From positions 1-55,533 of the forward strand of contig JAGBTQ010000030.1 in assembly GCA_017631275.1 (NCBI GenBank): 55,533 nucleotides of DNA. The letters are read 5' to 3'. Origin of the DNA: Alistipes sp. (GTDB lineage: Bacteria; Bacteroidota; Bacteroidia; Bacteroidales; Rikenellaceae). Below, in pieces: positions 1 through 55,533 of the stretch. Below the pieces are notes generated by a model. It saw nothing but the letters and a program-made list of their open reading frames with translations, had not been told where the DNA came from and ran no database searches. The position numbers were made by a program, and so were the translations under genes. Positions within the stretch are counted from its first letter, which is position 1. The number at the start of each line of letters is the position of its first letter.

Positions 1-138
1 CTGACCGTCGTTGTCTACAAGCAGGACTTTGTCGAAGCTCAAGGTAGAGTTTTCCTCTCCCTGGAGACGGTGAACATAGAGCTTACGACCCTTCTCAGCC
101 TTAAACTGCTGACCTGCGATCTCTACTATTACGTACAT
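1..138 (-). CDS. rplU: 50S ribosomal protein L21, N-terminal part (cut by window start)
   Basis: L21 binds 23S rRNA in the large ribosomal subunit. Translating the minus strand from the ATG at 138 gives 46 residues that start [17 protein letters not shown] and continue with YVHRLQGE, the recognisable L21 N-terminus. The usual protein is about 100 residues, so roughly half is outside the window. A full -33/-7 promoter lies just upstream at 169-199, so this is the first gene of its transcript; rpmA normally follows rplU, but that side is not visible. Confidence 0.93.
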
Positions 139-168
139 TTAATCTAAAATTAGAAATGTTTAGCGGGG

Positions 169-199
169 CAAAGGTACTAATATTTTTCCATTCTGCAAA
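169..199 (-). promoter_or_regulatory. Bacteroidota-type promoter of rplU
   Basis: On the minus strand TTTG (199-196), a 19-base spacer and TACCTTTG (176-169) match the Bacteroidota sigma-ABfr consensus (TTTG, about 19 bases, TAnnTTTG). Transcription should start near 163, giving a leader of about 25 bases before the rplU ATG. Confidence 0.75.
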
Positions 200-265
200 C
201 TATTACACTAAAACTTTACCCTCATTTGCAGATTTATTAACGAGCAACGCTCAATTAACACAGAA

Positions 266-293
266 AGAGCAGTAAGTTTACACCTACTGCTCC
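266..293 (-). terminator. Hairpin terminator after the 178-residue barrel protein
   Basis: GGAGCAGTA (293-285) pairs with TACTGCTCT (274-266) in the minus-strand transcript and is followed by a short T-rich stretch. It begins about 20 bases past the stop codon at 314. Confidence 0.55.
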
Positions 294-313
294 AAGGCTA
301 TTGCAGATAACGT

Positions 314-850
314 TTAGAAATAGTACTTGAAACCTATAGTTGGATTTACACCAATGTTGAAATCTGCAGCACTTCCTGTAACACCCCATTTGGATAACGA
401 CACAACATCTAGAGAAAGAAGATTAGCACTAAACCCAAAGTGCTTTGATGGTCTAAACTCAAGAGTGAAGAAGTGCGCTGCAAAGCCAACACCCGGCATA
501 GTAAAGCCATCTTCAGCTGCAAGAGCAAAACCAAACTCAATACCTGGCGCATAGTAAAGACCATCACAAATAGGAAGATAGTAAGAGATATTAGGGCAAA
601 CAGTAAGCGAATGTGTACCAGCACTAATACCATAGCCAAGACTTACTCCAATCTTAAGACGATCAGCAACAAAGTAACCAAACTCTGGCTGAATAGCCAA
701 ACTTGCAGCTGTGGCAGTTTCGCCGTCTACGCCTACACCCTGAAACACCATTCCTGCATAACCACCGAGATACTTATCACCTTTGTTCTGAGCAAATGTA
801 GTTACCGAGCAACATAGTAATGCAACTAAAACAATTAAAAGCTTCTTCAT
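314..850 (-). CDS. Small outer-membrane beta-barrel protein
   Basis: 178 residues. A classical signal peptide (MKKLLIVLVALLCCSVTTFA, cleavage before Q21) is followed by alternating hydrophobic/polar segments rich in Gly and aromatic residues, ending in FKYYF with a C-terminal Phe, as expected for an exported small barrel of the OmpW/OprF-like type common in Bacteroidales. No enzymatic motif is visible. No good promoter lies in the 50 bases upstream; the nearest -7 motif is at 1107-1114 beyond the structured RNA, so that RNA could instead be the leader of this gene. The exact function is unknown. Confidence 0.7.
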   Translation of the reverse strand: MKKLLIVLVALLCCSVTTFAQNKGDKYLGGYAGMVFQGVGVDGETATAASLAIQPEFGYFVADRLKIGVSLGYGISAGTHSLTVCPNISYYLPICDGLYYAPGIEFGFALAAEDGFTMPGVGFAAHFFTLEFRPSKHFGFSANLLSLDVVSLSKWGVTGSAADFNIGVNPTIGFKYYF

Positions 851-897
851 AAAATAATGTTTTAAAGTTAATCAAAAGTTCTAAAGTAGTGCTTCAT

Positions 898-1100
898 GGC
901 AATCGCTTAACCGTAAAAGAGAAGCGTGGGCGCACTTATTCTCAGAAGGGACGACCAAGTACCCATACACACATAAGCACATCCCACGCCATAGAGGGCG
1001 TGGACATTTATTGTGCCTATTGCTGTGTGTAAATTTTGGTCGTTTTACTGAGTAAGCAATAGCCTAAATGCCTTTATAAAAAGAGTCGCTATTTGCGATC
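898..1100 (-). ncRNA. Structured RNA candidate, 6S-RNA-like rod
   Basis: About 200 bases fold into one long interrupted hairpin. Pairs seen: CCACGCC 984-990 with 997-1003, GCAC 977-980 with 1013-1016, ACACACA 967-973 with 1024-1030, ACGACCAA 951-958 with 1036-1043, CTCAG 941-945 with 1048-1052, CTTA 935-938 with 1053-1056, GGC 929-931 with 1062-1064, GGCA 898-901 with 1069-1072, plus a possible end stem 902-906 with 1095-1099. A large bubble separates the end stem from the long arm, as in 6S RNA, which binds RNA polymerase holoenzyme. The minus strand is chosen because TATCTTTG lies just upstream on it. No reading frame fills the stretch. The 6S assignment is inference; a structured leader of the barrel gene is the alternative. 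Confidence 0.5.
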
Positions 1101-1106
1101 CATATA

Positions 1107-1114
1107 CAAAGATA
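1107..1114 (-). promoter_or_regulatory. -7 promoter motif for the structured RNA
   Basis: TATCTTTG on the minus strand is an exact TAnnTTTG. The expected start is near 1100, where the predicted end stem of the structured RNA begins. The -33 position reads TTTC instead of TTTG. Confidence 0.55.
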
Positions 1115-1308
1115 AGCATTTTTTGTAAAAATAGAAACTTTACTACTGAAAAGTGTTACTGCGTGGCACACTTTTCGTGACATGGTCGGCACTGAGGTAA
1201 GAAGCGCCGTATATTATATATAAATATATGTAGAGATAGTTGTTTAATTCACATTTTTTCGTTAACTTTACTCAGTGAATAACCACCACAGCCAAAACCA
1301 CTACCACC
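1115..1308. other. Upstream region of cysQ, no gene
   Basis: This AT-rich stretch carries one simple hairpin (AAAAGTGT 1149-1156 with ACACTTTT 1168-1175) and a weak -7-like TAACTTTA close to cysQ. I see no reading frame in it. Confidence 0.4.
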
Positions 1309-2148
1309 ATGATTGATCAGAGCATTAGAGAGTATCTTCTTCCCGAGCAGTTCAATGCCGCAGTGCGTGCTGGCGCAGCCATAATGCGAATATACAAGAG
1401 TAGCGACGACTACGACATTTCGCTAAAGAGTGACCAAACACCCATAACCATTGCCGACCGCATGGCGCACCTTACAATCAAGGAGGCGCTGGGCAAGACG
1501 CGCATACCCATACTCTCGGAGGAGGGTCGCGAGATGCTCTACGACGAGAGGCGCAACTGGGAGCTCTTCTGGCTGGTCGACCCTCTCGATGGCACGGTGG
1601 AATTTATCAAGGGCAACAACGAGTTTACCGTAAACATCGCACTTATGGAGAACAACATCTGCATAAGCTCGGTGGTCTATGTGCCCTACCACAATAAGAT
1701 CTATATCGCCGAGCGTGGCCATGGCGCATGGGTAATGGAGGGTGTAGTGCCCGATGCCGAGGCTCAGTATAGCTATGCCGACATACACAACAACATCGTG
1801 CGCCTACCCCTCGCTGAGCGTAGCCACACGAAGTTCCGCGTGGCAGTGTCGCGCTCGCACCAGACCTCGGAGACACACTCCCATATCGACACCTTGCGCA
1901 CCACACACCCCGACCTCGAGATAATCGAGCAGGGCAGCTCATATAAGTTCTGCTTGCTTGCCGAGGGCAGCGTCGATTACTATGTGCGCACCACAACCAC
2001 CTCGGAGTGGGACACTGCCGCGGGCGAGCTAATCCTCCTCGAGGCGGGTGGCACAACACGTGCCTACCCCACTGGCGAAGAGCTGCAATACAACAAGGAG
2101 GTCTTGGACAACCCCTGGTTTGTGGCGAGAAGAGAGCAGGAAAAGTGA
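1309..2148 (+). CDS. cysQ: 3'(2'),5'-bisphosphate nucleotidase CysQ
   Basis: 279 residues of the inositol-monophosphatase superfamily. CysQ hydrolyses 3'-phosphoadenosine 5'-phosphate to AMP, removing the by-product of sulfate assimilation, and needs magnesium. The metal-binding signature DPLDGT is at residues 91-96, preceded by the acidic ILSEEG motif near residue 64 and followed by GTVEFI, where many homologues have GTKEFI. WDTAAGELIL near the C-terminus is the second family signature. The length is normal. The stop codon at 2146-2148 lies inside a repeat (AAGTGAAAGGTGAGAGG) that also carries the radC stop at 29891. Confidence 0.9.
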   Translation: MIDQSIREYLLPEQFNAAVRAGAAIMRIYKSSDDYDISLKSDQTPITIADRMAHLTIKEALGKTRIPILSEEGREMLYDERRNWELFWLVDPLDGTVEFIKGNNEFTVNIALMENNICISSVVYVPYHNKIYIAERGHGAWVMEGVVPDAEAQYSYADIHNNIVRLPLAERSHTKFRVAVSRSHQTSETHSHIDTLRTTHPDLEIIEQGSSYKFCLLAEGSVDYYVRTTTTSEWDTAAGELILLEAGGTTRAYPTGEELQYNKEVLDNPWFVARREQEK

Positions 2149-2290
2149 AAGGTGAGAGGTGAAAAGTAAGGAATGCTTCGCACGGGATTAATGAGATAGA
2201 TGGGACGAATGGGACGAATGGGATAGATGGGGAAGATAGGGAAGATAGGACAATTAAGACGACTAAGACGACTAAGACGATTAAGAAAAA
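2141..2290 (+). repeat. Purine-rich degenerate repeat tract
   Basis: The stretch opens with GTGAAAGGTGAGAGGTGAAA at the cysQ stop codon, then runs of 7-9-base units such as GGGACGAAT, GGGATAGAT, GGAAGATA and AAGACGACT. Related tracts occur at 24925, 26636 and 31744. No coding potential. Confidence 0.75.
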
Positions 2291-2339
2291 ATAAATTTGT
2301 TGTTAGAGTGGTGTAGCAGTGGCGCTATCACAGCAAATC
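2291..2339 (+). repeat. Short copy of the GTAC-palindrome element (arms only)
   Basis: The outer arms ATTTGTTGTTAGAG and CTATCACAGCAAAT match those of the full element, but only about 20 bases separate them and the GTAC inner hairpin is missing. It lies directly against the full copy at 2338-2470. Confidence 0.55.
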
Positions 2340-2470
2340 ATTTGTTGTCAGAAGGGGTTAGGCTTGGTCTATCGCAAAAGAAGACCCCTCGGGATAGTAC
2401 TTTGACGTACAGCCCGAGGGGTCTTACTTTTAGCGATGGGCCGAGAATGACCCCTTATCACAACAAATTA
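2338..2470 (+). repeat. GTAC-palindrome element, copy A
   Basis: 133 bases. The left arm TTTGTTGTCAGAAGGGGTTA pairs with the right arm ending CCCCTTATCACAACAAATTA. The inner stem is 13 perfect pairs (AAGACCCCTCGGG 2381-2393 with 2413-2425), capped by GTAC-TTTGAC-GTAC. The last three bases are the TAA stop of the minus-strand M3 peptidase gene. No separate terminator is present for that gene or for cysQ. Confidence 0.85.
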
Positions 2471-4570
2471 CTTGAGGTTCATCTGATCGATAAGCGCCTT
2501 AGTCTGTGGCTTATGACCACGGAAGTTCTGATAGAGCTCCATTGGGTGCTTGTGGCCACCCTGCTCCAATACCTCCTTGCGGAACTTAGTTGCTACCTCC
2601 TCAGAGAAGATGCCCTTCTCCTCGAAGTAAGAGTAAGCGTCAGCAGCAAGAACCTCTGCCCACTTGTAGCCGTAGTAGCCTGTTGCATAGCCACCGCTGA
2701 AGATGTGGGTGAAGGCTGGGCCCATAGCTGTGCCATCGACCATAGGAAGAACCTGAGTTGAAGCTACTGCCTTCTGCTCGAAAGCAAGCACGTCGCCTGT
2801 GTATGGCTCAGTGAGCGTGTGCCATGCCATATCGAGCATACCGAATGAGAGCTGACGTACGTTGAAGTATGCAGCGAGGTAGTTCTTAGATGCTACGAGC
2901 TTCTCGATAAGCTCAGCAGGCATAGCCTCACCTGTCTGGTAGTGCTTAGCCCAAAGGTCGAGGAACTCCTTCTCTGTAGCCCAGTTCTCCATAATCTGCG
3001 ATGGAAGCTCCACGAAGTCGCGCTTTACTGATGTGCCGTTGATAGACTCGTACTTACCTACTGCGAGAATGCCGTGCAAGCCGTGGCCGAACTCGTGAAG
3101 GAATGTAGTGAACTCGTCGAAAGTAAGCAATGATGGAGTGTTCTCAGTAGGCTTTGTGAAGTTCATAACGAGCTGCACCAAAGGACGCTGCTCAACGCCA
3201 TCAACAGTCTTAACGCCACGGAACTCTGTCATCCATGCGCCAGCACGCTTAGACTCACGTGGGAAGAAGTCGAGGTAGAGGATAGCCATAAGCTTGTCGC
3301 TTGCGTCCTTAACCTCATATACAGTAGCCTCTGGGTGGTAAGTATCGATGTTATCAACCTCGGTGAATGTCAAGCCATAGAGCTTGCCAGCGAGCATGAA
3401 CACAGCCTCCTTAACCTTTGAAAGCTCGAGGTAAGGCTTAATCTGCTCGTCGTTGATAGAGTACTTAGCCTCCTTGTACTTCTCGTTGTAGTAGCCCCAG
3501 TCCCATGGCATAAGCTCGCCCTCGAAGCCGAGAGTCTTAGCGAACTCTGTCACTGCCTTAACATCCTTGTGAGCATAGTTGAGAGTAGCCACGCAAAGCT
3601 CGTTGAGGAAGCCATTTACTGTAGCTGTATTCTCAGCCATCTTCTCCTCCAATACGTAGTCTGCGTAGCACTTGTAGCCGAGCAACTGAGCAATCTTAAG
3701 GCGGAGCTCAGTGATGCGGCGGATAACCTCAAGGTTATCGCTATCGCCACCGATACCACGTGTATTGTAAGCCTTGTAGAGCTGCTCCTTAAGGTCGCGC
3801 TGTGATGAGTATGTCATGAATGGGCCATAGCTTGGAGCCTGGAGTGTTACTGTCCAGCCCTGCTCGCCACGAGCCTTAGCATCTGCTGCAAGACCCTCCT
3901 TCACGAAGTCAGGAAGCTCAGCTACCTTTGCCTCATCGGTGATATTAAGGGTAAATGCGTTTGTTGCAGCGAGTGCGTTCTGACCAAACTTGAGTGTTAG
4001 CTGAGCAAGCTCAGTGGTGTACTGGCGGTAGAGCTCCTGCTGCTCGCCCTGGAGCAAAGCACCTGAGCGCACGAAGCCCTTGTAGGTCTCCTCCAAGAGC
4101 ATCTTATCCTCCTGGTCGAGCTGAAGCTCACCACGCTCATACTGGTCGTAAACAGCCTTAACGCGCTTGAAGAGCTCAGGGTTGAGCGATACGTCGTTGC
4201 CAAGCTCAGTGAGCTTAGGAGTGATGTTGTTAGCAATCTCCTGCATCTGGTCGTTAGTATCGCAGTTGTTAAGTACGAAGAATACGCCAGATACACGGTT
4301 TAGAAGCTTGCCTGCACGCTCCATAGCCACGATAGTGTTCTCGAAGGTTGGAGCCTCAGTGTTGTTTACGATAGCGTCGATATCAGCACGATTCTGCTCG
4401 ATAGCATAGTCGAATGCTGGCTCGTAGTGCTTTAGCTGAATCTCTGAGAATGGTGGCGTCTGATAAGGCGTGTTCCACTCCTTAACAAGTGGGTTGTTAG
4501 CGATATCGTTACCGCCGCAACCTACTAGAGCCATAGTCAATGCTGACATAAATAGTGTTACTTTTTTCAT
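2468..4570 (-). CDS. M3-family metallopeptidase lipoprotein (Dcp-like), copy 1
   Basis: 700 residues, the full length of the peptidyl-dipeptidase Dcp/oligopeptidase A family, which cuts short peptides with one zinc ion. The signature HEFGH falls near residues 490-495 in TTFLHEFGHGLHG, with the third zinc ligand and helix in FVELPSQIMENW about 30 residues later. The N-terminus has a lipoprotein signal (MKKVTLFMSALTMALVGC), so the enzyme is anchored in the periplasm or at the surface, whereas E. coli Dcp is soluble. A second copy lies 29 bases upstream. Its stop codon is the last base triplet of a palindromic element. Confidence 0.92.
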   Translation of the reverse strand: MKKVTLFMSALTMALVGCGGNDIANNPLVKEWNTPYQTPPFSEIQLKHYEPAFDYAIEQNRADIDAIVNNTEAPTFENTIVAMERAGKLLNRVSGVFFVLNNCDTNDQMQEIANNITPKLTELGNDVSLNPELFKRVKAVYDQYERGELQLDQEDKMLLEETYKGFVRSGALLQGEQQELYRQYTTELAQLTLKFGQNALAATNAFTLNITDEAKVAELPDFVKEGLAADAKARGEQGWTVTLQAPSYGPFMTYSSQRDLKEQLYKAYNTRGIGGDSDNLEVIRRITELRLKIAQLLGYKCYADYVLEEKMAENTATVNGFLNELCVATLNYAHKDVKAVTEFAKTLGFEGELMPWDWGYYNEKYKEAKYSINDEQIKPYLELSKVKEAVFMLAGKLYGLTFTEVDNIDTYHPEATVYEVKDASDKLMAILYLDFFPRESKRAGAWMTEFRGVKTVDGVEQRPLVQLVMNFTKPTENTPSLLTFDEFTTFLHEFGHGLHGILAVGKYESINGTSVKRDFVELPSQIMENWATEKEFLDLWAKHYQTGEAMPAELIEKLVASKNYLAAYFNVRQLSFGMLDMAWHTLTEPYTGDVLAFEQKAVASTQVLPMVDGTAMGPAFTHIFSGGYATGYYGYKWAEVLAADAYSYFEEKGIFSEEVATKFRKEVLEQGGHKHPMELYQNFRGHKPQTKALIDQMNLK

Positions 4571-4599
4571 AAATTATTAATTGTTAGGTTTTTTCATTA

Positions 4600-6900
4600 T
4601 TACTTCTTTACGGGCTCAACCTTGGTGATGCTCTTTGGAGCTACATCAGGCTTAACGGCCTTGCCAGACTTATTTACTGGCTGCTGCTGGATAGCTGGGC
4701 GCTGACCTGGCTGCACTGGCTGCTGCTTAAATAGCGACTTTGGTGCCTCAGCCTTTGGTGCCTCCGTAACCTCCTCTACTGGCTCTGGGTCTTTCCATAG
4801 GCCACGGGCACGAAGCATAGGCTTCTTGTCGGGTGACTCGCCACGGAACTTACGATACATCTCCATACCTGGATACTGACCGCCCTGCGCCAAAAGGTCA
4901 TAGCGGAGGCTCTTAGCAAGCTTCTCGTCGCAGATATCGCGGCTCTGCTTGAAGGCATCGAAGGCGTGCTTATCGAGCACCTCAGCCCAAAGGTAGAAGT
5001 AGTAGCCCGAAGAGTAACCACCGTTGAAGATGTGGGCAAAGTATGTGTAGCGGTAGCGTGGTGCAATCTCTGGGAAGAGGCCACGGCGACCAGCAAGGTT
5101 GTCGTTCTCGAACTTAACAACATCAAAATCCTTAGGCATCTTCTCAAGGCTATGGATATCCATGTCGATGAGTGCTGCTGCAGTGAGCTCAGTGGTTACA
5201 AAGCCCTGGTTGAAGAGCGATGCACGCTGAATCTTGCGGATTAGCTGATCAGGGATAACCTCGCCTGTGCGGTAGTGTGTTGCGTATGTTTTGAGAATCT
5301 CTGGCTCGAATGCCCAGTTCTCCATGATCTGCGATGGGAGCTCCACGAAGTCGCCCTCAACCTCTGCCAAGCCACGATACTTAACATCGGCAAAGAGGCA
5401 GTGAAGAGCGTGACCAAACTCGTGGAAGAGGGTCTCAGCCTCGTCGAACGTAAGCAACGATGGAGTGTCGCCAACAGGAGGTGTGAAGTTACATACCACA
5501 CCTACTACTGGGGCACGACGCACACCATTTACATAGCGCTGCTCCGAGAAGTTGCCACACCATGCGCCACCGCTCTTGGTGCTACGTGGGAATGGATCGA
5601 GATAGAGTACACCAAGATGGGTGTTATCAACGTCGATAACCTCATATACTGTACACTCTTCATGGTAGCGAGGTGCTGCCATAGGGCGGAATGTCACTTT
5701 GTAGAGGCGGTTAGCGAGGGTAAACATACCGTTACGCACGTTGTCGAACGATAGATACTGACGCACAGCATCCTCGTCGAGCTGATACTTCTCCTTGCGC
5801 ACCTTCTCGGCATAGTACCACCAATCAGACTTCTCGAAGGTCTCGTTAGGGTGATCCTTCTTGAACATTGTCTGCATCTCTTCGAGCTCAGCCTTTGCCG
5901 ACTTTAGCGAAGGCTCCCAAATCTCGTTAAGAAGAGCATATACCGCCTCAGGGGTTCCCGCCATCTGGTCGGCAGTAACGTAGTGTGAGTATGACTTATA
6001 GCCGAGCAACTGCGCCTTCTCGATGCGAAGCTCGGTCATCTGCTTAACTATCTCCTTGTTATCTTTGTCGTTGTTGTTGTTACCACGCATAAGATAGCCA
6101 TTGTAGAGCTCACGGCGAAGGTCACGATTCTTCGAGTAGGTCAAGAATGGAAGCATGCTTGGCTTGTCCAAGGTGAAGACATAACCCTCCTTGCCACGAG
6201 CCTTGGCAGCACTCTCAGCCTGCTTGCGCACGCCCTCAGGTAGGTCAGCCACCTGCTGGGCATTGAGCTCGAGGATAAAGTTTGAGTTCTCAGCGAGGAG
6301 GTTGTTACCAAAGCGGATAGAGAGCATAGTAAGCTCGGTGTTAATCTGCTTAAGACGCTCCTTCTTCTCGCCCTTGAGCAAAGCACCCGAGCGAACAAAC
6401 TTATTGTAGGTCTTCTCCAAAAGGCGTGTCTGTAGCTCGTCGAGCTTAAGCTCAGCACGCTTGTTATAGACAGCCTCAACACGCATGAACAACGAGTCGT
6501 TGAGCATGATAGCATTGAAGTGGTCGTCGATGCGAGGCATCATTTTGTTCTGCACCTCCTGCATAGTATCGTCGAGATCTGAAGAGGAGAGCATGCCAAA
6601 CAATAGATAGATGTCGTAGAGCTTGATACCTGCGTTGTCCAATGCAAGAATAACATTCTCGAAGGTAGGCTCCTCCTCAGAGCGAACGATAGCATCAATC
6701 TCATCGTTGTGCATCTTCATCGCAACCTCGAACGCTGGCTCATAGTGCTCGGTACGAATCTTGTCGAATGGAGGAATGTTTTTATCCGATGTCCACTCAG
6801 CAAGAAGTGGATTGTGCTCAGGCACTGTCATATCGCTTGAGCAAGAATAATTCATCATCAAAGAGAACATTGCTAAGAATAATACAAAAATACGTTTCAT
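4600..6900 (-). CDS. M3-family metallopeptidase lipoprotein (Dcp-like), copy 2
   Basis: 766 residues, a paralogue of the next gene and aligning with it along its length. HEFGH lies near residue 493 in LFHEFGHALHCLF and FVELPSQIMENW follows. The signal ends in a lipobox (MMNYSC). The extra length is a low-complexity C-terminal tail of about 60 residues rich in Pro, Gln, Lys and Ala, absent from copy 1, whose role is unknown. It probably shares a transcript with copy 1, from the divergent promoter at 6926-6933. Peptide trimming in the cell envelope is the likely job, by family. Confidence 0.92.
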   Translation of the reverse strand: MKRIFVLFLAMFSLMMNYSCSSDMTVPEHNPLLAEWTSDKNIPPFDKIRTEHYEPAFEVAMKMHNDEIDAIVRSEEEPTFENVILALDNAGIKLYDIYLLFGMLSSSDLDDTMQEVQNKMMPRIDDHFNAIMLNDSLFMRVEAVYNKRAELKLDELQTRLLEKTYNKFVRSGALLKGEKKERLKQINTELTMLSIRFGNNLLAENSNFILELNAQQVADLPEGVRKQAESAAKARGKEGYVFTLDKPSMLPFLTYSKNRDLRRELYNGYLMRGNNNNDKDNKEIVKQMTELRIEKAQLLGYKSYSHYVTADQMAGTPEAVYALLNEIWEPSLKSAKAELEEMQTMFKKDHPNETFEKSDWWYYAEKVRKEKYQLDEDAVRQYLSFDNVRNGMFTLANRLYKVTFRPMAAPRYHEECTVYEVIDVDNTHLGVLYLDPFPRSTKSGGAWCGNFSEQRYVNGVRRAPVVGVVCNFTPPVGDTPSLLTFDEAETLFHEFGHALHCLFADVKYRGLAEVEGDFVELPSQIMENWAFEPEILKTYATHYRTGEVIPDQLIRKIQRASLFNQGFVTTELTAAALIDMDIHSLEKMPKDFDVVKFENDNLAGRRGLFPEIAPRYRYTYFAHIFNGGYSSGYYFYLWAEVLDKHAFDAFKQSRDICDEKLAKSLRYDLLAQGGQYPGMEMYRKFRGESPDKKPMLRARGLWKDPEPVEEVTEAPKAEAPKSLFKQQPVQPGQRPAIQQQPVNKSGKAVKPDVAPKSITKVEPVKK

Positions 6901-6916
6901 CTATGATATATTTTAA

Positions 6917-6934
6917 TTAACTTTGCAAAGTTAA
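6917..6934. promoter_or_regulatory. Perfect 18-bp palindrome made of two abutting -7 motifs
   Basis: TTAACTTTGCAAAGTTAA contains TAACTTTG on both strands, back to back. Each -7 motif ends 25 bases from a start codon: rsmE on the plus strand (6951) and M3 peptidase copy 2 on the minus strand (6900). It is a symmetric divergent promoter. Confidence 0.7.
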
Positions 6935-6950
6935 AAAAAATCTAGAAGTA

Positions 6951-7661
6951 ATGCAACTATTTTATGCACCTGAAATAACATTACCATGTTATACCCTCTC
7001 TGAGGAGGAGTCAAAACACTGCATCAGAGTGCTCAGAATGGGGTGTGGCGATGAGCTACATATCACCGACGGACAAGGCACCATGTATCGCTGTAAGATT
7101 GTGGATGACAACGTGAAACGTTGCACGGTGGAGGTAATCAGCACGGAGCATGAGTACGAGAAGATGAGCTACGGCCTTAGCATCGGAATTGCCCCAACAA
7201 AAAATATTGATCGCCTCGAGTGGTTTTTAGAAAAAGCTACCGAAGTGGGTATATCAGAGATATATCCACTCCTATGCGACCATAGCGAGCGCAAGGAGAT
7301 TAAGCACGAGCGCGAGGAGAGGGTTATCACCTCGGCAGTGAAGCAGTCGTTAAAGGCTTACCACCCCACGCTCCACGAACTAACCCCCGTACGCAAGCTC
7401 ATGGCTATGCCTTTCGAGGGCGAGAAGTTTATTGCACACTGCAACTCGGAGCTCGGCGAGAGGGAGTATCTTGGCAAATTGCTAAAAAAAGGGGGTAACA
7501 CCCTAATTTTAATAGGTCCTGAGGGTGATTTTTCGCCAGAAGAGATTAACTTTGCGCTCCAAAATGGCTTTAAGGCAATATCGCTGGGCAAGGAGCGACT
7601 ACGCACCGAGACGGCTGCTCTTGTAGCTACGGTTGTTACGGCAACAATTAACAAAATGTAA
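6951..7661 (+). CDS. rsmE: 16S rRNA (uracil1498-N3)-methyltransferase RsmE
   Basis: 236 residues, normal length. RsmE methylates U1498 of 16S rRNA using S-adenosylmethionine. It has the PUA-like N-terminal half (HCIRVLRM, HITDGQG) and the SPOUT-fold C-terminal half with KATEVGI, LIGPEGDFSPEE and SLGKERLRTETAA, the knot-forming SAM-binding motifs of the family. It is transcribed from the palindromic divergent promoter and lies 29 bases upstream of the hydrogenase-4-like operon, which may be co-transcribed. Confidence 0.95.
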   Translation: MQLFYAPEITLPCYTLSEEESKHCIRVLRMGCGDELHITDGQGTMYRCKIVDDNVKRCTVEVISTEHEYEKMSYGLSIGIAPTKNIDRLEWFLEKATEVGISEIYPLLCDHSERKEIKHEREERVITSAVKQSLKAYHPTLHELTPVRKLMAMPFEGEKFIAHCNSELGEREYLGKLLKKGGNTLILIGPEGDFSPEEINFALQNGFKAISLGKERLRTETAALVATVVTATINKM

Positions 7662-7690
7662 TTAACTGATTACTACCCAAAAACAAAATT

Positions 7691-9676
7691 ATGTATTTAT
7701 TAACTCTATTGGCAGCAGCGCTTGCCATAGCTCTCATCTTTATTGTACCCAAGCGTGCAAAGGTGTGGGTGGCAACAGTGCTTATCGCGATGGCTGCCAT
7801 TGGTGCAATTGCACTATCGGCTAAGACGCTTCTTTGTGGCGATTTAGAACTCGCCTCGTTCACAACAAGCCTCTTTGGCAAGGAGCATATCTCGGTAGAT
7901 GGCATCTCGGCACTCTTCCTTAGCATCATCGCCATTGCTTCGGTGGCCACGGTGCTATACTCACGAGGCTATGTCGGTGGCTACCTTGAGCGCTACAGCT
8001 CAACACACATCTCGCTACACTACACAGCACTCGTCTTGCTCGTGGTGTCGATGATGCTCGTTGTGGTTACCAGCGGTGGCTTCTCGTTCCTATTCTCGTG
8101 GGAGCTGATGACTATCGCCTCGTTCATACTCATTCTGTTTGAGGCAGAGCGTCAGGAGGTGCGTCGTGCCGCACTCAACTACCTTGTAATGATGCATATA
8201 GGCTTCATGTTCTTGGTAGCTGGCTTCGTTATGCTTTACAACGTTACCGACTCGGCAAACTTTGCCGCTGTGGAGTGCTACTTCAAGGTTGCAGCACCAC
8301 TACCACTCTTTATGATGCTCTTTATCGGCTTTGGCATGAAGGCGGGTCTGTTCCCTATGCACATCTGGTTGCCTGAGGCGCACCCCGCAGCACCGTCACA
8401 CGTATCGGCAATAATGTCGGGCGTGATGATTAAGACGGGTGTCTATGGCATCTTGCGCCTAATGCAGGCTATCGACAACAACATCGACCTACTCTACAAC
8501 ATCGGACTTATCGTCCTTCTTGCGGGTATTATAACTGGTATTTGGGGTGTTATTTTTGCCGCTATGCAGAACGACGTAAAGCGCCTGTTGGCATACTCAA
8601 GTATCGAGAATATTGGCGTGATACTCATTGGCTTAGGCGTTGCTGCGGTGGGTCATGCAGCAGGCAGCAACCTCATTGGCATGTGTGGTATGTGTGGTGC
8701 TCTGCTACACATCGTAAACCACTCATTGTTCAAGACCATGCTCTTCTTCTCGGCGGGTAACATCTACTCGAAGATGCACACCACGGCGATGAACCAGATG
8801 GGTGGCTTAGCCAAGCATATGCCAGTAACGGCAATCCTCATGTTGTTTGCAACAGTGGCAATATGTGCCCTACCTCCACTCAATGGCTTTGTGTCGGAGT
8901 TGCTCATCTACATTGGCATGTTCAATGGCGTGAGCGACGGCCACGAGGTGCTCTATGCTGTGGGTGGCATTATCGCCCTCTCGCTAATCGGTGGTGTGGT
9001 AGTGTTGGCGTTTACAAAGCTATACGGCATTGTCTTCCTTGGCTCGCCACGCTCACACCATGTTGCAGAGTGCACCGAGGTTGATAGTCAGCGCATTGCA
9101 GCAATGGCAATTCCTGCAGCGCTCATCTTGTTTGTAGGTCTTCTGCCACAGCTTGCCATACGCCCTATCGCTCTTGTTGCCGAGGCAGTTACGGGTGGCG
9201 ATAGCTCGCTAGCAGTGGCTCAGTTTACACCTATGCTCACCTCGCTTAGCTGCGTAGGCTTTATCCTTATATTGGTTATCGCCCTTCTGTTTGTGATGAA
9301 GTATCGCGCTCAGCTTAAGCGCAAGATCGAGAGCGGCCCTACGTGGGGTTGTGGCTTCACCGCGCCAAACACTCGCATGCAATATACTGGCGAGTCGTTC
9401 TCTGAGGGTCTCGAGAATGTTGGTCGCCCACTTATGAAGGATATGGTTGATGGTCGCTCGGTAGATAAGGGCGAGATATTCCCATCGGAGCACAACTACA
9501 AGGTTGTACACAAAGATAAGGTCGATTCGCTTTTGGGCCAGCTATGGGTGAAGATGATGCACAACATCAACGGCTTTGTCATGCGCCTACGCACAGGCCG
9601 TGTGAACAACTATATCACCTTTGCCCTCGCCTTCCTCTTTGTCGTGCTCATATTGACAATGTTTGGTGTATTGTAA
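7691..9676 (+). CDS. hyfB: Hydrogenase-4/complex-I-like membrane subunit B (proton channel)
   Basis: 661 residues, a polytopic NuoL/HyfB-type antiporter subunit with about 15 hydrophobic segments. Residues used for proton transfer in this family are present: the Glu of FSWELMTIASF, the Lys of GFGMKAGLFPMHIWLPEAH, and the KRLLAYSSIENIGV segment. The C-terminal cytoplasmic part has the HyfB hallmark PTWGCGFTAPNTRMQYTGES. First of six genes on one strand with gaps of 21 bases or fewer. By family it sits in the inner membrane and moves protons or sodium. Confidence 0.9.
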   Translation: MYLLTLLAAALAIALIFIVPKRAKVWVATVLIAMAAIGAIALSAKTLLCGDLELASFTTSLFGKEHISVDGISALFLSIIAIASVATVLYSRGYVGGYLERYSSTHISLHYTALVLLVVSMMLVVVTSGGFSFLFSWELMTIASFILILFEAERQEVRRAALNYLVMMHIGFMFLVAGFVMLYNVTDSANFAAVECYFKVAAPLPLFMMLFIGFGMKAGLFPMHIWLPEAHPAAPSHVSAIMSGVMIKTGVYGILRLMQAIDNNIDLLYNIGLIVLLAGIITGIWGVIFAAMQNDVKRLLAYSSIENIGVILIGLGVAAVGHAAGSNLIGMCGMCGALLHIVNHSLFKTMLFFSAGNIYSKMHTTAMNQMGGLAKHMPVTAILMLFATVAICALPPLNGFVSELLIYIGMFNGVSDGHEVLYAVGGIIALSLIGGVVVLAFTKLYGIVFLGSPRSHHVAECTEVDSQRIAAMAIPAALILFVGLLPQLAIRPIALVAEAVTGGDSSLAVAQFTPMLTSLSCVGFILILVIALLFVMKYRAQLKRKIESGPTWGCGFTAPNTRMQYTGESFSEGLENVGRPLMKDMVDGRSVDKGEIFPSEHNYKVVHKDKVDSLLGQLWVKMMHNINGFVMRLRTGRVNNYITFALAFLFVVLILTMFGVL

Positions 9677-9697
9677 ATCCGTAAAATCGAAGATTGT

Positions 9698-10615
9698 ATG
9701 TTGATAAAACTACTTAACACACTACTTATGCTTGTTGTGGCACTCTCGATTACGGGTGTCATCAACCGAACACGTGCCGTGTTGGCGGGTCGCAAGGGCA
9801 TTCGCTTCTTCCAGCACGTATATAACGCTCGCCTCATGCTTCGCAAGGGTGCTGTCTATTCTCCTACCACCACAGCCCTCTTCCGCATAGCACCATGCGT
9901 ATATCTTGGTGCGGCGATTGTTGCCTTTCTGTTTATCCCTATCGCCGATCTTGAGCCAGTGCTCTCGTTCCACGGCGACATCGTATTGGTGGCATACCTC
10001 TTAGGCTTGGCACGTGTAGCCATTGTGCTTGCTGCGCTTGATACTGGTAGCTCGTTCGAGGGTATGGGTGCTGCACGTGAGGCTTTGTACGGAGCGCTTG
10101 TCGAGCCAGCCCTCATGATGGGTCTTGCTACGCTTGCCCTCTTCTGCGGTTACTCCTCTTTTGCCGAGATATTCTCTACGGCGCAGGAGCTCGGTCCTAA
10201 TGTCACTATCGTGATGTTGCTCTTGGCCTATGTATTCCTTATTATCATGATTATCGAGTCGGGACGTGTGCCTGTGGACGACCCACGCACACACCTCGAG
10301 CTTACGATGATTCACGAGGTTATGTGTCTTGACTACTCGGGTATTGACCTTGCGATGATAAACATTGCTGGCTGGCTAAAGAATGCTATCTGGGCAGTTA
10401 TTGCAGCAAATGCCGTATCTGTTGCCCTCTGCTTCCACTGGGAGTTTGCCACACCTCTGGCAATCCTTGGCACGGGCATAACAATCGGTTGCATCGAGTC
10501 GCTACGCGCCCGCAACAAGCTCTCGCACAACACCACCTACATACTCACCATCGTGGCTATGGCGGCATTGGTGCTACTCACAGGCTTCCTACTATATCAA
10601 AACATCGACATCTAA
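9698..10615 (+). CDS. hyfC: HyfC/NuoH-like membrane subunit
   Basis: 305 residues with about 8 membrane segments. HyfC/NuoH couples the hydrophilic arm to the membrane arm. Recognisable motifs are FEGMGAAREALYGALVEPAL and GRVPVDDPRTHLELTMIHEV followed by LDYSG, both typical of group 4 hydrogenase HyfC proteins. The charged residues of the coupling axle (Glu, Asp, His in those motifs) are retained. It starts 21 bases after hyfB and ends 12 bases before hyfE. Confidence 0.9.
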   Translation: MLIKLLNTLLMLVVALSITGVINRTRAVLAGRKGIRFFQHVYNARLMLRKGAVYSPTTTALFRIAPCVYLGAAIVAFLFIPIADLEPVLSFHGDIVLVAYLLGLARVAIVLAALDTGSSFEGMGAAREALYGALVEPALMMGLATLALFCGYSSFAEIFSTAQELGPNVTIVMLLLAYVFLIIMIIESGRVPVDDPRTHLELTMIHEVMCLDYSGIDLAMINIAGWLKNAIWAVIAANAVSVALCFHWEFATPLAILGTGITIGCIESLRARNKLSHNTTYILTIVAMAALVLLTGFLLYQNIDI

Positions 10616-10627
10616 GCCCTACGAATC

Positions 10628-11254
10628 ATGATACTATCACTTATTATACTATATGTGCTCACGCTCATCTATCTCTCGATAGCTGACCGCTTCCGCACAC
10701 ACACAACAATCTTGGCCGTTCAGGGCTTGTTGCTCTTCGGCATTGCCATGGCACGCCTCCACTCGTTCCACCCCGTCGAGCTTAGCTTCATCGTGGTCGA
10801 GACGTTGGTGTTCAAGGCCATTGTGATACCTGCTATTCTGCTGCACGTAATCAACAAGACAAAGATTAACCGCATACACTCGGCATCAACGCAGTTTGGA
10901 GCCTTGGTAATGTCAATCATCGCTCTTGCTGCGAGCTGCACAATAACCTACTACATGGCAGACAACCGCACCGACATGATCTTCTTCGGCGTGGCGCTCT
11001 ACGCCCTACTCTCGGGACTTATTCTCATTGTCCTTCGCAAGCGAATCTTCGCCCACCTATGCGGCTTCCTTGTGATTGAGAATGGAGTATTCCTCTTCTC
11101 GATGGCTATTGGTGTTGAGTTCCCACTGCTCATCAACCTCGCTATCATGCTCGATATCCTTGTATCTATCCTAATCCTCGGTGTCTTCCTCCGCCGTCTC
11201 GACGACAATATGCACACCGACGACTCAGAAGCACTAACATCGATTAAAGACTAA
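10628..11254 (+). CDS. hyfE: HyfE-like membrane subunit
   Basis: 208 residues, about six hydrophobic segments, hydrophilic C-terminal tail (RRLDDNMHTDDSEAL). Size and position between the HyfC- and HyfF-like genes fit HyfE, whose C-terminal part is related to NuoK. LVIENGVFLFSMAIGVEFPLL resembles the NuoK-like segment with its membrane Glu. Only 4 bases separate it from the next gene. There is no hyfD homologue here. Confidence 0.8.
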   Translation: MILSLIILYVLTLIYLSIADRFRTHTTILAVQGLLLFGIAMARLHSFHPVELSFIVVETLVFKAIVIPAILLHVINKTKINRIHSASTQFGALVMSIIALAASCTITYYMADNRTDMIFFGVALYALLSGLILIVLRKRIFAHLCGFLVIENGVFLFSMAIGVEFPLLINLAIMLDILVSILILGVFLRRLDDNMHTDDSEALTSIKD

Positions 11255-11258
11255 CGCC

Positions 11259-12671
11259 ATGCTTATATATCTACTCGTATCACTACTCTTAGCTCTTGCG
11301 CCACTCGTTGTGCGCACGGAGCGAGCTTCAAACATAATGTCTGCACTATTTCTCTTGGTGCAGGTGGCCAGCATAGCCCTCATCTTCTACTTTAAGCAAG
11401 TTGACCAGATTATGCTCTCGATGTTCCGTGCCGACAGCATGGCTGTGTTGTTCCACATATTGATGACCGCCGTGCTTGGCTTTACGATGCTACACTCGTC
11501 GTCGTATCTTAAGCTCGAGAACGTATCTACACGCTCGTATAAGGCATACTACACCCTTCTTATGCTTCTTGCCGTAGCCATAACATGCGTCTATTATTCG
11601 GACAACGTGGCTATGACATGGGTATTCTTGGAGGCTACGACAATCTGCTCGGCAGGTATCATCTATCACCGCGAGTGGGAGCAGTCGTTGGAGGCTACAT
11701 GGAAGTATATCTTCGTATGCTCGACAGGTATCGCCATGGCATATCTCGGCATCTTGCTTCTTTCGACCGTGGCAGAGCATGGCTCGTTGGACTATGCTTC
11801 TCTTAAGGAGGTTATCGCCAATGGCAACCCTCTATACCTCAAGGTGGCATTCTTGCTTATCGTGGTAGGCTACAGCTGTAAGATGGAGATCTTTCCACTC
11901 TACACCGTAGGTGTCGATGCTAACTACGCAGCACCAGCGCCCGCCTCGGCATATATCTCTACAGCCTTGGTAAATGCTGGCTTTGTATCTATCATGCGTA
12001 TCTACACCCTCTATGCTTCAGCTGGCGAGGTGTTTGCATGGGCGCGCCACGTACTTATACTTATCGGTATTTTGTCGTTGGCAGTGGGTGCTATGTTCCT
12101 TCGCCGAACCAACAACTACAAACGATTTATGTCGTACTCTACGGTTGAGAACATGGGTATTGTGGCAATCGGCATGGGTATCGGTGGTGTTGCTCTGTGG
12201 GCTGCGGTATTCCACGTCGTGTGCCACACGCTTATCAAGAGCTCGATGTTCTACCAGATTGGCATCATGCGCCACATCTACGACAGCTACAGCATCAACC
12301 GCATTGGTAACTACCTAAACATCAACCGTGTGGGTGCTATCGGCTTTATTGTGGGCACACTTGTACTATTGGCATTCCCACCATCACCACTCTTCATCTC
12401 GGAGGTTATGATCTTCTCGGAGATTGTGGGCGTGGGTAGCTGGTGGTTGTTGGTAGCAATGCTCATTTTGATGTGCGTTGTTATCTATAACATTTGGTCG
12501 CGCTCATTGCGCCTCAGCTACCACTCTAATCAGGATACGTTGCACCTCTCGGAGGTAAACCGCCGCTTGTCGTATTCGGCAGCCGTACTCCTTATCATCG
12601 CCATTGTAATTGGTCTATGGCAGCCTGAAGTTTTGAAAAATGCTATTGACACAATCGTAAACCTTGGATAG
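11259..12671 (+). CDS. hyfF: HyfF/NuoM-like membrane subunit (proton channel)
   Basis: 470 residues, about 14 hydrophobic segments, second antiporter-like subunit. The channel Glu is seen in TWVFLEATTICSA, the channel Lys in VGYSCKMEIFPLYTVG, and the usual YKRFMSYSTVENMGI follows. The length is normal. It ends 4 bases before the ATG of the large-subunit-like gene, which suggests coupled translation. Confidence 0.88.
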   Translation: MLIYLLVSLLLALAPLVVRTERASNIMSALFLLVQVASIALIFYFKQVDQIMLSMFRADSMAVLFHILMTAVLGFTMLHSSSYLKLENVSTRSYKAYYTLLMLLAVAITCVYYSDNVAMTWVFLEATTICSAGIIYHREWEQSLEATWKYIFVCSTGIAMAYLGILLLSTVAEHGSLDYASLKEVIANGNPLYLKVAFLLIVVGYSCKMEIFPLYTVGVDANYAAPAPASAYISTALVNAGFVSIMRIYTLYASAGEVFAWARHVLILIGILSLAVGAMFLRRTNNYKRFMSYSTVENMGIVAIGMGIGGVALWAAVFHVVCHTLIKSSMFYQIGIMRHIYDSYSINRIGNYLNINRVGAIGFIVGTLVLLAFPPSPLFISEVMIFSEIVGVGSWWLLVAMLILMCVVIYNIWSRSLRLSYHSNQDTLHLSEVNRRLSYSAAVLLIIAIVIGLWQPEVLKNAIDTIVNLG

Positions 12672-12675
12672 AGCC

Positions 12676-14190
12676 ATGAAACTATACTATATAACAAATA
12701 ACACCGCTTCAGCCGTCAAGATCGCTGATATCCCCGTAGTTGACTACACGGAGCTATACAACGACCTTGCTGAGCGCATGACTAATAGCCGCTACCATGT
12801 GGCTCACTACTTTGCCACAGAGCACGAGATGGGCTTGAAGTTCTATCTCATCATTCTCGACGACGAGAGTGGCGAGGTGCTCCTATCGTCGTTTATTCCC
12901 GACTACTACACACGCGGCCTTGCATCGCTCACAGCGCTACATGCCCAGTTCCACCCCTTCGAGCGTGAGATATACGAGCTCTATGGCGTGCCCTTCAACA
13001 ACCACCCATGGCTTAAGCCACTACGCTTCTCGCACGACAGACGCAACCGCGAGTCGACGATGGATAGCTACCCATTCTACCAGATGGAGGGCGACGAGCT
13101 ACACGAGGTGAACGTAGGTCCTATCCACGCGGGTATCATCGAGCCAGGTGCCTTCCGCTTTATCTGTAATGGCGAGCAGGTGCTCCACCTCGAGATTGCC
13201 CTTGGCTATCAGCACCGTGGCGTGGAGGGCGAGATGACACGTGACGATAATAAGCTACGCCAGACACTCATCGCCGAGTCTATCGCTGGCGACACAGCCG
13301 TAGGTCATGCTACAGCCTATGCCGAGCTCGTTGAGAAGCTTGGCGAGGAGTCAATCGACGAGGAGCTAAAGCTAGAGCGCATGATTGCCCTTGAGCTTGA
13401 GCGCATAGCCATGCACATTGCCGACACTGGCGCCTTGGCTACCGACATCGGCTTTCAGCTCTATCAGGTAGCATGCGAGGCACTGCGTACCGTTACCATC
13501 AACACCACTCAGGCATGGTGTGGCAACCGCTTTGGCAAGAGCATGATTCGCCCATTCGGCACCAACCACCCACTTACCCAGGCAAAGGTCGATACAATAA
13601 TCAAGAATATCAGCGACGTGCGCCGCCGCTACAACGAGCTACGTGAGGATATACTCCAGGACAACACCCTGCTTGCACGTTTCGAGCAGTGTGGCTTGGT
13701 GCCAACCGAGGAGATGCAGCGCATAGGTGGTGTGGGTATGGCAGCACGCTCGAGCAACCTTAAGCGAGATATTCGTGCTACGCACCCCTCGGGCTACTAC
13801 TCTACAGAGCTTAAGCACGAGCCTATACTAAAGAGCCATGGCGATGTTATGTCGCGCCTCATGACACGCCTCGACGAGGTATTGCAGAGTGCCGACTATG
13901 TGCTTAACACCCTCAAAAATTATAAGCCTACAAAGAGCCTCCGTGCGCCACAGTACGACGCTAAGCTACATGCCGACTCGTTGTCGTTCTCGCTTGTCGA
14001 GGGCTGGCGTGGCGAGATTTGCCATGTGGCACTAACCAATGGTGAGGGTCGCATCACCAAGTACAAGGTTAAGGACCCAAGTGTGCACAACTGGCTCGGC
14101 TTGGCTATCGCCGTGCGCTCAGAGGGCATCTCAGACTTCCCTATCAACAACAAGAGTTTTAATTTGTCGTACTGCGGTCACGACCTATAA
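12676..14190 (+). CDS. NiFe-hydrogenase-large-subunit/NuoCD-like protein lacking all NiFe cysteines
   Basis: 504 residues from the ATG at 12676; an upstream TTG at 12664 would overlap the previous gene. Residues 1 to about 125 are a NuoC/HyfG N-terminal domain (FHPFEREIYELYGVPF). The rest is a 49-kDa/hydrogenase large-subunit domain (GYQHRGVEGEM, then ESIAGDTAVGHATAYAE). In catalytic enzymes the latter reads RxCGxC; here the two Cys positions are A204 and T207. The C-terminal DPCxxC is replaced by FNLSYCGHDL, giving S498 and G501. The protein therefore cannot bind a NiFe centre as known enzymes do. This matches the Ehr (energy-converting-hydrogenase-related) group. Confidence 0.85.
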   Translation: MKLYYITNNTASAVKIADIPVVDYTELYNDLAERMTNSRYHVAHYFATEHEMGLKFYLIILDDESGEVLLSSFIPDYYTRGLASLTALHAQFHPFEREIYELYGVPFNNHPWLKPLRFSHDRRNRESTMDSYPFYQMEGDELHEVNVGPIHAGIIEPGAFRFICNGEQVLHLEIALGYQHRGVEGEMTRDDNKLRQTLIAESIAGDTAVGHATAYAELVEKLGEESIDEELKLERMIALELERIAMHIADTGALATDIGFQLYQVACEALRTVTINTTQAWCGNRFGKSMIRPFGTNHPLTQAKVDTIIKNISDVRRRYNELREDILQDNTLLARFEQCGLVPTEEMQRIGGVGMAARSSNLKRDIRATHPSGYYSTELKHEPILKSHGDVMSRLMTRLDEVLQSADYVLNTLKNYKPTKSLRAPQYDAKLHADSLSFSLVEGWRGEICHVALTNGEGRITKYKVKDPSVHNWLGLAIAVRSEGISDFPINNKSFNLSYCGHDL

Positions 14191-14202
14191 TAATTTGCGA
14201 GT

Positions 14203-14961
14203 ATGATTTTTGGAAAAGCAAAGATTCTGCGTAGCCACGGCTGGCAGTATATTCCCGACCTATATAGCGTGACCCTTACCGAGGAGTTTCGTGGATTTCC
14301 TCTTCTAACCGATAGCGACGATAAGACAGACATCGAGCGCGCCGCGAAGATATGCCCTACGAAGGCTATCACTACAGCACCATTTACGCTCGACATGGGT
14401 CGCTGCTTGTTCTGTGGCGAGTGTCAGAAGTGCGCACCCCACAACATCAAGTTTACCAACGAGCACCGCCTTGCTGCCACACGCCGTGAGGATCTCGTTG
14501 TCGAGGCTGGTCAGACTGCCCCTAAGTTCGATACAAGCGCCATTCGCCCCGAGATAGCAAAGTATTTCGGCAAGGCATTGCAGCTACGTGAGGTATCGGC
14601 AGGTGGCGACGCTTCGATCGAGATGGAGCTTGGCGCTACGGGCAACGTAAACTTCGACTTCGGCCGCTACGGTGTTGGATTCACTGCCTCGCCACGCCAT
14701 GCCGACGGCTTGGTGCTCACAGGCCCTATCAGCTCGAATATGGCTGAGGCGTTGGACATCTGCTACAACTCGATTGCCGAGCCTAAGATCTTGGTTGTCT
14801 GTGGCTCTGAGGCAGTGTCTGGCGGTTTATATGCCGATAGCCCTGCTGTCGACCGTAGGTTCTTAGATAAGTACCACGTCGACCTATGGCTTCCTGGCGC
14901 ACCGACCCACCCCCTCTGCTTTATCGAGGGTATCACAAAGCTACGTGCAAAGAAGAAGTAA
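14203..14961 (+). CDS. Ferredoxin domain fused to NuoB/small-subunit domain without its proximal cluster ligands
   Basis: 252 residues. A ferredoxin-type region has C51 (CPTKAI) and C68, C71, C74, C77 (CLFCGECQKC), enough for one 4Fe-4S cluster. The C-terminal part is a clear hydrogenase-4 small-subunit/NuoB domain (GFTASPRHADGLVLTGPIS). Aligned by eye with AGSCNGCEIE, the two Cys positions are D136 and I139; the third (VGACG) is E203; the fourth (PGCP) is A233 in LPGAPTHP. All four proximal-cluster ligands are lost. It is the last gene of the operon, followed by a strong bidirectional terminator. Confidence 0.85.
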   Translation: MIFGKAKILRSHGWQYIPDLYSVTLTEEFRGFPLLTDSDDKTDIERAAKICPTKAITTAPFTLDMGRCLFCGECQKCAPHNIKFTNEHRLAATRREDLVVEAGQTAPKFDTSAIRPEIAKYFGKALQLREVSAGGDASIEMELGATGNVNFDFGRYGVGFTASPRHADGLVLTGPISSNMAEALDICYNSIAEPKILVVCGSEAVSGGLYADSPAVDRRFLDKYHVDLWLPGAPTHPLCFIEGITKLRAKKK

Positions 14962-14971
14962 GACTCGATAC

Positions 14972-15024
14972 ATACCTACAAACAATGGGACTGTCATTCG
15001 GACAGTCCCATTGTTTGTAGGTAT
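14972..15024. terminator. Bidirectional terminator, 24-bp perfect stem
   Basis: Arms 14972-14995 and 15001-15024 are perfectly complementary around a five-base loop. It lies between the converging ends of the hydrogenase-4-like operon and the WG/TonB gene. Each side gives only a short T-rich tail. Confidence 0.8.
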
Positions 15025-15028
15025 TTAA

Positions 15029-17881
15029 CTAGTGCTTTATATTGAACGATATCGGCAGTGTATATGTAACACGTACAGGCTTGTTGCGCTGCTTGCCGGG
15101 CTTCCACTTGGGCGACTTCTTAAGCACCTCGATAGCAGCCTCCGACAGAGTCTTATCTGGCGACTGGAGCACCTGGAAACTAGAGAGCGTACCATCCTTT
15201 TCAACCACAAACTTCACAACGACGTTGCCCTGAACGCCATTCTCTAAAGCAATTGATGGGTACTTCACGTGCTGCATAACCCATGAGCGGAACTTACCAA
15301 GGTCGCCACCTTGGAATGTAGGCATCACCTCGGAAGTTACGTATATCTCTTCATCAACAAACTCCTCCACAGGCTCTGGCTCGGCAACGGGTGCAGATGT
15401 CTCCGCAGCTGGCACTGTTGCTTGCTCCATAGCTGGCTCTGCAACCGCCTCTGGCGCACTCTCCTCTGTAGCAGCGGAACTAGTTGTCGTAGCCTTATCA
15501 TTGTCGCTAACAGCGTCGTTGACATACTCACCCTTATACTTAGCTACGGGCACATCGCACACCTCGAGTTTGTGGCTATCAGCCTTAACGTTACATGGGT
15601 ATACAATCCAATCGCCCGACACAACGGCAGCCTCGCCAGGCAACACGGGCTCAACAACCCACTCGTTGTCGGGATTTACAAGGCCATAGGCATATACATC
15701 GTTGTGCACACTACGCTTCAGTTCGAGCTTAACGGGCTCCATATCGCTAAAGTCGTGAGGCTTAACCTCATTGCTCGACATTAGATTGATCTGCGCATAG
15801 CCATATTTAAAGCTCGCTACACAATAGTCACTATTTTTCTGCTTTAGCAATTTGTCACCCAACTTCTTACCACTATTTCGATCCAAACGGCAAATATATG
15901 GATTATACTTGCCGATATATCCACTATTCTTGGTATATCCACCAATATAACATGATTCGTCCGTTTCGCAGATAGAGCCAAAGCCCTCACCCTCGTTAGG
16001 GGTGTAGGTCCACATAGGCTCACACTCGTTAGAGTATTTTGATATAGGCGATGAAGATGTAATATAGAACTTATCTTTGTTATTTGCCACATACCAACCA
16101 TCATACATCGACACGCCAACGACACGGGCAGACTCGGATAGAGTAATACTATACTTAGTAGTGAAATCACTGCTATCAACAACAGCTATACAGGTCTTAT
16201 CCTCCGTATTGTAATCATTGTAGTAATAGCTTGACTTGCTAACTGCAACACGACAAACAGCCTCCATGAGTATATCGCCATTAGAGAGCTTCTTAATAGA
16301 GACTGGGCTAAAACTCTGCACATCCAAATAATTAGTAAGAGCGAATAGCTCTACTACCGGGATTTTGTATACAATAGCATTATCCTCCTCTATATAGAAA
16401 TAGTACTCCTCATCGGTTTGATGTTTTATAAAATTTAGTTTATAATCATCAATCTCAATGGTTTCACACTTCATCGAATGGGTATATGTATCTATGCCTA
16501 TATGCTCTTCGTAATTAGTATTGTCATAATATGACAGATTCTTGAATTTAACCACATCACATAGCTTCTTAAAATCAACAGGATGGCTCGTCTGAGGTGT
16601 AGGGCTAACATTTGCAGCCCATGGTTTGTTGAACGCCTTATTATATTCGGGCAGCGTCATGGTCTTGTTGTGATATACCATAATATATTTATCGCCCGAC
16701 TTACAAAGCTGCCAGCTTCTGCCCAACTTTGTCTTGTCTAACTGGTCGAGGGTAGGAGGTATCAACACCTTACCATCTGAGGACAAAACACCATACTTAT
16801 TATCGCTTTTAACAACATACAAATCCTTTTTATGCGACTCAACACTATCGTATAGCGTAGGTGGCACATCGTAATTCTTATCGGTAAGGAGTATATATTT
16901 ACCCTGGGTGCTAAACAAGAAGTTGGCGTTGGAGAGCGTATAGGAGTCAAACTTAAATCTGTTCACCTCCTCGTAGTTAGAATTTTTGTATACTACACAC
17001 TCATCTCCGAGCTTAGCAAGCGTATATAGTTTTGAGATGGCAATAATAGTATCGTACTTGCACTCAATGAGGTTATTGCCAGCATCAGTATAAACACCAC
17101 ACTTTCCATCAATAGATGCCACGAACTTACCATCGTTATGGAATTTGATATCATCACACCTGTACAGCATAATATCTCGTCCATCGCCGGCAATAAGTCC
17201 CTTGTGCGAGCCAAGGCTCAGAATAAATATATTGCGAGATTTGTTGTACTCTATACGATCATAATTACACGCGGCAACAAGAGTACCGTCGTAGCTATAC
17301 AATCCATACTTTTGCCCACTATTCACAAGAATCATGCTGTTGCCCAAGAAGGATATATTATCGTATATTGACGACAAGAGCTCGCCGCCATCACTGGCAA
17401 GAAGCCCCTGGTGCTTACCCTGGGTAATGAGATACATATCGGGCTCTTCTTCATAGGAGATACCATCATATCGAGATGATAGATGTACCTGAGCCATTTT
17501 GATATCTCTAACATGCAACAAAGCATATTTCTTGCCTAAAGTAACGATAAACGACTTATCTCTTGCGTATTGAATTGAATCGTATTTCGGAGTGACAACA
17601 TAGTAGCCATACTGGTCGATAATTCCGAATTGCTTGCGCGATTTTACAATGGCAAGATCACCATTATACGACTCGGCATATTCATATTTTGGCTTGATAA
17701 CCACATCGCCATAGGAGTCCTTAAAACCCCACTTCTGCTTTTTGTACGAGAAGAATGCTGTTTGAGGTTTACCCGCTACACTTGGCGTGATTGTAGTAGC
17801 GAAACAGGGGGTAGAAACAGCCAAAACAAATGCCAATAGCAAAGACAACTGCGCCATTCGTGGGATAAACATATTCCTCAT
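15029..17881 (-). CDS. WG-repeat protein fused to a TonB C-terminal domain
   Basis: 950 residues. After a signal peptide (start MRNMFIPRMAQLSLLLAFVL) there are many WG-type repeats, for example KWGFKDSYGDVVIKPKYEY and QFGIIDQYGYYVVTPKYDS, to about residue 430. A beta-rich middle part of unknown fold follows, then a Pro/Ala/Glu linker near residue 800 and a TonB_C domain (MPTFQGGDLGKFRSWVMQ, VVVKFVVEKDGTL, SPKWKPGKQRNKPVRVTYT). TonB domains pass energy to outer-membrane receptors, but ordinary TonB has a membrane anchor; here only the signal is seen. The fusion is unusual and the function not known. Confidence 0.8.
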   Translation of the reverse strand: MRNMFIPRMAQLSLLLAFVLAVSTPCFATTITPSVAGKPQTAFFSYKKQKWGFKDSYGDVVIKPKYEYAESYNGDLAIVKSRKQFGIIDQYGYYVVTPKYDSIQYARDKSFIVTLGKKYALLHVRDIKMAQVHLSSRYDGISYEEEPDMYLITQGKHQGLLASDGGELLSSIYDNISFLGNSMILVNSGQKYGLYSYDGTLVAACNYDRIEYNKSRNIFILSLGSHKGLIAGDGRDIMLYRCDDIKFHNDGKFVASIDGKCGVYTDAGNNLIECKYDTIIAISKLYTLAKLGDECVVYKNSNYEEVNRFKFDSYTLSNANFLFSTQGKYILLTDKNYDVPPTLYDSVESHKKDLYVVKSDNKYGVLSSDGKVLIPPTLDQLDKTKLGRSWQLCKSGDKYIMVYHNKTMTLPEYNKAFNKPWAANVSPTPQTSHPVDFKKLCDVVKFKNLSYYDNTNYEEHIGIDTYTHSMKCETIEIDDYKLNFIKHQTDEEYYFYIEEDNAIVYKIPVVELFALTNYLDVQSFSPVSIKKLSNGDILMEAVCRVAVSKSSYYYNDYNTEDKTCIAVVDSSDFTTKYSITLSESARVVGVSMYDGWYVANNKDKFYITSSSPISKYSNECEPMWTYTPNEGEGFGSICETDESCYIGGYTKNSGYIGKYNPYICRLDRNSGKKLGDKLLKQKNSDYCVASFKYGYAQINLMSSNEVKPHDFSDMEPVKLELKRSVHNDVYAYGLVNPDNEWVVEPVLPGEAAVVSGDWIVYPCNVKADSHKLEVCDVPVAKYKGEYVNDAVSDNDKATTTSSAATEESAPEAVAEPAMEQATVPAAETSAPVAEPEPVEEFVDEEIYVTSEVMPTFQGGDLGKFRSWVMQHVKYPSIALENGVQGNVVVKFVVEKDGTLSSFQVLQSPDKTLSEAAIEVLKKSPKWKPGKQRNKPVRVTYTLPISFNIKH

Positions 17882-17933
17882 AATATACTAATTATTAGCG
17901 TATTAGCAAAATATCAAGATGGATTATAACAAA

Positions 17934-17956
17934 AACTCCGCAGCTATTGCGGAGTT
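17934..17956 (-). terminator. Terminator after folA
   Basis: AACTCCGCA pairs with TGCGGAGTT around a five-base loop; on the minus strand the stem runs into TTTTT. It begins 5 bases past the folA stop codon. Confidence 0.8.
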
Positions 17957-17960
17957 ATGC

Positions 17961-18443
17961 CTATTTTCTATCGTATGTTCTAAACTCAAATGGCGACTCG
18001 TACTCCTCGCCACGCTCATGACGCTCAACGGCTGTGAGCGTCCACTGCGTATAGTCAATCTCAGGGAATGAGGTGTCGCCCTCGTAGCTGCGCTCGACAT
18101 GAGTGATATACATGCGGTCAGCTACCTTTAGCGCCTCAGCATATATCTGAGCACCGCCGATGATGAATATCTCCTCGTCGCCCTCAGCGAGGCGGATAGC
18201 CTCCTCCAAAGAGTGCGCCGTAAGGGCACCCTCAAACTCAACGTTCTGGCGTGTGATTACGATGTTTGTGCGCTTAGGCAGTGGCTTCGAGCCGAGCGAC
18301 TCGAAGGTCTTACGACCCATGACAACGGCATGGCCCGAGGTGGTTGTGCGGAAGAAGCGCATATCCTCCTTAATGTGCCACAACAACGAATTTTTATCTC
18401 CAATAGTGCCATTCTGGGCGATGGCAACGATGATACTTACCAT
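17961..18443 (-). CDS. folA: Dihydrofolate reductase
   Basis: 160 residues from the ATG at 18443. The frame is open upstream to 18476, but MVSIIVAIAQNGTIGDKNSL is the conserved N-terminus. The enzyme reduces dihydrofolate to tetrahydrofolate with NADPH. LLWHIKEDMRFFRTTT holds the active-site Trp and acidic residue (WHIKEDM), VVMGRKTFES and IIGGAQIYAEAL are the cofactor-binding signatures. It follows thyA on the same strand; the two act in one cycle because thymidylate synthase makes the dihydrofolate that this enzyme recycles. Confidence 0.95.
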   Translation of the reverse strand: MVSIIVAIAQNGTIGDKNSLLWHIKEDMRFFRTTTSGHAVVMGRKTFESLGSKPLPKRTNIVITRQNVEFEGALTAHSLEEAIRLAEGDEEIFIIGGAQIYAEALKVADRMYITHVERSYEGDTSFPEIDYTQWTLTAVERHERGEEYESPFEFRTYDRK

Positions 18444-18506
18444 AAATAGCTTTATAAGATTAAAAGTTTTCCTCAACCTATATTAGCACCACAACCCAAT
18501 TTATTG

Positions 18507-19400
18507 TTAGAATGATAGCGGTGCCTTAATTGCAGGATGTGGATCGTAGTCCTCCAGCGTAAAGTCCTCGTAGGTGTAGTCGAAGATAGACTTGACCTCG
18601 GGGTTGAGCACCATGCGAGGCAATGGTCGTGGCTCACGGCTAAGCTGCTCGTTTGCCTGCTCGAGGTGGTTCAAATAGAGGTGAGCATCGCCCAACGTAT
18701 GCACAAAGTCGCCAAGCTCCAAGCCGCACTCCTTAGCAATCATCATCGTAAGCAGAGCATACGACGCAATGTTGAAGGGCACGCCAAGGAAGGTGTCGGC
18801 ACTACGCTGATACAACTGGCACGACAATTTACCCTCGGCAACAAAGAACTGGAACATGGTGTGGCAAGGGGGCAGAGCCATATCCTCGACATCGGCAACA
18901 TTCCATGCCGAGACAATCATGCGGCGCGATGTGGGGTTTGTTTTGAGGGTCTCGATGACGCGTGCTATCTGGTCGATTGTCTCGCCATTTGCCTTAGGCC
19001 AGCTACGCCACTGGTATCCATATACATGGTTTAGGTCGCCAAAGCGGTAGCCCTCAATAGGCGACTCGACACCTGCAGCCGAGAGGAACGTATCGAGATC
19101 GACGGGCAATACTCCATGCTTCACGCATAGCTCGTTATAGTAGCGAAAAGCGTCGCTATCCCAAATATGCACGCCATTATCTACGAGGTACTTGATGTTG
19201 GTGTCGCCACGCAAGAACCACAACAGCTCGTGGATAACGCCCTTTAAGAAGACCTTCTTTGTGGTGAGCAGAGGGAAGCCCTCGGCGAGGTTGAAGCACA
19301 TCTGGTAGCCAAACACGCCCTTAGTGCCTGTGCCCGTGCGGTCGCCACGCACAACGCCCTTCTCTAGGATTGTGCTAAGCAGATCAAGATACTGTTTCAT
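18507..19400 (-). CDS. thyA: Thymidylate synthase
   Basis: 297 residues. It methylates dUMP to dTMP using methylenetetrahydrofolate. The catalytic Cys is in [13 protein letters not shown], preceded by [10 protein letters not shown] and followed by [21 protein letters not shown], all signature segments. The first 17 bases overlap the end of lpxH in another frame, and folA lies 63 bases downstream, so lpxH-thyA-folA probably form one transcript. Confidence 0.97.
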
Positions 19401-20139
19401 CTATGTCAAATGTTTTAAGTTCGAGTTGTTGGTTATCGTCGAGGGTCGCATAATAGGCCTTATCGCCCGACCAGTCGCTCAAAAACATCAACGTCACATC
19501 GTCGCGAAGCTCAAAGGGATAGTGCATATGTCCGAAGATGTAGGCATCGACATCGGAGTGGTGCTCCCTATGCTCGATGGCATAATCTACGAGGAAGTTA
19601 AGGCTTGCAGGTGTAATCTCCTCGCCACCATGCGACTTACGCGACTTGCCACTCCACCACTTGCCAAACTTCAATGCCAAGTCGGGGTGCACAAGCCAAC
19701 TAAAGAGCTTGCGGGCGGTACGTGAGCGGAATGTGGCGTTCATGAGTTGCAACATAGGCTGACGCTTGATATTCATATTATCGCCATGCGCAAGGTGTAT
19801 CTTTAGGCCACCCACCATCTCGATTTGTGGACGGCGCACGATGCGCATGCCACACTCCCACTCGAGGTAGTCGTAGCACCACATATCGTGGTTACCGGTG
19901 TAGAAGATAATCTCAACACCGCGCTGCGAGAGCTCGGCAAAACGACCCAGCACTCGCACAAAGCCCTGTGGCACTACCCTACGATACTCAAACCAGAAGT
20001 CAAAAATGTCGCCAAGAAGGTATATCTTCTCAGCATCCTTAGCCACCATATCGAGCCAACGGCAGAAGGCATCCTCCGTGCGACGAGCATGGTTGTGGCC
20101 TCCAGCGCCAAGATGTATATCGGAAACAAAGTATATCAT
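19384..20139 (-). CDS. lpxH: UDP-2,3-diacylglucosamine diphosphatase LpxH
   Basis: 251 residues, a metallophosphoesterase. LpxH splits UDP-2,3-diacylglucosamine to lipid X in lipid A synthesis at the inner membrane. Metal-binding motifs appear in order: [27 protein letters not shown] and LAHGDN, the set typical of LpxH. The C-terminal half includes [10 protein letters not shown]. It starts 2 bases after the thioredoxin-fold gene upstream and overlaps thyA by 17 bases, so the whole block appears to be one operon. Confidence 0.88.
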
Positions 20140-20141
20140 CG

Positions 20142-21284
20142 TTACAAACGCTTCTTAATCTGCTTCTCGAGCTCCTTGCTCTCGAGCGGACAGATGTTAA
20201 TAGTGCCATCACGTGAGATGATATATGCCATAGGCACCTGATAGACTGCATATAGCGAGAATACGCTTGGGTCGGTGCTACCAAATACCGATATCCATGG
20301 GTGCTCCTGAGCACGTGTAGCCTCAATCCACAATGCACGATTCTCGTCTGCTGATACGTGGTACACCTCGAAGCCTTTGTCGTGATACTTCTCGTAGAGA
20401 GCCTTAAGCTCAGCATTTATGCTGTTGCAGAGAGGTATCTGCGCCGACCAGAAGTAGAGCAACACCACCTTGCCATCGAGCTCCGATAGGCGGTGCATCT
20501 TCCTATACATATCGTCAAGCTCGATATCGGGATACGACGTCTGCTGAAGGTTTGAGGCGAGCTCAACGAGAGCCTCAACATTGGCTATCTCGCGCTCCAA
20601 TAGTGCGATATATGGCGACTCAGGGTATGCCTTTGTCAAGCCCTCCTTTAGCGACTGGAGGTGTGGCGTAGAGATACCCTTGCCACGAAGCATAGGCACA
20701 TACTCCTCGACAACCTGCTGGCGTGTAGCGTAGAACGCAGCTATCGACGAGGGGTGTGAGCCCACAAAGCGCAACTGCACACGCATAGCCTCCTCAGCCG
20801 CACGATATGCCTCCTCGTTGAGCTTAAGAATGTTGTTCTCGGCAAGAGCCATCTGCTGGCTTAGCGTAGCGAGCTTATCCACCGCAGCGTAGTACTCCTT
20901 ATTGAAGCTCTCAATAAGTGCCGACTCCTCAGAGCCCTCAACCTTGTAGTTAAGGAATAGGTTGCCCAGCGAATCGATATAGATCTCGTCGCCCGGAGCA
21001 ACAACGAGGGTAATGGGGCGTATGCCATTGCTAAAGCTGAGGCGATAGAGTCGAGGCGACAAGCCACGCTCCATGCCAAACTTAAACTCGAACTCGCCAT
21101 TTTGAGGCAGCTCCACCTCGGCAATCTTATCTACCGTGTCATAGTTATCGGATATGCGCTCAAGGCTTAGTGTGAGGGGCTCGTTGGCAACAAAGCGACC
21201 CTCGATAGTGGTCTTTACACTCGATGTAGCGCACGACGTGAGCACGAGGGCTACGGCGGCTACGAACAAAATCAATCTCTTCAT
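20142..21284 (-). CDS. DUF4369/thioredoxin-fold lipoprotein with an incomplete CxxC
   Basis: 380 residues. A lipobox (VALVLTSC) indicates an envelope lipoprotein. Residues 25 to about 130 resemble the DUF4369 beta-sandwich found in front of TlpA/AhpC-type thioredoxin folds in Bacteroidales. The thioredoxin part starts near residue 235 with LDGKVVLLYFWSAQIPLCNS. Active TlpA proteins read WASWCPPC here, so the nucleophilic first Cys is replaced and only the second remains. Disulfide exchange by the standard mechanism is therefore unlikely. It sits between a DUF4290 gene and lpxH. Confidence 0.8.
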   Translation of the reverse strand: MKRLILFVAAVALVLTSCATSSVKTTIEGRFVANEPLTLSLERISDNYDTVDKIAEVELPQNGEFEFKFGMERGLSPRLYRLSFSNGIRPITLVVAPGDEIYIDSLGNLFLNYKVEGSEESALIESFNKEYYAAVDKLATLSQQMALAENNILKLNEEAYRAAEEAMRVQLRFVGSHPSSIAAFYATRQQVVEEYVPMLRGKGISTPHLQSLKEGLTKAYPESPYIALLEREIANVEALVELASNLQQTSYPDIELDDMYRKMHRLSELDGKVVLLYFWSAQIPLCNSINAELKALYEKYHDKGFEVYHVSADENRALWIEATRAQEHPWISVFGSTDPSVFSLYAVYQVPMAYIISRDGTINICPLESKELEKQIKKRL

Positions 21285-21299
21285 CTATCTCTCTTTACT

Positions 21300-21980
21300 T
21301 TATTTATGCTGATTATGACGTGCGCCACCCTTCTGCGCACCCTTCTGCTGCTTGCGCGAAGACTGATGTGGGTGTTGCCTCTTCGACTTAGCGCCACCAC
21401 GCACATTTGGCTGATGCTGGCGATAGTCGCTACGCATGTTTGAAATGTCTGTTAGGTTGAGCTCCACATCGCCACCCGACATTAGGCGGATGTCGCGAGC
21501 AATAGAGTCGTTGTTGGGGTGCTCGTTGTTATACTCGTAGCTCTTAGCGCGTAGGTAGCGAGCAACATTTACAATCTCGCCCTGAACATCATGCGAGGGC
21601 ATCTGCTCGACAGCATGGCGAAGAAGCTTCTGGGCATACTTGCCATAGTGCTTAAACATGATGCGCGACTGCGGATAGCGCAACCTCTCGGGACGCAAGG
21701 CGAGGTCTTGGCGTGAAGGTTGCACGTATGGCGAATCGACATCGAGCTTAAAATCGGACATTATAAAGAGGTGATCCCACAACTTATGCTTAAACTCTTC
21801 GGTATCGCGCAACATAGGGTTAAGGTTACCCATGACGGCAATAACGGCCTTTGCCTGACGTGTGCGCTCCTGACGATCCTCGATCAAAAGCAACGAGTCA
21901 ACCATCTTGTGAATATGGCGACCATACTCAGGAAGATAGAGCTTACTACGTGTAAAATTATAATTTTTTCTCATTTCCAT
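21300..21980 (-). CDS. DUF4290 family protein
   Basis: 226 residues. The N-terminal two thirds (YNFTRSKLYLPEYGRHIHKM, QAKAVIAVMGNLNP, KLWDHLFIMSDFKLDVDSPY) match the Bacteroidota family of unknown function DUF4290. The C-terminal 45 residues are very basic and His/Gln-rich, ending in GARHNQHK, which suggests nucleic acid contact but proves nothing. No signal peptide, so cytoplasmic. The start could be residue 1 or the Met at residue 3. First gene of the block leading to folA. Confidence 0.8.
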   Translation of the reverse strand: MEMRKNYNFTRSKLYLPEYGRHIHKMVDSLLLIEDRQERTRQAKAVIAVMGNLNPMLRDTEEFKHKLWDHLFIMSDFKLDVDSPYVQPSRQDLALRPERLRYPQSRIMFKHYGKYAQKLLRHAVEQMPSHDVQGEIVNVARYLRAKSYEYNNEHPNNDSIARDIRLMSGGDVELNLTDISNMRSDYRQHQPNVRGGAKSKRQHPHQSSRKQQKGAQKGGARHNQHK

Positions 21981-22208
21981 GAATTTTCTCAGGGTTCAAG
22001 AATGCGACTATCACAATTAAGTCATTTGTGCATTCTATCCGGTTCATACTGCTGAACACATATTGTAACGATGGATAAATCTTAGCATCTTTATCCCTTG
22101 TTTACGCTCGTTGTGAAGCAAGTGTGCAACGAGGCAACAACTTTTTAGAGCTTTAGCTCTATTTAAGCACTACAAAGTAAATGCAAATAATTTACATATA
22201 CAATAGCT

Positions 22209-23342
22209 ATGACAAAGATTTTACTTAACATTGAGTCGAAAAGTTTACTCAACTCTCTATGCGAACGTCTGCAATTCGAGAACTACACAACACTCTCTCT
22301 TAGCGACCTAAGCCAAGCACAAAGGGTGGCGGAGATGGAGAGTGCCAGCGTTGCCATAGTAGATGAAAATAGCGACATCACAACTCTTCCCCTACCCACT
22401 ATCATCATCGCCAAGAGCCCAAATATCGACTCGGCAATCGAGGCACTGCGCCATGGCGCTATGGACTACCTGAGCCTACCTATCGACATGAACCGCCTTC
22501 TTGAAACACTACGCAGCCTTGAGTCGAACACATCCACAGCTCAGCCACGCACCACACAGCGTCACCACTCACGACGCACGAATTGTGCCACACAGCCCAT
22601 AATAGGCAACTCGAAGGCTATCGACAATGTTCGCTCAATGATTGAGCGCGTGGCACCGTCGAATGCCCGAGTGTTAATCCTCGGCGAGAATGGCACAGGC
22701 AAGGAGCTTGTGGCACGCTGGCTACACGTGAAGAGTAGTCGAAGCGAAGCTCCCTTCGTAGAGGTTAACTGCGCGGCTATACCCGCTGAGCTTATCGAGA
22801 GTGAACTATTTGGTCACGAGAAGGGTTCGTTCACCTCAGCCATAAAGCAGCGCAAGGGAAAGTTTGAGCTTGCCGATGGTGGTACTCTCTTCCTTGACGA
22901 GATTGGCGACATGGCACTCTCGGCACAAGCCAAGGTGCTACGTGCACTGCAAGAGAACAAGATAACACGCGTGGGTGGTGACAAGGATATATCGGTGGAT
23001 GTGCGTGTTGTGGCGGCAACAAACAAGAATATACGCCACGAAATAGAGCTCGGCAACTTTCGTGAAGACCTCTACCATCGCCTCAGCGTCATAGAGATAC
23101 ACGTGCCACCCTTGCGCGAGCGCCAGGGCGACATCAGCCTGCTTGTTGAGCACTTCATAAACGAGATATGTCAGCAACACGACATCAAGCACAAAGTGAT
23201 TGAGAGCGATGCGATGGAGCTACTCTCAAACTATCCGTGGACGGGAAACATTCGTGAGCTACACAACGTTGTGGAGCGACTGATAATACTTAGCGATGAG
23301 CAGATTACGGTCGATGCCGTGCGCCGATACTATCATACTTAG
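22209..23342 (+). CDS. Sigma-54 activator with degenerate receiver and no DNA-binding domain
   Basis: 377 residues. Residues 1 to about 110 look like a receiver domain: the Asp of VAIVDENSD fits the phosphorylation site, but the acidic pair after strand 1 (ILLNIES) and the usual Lys (LSLPID) are missing. Residues 135-360 are an AAA+ sigma-54 interaction domain with Walker A GENGTGKEL, GTLFLDEIGDM, and the arginine finger region LREDLYHRL. The sigma-54 contact loop is GSFTSA instead of GAFTGA. The protein stops at VRRYYHT just after the AAA+ lid, without the Fis-type helix-turn-helix. The last 4 bases overlap the converging HAD gene. Confidence 0.88.
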   Translation: MTKILLNIESKSLLNSLCERLQFENYTTLSLSDLSQAQRVAEMESASVAIVDENSDITTLPLPTIIIAKSPNIDSAIEALRHGAMDYLSLPIDMNRLLETLRSLESNTSTAQPRTTQRHHSRRTNCATQPIIGNSKAIDNVRSMIERVAPSNARVLILGENGTGKELVARWLHVKSSRSEAPFVEVNCAAIPAELIESELFGHEKGSFTSAIKQRKGKFELADGGTLFLDEIGDMALSAQAKVLRALQENKITRVGGDKDISVDVRVVAATNKNIRHEIELGNFREDLYHRLSVIEIHVPPLRERQGDISLLVEHFINEICQQHDIKHKVIESDAMELLSNYPWTGNIRELHNVVERLIILSDEQITVDAVRRYYHT

Positions 23343-23995
23343 AGGAGATACTCTCTCAGCTCCTCGACCTGAGATACCACCCTCTGAGCACCCACCTCGT
23401 ATAGCTCCTCAGCAAACCTGAAGCCCCACGCCACGCCAATAGAGTCGATGCCAGCCGCCTGTGCTGTGCGTATATCTATGCCCGAGTCGCCAATCATCAC
23501 GGCACGCTCAGGGGCAATACCCGCACGAGAGAGTATTCCCGTAACGATTTGTGGGTCAGGCTTAAGGGGTGCGCCCTCGCGGTTACCCTCAACGGCAACA
23601 AAGTCTATATCGGAGAAAAACTTCGACACAAGACGGTCGGTGCCATGCTGAAACTTATTAGATGCCACAGCAAGCTTAACGCCACTACGTTGCAGGTCCG
23701 CAAGTAGCTCACACATACCCTCATAGGGCACAGTGTGGCGATCGATGTTGTCGACATAGTAGCGTCTAAACTGTGTAACGCACTCATCTACATACTCTTC
23801 GTTCGCTGCCAATGCTTCGGGTAGGGCGCGCTCCACAAGGCGCTTAATGCCACCACCCACCATCTGTCGATACTCCGCGTCGTTATGCTCGGGGAGGTTG
23901 CGCGAGCGCATAACATAGTCTACCGATGCTGCCAAGTCACCAATGGTGTTTAGCAGCGTGCCGTCAAGGTCAAATATTACAATATCATATTTCAT
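23339..23995 (-). CDS. HAD-family phosphatase, phosphoglycolate phosphatase-like
   Basis: 218 residues. HAD motif I is FDLDGTLLNT at the N-terminus, motif II is LAVASNK near residue 115, the Lys of motif III is in LKPDP, and motif IV is MIGDSGIDI. The cap insert of about 70 residues is the alpha-helical type of the Gph/PgmB group. The substrate cannot be told from sequence; phosphoglycolate is the usual annotation. The gene starts 5 bases from a TACCTTTG -7 motif, so the mRNA may begin at the start codon. Confidence 0.85.
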   Translation of the reverse strand: MKYDIVIFDLDGTLLNTIGDLAASVDYVMRSRNLPEHNDAEYRQMVGGGIKRLVERALPEALAANEEYVDECVTQFRRYYVDNIDRHTVPYEGMCELLADLQRSGVKLAVASNKFQHGTDRLVSKFFSDIDFVAVEGNREGAPLKPDPQIVTGILSRAGIAPERAVMIGDSGIDIRTAQAAGIDSIGVAWGFRFAEELYEVGAQRVVSQVEELREYLL

Positions 23996-24000
23996 AACTA

Positions 24001-24028
24001 CAAAGGTAGAAAAATTTTACTATCTTTG
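24001..24028. promoter_or_regulatory. Divergent promoter pair, both probably leaderless
   Basis: CAAAGGTA (24001-24008) is TACCTTTG on the minus strand, 5 bases from the HAD start codon at 23995. TATCTTTG (24021-24028) lies 5 bases before the plus-strand ATG at 24034. With the usual spacing both transcripts would start at or next to the first codon. Confidence 0.65.
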
Positions 24029-24033
24029 CATCT

Positions 24034-24930
24034 ATGATACGCCTAAGTTTAGTTATAGCCACATATAATCGTGCCGAGCAGCTTATGATAACGCTCGACT
24101 CGGTTGCCGCACAGCAGTGCTCGTGTGGCGAGTGGGAGTGCGTGGTGGTGGACAACAACTCCTCGGATAACACCCGCGAGCGTGTCGAGGGTTTTACTAA
24201 GGAGCACCCCGAACTAAACATACGCTACATATTTGAGCAGAGGCAGGGTCTGTCGCACGCCCGAAATGCGGGTATCGAGGCCTCTGTGGGCGATATCATA
24301 GCATTTATTGATGACGACGAGCGCATCGTCGAGGAGTTTGTCGAGGCATATATCAAGCTCTTCGATAGCTACCCCGATGCCATGGCGGCAGGCGGCAAGA
24401 TTATCGCCGACTACCCCACGGGGCGACCACGCTGGATGTCGCACTACCCCGAGCTACCTATTGCCAACCCTATGGACTTTGGCGAGGAGGTAAAGCCATT
24501 CCCCAAGAGTAGAATTCCCGGTGGAGGTAATATGGCTATGCGCCGCACGGTATTCGCAACTATCGGCATGTTCGACACCTCGTTGGGTCGCACGGGCAAG
24601 AGGCTTATCGGCGGTGAGGAGAGCGACCTCTTCGAGCGCATGGCAAAGTTCGCTATGAGGTGCTACTATGTGCCCCGTGCTGTGATGTATCACATCATTC
24701 CCGAGGAGAAGCTTACTACGGAGTATTTCGACCGCCTGACATATAATATCGGCGTTACTCAGCGTGCGCGTGCCATGCTGCATGGCCGCCGTATGAGCCT
24801 ATACCTTAGCGAGATAGCCAAGTGGTTCGCCACTCTGCTACTATGCCTTGTACACCGCCCCGCACAGTCGCGCTATCTACTTAAGTTGCGCTATAATATC
24901 TCGCGAGGAGTATTTCAGAGGGAGAGATAA
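24034..24930 (+). CDS. Family 2 glycosyltransferase
   Basis: 298 residues. The GT-A fold signatures are clear: LVIATYNRAEQL at the N-terminus, VVVDNNSSDNT, LSHARNAGIEASVGDIIAFI followed by the metal-binding DDDE, and PGGGNMAMRR with GGEESDLFERM further on. It transfers a sugar from a nucleotide donor, acceptor unknown; a hydrophobic C-terminal segment (WFATLLLCLV) may associate with the membrane. It is alone on its strand. The stop TAA at 24928-24930 lies at the edge of a repeat. Confidence 0.9.
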   Translation: MIRLSLVIATYNRAEQLMITLDSVAAQQCSCGEWECVVVDNNSSDNTRERVEGFTKEHPELNIRYIFEQRQGLSHARNAGIEASVGDIIAFIDDDERIVEEFVEAYIKLFDSYPDAMAAGGKIIADYPTGRPRWMSHYPELPIANPMDFGEEVKPFPKSRIPGGGNMAMRRTVFATIGMFDTSLGRTGKRLIGGEESDLFERMAKFAMRCYYVPRAVMYHIIPEEKLTTEYFDRLTYNIGVTQRARAMLHGRRMSLYLSEIAKWFATLLLCLVHRPAQSRYLLKLRYNISRGVFQRER

Positions 24931-25110
24931 GAGGTAAGGTGTGCTCCGCTCAAGATTAATGAGATAGGTGGGACGAATGGGATAGATGGGGAGAATAGGG
25001 AAGATAGGGAATTTAAGGAACTTAGGGAAAGACTATCACTAAACTCCTTAAATTCATTAATTTCATTAAATTCACTAATCAGCTACTTCAATCAGCACAC
25101 CGATTTCTCA
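24925..25110 (+). repeat. Purine-rich degenerate repeat tract
   Basis: It begins at the glycosyltransferase stop with GAGAGATAAGAGGTAAGG, then GGGACGAATGGGATAGATGG and AGGGAAGATAGGGAATTTAAG-type units, close relatives of the tract after cysQ. It leads directly into the palindromic elements. With them it fills the 446-base convergent gap; no gene is seen. Confidence 0.7.
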
Positions 25111-25117
25111 CAAGCAA

Positions 25118-25247
25118 TAAATTTGTTGTCAGAAGTACCAAGATTTGTCACCAAGTCGAAATTGCACTGGAAGGGGGTGTACTTGATGTACATCTCCTTT
25201 CAGGGCAATGAGCTTGGGGGCGAAGGTTGGGGCTTATCACGAGAAAT
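25118..25247 (+). repeat. GTAC-palindrome element, copy B
   Basis: Outer arms ATTTGTTGTCAGAAG and CTTATCACGAGAAAT. Inner stem GGAAGGGGGTGTAC pairs with GTACATCTCCTTTC; the three imperfect pairs are all G-T on the plus strand. The GTAC-TTGAT-GTAC tip is present. Nearly the same inner sequence occurs in copy E at 31958. Copy C follows with no gap. Confidence 0.8.
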
Positions 25248-25379
25248 AATTTGTTGTCAGAAGGGGTTAGATTTGGCCTATCGCAAAAGTGAGCACCCGA
25301 GGATAGTACTCAAACGTACAGCCTCGGGTGCTCAGCCTTTTGGGATAGGTCGAAGATGACCCCTTATCACAACAAATTA
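25247..25379 (+). repeat. GTAC-palindrome element, copy C
   Basis: 133 bases with ends TAATTTGTTGTCAGAAGGGG and CCCCTTATCACAACAAATTA. Inner stem GAGCACCCGAGG (25291-25302) pairs perfectly with 25322-25333, tip GTAC-TCAAAC-GTAC. The final TTA is the TAA stop of the minus-strand barrel gene. Confidence 0.87.
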
Positions 25380-25910
25380 AAAGTTGTAGGTGCACGAAAT
25401 ACCCAAATTCGCCAAACCTAATTCATTGAAGAAGACCTCATTAACACTCCTGGAATAGAAGATGCCAGGACCAAATGTTGGGGTCCAGTCGAGAGCAAGG
25501 GTGATAGGCGTGTTGTTGAATGTGAAGCCGAGACGTGCCATGCCGGCAACACCTACGTAGGCGTAGTGAGCCACGCCACCAACATTAACACCAGCACCAG
25601 CATCTACAAACCACTTGCCACCACGTGGTGTCCAATCCATGTCGAGGAGGTGCCAGTTGTGAAGAAGCGTAAAGTCTGCCATCACGCGACCCTGACTAAC
25701 GTTGATAGTATTATCCGTCTTTACCCAGCTGGGAATTACAGGGTTGTTCCATGAAGCACCGAAGCGTGCCTCGATATAGTTCTTGCCGTCGTACTTATAC
25801 TGGCCCAATGCCTGGAAGCCAGAGCCCACGCGACCACCAACAGAGAACTGCTGAGCAAATGCTGTTGTTGTGAACAATACAGCGACTAAGATTAGAAGTA
25901 CTCTCTTCAT
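25377..25910 (-). CDS. Small outer-membrane beta-barrel protein
   Basis: 177 residues. Signal peptide MKRVLLILVAVLFTTTAFA, then a Gly- and aromatic-rich beta pattern ending CTYNF with terminal Phe, typical of an 8-strand exported barrel. It resembles the next gene upstream in layout (RVGSGFQALGQYKYDGKNYIE against RLGYGAELQYERHFSAENYLE; both have W-x-L-x-x-x-D/E-WTPxxGKWF), so the two are paralogues. No promoter is seen between them; expression may come by readthrough. The role is unknown. Confidence 0.75.
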   Translation of the reverse strand: MKRVLLILVAVLFTTTAFAQQFSVGGRVGSGFQALGQYKYDGKNYIEARFGASWNNPVIPSWVKTDNTINVSQGRVMADFTLLHNWHLLDMDWTPRGGKWFVDAGAGVNVGGVAHYAYVGVAGMARLGFTFNNTPITLALDWTPTFGPGIFYSRSVNEVFFNELGLANLGISCTYNF

Positions 25911-25941
25911 ACTAAAGAATATTAGGGGGATAAAAAATTAA

Positions 25942-25962
25942 GAGCCGCCACCTGGGCGGCTC
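25942..25962 (-). terminator. Terminator or attenuator between the paired barrel genes
   Basis: GAGCCGCC and GGCGGCTC form an eight-pair GC-rich stem, followed on the minus strand by TTAATTTTTTA. It lies between the two paralogous barrel genes and may reduce expression of the second. Confidence 0.75.
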
Positions 25963-25969
25963 TGTCTAT

Positions 25970-26449
25970 TTAGAAGTTGTATGTGCAAGTGAGTGCAAAA
26001 CCTGTGAAGCCCTGACCCCATGCCTTGTGCAAGAGGTAGATTGTTGGACGATAGTCCAAAGACAATGTTACAGGCTTGTTGAAGCGGATACCGAAAGCAA
26101 CATCACCAGCAACACCTACCTGAAGGCCAAGACGGTTAGCACCATCGTGCTCGTAGCCCCACATACCCAATGAACCACCGACACCTGCTGAGAGGAACCA
26201 CTTACCTGCGCTTGGAGTCCAATCCCACTCGCAAAGATTCCAGTTGTATGTAGCATTGAGGAAGATACGATCCAAGCCAAAGCCATCAAGACCAAGGTTA
26301 GCCTCGAGGTAGTTCTCTGCTGAGAAGTGACGCTCATACTGAAGCTCTGCGCCATAACCTAGGCGAAGACCAATAGAGTTCTGATACTGCTGAGCAGATA
26401 CAGCTGATACACACAATACGGCTACGATAGCAAGTAAAAACTTTTTCAT
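25970..26449 (-). CDS. Small outer-membrane beta-barrel protein, paralogue
   Basis: 159 residues from the ATG at 26449; the frame is open to 26506, but MKKFLLAIVAVLCVSAVSAQ is a typical signal peptide and a -7 motif lies at 26496-26503, inside that extension. The mature part contains NWNLCEWDWTPSAGKWFLSA, shared in pattern with the next gene, and ends CTYNF. It is an exported barrel of unknown role. Confidence 0.75.
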   Translation of the reverse strand: MKKFLLAIVAVLCVSAVSAQQYQNSIGLRLGYGAELQYERHFSAENYLEANLGLDGFGLDRIFLNATYNWNLCEWDWTPSAGKWFLSAGVGGSLGMWGYEHDGANRLGLQVGVAGDVAFGIRFNKPVTLSLDYRPTIYLLHKAWGQGFTGFALTCTYNF

Positions 26450-26495
26450 AATAGTAAGTATTAAAGTTATACAATTAGATTTTATTTTCTTAAGA

Positions 26496-26503
26496 CAAAT
26501 GTA
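26496..26503 (-). promoter_or_regulatory. -7 promoter motif for the barrel gene
   Basis: TACATTTG on the minus strand fits TAnnTTTG and supports the start at 26449 with a leader of about 40 bases. Confidence 0.55.
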
Positions 26504-26635
26504 CAATTTTTTTCGTGGACTTCAAAGCATTTCCTCTATTTTCGGCACATAATTCAGCATAAATACATATTATCGAAACAGAGACTAACATAAAACATTG
26601 CACAAATAACCAATATTAATACTAACTGTAACGGC

Positions 26636-26880
26636 TAATGGGGAAGGGGAAAGGGGGAGGTGCAGCGTGCTTAGCAGGGGATCTAATGAGGTGGGATAGA
26701 TGGGGAGCGCCGAGATAGTGAATTTAGGGAGATTAAGGAGGCGCTGCGTTTAATAGGGTTAATGGGGTCAATAGGGGCGCTAAAGCTTGATTAGGACGAT
26801 TGGGACGATTAGGACGATTAGGACGATTAGGCTAGGTTATCACTCCCCCATCTTCCCCATTATCCCCATAAATTACACCT
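26636..26880 (+). repeat. Purine-rich degenerate repeat tract, turning C-rich at the end
   Basis: Units such as GGGATAGATGGGGA, TTAGGACGATTAGGACGATT and GGCGCTAAAGCTTGAT; the last occurs inverted in the tract at 31744. The end switches to C-rich (CCCCCATCTTCCCCATTATC). With copy D it fills most of the gap upstream of the barrel gene; 26504-26635 is AT-rich with nothing recognisable. Confidence 0.7.
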
Positions 26881-26894
26881 CAATTAGCAAGAAA

Positions 26895-27026
26895 TAATTT
26901 GTTGTCAGAAGGGGTTAGATTTGGCTTATCGCAAAAGTGAGCACCCGAGGATAGTACACTTAGTACAGCCTCGGGTGCTCAGCTTTTTGGGATAGGTCAA
27001 AGATGACCCCTTATCACAACAAATTA
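26895..27026 (+). repeat. GTAC-palindrome element, copy D
   Basis: 132 bases. The ends are the same as copy C. Inner stem GAGCACCCGAGG (26939-26950) pairs with 26969-26980, tip GTAC-ACTTA-GTAC. Compared with copy C, one C-G pair of the outer stem has become T-G, keeping the pairing on the plus strand. The last TTA is the def stop codon. Confidence 0.87.
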
Positions 27027-27572
27027 TCGCTTGGTTTTGTAGGCAGCACGATACGATCCTCGTGCCATCTTCTGAAGCTTATTCTTAATAAGGTTCTTAC
27101 GGATTGGCGCAAGGTGGTCGGTAAATACTAGACCCTCGATATGGTCGTACTCGTGCTGGATAACACGTGCTGGCTTGCCTGTAAACTCCTCGTCGTGCTC
27201 CACGAAATTCTCGTCGAGGTAGCGCATACGGATAGTTGTCGAGCGGCGCACATTCTCGTGTAGGCCAGGGAGTGAGAGGCAACCCTCCTCAAATAACTCG
27301 GTCTCCTCCGAGCGCTCGTAGATCTCGGCATTGATAAATACACGCTTAAAGTCTGCCAGCTCAGGGATATCCTCGCCCCAAGGTGTGCAATCGACGATGA
27401 AGAGGCGGATGTTCTTGCCAATCTGTGGCGCAGCAAGACCCACGCCCTCAGCCTCAGCAAGGGTAATCCACATATCCTCGATGAGCTTCTTAAGCTCGGG
27501 ATAGTCGGGAGTTATATCTTCCGATACGTTGCGCAACACCTGCGAGCCGTATATTACAATTGGATAAATCAT
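27024..27572 (-). CDS. def: Peptide deformylase
   Basis: 182 residues. It removes the formyl group from the N-terminal Met of new proteins. The three family motifs are intact: GVGLAAPQIG (residues 43-52), EEGCLSLPG with metal ligand C98, and HEYDH at 140-144 with ligands H140 and H144 and catalytic E141. It is the last gene of the glyS-small peptide-ruvX-def cluster, 19 bases after ruvX. Its stop codon is provided by palindromic copy D. Confidence 0.97.
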   Translation of the reverse strand: MIYPIVIYGSQVLRNVSEDITPDYPELKKLIEDMWITLAEAEGVGLAAPQIGKNIRLFIVDCTPWGEDIPELADFKRVFINAEIYERSEETELFEEGCLSLPGLHENVRRSTTIRMRYLDENFVEHDEEFTGKPARVIQHEYDHIEGLVFTDHLAPIRKNLIKNKLQKMARGSYRAAYKTKR

Positions 27573-27591
27573 AGCTTATTTTTTGTTTTCT

Positions 27592-28008
27592 TTACATACC
27601 TACTGATGCCATGTAGTCTTGCAAGATTATTGCTGCCGACACCTTATCTACCAACGACTTATCGCGGCGTGCCATCTTACCTATGCCACTCTCACGAATG
27701 GTGCGCTGTGCCAATACCGAGGTAAAGCGCTCGTCGTATGCCACCACCTGCTTATCGGGGTAGGCATGGCGCAGACGGCCCATGAGCGGCTGAATGTAGC
27801 GCATAGTCTCCGACGGCTCACCATTCATCTGGCGGGGGTGACCCACGACGATTGTCGCAACCTCCTCACGCTTAAAATAGTCGGCAAGGTAGCGCTCGAG
27901 CTGCTTCGTGTCGACAGTCTCGAGGGGCTGCGCTATGATGCCCAGAGGGTCGGTCACCGCAAGGCCCGTGCGCTTAGTGCCGTAGTCTATAGCAATCAAT
28001 CGTGGCAT
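27592..28008 (-). CDS. ruvX: Putative pre-16S rRNA nuclease RuvX/YqgF
   Basis: 138 residues, normal length. YqgF proteins have an RNase H-like fold and act in 16S rRNA 5'-end maturation; they were first named Holliday-junction resolvases by homology. The N-terminal strand carries the acidic residue in AIDYGTKRTGLAVTD, VVGHPRQMNG follows, and YDERFTS and KSLVDKVSAAIILQDY near the C-terminus hold the other catalytic acids. The ATG is one base after the stop of the small membrane peptide gene, so translation is probably coupled. Confidence 0.93.
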   Translation of the reverse strand: MPRLIAIDYGTKRTGLAVTDPLGIIAQPLETVDTKQLERYLADYFKREEVATIVVGHPRQMNGEPSETMRYIQPLMGRLRHAYPDKQVVAYDERFTSVLAQRTIRESGIGKMARRDKSLVDKVSAAIILQDYMASVGM

Positions 28009-28009
28009 A

Positions 28010-28120
28010 CTACAACACTTTACCGATGAGATAGCCGATGCCGTAGCCTACAGCGAAGCATAGGGCAATGACGGCAAATATCACCGACCACTTGCGCGTT
28101 GTCGAGGGCTTAGTAATCAT
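28010..28120 (-). CDS. 36-residue single-span membrane peptide
   Basis: This short frame (ATG at 28120, TAG at 28012-28010) lies 3 bases after the glyS stop and one base before the ruvX ATG. It encodes MITKPSTTRKW, then a hydrophobic span of about 22 residues (from SVIFAVIALCFAVGYGIGYL) and ends IGKVL. The basic N-terminus followed by the span predicts an inner-membrane peptide. The tight fit between two housekeeping genes, filling the gap exactly, is the main support. I do not recognise a family. Confidence 0.6.
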   Translation of the reverse strand: MITKPSTTRKWSVIFAVIALCFAVGYGIGYLIGKVL

Positions 28121-28123
28121 TGC

Positions 28124-29668
28124 TTATGCCTTAATCTTCTTGAAGAGCTTGCGGAATGATACCTCGTCGTCAACCAATGCACGCAACGCCTCGATCTTGA
28201 TGCGCTCCTGCTGCATAGTGTCGCGGTGACGCACGGTAACGGTGCCATCCTCCAATGTCTGGTGGTCAACAGTAACGCAGAATGGAGTACCGATAGCATC
28301 CTGACGACGGTAGCGCTTACCGATAGAGTCCTTCTCGTCATATACAACGTTGTAGTCGTACATGAGCTCGTCGATAATCTGACGTGCTACCTCTGGAAGG
28401 CCATCCTTCTTAACGAGTGGCATAACGGCAACCTTTGTTGGTGCAAGGGCTGCAGGGATACGCAATACTACGCGCTCCTCGCCATTCTCGAGCTTCTCCT
28501 CGCAGTATGCTGCCGACATGATCTGCAAGAACATACGGTCAACACCGATAGATGTCTCAACAACATAAGGAACATAGCTCTCGCCACGCTCAGGGTCAAA
28601 GTACTGAATCTTCTTGCCTGAGAACTCCTGGTGGCGACCAAGGTCGAAATCGGTACGTGAGTGGATACCCTCAACCTCCTTGAAGCCGAATGGGAAGTTA
28701 TACTCTACGTCGGTAGCTGCGTTAGCATAGTGGGCCAATTTGTCGTGGTCGTGGAAGCGGTAGTTCTCGTCGCCGAAGCCGAGGGCACGGTGCCAAGCCA
28801 TACGTGTATCCTTCCACTTTGCCCACCACTCCATCTCGGTGCCAGGCTGCACGAAGAACTGCATCTCCATCTGCTCGAACTCACGCATACGGAAGATAAA
28901 CTGACGAGCAACAATCTCGTTACGGAATGCCTTACCAATCTGAGCAATACCGAAAGGTAGCTTCATGCGGCCAGTCTTCTGCACGTTAAGGTAGTTAACG
29001 AAGATACCCTGTGCTGTCTCAGGACGGAGATATACGGTGTTTGCGCCATCTGCCGTTGAGCCCATCTGTGTTGAGAACATGAGGTTGAACTGACGAACAT
29101 CTGTCCAGTTGCGAGTACCCGAGATAGGACATACAATCTCGCAGTCGAGGATAATCTGCTTGAGCTCCTCGAGATTGTTGTCGTTGAGAGCCGTTGCAAA
29201 GCGCTCGTGGATAGCATCCATCTTAGCCTTGATCTCGAGCACACGTGGCGATGTAGCGAGGTACTGCTCCTCGTCGAACTTATCACCAAAGCGCTTACGC
29301 GCCTTCTCCACCTCCTTCTGAATCTTCTCCTCCTGCTTAGCCATCCAATCCTCAACCAAGACGTCAGCACGGTAGCGCTTCTTTGAGTCCTTGTTGTCGA
29401 TAAGTGGATCGTTGAAGGCGCCTACGTGGCCTGATGCCTCCCAAGTGCGTGGGTGCATAAAGATAGCTGCGTCGATACCTACGATGTTCTCGTTGAGCTT
29501 AACCATTGAGTCCCACCAATAACGCTTGATGTTGTTCTTAAGCTCAACACCATTCTGACCATAGTCATACACGGCGCCAAGACCATCGTAAATCTCGCTC
29601 GAAGGGAATATAAAACCATACTCCTTGCAGTGAGCAATAAGCTTCTTAAACAATTCTTCCTGTGTCAT
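28124..29668 (-). CDS. glyS: Glycyl-tRNA synthetase (single-chain type)
   Basis: 514 residues. It charges tRNA-Gly as a class II synthetase homodimer of the eukaryote/archaea-like type, distinct from the two-subunit form of E. coli. Recognisable segments are GLGAVYDYGQNGVELKNNIK at the N-terminus, the class II motif region LRPETAQGIFVNY, FRNEIVARQFIFRMREFEQ, and the C-terminal anticodon-binding domain starting about VLRIPAALAPTKVAVMPL. The promoter is at 29729-29736. It is first in an operon with a small peptide gene, ruvX and def. Confidence 0.96.
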   Translation of the reverse strand: MTQEELFKKLIAHCKEYGFIFPSSEIYDGLGAVYDYGQNGVELKNNIKRYWWDSMVKLNENIVGIDAAIFMHPRTWEASGHVGAFNDPLIDNKDSKKRYRADVLVEDWMAKQEEKIQKEVEKARKRFGDKFDEEQYLATSPRVLEIKAKMDAIHERFATALNDNNLEELKQIILDCEIVCPISGTRNWTDVRQFNLMFSTQMGSTADGANTVYLRPETAQGIFVNYLNVQKTGRMKLPFGIAQIGKAFRNEIVARQFIFRMREFEQMEMQFFVQPGTEMEWWAKWKDTRMAWHRALGFGDENYRFHDHDKLAHYANAATDVEYNFPFGFKEVEGIHSRTDFDLGRHQEFSGKKIQYFDPERGESYVPYVVETSIGVDRMFLQIMSAAYCEEKLENGEERVVLRIPAALAPTKVAVMPLVKKDGLPEVARQIIDELMYDYNVVYDEKDSIGKRYRRQDAIGTPFCVTVDHQTLEDGTVTVRHRDTMQQERIKIEALRALVDDEVSFRKLFKKIKA

Positions 29669-29728
29669 AATCTATATCTTTTTTGTTATTCGTTTCGTGG
29701 GTTATATGCTATAAGCATATTCAAACGG

Positions 29729-29736
29729 CAAAGATA
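29729..29736 (-). promoter_or_regulatory. -7 promoter motif for the glyS operon
   Basis: TATCTTTG on the minus strand; the expected leader is about 55 bases. Confidence 0.6.
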
Positions 29737-29751
29737 GCAAAAAAAAGTGAA

Positions 29752-29893
29752 ATGTGAAAGGCGAAAGGTGAGAAGTAAGGAATATGTTTATAAACCTGTG
29801 CGAAGCACACCCTACTTTTCACCTTTCACCTCTCACTTTTCACCTTTTAAACCTCGTGCGAAGCACACCACACTTTTCACCTCTCACCTTTCA
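29752..29893. repeat. Inverted and tandem repeat of the GTGAAAGGTGAGA family
   Basis: GTGAAAGGCGAAAGGTGAGA (plus) is followed by two tandem copies of a ~58-base unit in reverse orientation, each with GTGCGAAGCACAC and then CTTTTCACC/CTCTCACC/TTTCAC strings. The same sequence follows cysQ at 2141. The last bases include the TGA stop of radC (29891-29893). Confidence 0.75.
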
Positions 29894-30547
29894 CTTTAGT
29901 ATGCCGGTTGCCCTAAATGAGTAGCGCGCGCCCTGAGCAATTATCACGTGGTCCAACAGGCGAATGTCGAAGAGGCGTGCTGCCTCCGACACACGCTCCG
30001 TAAGCTCGATATCTTGACGGCTTGGCTCAGCAGAGCCTGAGGGGTGGTTGTGCACCAGAACTATCTGTGTGGCAAGCAGTTCTATTGCTCGTTTGATTAT
30101 TAGGCGACAATCTACAACGGTGGTCTGCACACCGCCCTGACTTATGCGCATGCGGTCGAGAACTCTGCCCGACGAGGCTAGGTACAACGCCCAGCACTCC
30201 TCATGCTTGAGCATGCCTATCTGTGGCTCCATAAGGCGTGCCACGTCGCTATCCGATGTTATCGTGTCGTATGATGTGCCCTCAGCAAGAAGCACCCTGC
30301 GCCCTAGCTCCGTAGCCGCCTTTAGGCGCATGGCACGCCTAAGACCCAGGCCCGAGCTCATGCGCAGACGTGAAAAGTCGGTGGCAGTGAGCCTAAGCAA
30401 CGAGCCATCAGCGCCGTCTAAGAGCTCGTGCGCCACGTCCAACGCTCTATCGTCGCTTGCTCCCTCAGCAATGATTGCCGCAACAAGCTCGCTATCGGTC
30501 AGGCTCTCGGCACCTCGTGAGAGGAGTTTATCAGTAAGATTTTTCAT
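29891..30547 (-). CDS. radC: RadC family JAB/MPN-domain protein
   Basis: 218 residues. The N-terminal helix-hairpin-helix-like region is followed by a JAB metalloprotease-like domain with VLVHNHPSGSAEPSRQD (HxHPSG, then S and D, the zinc-binding set). Named for DNA repair, but the real biochemical role of RadC proteins is unsettled. The length is normal. The gene follows the YkuD gene on the same strand with 15 bases between. Its stop codon lies in a dispersed repeat. Confidence 0.9.
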   Translation of the reverse strand: MKNLTDKLLSRGAESLTDSELVAAIIAEGASDDRALDVAHELLDGADGSLLRLTATDFSRLRMSSGLGLRRAMRLKAATELGRRVLLAEGTSYDTITSDSDVARLMEPQIGMLKHEECWALYLASSGRVLDRMRISQGGVQTTVVDCRLIIKRAIELLATQIVLVHNHPSGSAEPSRQDIELTERVSEAARLFDIRLLDHVIIAQGARYSFRATGILK

Positions 30548-30562
30548 ATCGACCTAAAAAAT

Positions 30563-31663
30563 TTATCTAACACGCACACTCATGCCCGGCTCTAATGTTT
30601 CGGGCGTAATATCGGGGTTAAGTTTCTGAATTACAGAGGCATGTGTACCATGCATCACGGCAATGCGACCAAAGGTATCAATTGGGGTTGCAATATAGTA
30701 TTCTGGTCCCGTATTCTCACTCTTCTCGCCCCAGCGCAACACGCCGTCGAGTAGCACCGAGAAGCTGCCGCGAACAACAATCTTCTCTCCCGGAACAAGG
30801 TTTTTTAGGTTAGTTCCAGGGTTGAGCGCCTCGATAGCCTTGCGCGAAGTACGGTACTTGATAGCCAACGAGAGGTGCGTATCACCCCTTTTTACGGTGT
30901 GCACAACACGCTCCTGCACCACATCGCACTCTATTTCGCCACAATATCGCATTAGCTCAAAGATGCAATACTCATCGTAATAGCGCCTATAGTGAACAAA
31001 GCAACGACCGTCGGCAGCCATATCGCGGATAGAGGTCTCTACGACAACCCTCATGCCCTCACGCACAAATGGTTGTAGCTTGTCGAGGTCCTCCGTGGCA
31101 AGACATATACAACCCTCTGAGGCGCGTGTGCCAATGTTGTGACGGCGCAGCGTGGCGTGAATACCAATGCCATAGTGAGGAGGGGCATATAGGCGGATAA
31201 ACCAGTTGCCGTAGCTACCAAGTATATAGCCATTACCATCATTGGCGTCGTTACCCCACAGTGAGGCATCTTGGATTTCATGCACCACAAACTCGCCCTC
31301 GGGAGTTCTGTAGTCGCCAGAGTGCTGCTTGTTGCCATAGCGTGAGCCCACGGTGGCAGGAAAAGAGAATATCGTGCGACCCGAAATATCTATGAGTGAG
31401 AGCGTTTGCTGCTCCTTGGATATCAAGATGTAGGATGCCATGTAGGGATTACCATCGCACACCACCTCGTCGGGAGCATCAACTATGTCGATGTCGGAAT
31501 ATACAAACGATACGAATTTATCGATATATGTTCCGTGGCCGTAGCGCCATAGGCTGCGTATAAAGGCCTCGGCAGGTGTTGCAGAGAGCACAGATGCCAC
31601 CACTAACACTATGCACAATGCGATGCGCCGCACAGCAGGGGTTATGTATGTTGATTTAGGCAT
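30563..31663 (-). CDS. L,D-transpeptidase-like (YkuD) protein with two LysM domains
   Basis: 366 residues with an N-terminal signal (IALCIVLVVASVLSATPAEA). YkuD enzymes make 3-3 crosslinks in peptidoglycan or attach proteins to it. The YkuD domain (about 70-215) includes HATLRRHNIGTRASEGCICL with the nucleophile C185. The usual SHGCIR is SEGCIC here: E183 replaces His and Cys replaces Arg. A LysM domain follows (HTVKRGDTHLSLAIKYRTS, NLVPGEKIVV), then a second, weaker one at the C-terminus (TPETLEPGMSVRVR); both would bind peptidoglycan. Confidence 0.85.
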   Translation of the reverse strand: MPKSTYITPAVRRIALCIVLVVASVLSATPAEAFIRSLWRYGHGTYIDKFVSFVYSDIDIVDAPDEVVCDGNPYMASYILISKEQQTLSLIDISGRTIFSFPATVGSRYGNKQHSGDYRTPEGEFVVHEIQDASLWGNDANDGNGYILGSYGNWFIRLYAPPHYGIGIHATLRRHNIGTRASEGCICLATEDLDKLQPFVREGMRVVVETSIRDMAADGRCFVHYRRYYDEYCIFELMRYCGEIECDVVQERVVHTVKRGDTHLSLAIKYRTSRKAIEALNPGTNLKNLVPGEKIVVRGSFSVLLDGVLRWGEKSENTGPEYYIATPIDTFGRIAVMHGTHASVIQKLNPDITPETLEPGMSVRVR

Positions 31664-31689
31664 CTGTTTTGTCGAGCTATATAATTAAA

Positions 31690-31697
31690 CAAAGTTA
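31690..31697 (-). promoter_or_regulatory. -7 promoter motif for the YkuD gene
   Basis: TAACTTTG on the minus strand, 26 bases before the start codon at 31663; radC is probably on the same transcript. Confidence 0.55.
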
Positions 31698-31743
31698 GCA
31701 AATCTTTTGCTTAGCACAAAATATTTGGGGATAATTGTTTTGT

Positions 31744-31930
31744 TGGGGGGCTCGGCGCAGAGATAGGGAAGATAGGGAAGATAGGGAGAATAGGGAAGGT
31801 GGGGACGATGGGACGATGGGACGATGGGACGAATGGGACGAATGGGAAATTTCCTATCGAGCGAAGCGATCCCATCTATCCCATCAAGCTTTAGCGTTAC
31901 CCATCAAGCTTTAGCGCCCTCATCTATCCC
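31744..31930 (+). repeat. Purine-rich repeat tract with an inverted C-rich half
   Basis: The first half is G-rich (AGATAGGGAAGATAGGG, GACGATGGGACGATGGGACG), the second half C-rich (CCCATCTATCCCATCAAGC, ATCAAGCTTTAGCGCC twice). The two halves can pair. It precedes copies E and F; together they fill the 542-base gap between the YkuD gene and rnc, with no gene seen. Confidence 0.7.
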
Positions 31931-31957
31931 AGCCCCTGCCCACCTCAATCAGCAAGA

Positions 31958-32087
31958 TAAATTTCTCGTCAGAAGTACCAAGATTTAACAACAGGTCGAA
32001 ATTGCACTGGAAGGGGGTGTACTTAAGCGTACATCTCCTTTCAGGGCAATGAGCCTGGGGGCGAAGATTGGTGCTTATCACGAGAAA
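31958..32087 (+). repeat. GTAC-palindrome element, copy E
   Basis: Arms TAAATTTCTCGTCAGAAG and CTTATCACGAGAAA; this arm variant (CTCG instead of TTGT) is fully self-consistent. The inner stem is like copy B, tip GTAC-TTAAGC-GTAC. Copy F follows directly. Confidence 0.8.
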
Positions 32088-32218
32088 GAAATTTCTTGTC
32101 AGAAGGGTTGCAGATGTGGCCTTGACATGAAAAAGCCACCGATGGGTAGTACTTGATGTACGTCCCATTGGTGGCTTTGATTGAAAGGTCGCAGATGCGC
32201 CCTTATCACGAGAAATTA
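32088..32218 (+). repeat. GTAC-palindrome element, copy F
   Basis: Arms AATTTCTTGTCAGAAGGG and CCCTTATCACGAGAAATT. The inner stem AAAGCCACCGATGGG (32132-32146) pairs with 32164-32178 with one G-T pair; tip GTAC-TTGAT-GTAC. AGAT stands opposite AGAT in the outer stem, allowing tandem G-A pairs, as in copies C and D. The rnc frame ends inside the right arm (TGA at 32206-32208). Confidence 0.85.
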
Positions 32219-32988
32219 AGACGATCGATGCGATCTAGAAGCTCAGCACTCGCCTCATCATTAAGCTGCGGCTTCTGCGACTGCGACACCGAGTAGGCGG
32301 CATTCTGCTCAGCAGCCTTCTTCGAGTCGCCCGAGCCATAGCCTACTGCCATGCCGTCGATATATACCGTCGAGACAAAACCCTGATGTAAGCCCGAATT
32401 GTCGCCCGTAGTGCGAAACTCGATAGTGTAGTGGTTCTTCTGGCACCACTCTATGAGTCGGCTCTTGAAGTCGGTCTCCGACTTAAGCACCTCGTCGATA
32501 GATAGGTAGCGACCGTATATGTCGTTAATAAGCAGGCGGTTGGCAAAGTCGTAACCCTGGTCGAGGTAGATGGCACCCATCATCGCCTCAAAGGCATCGC
32601 CATAGATATGCTTCTGTGTTGTATTGTTGGCAGCGTGAGAGATAACGTGCTTGTCGAGACCCACCTGCGAGGCTATGCGGTTGAGCGACTGGCGCGACAC
32701 AATCTTCGAGCGAAGCTGTGTCATGAAGCCCTCGTCACGATCGGGAAACTCGATAAATAGGTAGTCGGAGGTTATGCTCTCGATTACGGCATCGCCCAAA
32801 AACTCGAGGCGCTCGTTGTTAATGTGGCTGCCATCCTCCAGCTCCACAGATGCCGACTTATGGATAAGGGCGAGTTTGTAGAGCTCAATGTTGTTAGGAA
32901 TAAAGCCAAACATATCGTCGATAGCAGCATAGAACTCTCTATCCTTGCCATAGCGACGACGTATGGGACGTAGCAAAAAATCGAACAT
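32206..32988 (-). CDS. rnc: Ribonuclease III
   Basis: 260 residues. It cuts double-stranded RNA, including rRNA precursors. The catalytic signature NERLEFLGDAVIE is at residues 58-70, the second acidic cluster is in DAFEAMMGAIYLD, and a double-stranded RNA-binding domain (DFKSRLIEWCQ... KAAEQNAAYSV) fills the C-terminal third. The last codons (LNFS, then TGA) are encoded by the arm of palindromic copy F, so the C-terminus was probably altered by that element. It follows acpP, from which it is separated by a terminator-like hairpin. Confidence 0.96.
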   Translation of the reverse strand: MFDFLLRPIRRRYGKDREFYAAIDDMFGFIPNNIELYKLALIHKSASVELEDGSHINNERLEFLGDAVIESITSDYLFIEFPDRDEGFMTQLRSKIVSRQSLNRIASQVGLDKHVISHAANNTTQKHIYGDAFEAMMGAIYLDQGYDFANRLLINDIYGRYLSIDEVLKSETDFKSRLIEWCQKNHYTIEFRTTGDNSGLHQGFVSTVYIDGMAVGYGSGDSKKAAEQNAAYSVSQSQKPQLNDEASAELLDRIDRLNFS

Positions 32989-33022
32989 TGCCGTAGTTAA
33001 TTCTATCCGTTAAGAATAAAGA

Positions 33023-33059
33023 ATGGACTAAACCAAGGGAGAACCTTGGCATAGTCCAT
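33023..33059 (-). terminator. Terminator after acpP
   Basis: ATGGACTA (33023-33030) pairs with TAGTCCAT (33052-33059) and CCAAGG (33033-33038) with CCTTGG (33044-33049) in one hairpin. There is only a weak T tail, so part of the transcription may continue into rnc. Confidence 0.6.
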
Positions 33060-33134
33060 ACACATGTAATTCTAAATCTTAAATAGTGTGCTCACTCAAA
33101 CTAATGAGCGTAACACTCGTAAAATTATACTATA

Positions 33135-33368
33135 TTACTTGTGAGACTCGATGTAGCTGATAGCGTCGCCTACAGTCTGAATCTTCTCAGCATCTGCATC
33201 TGGAATCTGAAGATCGAAAGCCTTCTCGAACTCCATGATGAGCTCTACCTGATCCAAAGAGTCTGCACCAAGGTGTGCTGTGAAGCTAGCCTCTGCAACA
33301 ACCTCAGTCTCCTTAACGCCCAACTTGTCAACGATAATCTCGACAACCTTTGACTGAATTTCTGACAT
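33135..33368 (-). CDS. acpP: Acyl carrier protein
   Basis: 77 residues, acidic. It carries growing fatty acids on 4'-phosphopantetheine attached to S37 of the [10 protein letters not shown] motif. The size and helices fit standard ACP. A -7 motif lies at 33447-33454. fabF usually follows acpP in bacteria, but here rnc does. Confidence 0.96.
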
Positions 33369-33446
33369 AATAAATAAGTTTTAGTTAAACATTATAGTAG
33401 TAAAATTTATGCTACTGTAATAGGTCTTTTTTTTACTAAGACGATG

Positions 33447-33474
33447 CAAAAATAACACTTTTTTATTATCTTTG
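33447..33474. promoter_or_regulatory. Divergent -7 motifs for acpP and pepE
   Basis: CAAAAATA (33447-33454) is TATTTTTG toward acpP; TATCTTTG (33467-33474) points toward pepE. Leaders would be about 70 and 65 bases. Confidence 0.6.
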
Positions 33475-33545
33475 ACATTATTTCGCAAAAAAATTATCAA
33501 CAGTTTGTCGTAAAATACCGTTAAACAACTAATATTTAAGCAATT

Positions 33546-34259
33546 ATGAATCTTTTGTTAATTTCCAATTCTACGAATGCAGGTGAGGCCTACTTGAAGT
33601 ATCCTATTGCTGAAATCGCAAAGACTCTCGAGGGCGTAACCGAGGTGGTTTTTATCCCCTACGCTGCCATCACATTCTCTTATGACGAGTATGAGCGTAA
33701 GGTTCAGGAGCGCTTCAACGAGATAGGTATCAAGGTGCGCTCGGTGCACCACGCACTCAACAAGCGTAACTTCGTGCGCCATGCACAGGCTATCGTCATC
33801 GGCGGTGGTAACACCTTTGCACTTCTTAAGAAGATGCAGGAGGAGGATTTGTTGGACATGATCTTCCGCAGAGTGAAGGCTGGCGTGCCTTATATCGGCT
33901 GGTCAGCAGGTAGCAACGTGACATGCCCTACTATCTGCACCACTAACGACATGCCTATTGTGCAGCCTAAGTCGTTCCGTGCTATTGGCCTTGTACCATT
34001 CCAGATCAACCCTCACTACCTCGACGCTAACCCTGAGGGTCACGCTGGCGAGACACGTGAGCAGCGTATCAACGAGTATATCGAGGCTAACCGCAGCCGC
34101 TATGTTGTAGGCTTGCGCGAGGGTTGTATGCTTCGCATCGACGACAATGGCATCGAGCTTATCGGCTCACGCCCAATGCGCATCTTCAAGAAGGGCATCG
34201 AGACCTACGAGGTGCAGCCAGGCGACAACATCGAGTTCCTTCTCAACCGCCAGAAGTAG
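33546..34259 (+). CDS. pepE: Dipeptidase E (peptidase S51)
   Basis: 237 residues. PepE hydrolyses dipeptides with N-terminal Asp. The nucleophile S120 is in GWSAGSNV, at the same number as in the E. coli enzyme; the catalytic His is in FQINPHYLD and IVIGGGNTFALL is the family's substrate loop. No signal peptide, so cytoplasmic. yraN starts on its last base. Confidence 0.93.
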   Translation: MNLLLISNSTNAGEAYLKYPIAEIAKTLEGVTEVVFIPYAAITFSYDEYERKVQERFNEIGIKVRSVHHALNKRNFVRHAQAIVIGGGNTFALLKKMQEEDLLDMIFRRVKAGVPYIGWSAGSNVTCPTICTTNDMPIVQPKSFRAIGLVPFQINPHYLDANPEGHAGETREQRINEYIEANRSRYVVGLREGCMLRIDDNGIELIGSRPMRIFKKGIETYEVQPGDNIEFLLNRQK

Positions 34260-34612
34260 TGAGCCTTACTGCCGAGATTGGCGCTCGTGGCGAGGATATT
34301 GCTACGGAGTGGCTGCGCGAGAGAGGATACTATATCGTGGAGCGCAACTGGAGAGTTGGGCACTACGAGATGGATATTATTGCCGAGCACTACGACACCT
34401 TGCACTTTGTGGAGGTGAAGACACGTCGAAGGGGTGGTTGGCAGTCGGCATACGACAGCATCGACGAGCAGAAGACTCGTTCGCTGCGTCGCGCCGCCAT
34501 GGCATACCGCTCGATGCACCGCATAAGGCACAACATTCAGTTTGACCTTATTGCCATCACGGTTGATAGTGACAATTCGACATCGTTGGAGTATGTCGAG
34601 AACATAATTTAA
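34259..34612 (+). CDS. YraN family endonuclease-like protein
   Basis: 117 residues from a GTG at 34259 that shares a base with the pepE stop (TAGTG). The frame is open further up to 34124 but that part is a shadow of pepE, and the first downstream ATG is inside the conserved domain. IGARGEDIATEWLRERGYYI, VERNWR, EMDIIAEHYDTLHFVEVKTR are the UPF0102/YraN signatures with the restriction-endonuclease-like E, D and ExK residues. The biological role is not established. Translation is coupled to pepE. Confidence 0.88.
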   Translation: MSLTAEIGARGEDIATEWLRERGYYIVERNWRVGHYEMDIIAEHYDTLHFVEVKTRRRGGWQSAYDSIDEQKTRSLRRAAMAYRSMHRIRHNIQFDLIAITVDSDNSTSLEYVENII

Positions 34613-34616
34613 GCCG

Positions 34617-34647
34617 AATGAGGGTGACCTAAGTGGTCACCCTCATT
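34617..34647. terminator. Bidirectional terminator, 13-bp stem
   Basis: AATGAGGGTGACC and GGTCACCCTCATT are perfectly complementary around TAAGT-like loop bases. It separates the converging yraN and BACON-like lipoprotein genes. Confidence 0.8.
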
Positions 34648-34651
34648 TAAG

Positions 34652-35248
34652 TTATAGCTCAACACCTATTTCGATGTTCTCGATATTGTCAATTTGTTCG
34701 ATTTTGAAGCCCGTAGCGCCGCGCATATCGAACAAGGTCTTATGTTCCGAGCCGCTAAAGCTGTGCGTCGCACCCTCAGCGTAGCTCTGCTCAGCACCAT
34801 CGCCCCAACTGATATTTCCCGTAACAACCTTGCCTCGCCATGTGGGCGACACAAGCTTAGTGTTAGTGTGGTCGAGTTGTAGGGTCATACGCTCGGGCAT
34901 AGCTCCCTGCACAACAGTGACTATCTGTTGCGCCTCGCCAGCAAGAATGAGGATATAGGCAACACGCTCCTCTTTGGTAGTATTCTCCTCAACTGCGAAG
35001 CGTGCAGTATAGCTCTTCATGCCCTTGCTGCGACTACCCTCCTCGGGCTTTATCCACTCGGCACTTATATCAAAGCTATACTCAGCATTAGTGTCGAACT
35101 TTAGCTCTAAGGTCTGCGCCTCGTAGCTAAGTTCAAAGCTCTTCTTAGCCGACTCCACCCTATCGGGCTCGGGCTCGGGCGCTGGCACGGGCTTATGACA
35201 GCCAACAACAAGCAGAAGTGCGGAGATGATATATAGATACTTTTTCAT
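34652..35248 (-). CDS. BACON-like lipoprotein coupled to the C10 protease
   Basis: 198 residues. Lipobox ALLLVVGC, then a Pro/Glu spacer (PVPAPEPEPDRVE). Residues 35-115 look like a BACON-type beta-sandwich (FELSYEAQTLELKFDTNAEY, ILAGEAQQIVTVVQG). The C-terminal 75 residues (KLVSPTWRGKVVTGNISWGD and following) are of unknown fold. The start overlaps the stop of the C10 protease gene (TAATG), so both are made together. Its job may be inhibitor, chaperone or surface partner of that protease; this is inference. Confidence 0.7.
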   Translation of the reverse strand: MKKYLYIISALLLVVGCHKPVPAPEPEPDRVESAKKSFELSYEAQTLELKFDTNAEYSFDISAEWIKPEEGSRSKGMKSYTARFAVEENTTKEERVAYILILAGEAQQIVTVVQGAMPERMTLQLDHTNTKLVSPTWRGKVVTGNISWGDGAEQSYAEGATHSFSGSEHKTLFDMRGATGFKIEQIDNIENIEIGVEL

Positions 35249-36987
35249 TATTCGTGCGGCTTAATGGTGAATGTAAATGTTCGTTCCTCGACATTGTCGC
35301 GCACGAGGAGCACGGTGTACGTAGAGCCTGGGGCGAGGCGCGCGGTGTTGATAGTCATCTTGCCACGCACAATCTCGACACCATCTTCAATGTAGCTACC
35401 ACCACAGTAGAGTGCCGACTTAACATCGTCGTCGTAGTCAACGACGATTATCTGCGATAGCTTGTCGTAGTCGAACGAGGTTGTTGCGCCAATAGGAGCA
35501 TAGCGCATGACGATATCCCATGTAGCACCCTCGGTGTAGGGGTACATCACAAACCACTCATCGGAGCCCGCCGCCGAGTAGAAGACACGTAGGCGGTCGC
35601 CCTCCTCGACACTATCGGTGAGCTTGCAGCGAAGACGTTCAACATAGCCATAGTATTGCGGTGGTACGCTAAAGTCCTTAGCCTCCGACACCCACTCTTT
35701 GCGTCTGCCCTCCTTATCGCAGTGCGCAACACGCACACTACCACTAAACTCGATAGACGAGACATTAGAGATAAGAATGCTATTTATGTCGAACTCTGCG
35801 CCCTTCGTAAACTCCACATCACCAAGCTCGATACCCGTAGAGTACAACGTGAGCCAATTATCGACAGCATCACCACGCAGAGGCTCGAAATTTAGAAGCG
35901 CATACTGACCATAGTCGAACTCATACTCCCCAAGTATAAGTGCATCGAGCGTAAAGAAACCATCATAGACGCCACCCCAGCCCCAATTTACGTGATAGTA
36001 GTTGTTGTCGTCGATGCCATCGAGCACAAAGGCGTGACCTGAGTAGTCGGCCATAAATCCGCTATACCACACGGGATTGCCCGCCTCGATCTCACGACGA
36101 AGCATATCGTTCCAATAGCTGTCACTATAGTTCTGACGCATAAATATATTGCTGGCAGGGCTATAGCCATAGTTGCGATACAAGGCATCGGTGCTTGGGT
36201 TAGCACCTGTGCCAAGGGCAGCATAGTCCGCCATGAACGAATGGCCAAGGTCTGCCATAAGCGTTGCTACGGCCTGAGCCTCAACATCGTTATACTCGCC
36301 CTCAACATATGTTTCGAGCATGTTATCCCAGTCGTAGGCGTGGTTTAGGTCACGCTCAGGAACGTAGATGCTCTTAGTTATTGTTGTATATGCCGTAGTT
36401 GTGCCCACAGCACGCTCTGGCCAGCGATGGTGCTTCATGATGATTGCTACAGCCGTCTGTGTACAGCCCGTGAGCGACAAGGCACCATCGTCCATGGGGC
36501 ACTCGAGGTTGTAGGGCTCTGTCTGACTCCAACGAGCAGTATTTAGCATCGTGGCATTCTGCGGAGCATACTCCTCGCTCCAACGGCGCACAACACTTGG
36601 GCGAGGCACTAAGCCATGCTCACGAGCATACCTAACCGAGCTATCTACATACTTTAGCCACGCCTCGAAACATGGGGGCAGTGCTCCCGATTCGGGCGCA
36701 GGATAGCTAAGCGAGTAAGCCAAGACGGGGGGCAGCACATCGTCGCCCGCAACGATAACAAATCCTCGCATGTCGCTCTTAGCAAAGACATAGAACGAGG
36801 GAGCTTCATTAGCACGTGTGGAGCCTAGGCGCGAGCTATCCCACACAAGGCTAACAGCGCCATAGCGTGTAGCATTGTCAGAGAGTAGCCTCTGAGCAAC
36901 CATCGAAGCACGCTCGGGCGTAACCTCGTGCGCCGAAAGAGTGCCACACACCACAATGGCTACTAAAAATAGGAATAAGCGTTTCAT
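35248..36987 (-). CDS. Secreted C10-family cysteine protease (streptopain-like)
   Basis: 579 residues. The signal peptide (MKRLFLFLVAIVVCGTLSA) is followed by a SpeB-type propeptide (HEVTPERASMVAQRLL, FVIVAGDDVLPPVLAYS). The papain-like domain has nucleophile C175 in SLTGCTQTAVAIIMKHHRWP and H318 in GHAFVLDGIDDNNYYHVNWG, the classical C10 spacing. About 220 C-terminal residues of beta-rich sequence follow. By family it is made as a zymogen that cleaves itself and digests proteins outside the cell. It precedes, and is coupled to, a small lipoprotein. Confidence 0.92.
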   Translation of the reverse strand: MKRLFLFLVAIVVCGTLSAHEVTPERASMVAQRLLSDNATRYGAVSLVWDSSRLGSTRANEAPSFYVFAKSDMRGFVIVAGDDVLPPVLAYSLSYPAPESGALPPCFEAWLKYVDSSVRYAREHGLVPRPSVVRRWSEEYAPQNATMLNTARWSQTEPYNLECPMDDGALSLTGCTQTAVAIIMKHHRWPERAVGTTTAYTTITKSIYVPERDLNHAYDWDNMLETYVEGEYNDVEAQAVATLMADLGHSFMADYAALGTGANPSTDALYRNYGYSPASNIFMRQNYSDSYWNDMLRREIEAGNPVWYSGFMADYSGHAFVLDGIDDNNYYHVNWGWGGVYDGFFTLDALILGEYEFDYGQYALLNFEPLRGDAVDNWLTLYSTGIELGDVEFTKGAEFDINSILISNVSSIEFSGSVRVAHCDKEGRRKEWVSEAKDFSVPPQYYGYVERLRCKLTDSVEEGDRLRVFYSAAGSDEWFVMYPYTEGATWDIVMRYAPIGATTSFDYDKLSQIIVVDYDDDVKSALYCGGSYIEDGVEIVRGKMTINTARLAPGSTYTVLLVRDNVEERTFTFTIKPHE

Positions 36988-37002
36988 AACTATTTACAAT
37001 AA

Positions 37003-37031
37003 GGGGCTATCCAAACATGTTGGACAACCCC
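37003..37031 (-). terminator. Hairpin between lipocalin-like gene B and the C10 protease
   Basis: GGGG (37003-37006) and TCCAA pair with TTGGA and CCCC (37028-37031) with a short internal loop. No strong T tail, so it may only weaken readthrough. Confidence 0.45.
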
Positions 37032-37089
37032 AATATTTAAGCTATTCTTTGATTTGCTTGAAAAGGTCTCCAAGCACAACATCGTATTA

Positions 37090-37533
37090 TTAGAAGATTG
37101 GCTTAGCCTCAGATGCGCGAGTAGTAGTAGCCTCGTCCTTAACCGCCTGAGGGATAGTGCACTTCTCATACACACTTACGATGCTTGTATCCTCCTGGCT
37201 CTGCAATATTAGCTTGCCACCCTCGAACAAAAACTTGTAGCCACATGCCCAATTTGAGCCATCGGCATAAGAGCCTGTAAGAATCTCGTCGCTCACGCTA
37301 TATGTGCCTGTGAAGTGCTCATAGAACAATGTATATACCTGCTGATAGATATTAAAGCCTTTGTTGTTAAACTCAACATATACATCGAACTCAGGAGCCT
37401 CGCCATTCCACTCTACCATATGCCACTCGCCCACAAGCGCAGATGCATCGCCTGGCTGAGGCTCATTAGTATTTGGCTCGCAGCCAACAAGGGAAAAAAG
37501 CGCAACTAGGAAGATTGCAAAAAACTTTTTCAT
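37090..37533 (-). CDS. Lipocalin-like lipoprotein B, partner of S8 protease B
   Basis: 147 residues from the ATG at 37533, chosen because MKKFFAIFLVALFSLVGC is a lipoprotein signal; the frame is open to 37575. The pattern GEWHMVEWNG, FEHFTGTYSV-like strands and KLILQSQED suggests a small lipocalin-like beta-barrel. It is a paralogue of the gene at 39905: both share VYxxFxxxxFxxxQQxYTL, GTYSxSxxxLTGxYxD and the end CTIPxxVxxEA. Each lies just after an S8 protease gene. Function unknown. Confidence 0.72.
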   Translation of the reverse strand: MKKFFAIFLVALFSLVGCEPNTNEPQPGDASALVGEWHMVEWNGEAPEFDVYVEFNNKGFNIYQQVYTLFYEHFTGTYSVSDEILTGSYADGSNWACGYKFLFEGGKLILQSQEDTSIVSVYEKCTIPQAVKDEATTTRASEAKPIF

Positions 37534-37565
37534 ATATCGAAACTTTTTTAGCGTTACACAATCAA

Positions 37566-39557
37566 TTACAACCAACCACCAGGGTTAAGTGGTGAGCCTG
37601 TGCCCTCATCAACCTTCACACCTGGGCGAACGATAAGAGCAAACTCCTGCTGAGCCTCCATACCACCAGTAATCTGACCACCACCAACGGTGTTACCACC
37701 AGCAACATACTTCAACGTAACGAGTGCTGAGCCTGGCTTAGTACATGTCATAATGAGCTTGCTACCCATAAACTTGCAGTCAGTAATACCGAGCTTCTCG
37801 ACAACCTCCTCAGAGATATCGCTCTTAAGCATCTTAATCTGGCTGTTGCCATCGCCGATGTAGTTGGCAATGTCGATAATCACACTCTGGTTAAGAGGCA
37901 CTGGGATACATGTTGTGCCACGCACAGCCATCAACACTCGGTAAGCGTCGATAAGACCTGTACCCATCTTGTTAGTGTAGGTTGAGAGGTTGATTACGCC
38001 ACCACCATAGTTTACCTTAGTGCCAGAGAAGGTACCAAAGCCTGTAACTGACGACACGATGATATCCTTAAGCTCAGGGAGTGTCATCACAATGCCATTA
38101 TCGGCAGCATACGAGATTGCCAATGCTGCGATACCCGACACATGTGGACATGCCATTGATGTACCCTGCATACGAGCATACTTGTTACCAGGGAGTGTAG
38201 AAACAACACAACCATAATCAACAGTGTAGTTGTTACGCACGAAGTACTCGCCACCAGGAGCCGATACGTTACAGCCACGGTCGAAGCAAGTGTAGTATGT
38301 AGGATTACCATCTGGAGCGATAGCCGACACAGCGATAAGCTTGTTCCATGCAGCAGGATAGCCCGCTACAGCCTTACCGTCGTTACCAGCGGCAAAGATG
38401 ATGATACCGCCCTCAAGATTAGGGTGATTCTGAGTCTCCATGAAATAGCGGAATGCCTCAACCTCGACAGATGTCTGTCCGGTCTCGAAACTTTTATCGT
38501 TCGATACAGCGCCCGCCTCGAAGCCCCATGAGTTCTGCAATACGCAAGCACCACGGTCAGTAGCATACTCAATAGCCTCAGCTGTAGCAGTAGTACTTGC
38601 GGCAGTTGCACCCGAGATAATCTGGCAAGAGATCAAACGTACACCATCGCCATTGCCCGAGCCACCAGCAACACCTGCACCACCCTTGCCATTGTTGTTA
38701 ACAGCAGCAACAGTACCTGCAACGTGAGTACCGTGACCAGAGTCGCCTGTACGTGTCCATGTGATAGCACCTCTGTTCACGAAGTTGTAGCCATAGATAT
38801 CATCAACATAGCCATTCTCGTCGTCATCAACGCCTGGCTGGCCATTGCGCTCAGCCTCGTTTACAAGCATATTTGCATTGAGATCCTCGTGCTCATAGCA
38901 AACACCCTCATCAACGACTGCCACGATAACATCAGGACGACCTGTTGTGAGCTCCCAAGCATCGAAGAGGTTGACATCAGCACCAGCCTTAGCATTTGGG
39001 AAATCAACAGTACCGTCGTTGTTGTAGTGCCACTGCTCGACGAGCAATGGGTCGTTGAAAGGAAGCTCTGCAGCACGTGTAGCGGCATAAGAGTCGATCT
39101 CTACAGGCTGCGATTTAGGAGCGACAACACGCTTTGCAAACTGCACACGCTCAACAACGTTAAGCTCAGCAAGAGTCTTTGCTGCAACATCGAGGTCAGC
39201 ATCCTCAGAGATAGATACTGCATACCAGCGGTGCATGCCACGCTCACGCTTACGCTCAGCATTCACCTTGAGGTTGAACACTGGCTTGAGGTTCTCAGCG
39301 CCAATCTCCATAAGCACCTCGTCGAACGCCGTTACGCCAGAGCGTGTAGCCACCTCAGCACCCTCAAGCTGCTCGGCAGTAGCCTCGTCAACATAGATGA
39401 TAAGCTCGCCCTTAACAGCATCGTTCGAGGTGTTCACAAACTTCTTAAGCATTGCGGCATCAACAATTGCTGACTCTGAACCATCAACATTGTCGGTAGC
39501 ACACGACACTGCAAAGATTCCTGCCAAAGCAAGAATAAAGAGTTTTGTTCTATTCAT
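37566..39557 (-). CDS. Subtilisin-like (S8) serine protease lipoprotein B
   Basis: 663 residues from the ATG at 39557; the longer frame to 39620 would begin after the promoter, and MNRTKLFILALAGIFAVSC is a lipobox signal. A prodomain of about 140 residues (KGELIIYVDEATAEQLEG) precedes the peptidase domain with Asp in VIVAVVDEGVCYEHEDL, His in GDSGHGTHVAGTVAAV and Ser in MQGTSMACPHVSGIAALA. About 130 C-terminal residues follow, ending PGGWL, with no type IX secretion tail. It acts at the cell surface or in the periplasm. Paralogue of the protease at 40409. Confidence 0.92.
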   Translation of the reverse strand: MNRTKLFILALAGIFAVSCATDNVDGSESAIVDAAMLKKFVNTSNDAVKGELIIYVDEATAEQLEGAEVATRSGVTAFDEVLMEIGAENLKPVFNLKVNAERKRERGMHRWYAVSISEDADLDVAAKTLAELNVVERVQFAKRVVAPKSQPVEIDSYAATRAAELPFNDPLLVEQWHYNNDGTVDFPNAKAGADVNLFDAWELTTGRPDVIVAVVDEGVCYEHEDLNANMLVNEAERNGQPGVDDDENGYVDDIYGYNFVNRGAITWTRTGDSGHGTHVAGTVAAVNNNGKGGAGVAGGSGNGDGVRLISCQIISGATAASTTATAEAIEYATDRGACVLQNSWGFEAGAVSNDKSFETGQTSVEVEAFRYFMETQNHPNLEGGIIIFAAGNDGKAVAGYPAAWNKLIAVSAIAPDGNPTYYTCFDRGCNVSAPGGEYFVRNNYTVDYGCVVSTLPGNKYARMQGTSMACPHVSGIAALAISYAADNGIVMTLPELKDIIVSSVTGFGTFSGTKVNYGGGVINLSTYTNKMGTGLIDAYRVLMAVRGTTCIPVPLNQSVIIDIANYIGDGNSQIKMLKSDISEEVVEKLGITDCKFMGSKLIMTCTKPGSALVTLKYVAGGNTVGGGQITGGMEAQQEFALIVRPGVKVDEGTGSPLNPGGWL

Positions 39558-39634
39558 AGTAGTTTTAATTAAATATTGTTCTTTGTAGTAAGCCTTTTCA
39601 TGAGGCTGCGAATTTAGCACACCCTCTCAAGGTG

Positions 39635-39642
39635 CAAAAATA
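39635..39642 (-). promoter_or_regulatory. -7 promoter motif for S8 protease B
   Basis: TATTTTTG on the minus strand. The flanking CTCTCAAGGTGCAAAAATA is nearly the same as CTCTCAAGATGCAAAGATA upstream of protease A, so promoter and gene were duplicated together. Confidence 0.6.
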
Positions 39643-39711
39643 GTATAATTTTTTGAAACATAGCGCCCCGCTCCACTTTTTTACGTAGTAAAACATAGAT
39701 ATACAAAAAAA

Positions 39712-39738
39712 ACGATGGTGGATATTGCCCACCATCGT
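39712..39738. terminator. Terminator downstream of lipocalin-like gene A
   Basis: ACGATGGTGG (39712-39721) pairs perfectly with CCACCATCGT (39729-39738); T runs flank both sides (seven T on the minus strand), so it can stop transcription in both directions. Confidence 0.85.
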
Positions 39739-39784
39739 CTTTTTTATAATGTTTGCTAAATAGTTAGCCCAACGTTTTTAATGG

Positions 39785-39903
39785 AAGTTGTATAACAAGA
39801 GCTAATTTTAGGCACGCGCAGACTCGAAAACCGCAGTTTACTAAAGCGTAAATGAGGATTTTCGAGGCAAGCGTAACGACAAAGTAGCCTTGTTAGACGA
39901 CTT
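39785..39903 (+). repeat. Long palindrome H after the lipocalin-like gene A
   Basis: About 119 bases. AAGTTGTATAACAAG at the left pairs with CTTGTTAGACGACTT at the right; GCTA pairs with TAGC, CTCGAAAACC with GGATTTTCGAG, and GTTTAC with GTAAAT at the tip. It ends one base before the TAG stop of the minus-strand gene. It is not related in sequence to the GTAC elements but has the same size and placement. No coding frame. Confidence 0.75.
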
Positions 39904-39904
39904 A

Positions 39905-40375
39905 CTACAAGAAAGGAACTACCTCCACTGCACGTGTACCATTAACAGCCTCGTTGCGCACCTCGTCAGGAATAGTGCATGCCTCGTAGATGCACTTAAC
40001 AGCCTGATCGTCGTCGCTGATAAGGGTCATGGTGTTGCCATCCTCAGAGATGCCACCAGTGTAGCCACACTTCCAAGCACCAGCGTCGAAGTACTCGCCT
40101 GTGAGCTTACCGCCCGAGATAGAGTATGTACCATCGTAGAACTTGAAGTCGAGCGTATAGAGCTGCTGGAAGAGGGCGAAGGTACCCTGATCAAAGCTGA
40201 TATACACATGGAACTCGTTAGCCACGCCATTAACAGATACGAGCTTCCACTCCTTCTCGATAGCATCGAAGCCTCCCATCTGCTCAGGGCCAGGACCTGG
40301 ACCAGGAGTTGGCTTGCAACCTACCATTGCCATAAGCAGAACTACTGCCAATGACCATATTTTCAAACTCTTCAT
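39905..40375 (-). CDS. Lipocalin-like lipoprotein A, partner of S8 protease A
   Basis: 156 residues. Lipobox VVLLMAMVGC, then a Pro/Gly spacer (KPTPGPGPGPEQ). The body (KEWKLVSVNGVANEFHVYIS, YDGTYSISGGKLTGEYFDAG) is a small beta-barrel pattern like a lipocalin, and it is a paralogue of the gene at 37090. It begins 33 bases after the S8 protease gene upstream. The order protease-lipoprotein is repeated twice here. Function unknown; a protease inhibitor or partner is a hypothesis. Confidence 0.72.
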   Translation of the reverse strand: MKSLKIWSLAVVLLMAMVGCKPTPGPGPGPEQMGGFDAIEKEWKLVSVNGVANEFHVYISFDQGTFALFQQLYTLDFKFYDGTYSISGGKLTGEYFDAGAWKCGYTGGISEDGNTMTLISDDDQAVKCIYEACTIPDEVRNEAVNGTRAVEVVPFL

Positions 40376-40408
40376 AAAGTTAAGTCAATATTTCAAGTTA
40401 AACATCAA

Positions 40409-42457
40409 TTACAACCAACCGCCATTGTCGTTAGCCTTGCGAGCAACAATCACGATGTCCTTCTCCATAAGACGACCGCCGATAGTGTCGCCACCACCAA
40501 CAGCCTTACCGCCAGCGATATACTTAACAGTAACAACACCGATACCTGCGTTTGAGCAAGTGAGATAGATGCTACCGTTGAAGTATGTTTCGCCAGTGAT
40601 GCCAAGGCGTGACTTAGTCTCAGGAGAGATGATGAACTCCTTCATAGGGGTTACTGAGATATCACCTGTACCGATGAATGTGGTAATCTTAAGCTCTGCC
40701 TCCTCGCCAACAGTAACAGGGAAACACTGTGCACCACGCACGTTCATGATAGCCATCAACGCATCGATCTTACCAGTACCCATGTTATACTTGTAGTTCT
40801 CGAGAGACATGTTGAATGGATTACCATATCCGTCCCATGACTGCTTATAGCCTACAAGGTCGATATCGATGTTACGTACTGACGATACCATAAGGTCGTT
40901 GAACTGAGCATTTGTTAGGTAGTAGCCATTCTCCACTGCATATGAGAGCACCAAGGCTGCAATACCAGATACGTGAGGACATGCCATTGATGTACCCTGC
41001 ATATAGCCGTAATCGGTACCATAAAGACCCTTAGAGATAGAGTCGTATGTCTCAGCAGGAAGTGTTGAGAGAACAGAACCCTCATACTTCCACTTACGGT
41101 TCTCAACAAATATGTCGCCACCAGGAGCAGCTACGTTACAACCAAACTTGTAGTTGGTATAAGATGTTGGAAGACCATCTGGAGCATAGGCAGTTACGCA
41201 GATGAAGTCGCGGTAAGCACCTGGGTAGTCGGCACGTGCAAGACCATAGTTACCAGCAGCGAAGATAGCGATACCACCCTCCAATGCCTTGCAGTTGCTC
41301 TTCTTAACGAAATACTTCAAACCAGCAAGCTCAACGCCATATGCTGACTCGTAGATACCGTCAGACATCTGGGTAGTTGTAGATGGATAACCCCAAGAGT
41401 TCTGAAGGATAGATGCGCCATTATCAGCAGCATACTCCATACCCTTAGCATTACCGCCAAGTGAGCTATTCTTAGGACCATCGAAAATCTGGATAGACAT
41501 GATGCGAACACCATCGCCCTTGCCTGAGCCACCAGCAACACCGCAAACACCAATACCGTTGTTGTTTACAGCAGCCACAGTACCAGCCACGTGAGTACCG
41601 TGACCTGAGTCGCCATCATAATCGTTACCATTCCAAGCCTGTACATCCCATGAGATATCACCATTGTCGTCGATACAGTTGAAGCCATGAGCGTCATCTA
41701 CAACACCATTGCCATCGTCATCGACACCTGGCTGACCATTCTTCTCAGCCTGGTTTACCCACATATTCGCCTCGAGGTCAGGGTGATTGTACTTAACACC
41801 CTCGTCCATAACTGCCACGATAACCTCATTAGAGCCTGCAGTATGCTCCCACGCAGCAAAGACGTTGATATCCTCAGCCTTCTTAGATGATGGGAAGATA
41901 GCCTTCAAGCCCTCGTTGTTGTAGTGCCACTGCATCTCGAGCATAGGGTCGTTGAAAGGCATCTTAACATCGGCACGTGTTGCGAAAGACTCAGGAGCAG
42001 GGGCTGCCTGAACCTTTGGACGCTTAAGAATTGTTGAATACTGCACGCGGTTTACCTCCTTGAGGGTTGCATACTTCTGGGCAACAGTCTCGATATCGAG
42101 CTCTTCGTCGAGCTCAACAGTAAACCAGCGGTGCATGTCCATCTCACGCTTTAGATCGCCATTGATCTGCATGTTAAAGACAGGCTTTACTGACTTTGCA
42201 CCAAGCTCGATAGCCACAGCATCGAGAGCGTCGATACCAGAGCGAGTAACACTCTCAGCATTGCTCCATGCCTCGGCAGCCTCCTCGCTAACAAAGAGGA
42301 TAAGCTCACCCTTAGCGGCATTCTCCGAGGTGTTGATAATCTTCTTGGATGCGCTAATCACCGCATCGTTAGCAGACTCGTCCATAACTGGATCCTGCAC
42401 ACACGATACTGCGAAAATTGCAGCCAAGGCAAACAATGAAAATTTAACCTTATTCAT
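40409..42457 (-). CDS. Subtilisin-like (S8) serine protease lipoprotein A
   Basis: 682 residues. Lipobox signal MNKVKFSLFALAAIFAVSC. Prodomain (AAKGELILFVSEEAAEAW), then the S8 domain with Asp in VIVAVMDEGVKYNHPDL, His in GDSGHGTHVAGTVAAV and Ser in MQGTSMACPHVSGIAALV. The C-terminal 130 residues match those of protease B and end NGGWL. Its promoter is at 42534-42541. By family it digests extracellular or periplasmic proteins. Same duplication unit as protease B plus lipoprotein. Confidence 0.93.
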   Translation of the reverse strand: MNKVKFSLFALAAIFAVSCVQDPVMDESANDAVISASKKIINTSENAAKGELILFVSEEAAEAWSNAESVTRSGIDALDAVAIELGAKSVKPVFNMQINGDLKREMDMHRWFTVELDEELDIETVAQKYATLKEVNRVQYSTILKRPKVQAAPAPESFATRADVKMPFNDPMLEMQWHYNNEGLKAIFPSSKKAEDINVFAAWEHTAGSNEVIVAVMDEGVKYNHPDLEANMWVNQAEKNGQPGVDDDGNGVVDDAHGFNCIDDNGDISWDVQAWNGNDYDGDSGHGTHVAGTVAAVNNNGIGVCGVAGGSGKGDGVRIMSIQIFDGPKNSSLGGNAKGMEYAADNGASILQNSWGYPSTTTQMSDGIYESAYGVELAGLKYFVKKSNCKALEGGIAIFAAGNYGLARADYPGAYRDFICVTAYAPDGLPTSYTNYKFGCNVAAPGGDIFVENRKWKYEGSVLSTLPAETYDSISKGLYGTDYGYMQGTSMACPHVSGIAALVLSYAVENGYYLTNAQFNDLMVSSVRNIDIDLVGYKQSWDGYGNPFNMSLENYKYNMGTGKIDALMAIMNVRGAQCFPVTVGEEAELKITTFIGTGDISVTPMKEFIISPETKSRLGITGETYFNGSIYLTCSNAGIGVVTVKYIAGGKAVGGGDTIGGRLMEKDIVIVARKANDNGGWL

Positions 42458-42533
42458 AGATATTTGTAATTAAGTTGTTTCAAAAACCTTGTTGAGAAGC
42501 GAGGCACACAAATTACCCTACTCTCTCAAGATG

Positions 42534-42541
42534 CAAAGATA
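42534..42541 (-). promoter_or_regulatory. -7 promoter motif for S8 protease A
   Basis: TATCTTTG on the minus strand; leader of about 70 bases. The rest of the 252-base gap holds only AT-rich sequence and the terminator of the upstream gene. Confidence 0.65.
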
Positions 42542-42633
42542 CTAAAAATTAGGAAAGTAGAGCATCTATGAATATTTTTTTTCGCCATGGAGTGAAATTT
42601 AGTGGCTAAGTGGTGATAAATGGCACAAAAAAA

Positions 42634-42671
42634 GCTCCGAATGGTGTACTTACGTACTGCCCATTCGGAGC
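42634..42671 (-). terminator. Terminator of the SusCD operon with a GTAC tip
   Basis: GCTCCGAATGG (42634-42644) pairs perfectly with 42661-42671, capped by GTAC-TTAC-GTAC, and on the minus strand runs into seven T. A second small hairpin (GGGTGC 42681-42686 with GCACCC 42691-42696) lies between it and the stop codon. The GTAC tip is the same as in the palindromic elements. Confidence 0.85.
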
Positions 42672-42709
42672 ATGGTGTAAGGGTGCCGAAGCACCCCTAT
42701 CATCATTTA

Positions 42710-44959
42710 TTAGAAGCCAAACTGTGCCTTGTTCTTAAGCTCGCGACGGCCGTTGAAAGCCTTAGCCTCGAACTTCTTAGAAACATTGTACTCGCTGCTC
42801 AAAGTGATGTTAGCATCGATGCTCATTGCAGACTTCGAGAACTTAGATGTCTCTGGCTCTGCTGGAGTCTCCTCCTCAGCAACTGCCTTAGCAACAGTAG
42901 CAGCAGGAGTGAATGTATACTCTGTGAATGAATATACGAAACTTTCACCAATATCGAACACACGCTTTGAGAAGTAGTTGTTCAATGCAGAGATCTCGTT
43001 AGCATCGTTGTATGAGAAGATAAGATCTGAAGCAGTTGCATCCTCAGCGTCAGCATATGAGAAGTAACCGAATGCCTGAGTCTTAGCATCGTCATAGTAG
43101 AATGAAACGCCGTTGAAGCCTACGTTGTAACCGTCGATAGCACCGGTGAATACAAGCTGCTTCTTCTCTGTGTCGATAACACCTGGGAACTCGAAGCCCT
43201 CGATGTTGAAGTAAACCTGACCTGGCTCGTAACCACCACAGAAGAAAGCGTCAAGCTTAGCCTCGCCCTCAGTGATAGTGTAGTCACCAATCTCCAAACC
43301 AGTGCCGTTGCTCAACTCAGCGAACATACGCTTGTAAACAACCTCACCGTAAAGAGTAACAACCTCAACAACAGCGGCTACCTTAGTACCACTTCTAAGC
43401 TTGTATGGACCCAAGATAACAGAGCCATTAGCCTTGATATTGTCGATGGCGTTTGTGTAGTCCTCACCACCCTGGCTGATTACATCGGCGTCCTCCATGC
43501 CCTCGATGATAGCTGCCTCACCAATCCAAGCCTTGATTGTACGAAGCTCATCGCCATTAGCCATGAGACCAAGAGCAATGAAGTACTCTGCAGGATAAGC
43601 TGCGATGGCCTCCTCATTATCTGTAAGGTTCTCAATAGAGTTGAAGAAGAACTTAATGTCTGCCTGTGGGATATCCTGCTCACCTACACCTGGGAAGTAG
43701 AATGTGTAAGTAACAGCCTTGTCTGCTCTAGCACCCTTCTTACCGAATGGAACAGCAACAACAGTCCAGATACCCTTCTCTGCCTTAACCTGCCAGCTAA
43801 GAGTCTCACGGCCACCCTCGAGTACCTCGAACTCAGCAGTACCGTCAGCAATCTGAGCTACAGTAGTAGCCAACTCCTCAGAAGTTGGGTTACCCTCAAG
43901 AAGAGTGAACTTGTAAGTCTCAACGTCAAGACCGAGTGAGAAGTCAAGAACTGCTGAAACGTTGTTAGTTGAGTCAACAAACATACCTGCATAAGATACG
44001 TTTACAGCGAAGTCAGTGATCTCATAACCTGGAAGAGATACTGCAAACATACCCTCTTTGTTAGCGTAGTTACCACGGCCATCAGGAATGTGCCACATGA
44101 TAGACTGTGGAGTAGTGAACCAGAATACGTTCTCCTTGAACTCACCAAGGATAGGCTGATCAGCTGCCTTGTAAACAGTAGCAAGGTAGAAATCCTCAGG
44201 CTTACCTGTACCTACGTCAAGCTTGAAGCCAAGCCAGCTTGAAGGAATCTCAACAGTGTTGTCATCGTAAACCCAGAACTCAACATAACCTGGAGTTGTG
44301 AAGGTCATATCCTCAGGCACACCACCGATAAGGTAAGGAACATTAGCCTCAGAGTATGGCTCAACAAGGCGGTAACGTGTCTTATCGAACTCGTGCTGAA
44401 CAACAGTAGCGTCAACGATAGTACCAGAAGGACCACCATACAATGGACCCATGAAGTCGTCACGGTAGAAACCAGTCTTCTCGCCGTTAGGACCCTCAAG
44501 AGTGATCCATGGCTCAGCGATACCGATGTTGAAGACAACATCAGAAAGACCATACTTAGAAGCAATGCTCTGATCGAGCTGGATGTTAAGACGATACTGA
44601 ACACCTGGAGTGAGCTTAGTACCATCGAAAGATACTGTAAGAGCAGCCTCTGCCTTGCCAGCCTCGAAGCTTACAGTTGAAGGAACAGTGAAGAAACCTG
44701 TAGGCTCCTCATCCTCAGCAACAACCTCCTGGAAACGAACCTTAACCTCAGCAGCCTCCTCAGCGTTGATACGTGCAACAGCGATATCCACTGAAGTGTC
44801 CTCAGCCTTAACTACAAGAGCCTCTGTGCTGGGGAAATATACACCCATGGTCTCATCCTGAGCACCTGGAGTATAATCTGCATATGGGTGCTCGCAAGAT
44901 GCCATCGTAAGGGCACCTACGAACGCTATGAACAGATATATAAACTTAAAATTTTTCAT
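42710..44959 (-). CDS. Large surface lipoprotein encoded after SusD
   Basis: 749 residues. Lipobox in FVGALTMASC. The N-terminal region (AEDTSVDIAVARINAEEAAE, FEAGKAEAALTVSFDG, LTPGVQYRLNIQLDQ) resembles a Calx-beta/SusE-type beta-sandwich; the rest is beta-rich without a recognised family. It is third in the SusC-SusD operon, 27 bases after SusD, where SusE/F-like surface binding lipoproteins usually lie. It probably helps capture the substrate of the SusC/D pair. Codon choice is strongly biased (GAA/GCT/CGT-rich as in SusC), suggesting high expression. Confidence 0.75.
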   Translation of the reverse strand: MKNFKFIYLFIAFVGALTMASCEHPYADYTPGAQDETMGVYFPSTEALVVKAEDTSVDIAVARINAEEAAEVKVRFQEVVAEDEEPTGFFTVPSTVSFEAGKAEAALTVSFDGTKLTPGVQYRLNIQLDQSIASKYGLSDVVFNIGIAEPWITLEGPNGEKTGFYRDDFMGPLYGGPSGTIVDATVVQHEFDKTRYRLVEPYSEANVPYLIGGVPEDMTFTTPGYVEFWVYDDNTVEIPSSWLGFKLDVGTGKPEDFYLATVYKAADQPILGEFKENVFWFTTPQSIMWHIPDGRGNYANKEGMFAVSLPGYEITDFAVNVSYAGMFVDSTNNVSAVLDFSLGLDVETYKFTLLEGNPTSEELATTVAQIADGTAEFEVLEGGRETLSWQVKAEKGIWTVVAVPFGKKGARADKAVTYTFYFPGVGEQDIPQADIKFFFNSIENLTDNEEAIAAYPAEYFIALGLMANGDELRTIKAWIGEAAIIEGMEDADVISQGGEDYTNAIDNIKANGSVILGPYKLRSGTKVAAVVEVVTLYGEVVYKRMFAELSNGTGLEIGDYTITEGEAKLDAFFCGGYEPGQVYFNIEGFEFPGVIDTEKKQLVFTGAIDGYNVGFNGVSFYYDDAKTQAFGYFSYADAEDATASDLIFSYNDANEISALNNYFSKRVFDIGESFVYSFTEYTFTPAATVAKAVAEEETPAEPETSKFSKSAMSIDANITLSSEYNVSKKFEAKAFNGRRELKNKAQFGF

Positions 44960-44986
44960 ACACTTAAAAGTTTTTCGTTACTTTTA

Positions 44987-46669
44987 TTACTTACCAGGAG
45001 TCAATGATGACGATGGATCAGGGTTGTTATCCTTGATAGCCTGGTTGATATCGGTCTCGCTCTGTGGGATTGGAATGCTCCACCATGGCAAACGACCGGT
45101 TGACTTGAAGCGACGCTGTGCATCGTAGTTAACAGCAGCCTCAGATGTACAGTTTACACCCATGTCAAGACGCTTCATATCGTACATTACGTGACCCTCG
45201 CCCCAGAACTCGATAGACTTCTGGAAGATGATCTCATCAACGATATCCATAGTTGCACAAACATACTTAGGATCGCGGTTGTTACGCATGAACTCGTCAA
45301 GAAGAGCCCAACCTGCATCAACACCCTGAGTGTGAGTGATAGCCTCCATCTCGATGAAGTACATCTCCTCGCAACGCATCAATGGAATAGCGATAGCAGC
45401 TGCAGTAGCGTAGTCAGTACGGTGACCCTGTGCAGGACGGAACTTGAAGAATGTGTAAGGTGCAAGACCCTTGTACTCGTCCTCAGACATCTGAGTGTAA
45501 GGCTTGAATGATGCGTAGTTACCCTTAGGATCTACAACAAGCTTACGACGGAAGTCGCTCTTACCCAAACGATCGAAGTACTGTGAACCAAGACCTGGCT
45601 GTGTGTAAGGACAGTAACCGAACTCAGCCTCAGGAGCCATGTGAGCTACGAAGTTGTGGAGGTTACCAGCAACTGTATCAGTTGAGTGGAACAATGTCCA
45701 CATCCATGAAGAAGCCTTAGTGTTGAAACCTGTGATAGGATCAGTCCACTCCTTCTCTGACATTACTGCACCACCGAAAGCTGTGATAGCCTTACGTGCG
45801 TACTCTGCAGCCAAAGCATAAGCGTCGTTACCAGCAGGAAGCTCACCAGAAAGACCATCCTCGAAACCGCCCAACCAGAGGTATACACGAGCCTTAAGAC
45901 CGTAAACAACTGGCAAAGTAGGATCAGTGTTGTTAGTAGGACGGAAGCCCTCAGCAGACATTACCTCCTCAGCAAATGCCAAGTCCTCAAGAATGAAGTT
46001 GAACATCTCCTCACGTGTAGCACGTGGGTTGTTCTTAGCCAACTCCTCAGCCTTAAGGTCGCCAACCATAACCTCATCTACGATAGGTACAGTAAGACCC
46101 TGAGCCTTGAACTGCTGATCCTCGTAAGCGCCGTTGTTTGGAGCCTTAGCAGGAAGACACTCGAACAAACGAGCAAGGTCGAGGTAAAGGAATGCACGAT
46201 AAGTACGAGCGATAGCAATGTAAGAATCAGTGCCCTCGATATTCTGAAGACGAAGGATAACATCGTTACAGCTCTTAATCTGTGGATAGTAAGAGAACCA
46301 GTAGTGAACAGGCATCCAGCTGTTAGCACCATAACCCTTACCCCATGATGACATGTAGAAACGGTTATAAGCAGGAGCGTTACCAAGCATCCAACCGTTA
46401 GTACAGATGATCTGTGCTGCGTGGTCGTTGTAAACGCCTACTGAAGGAACACCAAAGTCAGTGTGCTCCCAACCACCATATGCTGGTGCGAGCAAACCAC
46501 GAGAAATACCCTTAAGAAGGTTCTCAGCGAGAATATCTGGGGCAACACTTTCAAGCTGCTCCTGAGTGATGGTACTCTCCTTAGGGAAAGTCTCTCGGAT
46601 ACAGCCGCTAAGCGCGATAGTAGCACCAAGTGCAACAAACGCAGTTGTCAATATCTTTGAAAATTTCAT
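44987..46669 (-). CDS. susD: SusD/RagB-family nutrient-binding lipoprotein
   Basis: 560 residues. Signal with lipobox TIALSGC. SusD proteins form the lid of the SusC channel at the cell surface and bind the substrate. Family features: N-terminal TPR-like part (SYIAIARTYRAFLYLDLARL), and the C-terminal half with IPLMRCEEMYFIEMEAI, FMRNNRDPKY and the closing FWGEGHVMYDMKRLDMG. It begins 17 bases after the SusC gene. The substrate cannot be read from sequence; the presence of proteases nearby, and no glycoside hydrolase, suggests peptides. Confidence 0.93.
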   Translation of the reverse strand: MKFSKILTTAFVALGATIALSGCIRETFPKESTITQEQLESVAPDILAENLLKGISRGLLAPAYGGWEHTDFGVPSVGVYNDHAAQIICTNGWMLGNAPAYNRFYMSSWGKGYGANSWMPVHYWFSYYPQIKSCNDVILRLQNIEGTDSYIAIARTYRAFLYLDLARLFECLPAKAPNNGAYEDQQFKAQGLTVPIVDEVMVGDLKAEELAKNNPRATREEMFNFILEDLAFAEEVMSAEGFRPTNNTDPTLPVVYGLKARVYLWLGGFEDGLSGELPAGNDAYALAAEYARKAITAFGGAVMSEKEWTDPITGFNTKASSWMWTLFHSTDTVAGNLHNFVAHMAPEAEFGYCPYTQPGLGSQYFDRLGKSDFRRKLVVDPKGNYASFKPYTQMSEDEYKGLAPYTFFKFRPAQGHRTDYATAAAIAIPLMRCEEMYFIEMEAITHTQGVDAGWALLDEFMRNNRDPKYVCATMDIVDEIIFQKSIEFWGEGHVMYDMKRLDMGVNCTSEAAVNYDAQRRFKSTGRLPWWSIPIPQSETDINQAIKDNNPDPSSSLTPGK

Positions 46670-46689
46670 AATCGTATACCTATATTAAA

Positions 46690-49600
46690 TTAGAATGTCA
46701 CTGTCACACCACCAGAGATAGTACGGATTGGAGAGTACAAACCGTTGCCACCACCACGTGGATCGAAGCCCTTACGAGCTGACCAGTACCATACGTTATC
46801 AATTGCTACGTAAGCACGCAAGTTCTGAATATGACCCTTGAACCACTTCGATGGGAATGTGTAACCGAAGTTGATGTTAGAGATATTCAAGTAGTTAGAG
46901 CTAATCAAGAAGCGGCTTGATGTTGCTGATGAGTAGTCATCTGCATACTGGAAACGTGGAATGTTTGAAGTATTGTTCTCAGGAGTCCAAGCATCCAACA
47001 AATCCAAGTGGTAGTTGTCACCCAAAGATGAAGCAGTTGGAGATGCCATGTAACCAGCGTAAGAACCATCGATAGTAGTACCACCAAGCTGATAGTCAAA
47101 TGCTACAGAGAGGTCGAAACCGTAAGCATACAATGTAGTACCGAAACCACCGAAGACGTCAGCCAAAGATGAGTCGTAAAGCTTACGTGACTCAGGAGTA
47201 GATGATACGAGTGAGTAGTCCTCCTGGATTGACCAACCAGCAGGAATAGTTACAACACCATTCTCATCCTTGATATCCTTATCAGTGTAGAACATCCACT
47301 GTGATACACCAGTCTCAGGATTTACACCTGCATACTCAGGAATGTAAAGAGCGTTCAATGGAAGACCCTCACCAACGAATGTTGAACCGCTGATGAAACC
47401 ATCGTGACCCTCTACAGTACGATCCTTACGAGACTCTGGCAAGCTCAATACCTTATTCTTAACCCATGTGAGGTTAGCGTTTACTGACCATACAAGGTTC
47501 TGACGGCGAACGATATCACCATTCAATACAACCTCGATACCAGTGTTAGCCATATCACCGATGTTGTCGTAGTAAGAAGTGTAACCCAAAGTTGGAGCTA
47601 CAGGTACAGAGAACAACATATCGGTAGTCTTACGATAGAAGAAATCAACGCTACCGCTCAAGCGATCCTGCCACAAACCGAACTCAGCACCTACGTTAAG
47701 GTTACCGTTAGTCTCCCAAGTGATGTTAGGGTTACCCTTAGAACCGAAGATGATAGAGATGCCGTCGTTACCGTCGTTAGTTACAGAGTAGAGATCAGTG
47801 TACTTGTACATACCGATAGCATCGTTACCCTGTGAACCGTAAGATAGCTTAAGCTTCAACATATTAAATACAGGCGCATTGAACCAGTTCTCGCGGTTGA
47901 TGATCCATGCACCACCAACTGACCAGAAGTTACCCCAACGGTGATCTGGGTGGAAACGTGAAGATGCGTCACGACGATATGATGCAGATGCGAAGATGCG
48001 GCCATCATACTCGTACATAGCACGGAAGAAGTAACCCTCGTTTACATACTCACCGAATGATGAAGCTGAGCTCTTACCGTCAACAACAGCACCGTTAAGC
48101 TCGAGGTTATCAGTAGAATAGATGTTAGACTTAGAACCGCTCAAAGAGTAAGAACGGAGGTTGTAAGTCTCGTGACCGAGCAACAAGTCGAGCTGATGCT
48201 CCTCGTTAGCACCAAATGCCTTAGAGTAAGTCAACAACTGCTGCAAGTTGTGGTTGTAAGAACGACCATGTGCCTTAGAAACGATACCACCGTTAGGAAC
48301 GAACTGACCGTAGTATGGGTTCTTCATTGATGTAGTACGAGTCTCATCGATAGTTACAGCGCCGTTGATAGTAAGCTTAAGACCCTCGTAAAGGATAAAG
48401 TCAGCATAACCGTTTACAGAGAATGCGTTACCCTCAGAGTTAGCCTCGTCCAACCAGATGTTCTGCAATGGGTTAGACATTGAGCCAGAGAAACGAGTAA
48501 GACCCCATGTACGACCGTCACCGGTATCGTAGATAGGCCACTTCTCATCATACTCCTTACCATAGTAGCCGTGACCAGCCTTGTTATCCTCGTACATGAT
48601 GTTACCCTCGCCATCGCGAATGTAAACAGGATAGATAGGAGCCATGTCAGCTACAGCAGCAAATACGTCACCAGTAGAACCGTCACCCTCGTTAGAAGAT
48701 GAAGCACCGAACCAGCTGAAGTTAGTGTAGCTCATGTTAGCACCAACCTTCAACCACTTCTTAGCCTGGTAGTCAGCACGCAAACGTGCAGTGTAACGGT
48801 ACATGTTTGAACCATCGGTAATACCGTTGTTGTTCAAGTAACCGAATGAAGCGAAGAAGTTAGACTTCTCAGTAGCAGCAGCGATAGATACGTTGTACTC
48901 CTGACGGAATGAAGGATCGTACAACTCGTCGTACCAGTCGTCTGGAGTTAGGTAGTACTCCTGGCCCTTGTAAGTGAACTTGCGACCCAAAGTAGCGTTA
49001 GGGTTCAACTTGCCATCAGTACCGATAAGAGTCTGACCTGCAGGTACAGTATAAACATTGTAACCAAGACCACCCTCACCAGACTCAAGCATTGCAGAGT
49101 TAGCCTTCAAGTGAGCCTCGTGCTCAGGAAGTGGAGCAATCTGCTCAGCTGGATCCTCGCTCATAGGAGGATTCATGTAGTAGCTCTTCAATGCAGAGTA
49201 GTGCATCTCATAGTACTGACCTGGATCACGAGTGTAGTCATAAAGCTGACGTGCAGCCATGTTAACACCCCACTTAGCGTCGAAGTTAACGCGAGCGTCA
49301 CCCGCCTTAGCACGCTTAGTAGTAATCATGATAACACCGTTAGCACCACGAGCACCATAAAGTGCGTTAGATGCAGCATCCTTCAAGACGGTCATAGTCT
49401 CAACATCGGCCATGTTGATATTGTTCTTATCACCCTCGTAAGGCACACCATCAACAACCCACAATGGATCGTTACCAGCGTTGATAGAACCGATACCACG
49501 GATACGGATTGTAGGCTCTGAACCAAGTGAACCTGAACCCTGTGATGTCTGAAGACCCGCTACCTTACCCTGAAGTGCGTTAGCGATGTTTGAAGACTGA

Positions 49601-50004
49601 GTCTTCGCAAGGTCGTCTGACTTAAGAGTTGCTGCAGAACCTGTGAAGGCCTCCTTCTTAGCAACACCGAAGGCCTGTACAACGACCTCCTCGATCTGCT
49701 CAGAATCTGTCACAAGCACTACATCAACTGTAGTACGACCAGAGACAGCTACTGTCTGCGACTTGTAACCAAGGTATGAGAATACCAAGTTACCATTTGC
49801 AGAAGCAAGAATCTCATACTTTCCGGCAACGTCGGTAGTAGTTCCTCGAGAAGTGCCCTCGACTACAACCGCTGCTCCGATGACTGGCGTACCAGTCTCA
49901 TCGGTCACTGTACCGGTAACTTTCTGACCTTGTGCGAAAACGCCGAAGCAGCCCAAGACCAGAGTTGCAACCATTGATAGTACAACTTTTCTAACCATAA
50001 GCAT
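46690..50004 (-). CDS. susC: SusC/RagA-family TonB-linked outer-membrane transporter
   Basis: 1104 residues (start at 50004 or the Met at 49998). Signal peptide to about residue 25, then a carboxypeptidase D regulatory-like domain (KVTGTVTDETGTPVIGAAVV), TonB box region (IEEVVVQAFGVAKKEAFTGS), plug domain (GLQTSQGSGSLGSEPTIRIR, NALYGARGANGVIMITTKR) and a 22-strand barrel. It imports large nutrients using proton motive force passed by TonB. It is first in a three-gene operon from the promoter at 50094-50124. Strong codon bias suggests high expression. Confidence 0.95.
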   Translation of the reverse strand: MLMVRKVVLSMVATLVLGCFGVFAQGQKVTGTVTDETGTPVIGAAVVVEGTSRGTTTDVAGKYEILASANGNLVFSYLGYKSQTVAVSGRTTVDVVLVTDSEQIEEVVVQAFGVAKKEAFTGSAATLKSDDLAKTQSSNIANALQGKVAGLQTSQGSGSLGSEPTIRIRGIGSINAGNDPLWVVDGVPYEGDKNNINMADVETMTVLKDAASNALYGARGANGVIMITTKRAKAGDARVNFDAKWGVNMAARQLYDYTRDPGQYYEMHYSALKSYYMNPPMSEDPAEQIAPLPEHEAHLKANSAMLESGEGGLGYNVYTVPAGQTLIGTDGKLNPNATLGRKFTYKGQEYYLTPDDWYDELYDPSFRQEYNVSIAAATEKSNFFASFGYLNNNGITDGSNMYRYTARLRADYQAKKWLKVGANMSYTNFSWFGASSSNEGDGSTGDVFAAVADMAPIYPVYIRDGEGNIMYEDNKAGHGYYGKEYDEKWPIYDTGDGRTWGLTRFSGSMSNPLQNIWLDEANSEGNAFSVNGYADFILYEGLKLTINGAVTIDETRTTSMKNPYYGQFVPNGGIVSKAHGRSYNHNLQQLLTYSKAFGANEEHQLDLLLGHETYNLRSYSLSGSKSNIYSTDNLELNGAVVDGKSSASSFGEYVNEGYFFRAMYEYDGRIFASASYRRDASSRFHPDHRWGNFWSVGGAWIINRENWFNAPVFNMLKLKLSYGSQGNDAIGMYKYTDLYSVTNDGNDGISIIFGSKGNPNITWETNGNLNVGAEFGLWQDRLSGSVDFFYRKTTDMLFSVPVAPTLGYTSYYDNIGDMANTGIEVVLNGDIVRRQNLVWSVNANLTWVKNKVLSLPESRKDRTVEGHDGFISGSTFVGEGLPLNALYIPEYAGVNPETGVSQWMFYTDKDIKDENGVVTIPAGWSIQEDYSLVSSTPESRKLYDSSLADVFGGFGTTLYAYGFDLSVAFDYQLGGTTIDGSYAGYMASPTASSLGDNYHLDLLDAWTPENNTSNIPRFQYADDYSSATSSRFLISSNYLNISNINFGYTFPSKWFKGHIQNLRAYVAIDNVWYWSARKGFDPRGGGNGLYSPIRTISGGVTVTF

Positions 50005-50093
50005 TAGTTTTAAGTAAATAAAGTTTGTATAAAGTTATTAAAGTTTCAACTCGTTCTGCTCAGACTGGTTCAAATCTGGGCAGAAGTAATGCA

Positions 50094-50124
50094 CAAAGAT
50101 AAACTTTTAATTTGGATTAGCAAA
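50094..50124 (-). promoter_or_regulatory. Full -33/-7 promoter of the SusCD operon
   Basis: On the minus strand TTTG (50124-50121), 19 bases, TATCTTTG (50101-50094): an exact Bacteroidota consensus. The leader is about 85 bases. Further upstream, an inverted pair GCATAAT (50270-50276) and ATTATGC (50282-50288) could be an operator in this 559-base divergent region; nothing else is recognisable between 50125 and 50460. Confidence 0.8.
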
Positions 50125-50482
50125 GATTGTCCACCTTTTTTTTTCAACATTTTTCGAATTTTATTGTAGCGCAGAGAAATTGTGACTAAAGCGACAGTTC
50201 GAAAAAGAACCAAAATAGGTACAAAATCAAGGATTTTTTATATAAAAACCGGCAAAATTAGCACTTGCTGCATAATTATTGATTATGCTACTTTTTACTT
50301 TTTTCACTGAGAGTAAAAACGGTGATTTTATAGCCAGATTACTCTTGTTTAGGCGATATTCCTATTGTGTATTTTCGTTTTATTTTACGTTTTTATATTC
50401 TTTATGACATGGGTATAAATACCCCTTTTTGCGCATATCGAAAAAATTATTTTGTAGCGATGATTTGATAAAAAAAATTTTG

Positions 50483-50513
50483 TATATTTGCACTCGAAAT
50501 GCTAAAAAGCATT
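50483..50513 (+). promoter_or_regulatory. -7 motif and leader hairpin of the Oar-like receptor gene
   Basis: TATATTTG (50483-50490) fits TAnnTTTG. The early leader holds a small hairpin AATGC/GCATT (50498-50502 with 50509-50513). The start codon is 51 bases later. Confidence 0.6.
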
Positions 50514-50563
50514 ACCTAAATCTCTAACCTGACACATAAATAGTGTCCCTAAATCCTTTTACT

Positions 50564-53500
50564 ATGAAGCGACTGCTTTTGAGTGTCGCACTGCTTCTTG
50601 TCGTGGCAGTGGCATCGGCACAGGTTACCACCTCGTCTATACGTGGCCGTGTAACAACCAACGACAACCCACTACCTGGCGCTACAATCGTAGCCACACA
50701 CACGCCCTCGGGCACCAACTACGGAACTACATCTAACAGTGAGGGACATTTCGCAATTAGCGGAATGCGTGTGGGAGGACCTTATAACGTAACAATCTCA
50801 TTCATAGGTTATAACGACGTTGTTATTGCCGACCTTATACTTGGCCTTGGCAACAATGCCGAGCTTAGCGTAGAGCTTACCGAGGCTGCCATAGAGGTTG
50901 AAGATATAGTAATCTCGGCATCGTCGAAAAACCTCTCGGGCGACACCTTCCTACGCAACGAGATTGAGGCAATACCATCGATTGACCGCTCTATTTACGA
51001 CCTTACCAACCTCATGTCAACAGCCATATCGCCAGCGGCAGGAGGCATCATCTTGGGTGGTCAGAGCACTCGTTATAACGCCTTTACTATCGACGGCACA
51101 TCCTCTGCCGACATCTATGGCCTTGGCACGACGGGCATGACAGGCTCACTAACAAAGGCAAACCCTATTCCTATCGACGCTGTGGGTGCAGTGTCGATCT
51201 CTACGGCAACAGTAAATGTTCGCGAGAGCGGATTTACGGGTGGTGCGATAAATGCCGTGACACGCTCGGGCGACAACGAGTTTCGAGGCTCGGCATATAC
51301 ATATTATAATAATGAGCACTTCTGGGGTACAACACCTGGCGCAGATGTAGCAAAGCGCAAGCACCTATCTGAGCAGGCCACAAACATCTACGGCGTGACG
51401 CTTGGTGGTCCTATCATCAAGAATAAGCTCTTCTTATTTGTTGCAGGCGAGTTCAACCGCAACACTACCCCATCGACAAACTACCCCGCAATGGGTAACT
51501 CGGCACTTACTGTAGAGGAGGCGCAAAAAATCTCGGAGCGCTACCACGCCCTTACGGGATATGATGGTGGTGGCTATGGCGAGAACCTCATAAAAGCACT
51601 AACGGGCTCGGCAGTGGCACGCCTCGACTGGAACATAAACCGCAACAACCACCTATCGTTGCGCTACAACATGCTTCATGCCGACGCTGATGCTTCGTCG
51701 AACACCAATCAGGCGTTCTACTTCACTGGTGCGGAATATACCAACATCAACCGCACACACTCGGTGGTGGCAGAGCTCAACACCTCGAAAAACAACAAGA
51801 TAAACACCCTACGCCTGGGCTACACACGCCTCAAAGATGGTCGTACAACCGATGAGAGCCTGCCAGCAGTGATAATCAACGGTCTTGGCGAGCGAGGCAC
51901 AGGCTCGGCAACAATAGGCACAAACCCCTACTCGGGACGAAACATGCTCAAACAGGATGTCTTCATCTTTGGCGACGACTTCGTGTTTATTGCCGACAAC
52001 AACCACATAACCATTGGTACGTCGAACGAGATATATCGTGCCGACAACCTCTACATGGCTAATGCGCGTGGAACATACACCTATAACAACCTCGATGACT
52101 TCCTTGCGGACAACGCCTCGAAGTATCAGTATGGCTACTTTGCTGATGGCAAGCAAAACCCACCAATGACAACGGGTCAGTTTGCCGTGTATGCCCAAGA
52201 CGAGGTATATCTTGCGGGCGATGGTAAGTTCACTGCGGGCCTACGCATCGACATTCCCGTGATGTTCGACACGCCAGGCATAAACGAGGAGTTTAACGCC
52301 AGCGACTTTACAAAGATAGCAGACACCGCAACGGGCAATATTCCTCGTACTCAGGTGCTTATATCGCCACGCATAGGCTACGAGGGAAGCATTGCCGAGG
52401 GTCTTAAGCTGCGCACCAGCGCTGGCATATACACCGGTCGCTCACCCTTTGTGTGGCTCTCGAACTGCTACCAGAACAACGGCATGCGCTCGATGAGTGT
52501 TACGGTGAACAACGCTGCCGAGACCCCCGCCTTCAGCCTCAACCCCGAGAGCGTGGGCATCATGAGCAACCCTGCTATCGACATCGTTGCCAAGGACTTC
52601 CGCTATCCTCAGGTATTTCGCCTTGCAGCAGGCCTCGACTACCAATATGGTGGCTTGCGCCTAAGCCTCGATGGTGACTACACCAAGGGCATAAACAACC
52701 TCTTCGTAGAGAACCTTGTGGCGGCGGACAACGGTCAGAGATTATATGTTGGTGGCGAGGGCTCGACAACATCGGCAACATACTACAACTCAACAACTAA
52801 GGAGTACTCATCGGTATATCGCCTTGGTAACACACACAAGGGCTACTCATGGTCAACAACAGCACGCCTTGAGTATAACTTTGGCTATGCACTTGAGGGC
52901 TTGCGCCTAACAGCGGCATATACCTACTCAGAGGCTAAGAGCGTCAACGACGGCATCTCTGCGCAGTCGTCGTCGAACTGGGGCCGCAACTACGCCGTGG
53001 ATAGCAACAACCCAGCACTAAGTAACTCAGTTTACGAGTTCCCGCACAAGGTTGTGGCATCGCTCAGCTACTCACGCCGCTACGGCAAGTTTGGCACCAA
53101 CTTCATGTTGCTCTACAACGGCCACTCGGGCGAGCACTACTCGCTAACCTACGCCAAGGGCAAAGTAGATGTTAATGGCGACTCGTATAAGGGTAACTCG
53201 CTGATTTACATACCTACAGAGGCTGAGATGGCGACAATGCTCTGGGCTGACGACACATCGGCAGTAGCCTTCAACAGCTACATTGAGCAGGATAACTACC
53301 TAAGCCGCAACCGTGGCAAGTTTGCCGAGCGCAACTCGCACTCATTGCCTTTTGTCAATCGCCTCGATTTGCACTTTGCTCAGTCGTTCTACTTCTCGAA
53401 CAAGAGCGATCGTCGCGTGGAGCTCTCGCTCGACGTTTTGAACCTTTCGAACCTTCTCTCACGCTCGTGGGGCTTGGTGCACCGCACATCGAACTGGACA

Positions 53501-53641
53501 CTCTCGCCCGTGAGCGTCACCGAGCTTCGAGAGGTTGACGGCGGCTACCGCCCTGTCTATAAGTTCAACGGCGCACAATACACCGTCGATGATGTCATGT
53601 CGCGCTGGCACATGCAACTCGGCATAAGAGTGGTATTCTAA
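50564..53641 (+). CDS. Oar-like TonB-dependent receptor
   Basis: 1025 residues from the ATG at 50564; a GTG at 50543 in frame would put seven residues before a clean signal peptide (MKRLLLSVALLLVVAVASAQ). A carboxypeptidase-regulatory-like domain (SIRGRVTTNDNPLPGATIVA) is followed by a plug (AGGIILGGQSTRYNAFTIDG) and a long barrel ending RWHMQLGIRVVF. Proteins of this Oar group lack a SusD partner, and none is present here. The transported substrate is unknown. It stands alone between a -7 motif and a terminator. Confidence 0.9.
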   Translation: MKRLLLSVALLLVVAVASAQVTTSSIRGRVTTNDNPLPGATIVATHTPSGTNYGTTSNSEGHFAISGMRVGGPYNVTISFIGYNDVVIADLILGLGNNAELSVELTEAAIEVEDIVISASSKNLSGDTFLRNEIEAIPSIDRSIYDLTNLMSTAISPAAGGIILGGQSTRYNAFTIDGTSSADIYGLGTTGMTGSLTKANPIPIDAVGAVSISTATVNVRESGFTGGAINAVTRSGDNEFRGSAYTYYNNEHFWGTTPGADVAKRKHLSEQATNIYGVTLGGPIIKNKLFLFVAGEFNRNTTPSTNYPAMGNSALTVEEAQKISERYHALTGYDGGGYGENLIKALTGSAVARLDWNINRNNHLSLRYNMLHADADASSNTNQAFYFTGAEYTNINRTHSVVAELNTSKNNKINTLRLGYTRLKDGRTTDESLPAVIINGLGERGTGSATIGTNPYSGRNMLKQDVFIFGDDFVFIADNNHITIGTSNEIYRADNLYMANARGTYTYNNLDDFLADNASKYQYGYFADGKQNPPMTTGQFAVYAQDEVYLAGDGKFTAGLRIDIPVMFDTPGINEEFNASDFTKIADTATGNIPRTQVLISPRIGYEGSIAEGLKLRTSAGIYTGRSPFVWLSNCYQNNGMRSMSVTVNNAAETPAFSLNPESVGIMSNPAIDIVAKDFRYPQVFRLAAGLDYQYGGLRLSLDGDYTKGINNLFVENLVAADNGQRLYVGGEGSTTSATYYNSTTKEYSSVYRLGNTHKGYSWSTTARLEYNFGYALEGLRLTAAYTYSEAKSVNDGISAQSSSNWGRNYAVDSNNPALSNSVYEFPHKVVASLSYSRRYGKFGTNFMLLYNGHSGEHYSLTYAKGKVDVNGDSYKGNSLIYIPTEAEMATMLWADDTSAVAFNSYIEQDNYLSRNRGKFAERNSHSLPFVNRLDLHFAQSFYFSNKSDRRVELSLDVLNLSNLLSRSWGLVHRTSNWTLSPVSVTELREVDGGYRPVYKFNGAQYTVDDVMSRWHMQLGIRVVF

Positions 53642-53660
53642 ACAGAATCAATGATTTATA

Positions 53661-53696
53661 AGTGTGGGTATCGCCAATTTTGACGACACCCACACT
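53661..53696 (+). terminator. Terminator after the Oar-like receptor
   Basis: AGTGTGGGT (53661-53669) pairs with ACCCACACT (53688-53696), followed by TTTTCTTTT. Confidence 0.8.
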
Positions 53697-53768
53697 TTTC
53701 TTTTGCAACAAAAAATAATTATTTAAAAAAATTATAAATTCTTAATTGCTTTATATATTTATATTTTG

Positions 53769-53776
53769 TACCTTTG
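53769..53776 (+). promoter_or_regulatory. -7 promoter motif of the NifU-like/GGGtGRT operon
   Basis: TACCTTTG with a TTG about 20 bases upstream in very AT-rich DNA; the leader is about 62 bases. Confidence 0.7.
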
Positions 53777-53844
53777 CGACGATTTTTGCTTAACAACGAA
53801 GAAATAGAGCAATATAACACAATAACTAAAAACATTTTAAGACT

Positions 53845-54537
53845 ATGATTTACTCACACGAAGTTCAGCAGATGTGCTGCGTGAAGAAGGGTGCTAACCA
53901 CGAGTCAGCGCCTATCCCAGAGGAGGGAAAATGGGTACGTGCAAAGGAGATTAAGGATATCTCTGGTCTTACCCACGGTATTGGCTGGTGCGCTCCACAG
54001 CAGGGTGCATGTAAGCTTACCCTTAACGTTAAGGACGGTATCATCGAGGAGGCGTTGGTAGAGACTATCGGCTGCTCAGGTATGACTCACTCAGCAGCTA
54101 TGGCATCTGAGATTCTTCCTGGCAAGACTATCCTCGAGGCGTTGAACACCGACCTTGTGTGCGACGCTATCAACACAGCTATGCGTGAGCTCTTCAAGCA
54201 GATTGTTTACGGTCGTACTCAGTCAGCATTCTCTGAGGGTGGCCTAGTAATCGGTGCATCATTGGAGGATCTTGGTAAGGGTCTTCGCTCACAGGTAGGT
54301 ACTATGTTCGGCACAAATGCTAAGGGTACTCGCTACCTCGAGATGGCTGAGGGCTACTGCACACGCATGGCACTCGACCAGAACGACGAGGTTATCGGCT
54401 ACGAGTTCGTACACCTCGGCAAGATGATGGACTTCATCAAGAAGGGCATCGAGCCAGCAGAGGCATTGGAGAAGGCAAAGGGCTCATACGGCCGCTTCAA
54501 GGATGCTGCTAAGTATATTGATCCTCGTCACGAGTAA
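53845..54537 (+). CDS. NifU-like iron-sulfur scaffold-related protein, partner of GGGtGRT
   Basis: 230 residues. The central part resembles the IscU/NifU fold (LTLNVKDGIIEEALVETIGC followed by SGMTHSAAMASEIL). Cysteines that could bind metal are C11 and C12 (MCCVKKG), C49 and C56 (GWCAPQQGAC), and the GC of TIGCSG. It is longer than typical scaffolds, with a C-terminal part ending KYIDPRHE. It is followed 45 bases later by the GGGtGRT gene, its constant neighbour in many anaerobes. A role in metal-cluster handling is assumed from homology only. Confidence 0.82.
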   Translation: MIYSHEVQQMCCVKKGANHESAPIPEEGKWVRAKEIKDISGLTHGIGWCAPQQGACKLTLNVKDGIIEEALVETIGCSGMTHSAAMASEILPGKTILEALNTDLVCDAINTAMRELFKQIVYGRTQSAFSEGGLVIGASLEDLGKGLRSQVGTMFGTNAKGTRYLEMAEGYCTRMALDQNDEVIGYEFVHLGKMMDFIKKGIEPAEALEKAKGSYGRFKDAAKYIDPRHE

Positions 54538-54582
54538 TCGGAGGGCGTTCAGAGTTATTAACCATTAAATTTCAGGAAAATT

Positions 54583-55533
54583 ATGGCATTATTTGAGAGC
54601 TTCGAGCGCAGAATCGAGAAGATCAACGCTGTGCTTGCACAATATGGTATCAAGTCAATCGAGGAGGCTAAGGCTATCTGCGACGAGAAGGGCATCGACC
54701 CTTACAAGATGTGTGAGGAGACTCAGCCTATCTGCTTCGAGAACGCTAAGTGGGCTTACGTTGTAGGCGCTGCTATCGCAATTAAGAAGGGCTGCACAAA
54801 TGCTGCTGACGCTGCTGAGGCTATCGGCGAGGGTCTTCAGGCATTCTGTATCAACGGCTCAGTAGCTGAGGATCGTAAGGTGGGTATCGGCCACGGTAAC
54901 CTCGCCGCACGTCTTCTCCGTGAGGAGACTCAGTGCTTTGCATTCTTGGCTGGTCACGAGTCATTCGCAGCTGCTGAGGGCGCTATCAAGATCGCTGAGA
55001 TGGCTAACCGCGTACGTAAGAACCCATTGCGTGTTATCCTTAACGGCTTGGGTAAGGACGCTGCAAAGATCATCTCACGTATCAACGGCTTTACATATGT
55101 TCAGACTCAGTTCGACTACTACACTGGCGAGGTACACGAGGTAGCAACTATCGCTTACTCAGACGGTCTTCGTGCTAAGGTACGTTGCTACGGTGTAGAC
55201 GACGTTCGTGAGGGCGTAGCAGTTATGTGGAAGGAGGACGTAGATGTATCAATCACTGGTAACTCTACAAACCCTACACGCTTCCAGCACCCAGTAGCAG
55301 GTACTTACAAGAAGGAGCGCACATTGGCAGGTAAGAAGTACTTCTCAGTAGCTTCAGGTGGTGGTACCGGCCGTACTTTGCACCCAGATAACATGGGCGC
55401 AGGTCCTGCATCATACGGTATGACCGACACAATGGGTCGTATGCACTCTGACGCACAGTTCGCAGGGTCTTCATCAGTTCCAGCACACGTTGAGATGATG
55501 GGATTCGTCGGAATCGGTAACAACCCTATGGTA
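54583..55533 (+). CDS. GGGtGRT protein (3' end outside window)
   Basis: 317 codons are visible with no stop before the window end; the family is only slightly longer, so little is missing. The naming motif GGGTGRT is at residues 259-265 in VASGGGTGRTLHPDN, preceded by TGNSTNPTRFQHPVAGTYKK and followed by MTDTMGRMHSDAQF. An earlier CINGSVAEDRKVGIGHGNLA segment is also typical. No signal peptide, so cytoplasmic. The family has no assigned activity; it is co-transcribed with the NifU-like gene. High-expression codon use. Confidence 0.9.
   Translation, partial: MALFESFERRIEKINAVLAQYGIKSIEEAKAICDEKGIDPYKMCEETQPICFENAKWAYVVGAAIAIKKGCTNAADAAEAIGEGLQAFCINGSVAEDRKVGIGHGNLAARLLREETQCFAFLAGHESFAAAEGAIKIAEMANRVRKNPLRVILNGLGKDAAKIISRINGFTYVQTQFDYYTGEVHEVATIAYSDGLRAKVRCYGVDDVREGVAVMWKEDVDVSITGNSTNPTRFQHPVAGTYKKERTLAGKKYFSVASGGGTGRTLHPDNMGAGPASYGMTDTMGRMHSDAQFAGSSSVPAHVEMMGFVGIGNNPMV

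Follow-up and report, generated by a model that had tools for sequence, protein, structure and literature searches.

A stretch of 55,533 nucleotides of Alistipes sp. DNA (the window) repeatedly carries a palindrome of about 125 bp, in arrays of one to three units. What are these palindromes, which of their strands folds, and why do they lie at the ends of genes? An earlier note had listed six full copies and one arms-only copy, all of which are present in the window sequence at the coordinates below. A covariance model matched an extra, divergent copy (28.3 bits, E 0.0014).

2291..2339, plus strand: internally deleted, arms-only copy, in tandem with 2338..2470
2338..2470, plus strand (which is antisense to the gene and is the folding strand): full copy, adjoining the stop codon of the M3 peptidase gene 2468–4570 (minus strand)
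25118..25247, plus strand: full copy, distal unit of a doublet, different inner type
25247..25379, plus strand: full copy and proximal member of that doublet, adjoining the stop codon of ORF 25377–25910 (minus strand)
26895..27026, plus strand: full copy, abuts the stop codon of the peptide deformylase gene 27024–27572 (minus strand)
31958..32087, plus strand: full copy, distal unit of a doublet
32088..32218, plus strand: full copy, proximal unit of the doublet, entered for about 13 nt by the RNase III gene 32206–32988 (minus strand)
42598..42712, plus strand: divergent copy, probably old, at the stop codon of ORF 42710–44959 (minus strand)

At its right-hand end, every array directly adjoins or overlaps the stop codon of a gene on the minus strand. 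The RNase III reading frame ends at an internal TGA of the copy 32088..32218. In the divergent copy, the central stem leads into a T-tract when read in the gene sense.

Architecture and covariation of the element

The outermost part of the element, read on the folding strand, is a helix of about 8 bp (TTTSTTGT/ACAASAAA in Alistipes). It encloses a 3×3 internal loop, YAG/ATC, followed by a helix of about 9 bp. Next inward are a 2×2 loop, often GA/GA, and inner helices with highly variable sequence. The GTAC/GTAC tip is conserved, as are the internal loops, and the arrangement of GTAC, a 5–6-base loop and GTAC pointed out in the earlier note is found in 6/6 full window copies. The ends of 26 diverse aligned copies read TTTSTTGT...ACAASAAA or variants of it. 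Many copies start with TAA and finish with TTA, which places TA at both ends, and the ends are AT-rich. Tandem arrays combine inner types, and internally deleted copies also occur. GTGATA...CTGA was also considered as a kink-turn (box C/D), an idea that was rejected: by eye, many copies have CTAAC instead and the helix continues without a bulge.

Each of the six full window copies folds more stably than all 200 of its dinucleotide shuffles (z −3.2 to −12.1), computed as RNA of the minus strand and as DNA of the plus strand. In the alignment of the 26 diverse copies, both sides are altered at 26 of 35 consensus pairs, and standard pairs account for 93.5% of cells. The covariation score is 0.553; shuffles reach 0.170, and sliding the partners gives no more than 0.137. 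Pairing extends to 99.0% of cells in helix 1 and 98.7% in helix 2; the 520 cells of the two helices include 51 wobble pairs and 6 unpaired positions. Six of the eight outer pairs change on both sides, with 99.0% of cells staying paired. The outer arms vary between lineages yet remain complementary, and other families have other arms. Inner stems that differ from copy to copy and still pair with themselves, as first noticed in the window, are a property of the wider set. The covariation and the preserved antisense pairing support selection on the structure, as had been proposed.

Stop codons, folding strand and replication

To describe position, we gathered 149 distinct copies with a pattern requiring a GTAC-type tip and arm pairing, so that copies without these are absent from the set; 139 are the first in their array. 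ORF calls follow a simple longest-ORF rule. Of the first-in-array copies, 117/139 have a long-ORF stop no more than 80 nt away on their GTGATA side, and its offset falls between −6 and +8 in 106. One exact offset, TAA followed directly by TTTSTTGTGATA, is shared by 71 copies. Of the 22 copies without such a stop, several are at the edge of a locus or follow a partial copy. The polarity is fixed, with the GTGATA side facing the gene. Where both neighbors are visible (118 copies; 31 more lie at edges), the upstream gene is directed at the element in 112 cases and the direction of the downstream gene is split 60:52. A convergent ORF stop is present on the opposite side of the element in 11 copies. 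On contig C6 of the source genome, no more than 5 nt separate the start of the array from an ORF stop in 20/20 cases. Across 757 kb of the same genome, TAA is the stop codon of 43/45 element-bearing ORFs, compared with 374/599 ORFs. For other families we examined those 16 of the 23 listed non-own matches that have loci; in 13 of them a long ORF ends between −11 and +24 nt.

A terminator-like hairpin with a T-tract is found within 120 nt after the array at 0/45 element-bearing ends and at 66/126 element-free ends. Inside the arrays, a simple finder detected terminator-like features in the sense direction in 10/45 and in the antisense direction in 8/45. As a control, the sense fold is the better one in 48 of the 66 ordinary terminators and the antisense fold in 12, a comparison that is partly circular since the finder accepts sense G-T pairs. 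The element occupies the terminator's place, however well or poorly it terminates.

The more stable fold is formed by the strand antisense to the adjoining gene, which is the plus strand in 8/8 window copies (−84.1 kcal/mol against −68.7 kcal/mol for the minus strand in copy 2338..2470). The same holds for 148/148 copies, with a mean advantage of 16.0 kcal/mol using RNA parameters and 7.3 using DNA parameters. Arm mismatches read in the gene sense are strongly skewed: A-C outnumbers G-T by 632 to 47 and C-T outnumbers G-A by 667 to 65, and the four like-with-like types total 354. Such an excess is what is left over when the antisense strand accepts G-T and G-A pairs. The pairing rule gave sense G-T half credit and A-C none, and is thus biased against the antisense result. 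Because the copies are related, the test was repeated on ten representatives less than 75% identical, and all ten were antisense for all three signs. In other families, the antisense strand is more stable in 16/16 matches, in one of them by just 0.7 kcal/mol. Mutation bias was considered as a source of the asymmetry and rejected by reasoning, as C-to-T changes on the leading (gene-sense) strand would create sense G-T pairs, the opposite of the data.

A strand-specific fold with conserved tip and internal loops could belong to a structured RNA antisense to the gene, either a small RNA or a terminator that blocks antisense transcription into the gene. An RNA was among the identities first suggested, and it would have to be read in this direction. 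The G-U-rich pairing of helices 1 and 2, with wobbles far outnumbering unpaired cells, and the uniformly antisense fold agree with such a transcript. However, the flanks of 134 arrays contain no obvious common promoter upstream on the antisense strand by eye, a terminator-like T-tract follows on that strand in just 8/45 arrays, Rfam has no corresponding family, and with the orientation described below the transcript would run head-on to the replication fork, which is normally disfavored. We consider an antisense RNA unlikely.

Replication orientation was assessed in five contigs or contig parts comprising 757 kb, with 64 counted copies in 46 arrays. The leading strand was inferred from third-position GC and TA skew; the short matches L253:13626-13694, L258:16183-16225 and L251:13684-13726 as well as weaker opposite-strand matches were left out of the array count. 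We found 41/46 arrays at genes on the skew-inferred leading strand. The corresponding ratio is 292:307 for ORFs (Fisher p 4e-8) and 82:78 leading to lagging for ORF ends with a downstream gap of at least 120 nt (arrays against these, p 2e-6). In three of the five sampled contigs (C6, C11 and C14) the strand called lagging holds most of the ORFs, and the bias could not have been predicted from gene direction alone. Counting the majority orientation of each contig requires no skew assumption. Among the matches listed, and with single-array contigs left out, it comprises 39/43 arrays in genome G055 (expected 28.2) and 69/70 in G071 (expected 47.9). In both genomes the two top-scoring translation-GTPase matches, which we assigned from score and size as EF-Tu- and EF-G-like, are co-oriented with the element-bearing genes of their contigs; lower-scoring matches are mixed. 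A search for rRNA genes as replication markers found none in three assemblies.

It is also conceivable that the polarity results from loss alone. Long palindromes are unstable on the lagging-strand template, and an mRNA 3'-end element, serving as terminator or stabilizer, would be deleted where the folding strand is on that template, which removes head-on copies. The terminator position of the elements and the 41:5 polarity are consistent with this model. By itself, however, loss does not keep the antisense pairing of helices 1 and 2 nearly complete, and a sense terminator-like hairpin is present in only 10/45 arrays, which makes this explanation improbable.

Distribution, turnover and candidate mobilizing enzymes

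A blastn search with one copy returned 81 matches, counting both strands of the palindrome, at 43 or more distinct places in the source assembly of 1.92 Mb and 32 contigs. With blastn the family is found in 7/24 other genomes of the genus and in 0/16 genomes of other families. A motif-pattern search of genome contigs identified at least 111 matching stretches; the 80 titles among those listed belong to MAGs of Alistipes sp., Rikenellaceae or Bacteroidales, and most of them name ruminant hindgut samples. The covariance-model search of the source genome and related Bacteroidales, which the earlier note had recommended, extends this range. Model R1, built from the 26 diverse copies, matches 77/121 same-genus genomes and 7/295 genomes of the order, namely the source genome and six from five other Bacteroidales families. 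A second model matched one further genome in a sample of 395 from the phylum. The candidates scored per genome numbered 29, 12 and 9 in the genus, order and phylum sets, so misses are weak evidence. Individual genomes have 134 (G055), at least 150 (G071) and 21 (G328) matches, possibly including opposite-strand ones.

The impression that the family is not a described one holds for the sources searched. Rfam gave 0 matches across the whole window at gathering score and, with lax thresholds on window parts and seven loci, sub-threshold hits only, mostly to microRNA models. In the open-access library searched, we found no description that combines the stop-codon, strand and replication properties.

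The elements turn over between related genomes. At the deformylase stop codon, an element is present in 3/28 genomes of the genus (G000, G021 and G024) with three different inner types, and is missing in G020 (protein 95% identical), G011 and G004, among others. At many other orthologous ends the inner type differs, or an ordinary terminator is visible by eye instead. In the G066 contig that is syntenic with the window (mostly 85–91% DNA identity) all four window array sites are occupied, with the same inner type solely at the deformylase gene; the divergent copy at 42598 is retained with similar sequence. The RNase III gene end carries an element in 6/30 genomes examined (116 had a match), a count made up of five script-flagged genomes and the window's own. 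No clean target duplication or filled-empty pair was found among 12 orthologous-end pairs and one syntenic contig; the flanks in these comparisons have turned over. A comparison for concerted evolution was mixed, based on a thin sample of 12 distinct orthologous pairs with just 0–6 sampled paralogues outside G000.

Neither Y1 transposases nor reverse transcriptases accompany the family consistently. A Y1 transposase (PF01797) was rejected as mobilizer, as it was detected in 0/31 genomes of the genus and in 5/14 controls. A reverse transcriptase is present in 12/31 genomes, but most strong carriers lack it, as do G000 and the carriers G004, G011, G020 and G021 (assemblies 78–88% complete), and it was likewise rejected. 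In the window, the 37 larger of 100 mechanically listed ORFs contain no transposase, integrase or reverse transcriptase by Pfam, in line with the initial observation that no transposase lies nearby. Carriage by phages was also discarded, the lone match among viral contigs being a chance match on reading. The original suggestion of a single-stranded DNA hairpin moved by a Y1 transposase survives in part: strand and replication bias agree with single-stranded DNA, and the Y1 part is not supported.

Many copies have the TA termini and AT-rich ends of a classical TA-type MITE, which a DDE transposase of the IS630 kind would move. Such MITEs (ERIC, Correia, RUP) have terminal inverted repeats of fixed sequence, as needed for DDE recognition, whereas the arms of the Alistipes elements are lineage-specific, complementary and covarying. 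TA is moreover ubiquitous and leaves the stop-codon position and replication polarity unexplained. We regard this origin as very unlikely, and the Correia/ERIC-type identity once proposed fits poorly with the covarying arms; no clean target duplication was found either. Integron attC sites, used by a tyrosine recombinase, share the position after stop codons, the bottom-strand fold and an unpaired spacer between two outer helices, but the core boxes (5' RYYYAAC, 3' GTTRRRY) are not in the required order in the 26 aligned copies by eye, the host genes include core genes (deformylase, RNase III) and no integrase was found among the 37 window ORFs scanned, so that attC identity is extremely improbable.

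Related systems and a possible mode of spread

Elements of the IS200/IS605 type and attC sites act as hairpins of one DNA strand, and IS608 has a replication-strand bias. The Alistipes elements differ from them by the missing Y1 transposase in 31 genomes and the unmatched attC core boxes. IS608-type transposition from the lagging-strand template would predict the opposite strand, a point that counts against the reading we prefer below.

YPAL/RU-2 of Yersinia is reported in the original paper to insert just downstream of stop codons, and a palindrome near a stop codon is also what we observe in 117/139 copies. It is about 168 bp long with an additional 130-bp form, palindromic, does not require TA ends and has both empty and filled sites (PMC2229807, PMC2267715). 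YPAL makes duplications of 3–26 bp (PMC2229807, PMC2267715); no clean duplication was seen for the Alistipes elements, the compared flanks of which have turned over. Zero-gap adjacency to the stop, the antisense fold and replication polarity are unmentioned for YPAL in the consulted parts of these papers. In habit, YPAL is the nearest known system.

REPIN/REP sequences with their RAYTs are similarly non-coding, with many copies, one-strand hairpins, compensatory changes, tandem clusters and 3' intergenic positions, according to three papers (PMC3116915, PMC3733652, PMC12306157). In these texts REPINs have GTAG-tagged ends and depend on a Y1 RAYT, unlike the Alistipes elements with Y1 in 0/31 genomes; neither GTAG nor CGTC is found as an end tag in the 26 aligned copies. 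REPINs are said to be scattered at random through extragenic space (PMC3116915, PMC3733652). In E. coli, 446 of 4,072 REPs (about 11%) lie within 15 nt of a stop codon, and REPs near stops are reported to stall ribosomes (PMC12306157). A replication polarity like that of the Alistipes elements is not mentioned for REPINs in the portions consulted.

Two further systems invite comparison. The BrickBuilt MITEs of Porphyromonas gingivalis are also Bacteroidales miniature repeats with a minisatellite (PMC4596501, PMC5771137), which is located inside the BrickBuilt element (PMC5771137) but beside the Alistipes element. HMP2_4205, a palindromic candidate RNA of the human microbiome, has a similar length (132 bp) and occurs mostly in Bacteroidetes; the text consulted mentions neither stop codons nor replication polarity for such candidates (PMC8040213). 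Sequences of the element may already have been seen in this survey (PMC8040213).

Taken together, the palindromes may well be a non-coding family of the mobile type, resembling REPIN and YPAL, that sits on the stop codon, replaces the ordinary terminator, acts as a single strand and is tied to replication; we hold this reading with middling confidence. Both the antisense fold and the replication polarity suggest that a single-stranded form is involved. The working form would be a hairpin of the antisense strand, the sequence of which, at co-directional genes, would be that of the nascent lagging strand. Capture of the antisense single strand on the lagging-strand side of the fork could produce the observed orientation, after which the element might act for the host as a 3'-end barrier or terminator. 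A diversity-generating retroelement has a comparable preference, in that co-directional targets are edited best; the study proposes as the reason that the cDNA is complementary to the lagging-strand template, although the authors' own tests of this were inconclusive (PMC12875486).

The proposed mechanism does not account for the near-base precision at stop codons. The lack of a mobilizing enzyme among those sought genome-wide (Y1 in 0/31 genomes, no reverse transcriptase linked to carriers) and of a clean filled/empty pair also weighs against the single-strand, replication-tied reading. The same goes for the dependence of the leading strand on skew, with mixed orientations among the lower-scoring GTPase matches, and for the three contigs whose ORFs lie mostly on the strand called lagging.

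More tentatively, the family could represent a new class: a replication-coupled mobile hairpin, formed by single-stranded DNA or cDNA of the gene-antisense strand, that is captured without Y1 on the lagging side, exactly at co-directional stop codons, and becomes the 3' end of the gene. Palindromic repeats near gene ends are known; the combination of a lock to the stop codon, a fold of the non-messenger strand and a replication polarity of about 90% was not found described. It makes testable the idea of a small hairpin that spreads via the replication fork and replaces transcription terminators genome-wide. In some gut bacteria many gene ends are covered by the element, which bears on the annotation of 3' ends and on the palindromic candidate RNAs of microbiome surveys.

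Minisatellites accompanying the palindrome arrays, and other repeats

Each of the four palindrome array regions of the window has a 9-bp minisatellite (units GGGAAGATA / GGGACGAAT and kin) lying 30-110 bp past the palindromes:

2190-2286, 9-bp minisatellite
24958-25037, 9-bp minisatellite
26695-26831, 9-bp minisatellite
31743-31848, 9-bp minisatellite

A shared short motif, CCACCTCAATYAGC, is often present between the minisatellite and the palindrome. Repeats of ~50 bp (GAAAAGTGAAAGGTGAGAGGTG...CTTCGCAC) occur at two places in the window, in mutually opposite orientations, and are also present in intergenic gaps of the syntenic contig of another genome, G066:

2140-2190, ~50-bp repeat
29791-29897, ~50-bp repeat

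Other features of the window

14963-15033, inverted repeat (33 bp, 5-bp loop, 91% complementary)
37566-39620, (-) strand, subtilase (S8) ORF
40409-42457, (-) strand, subtilase (S8) ORF

The inverted repeat, which is separate from the palindrome family and flanked by two convergent ORF ends, has the look of an ordinary bidirectional terminator. The two subtilase ORFs duplicate each other in near-tandem arrangement, and after them come ORFs for SusD-like proteins and TonB-dependent receptors.

Element copies with other arms, and a similar hairpin in another lineage

Copies at two loci, L145 and L154, are sited at TAA stops and have different outer arms (TTTTCGATTTTAT...CTAAAATCAAAAA), in which one arm mismatch is still kept; they possibly constitute a subfamily. 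A genome from another lineage of the phylum contains a single GC-rich hairpin (L328) of the same shape as the element family, located 13 nt past a TAG stop. Its fold is more stable on the antisense strand, opposite the gene (-69.6 versus -50.4 kcal/mol), as it is in the element family.
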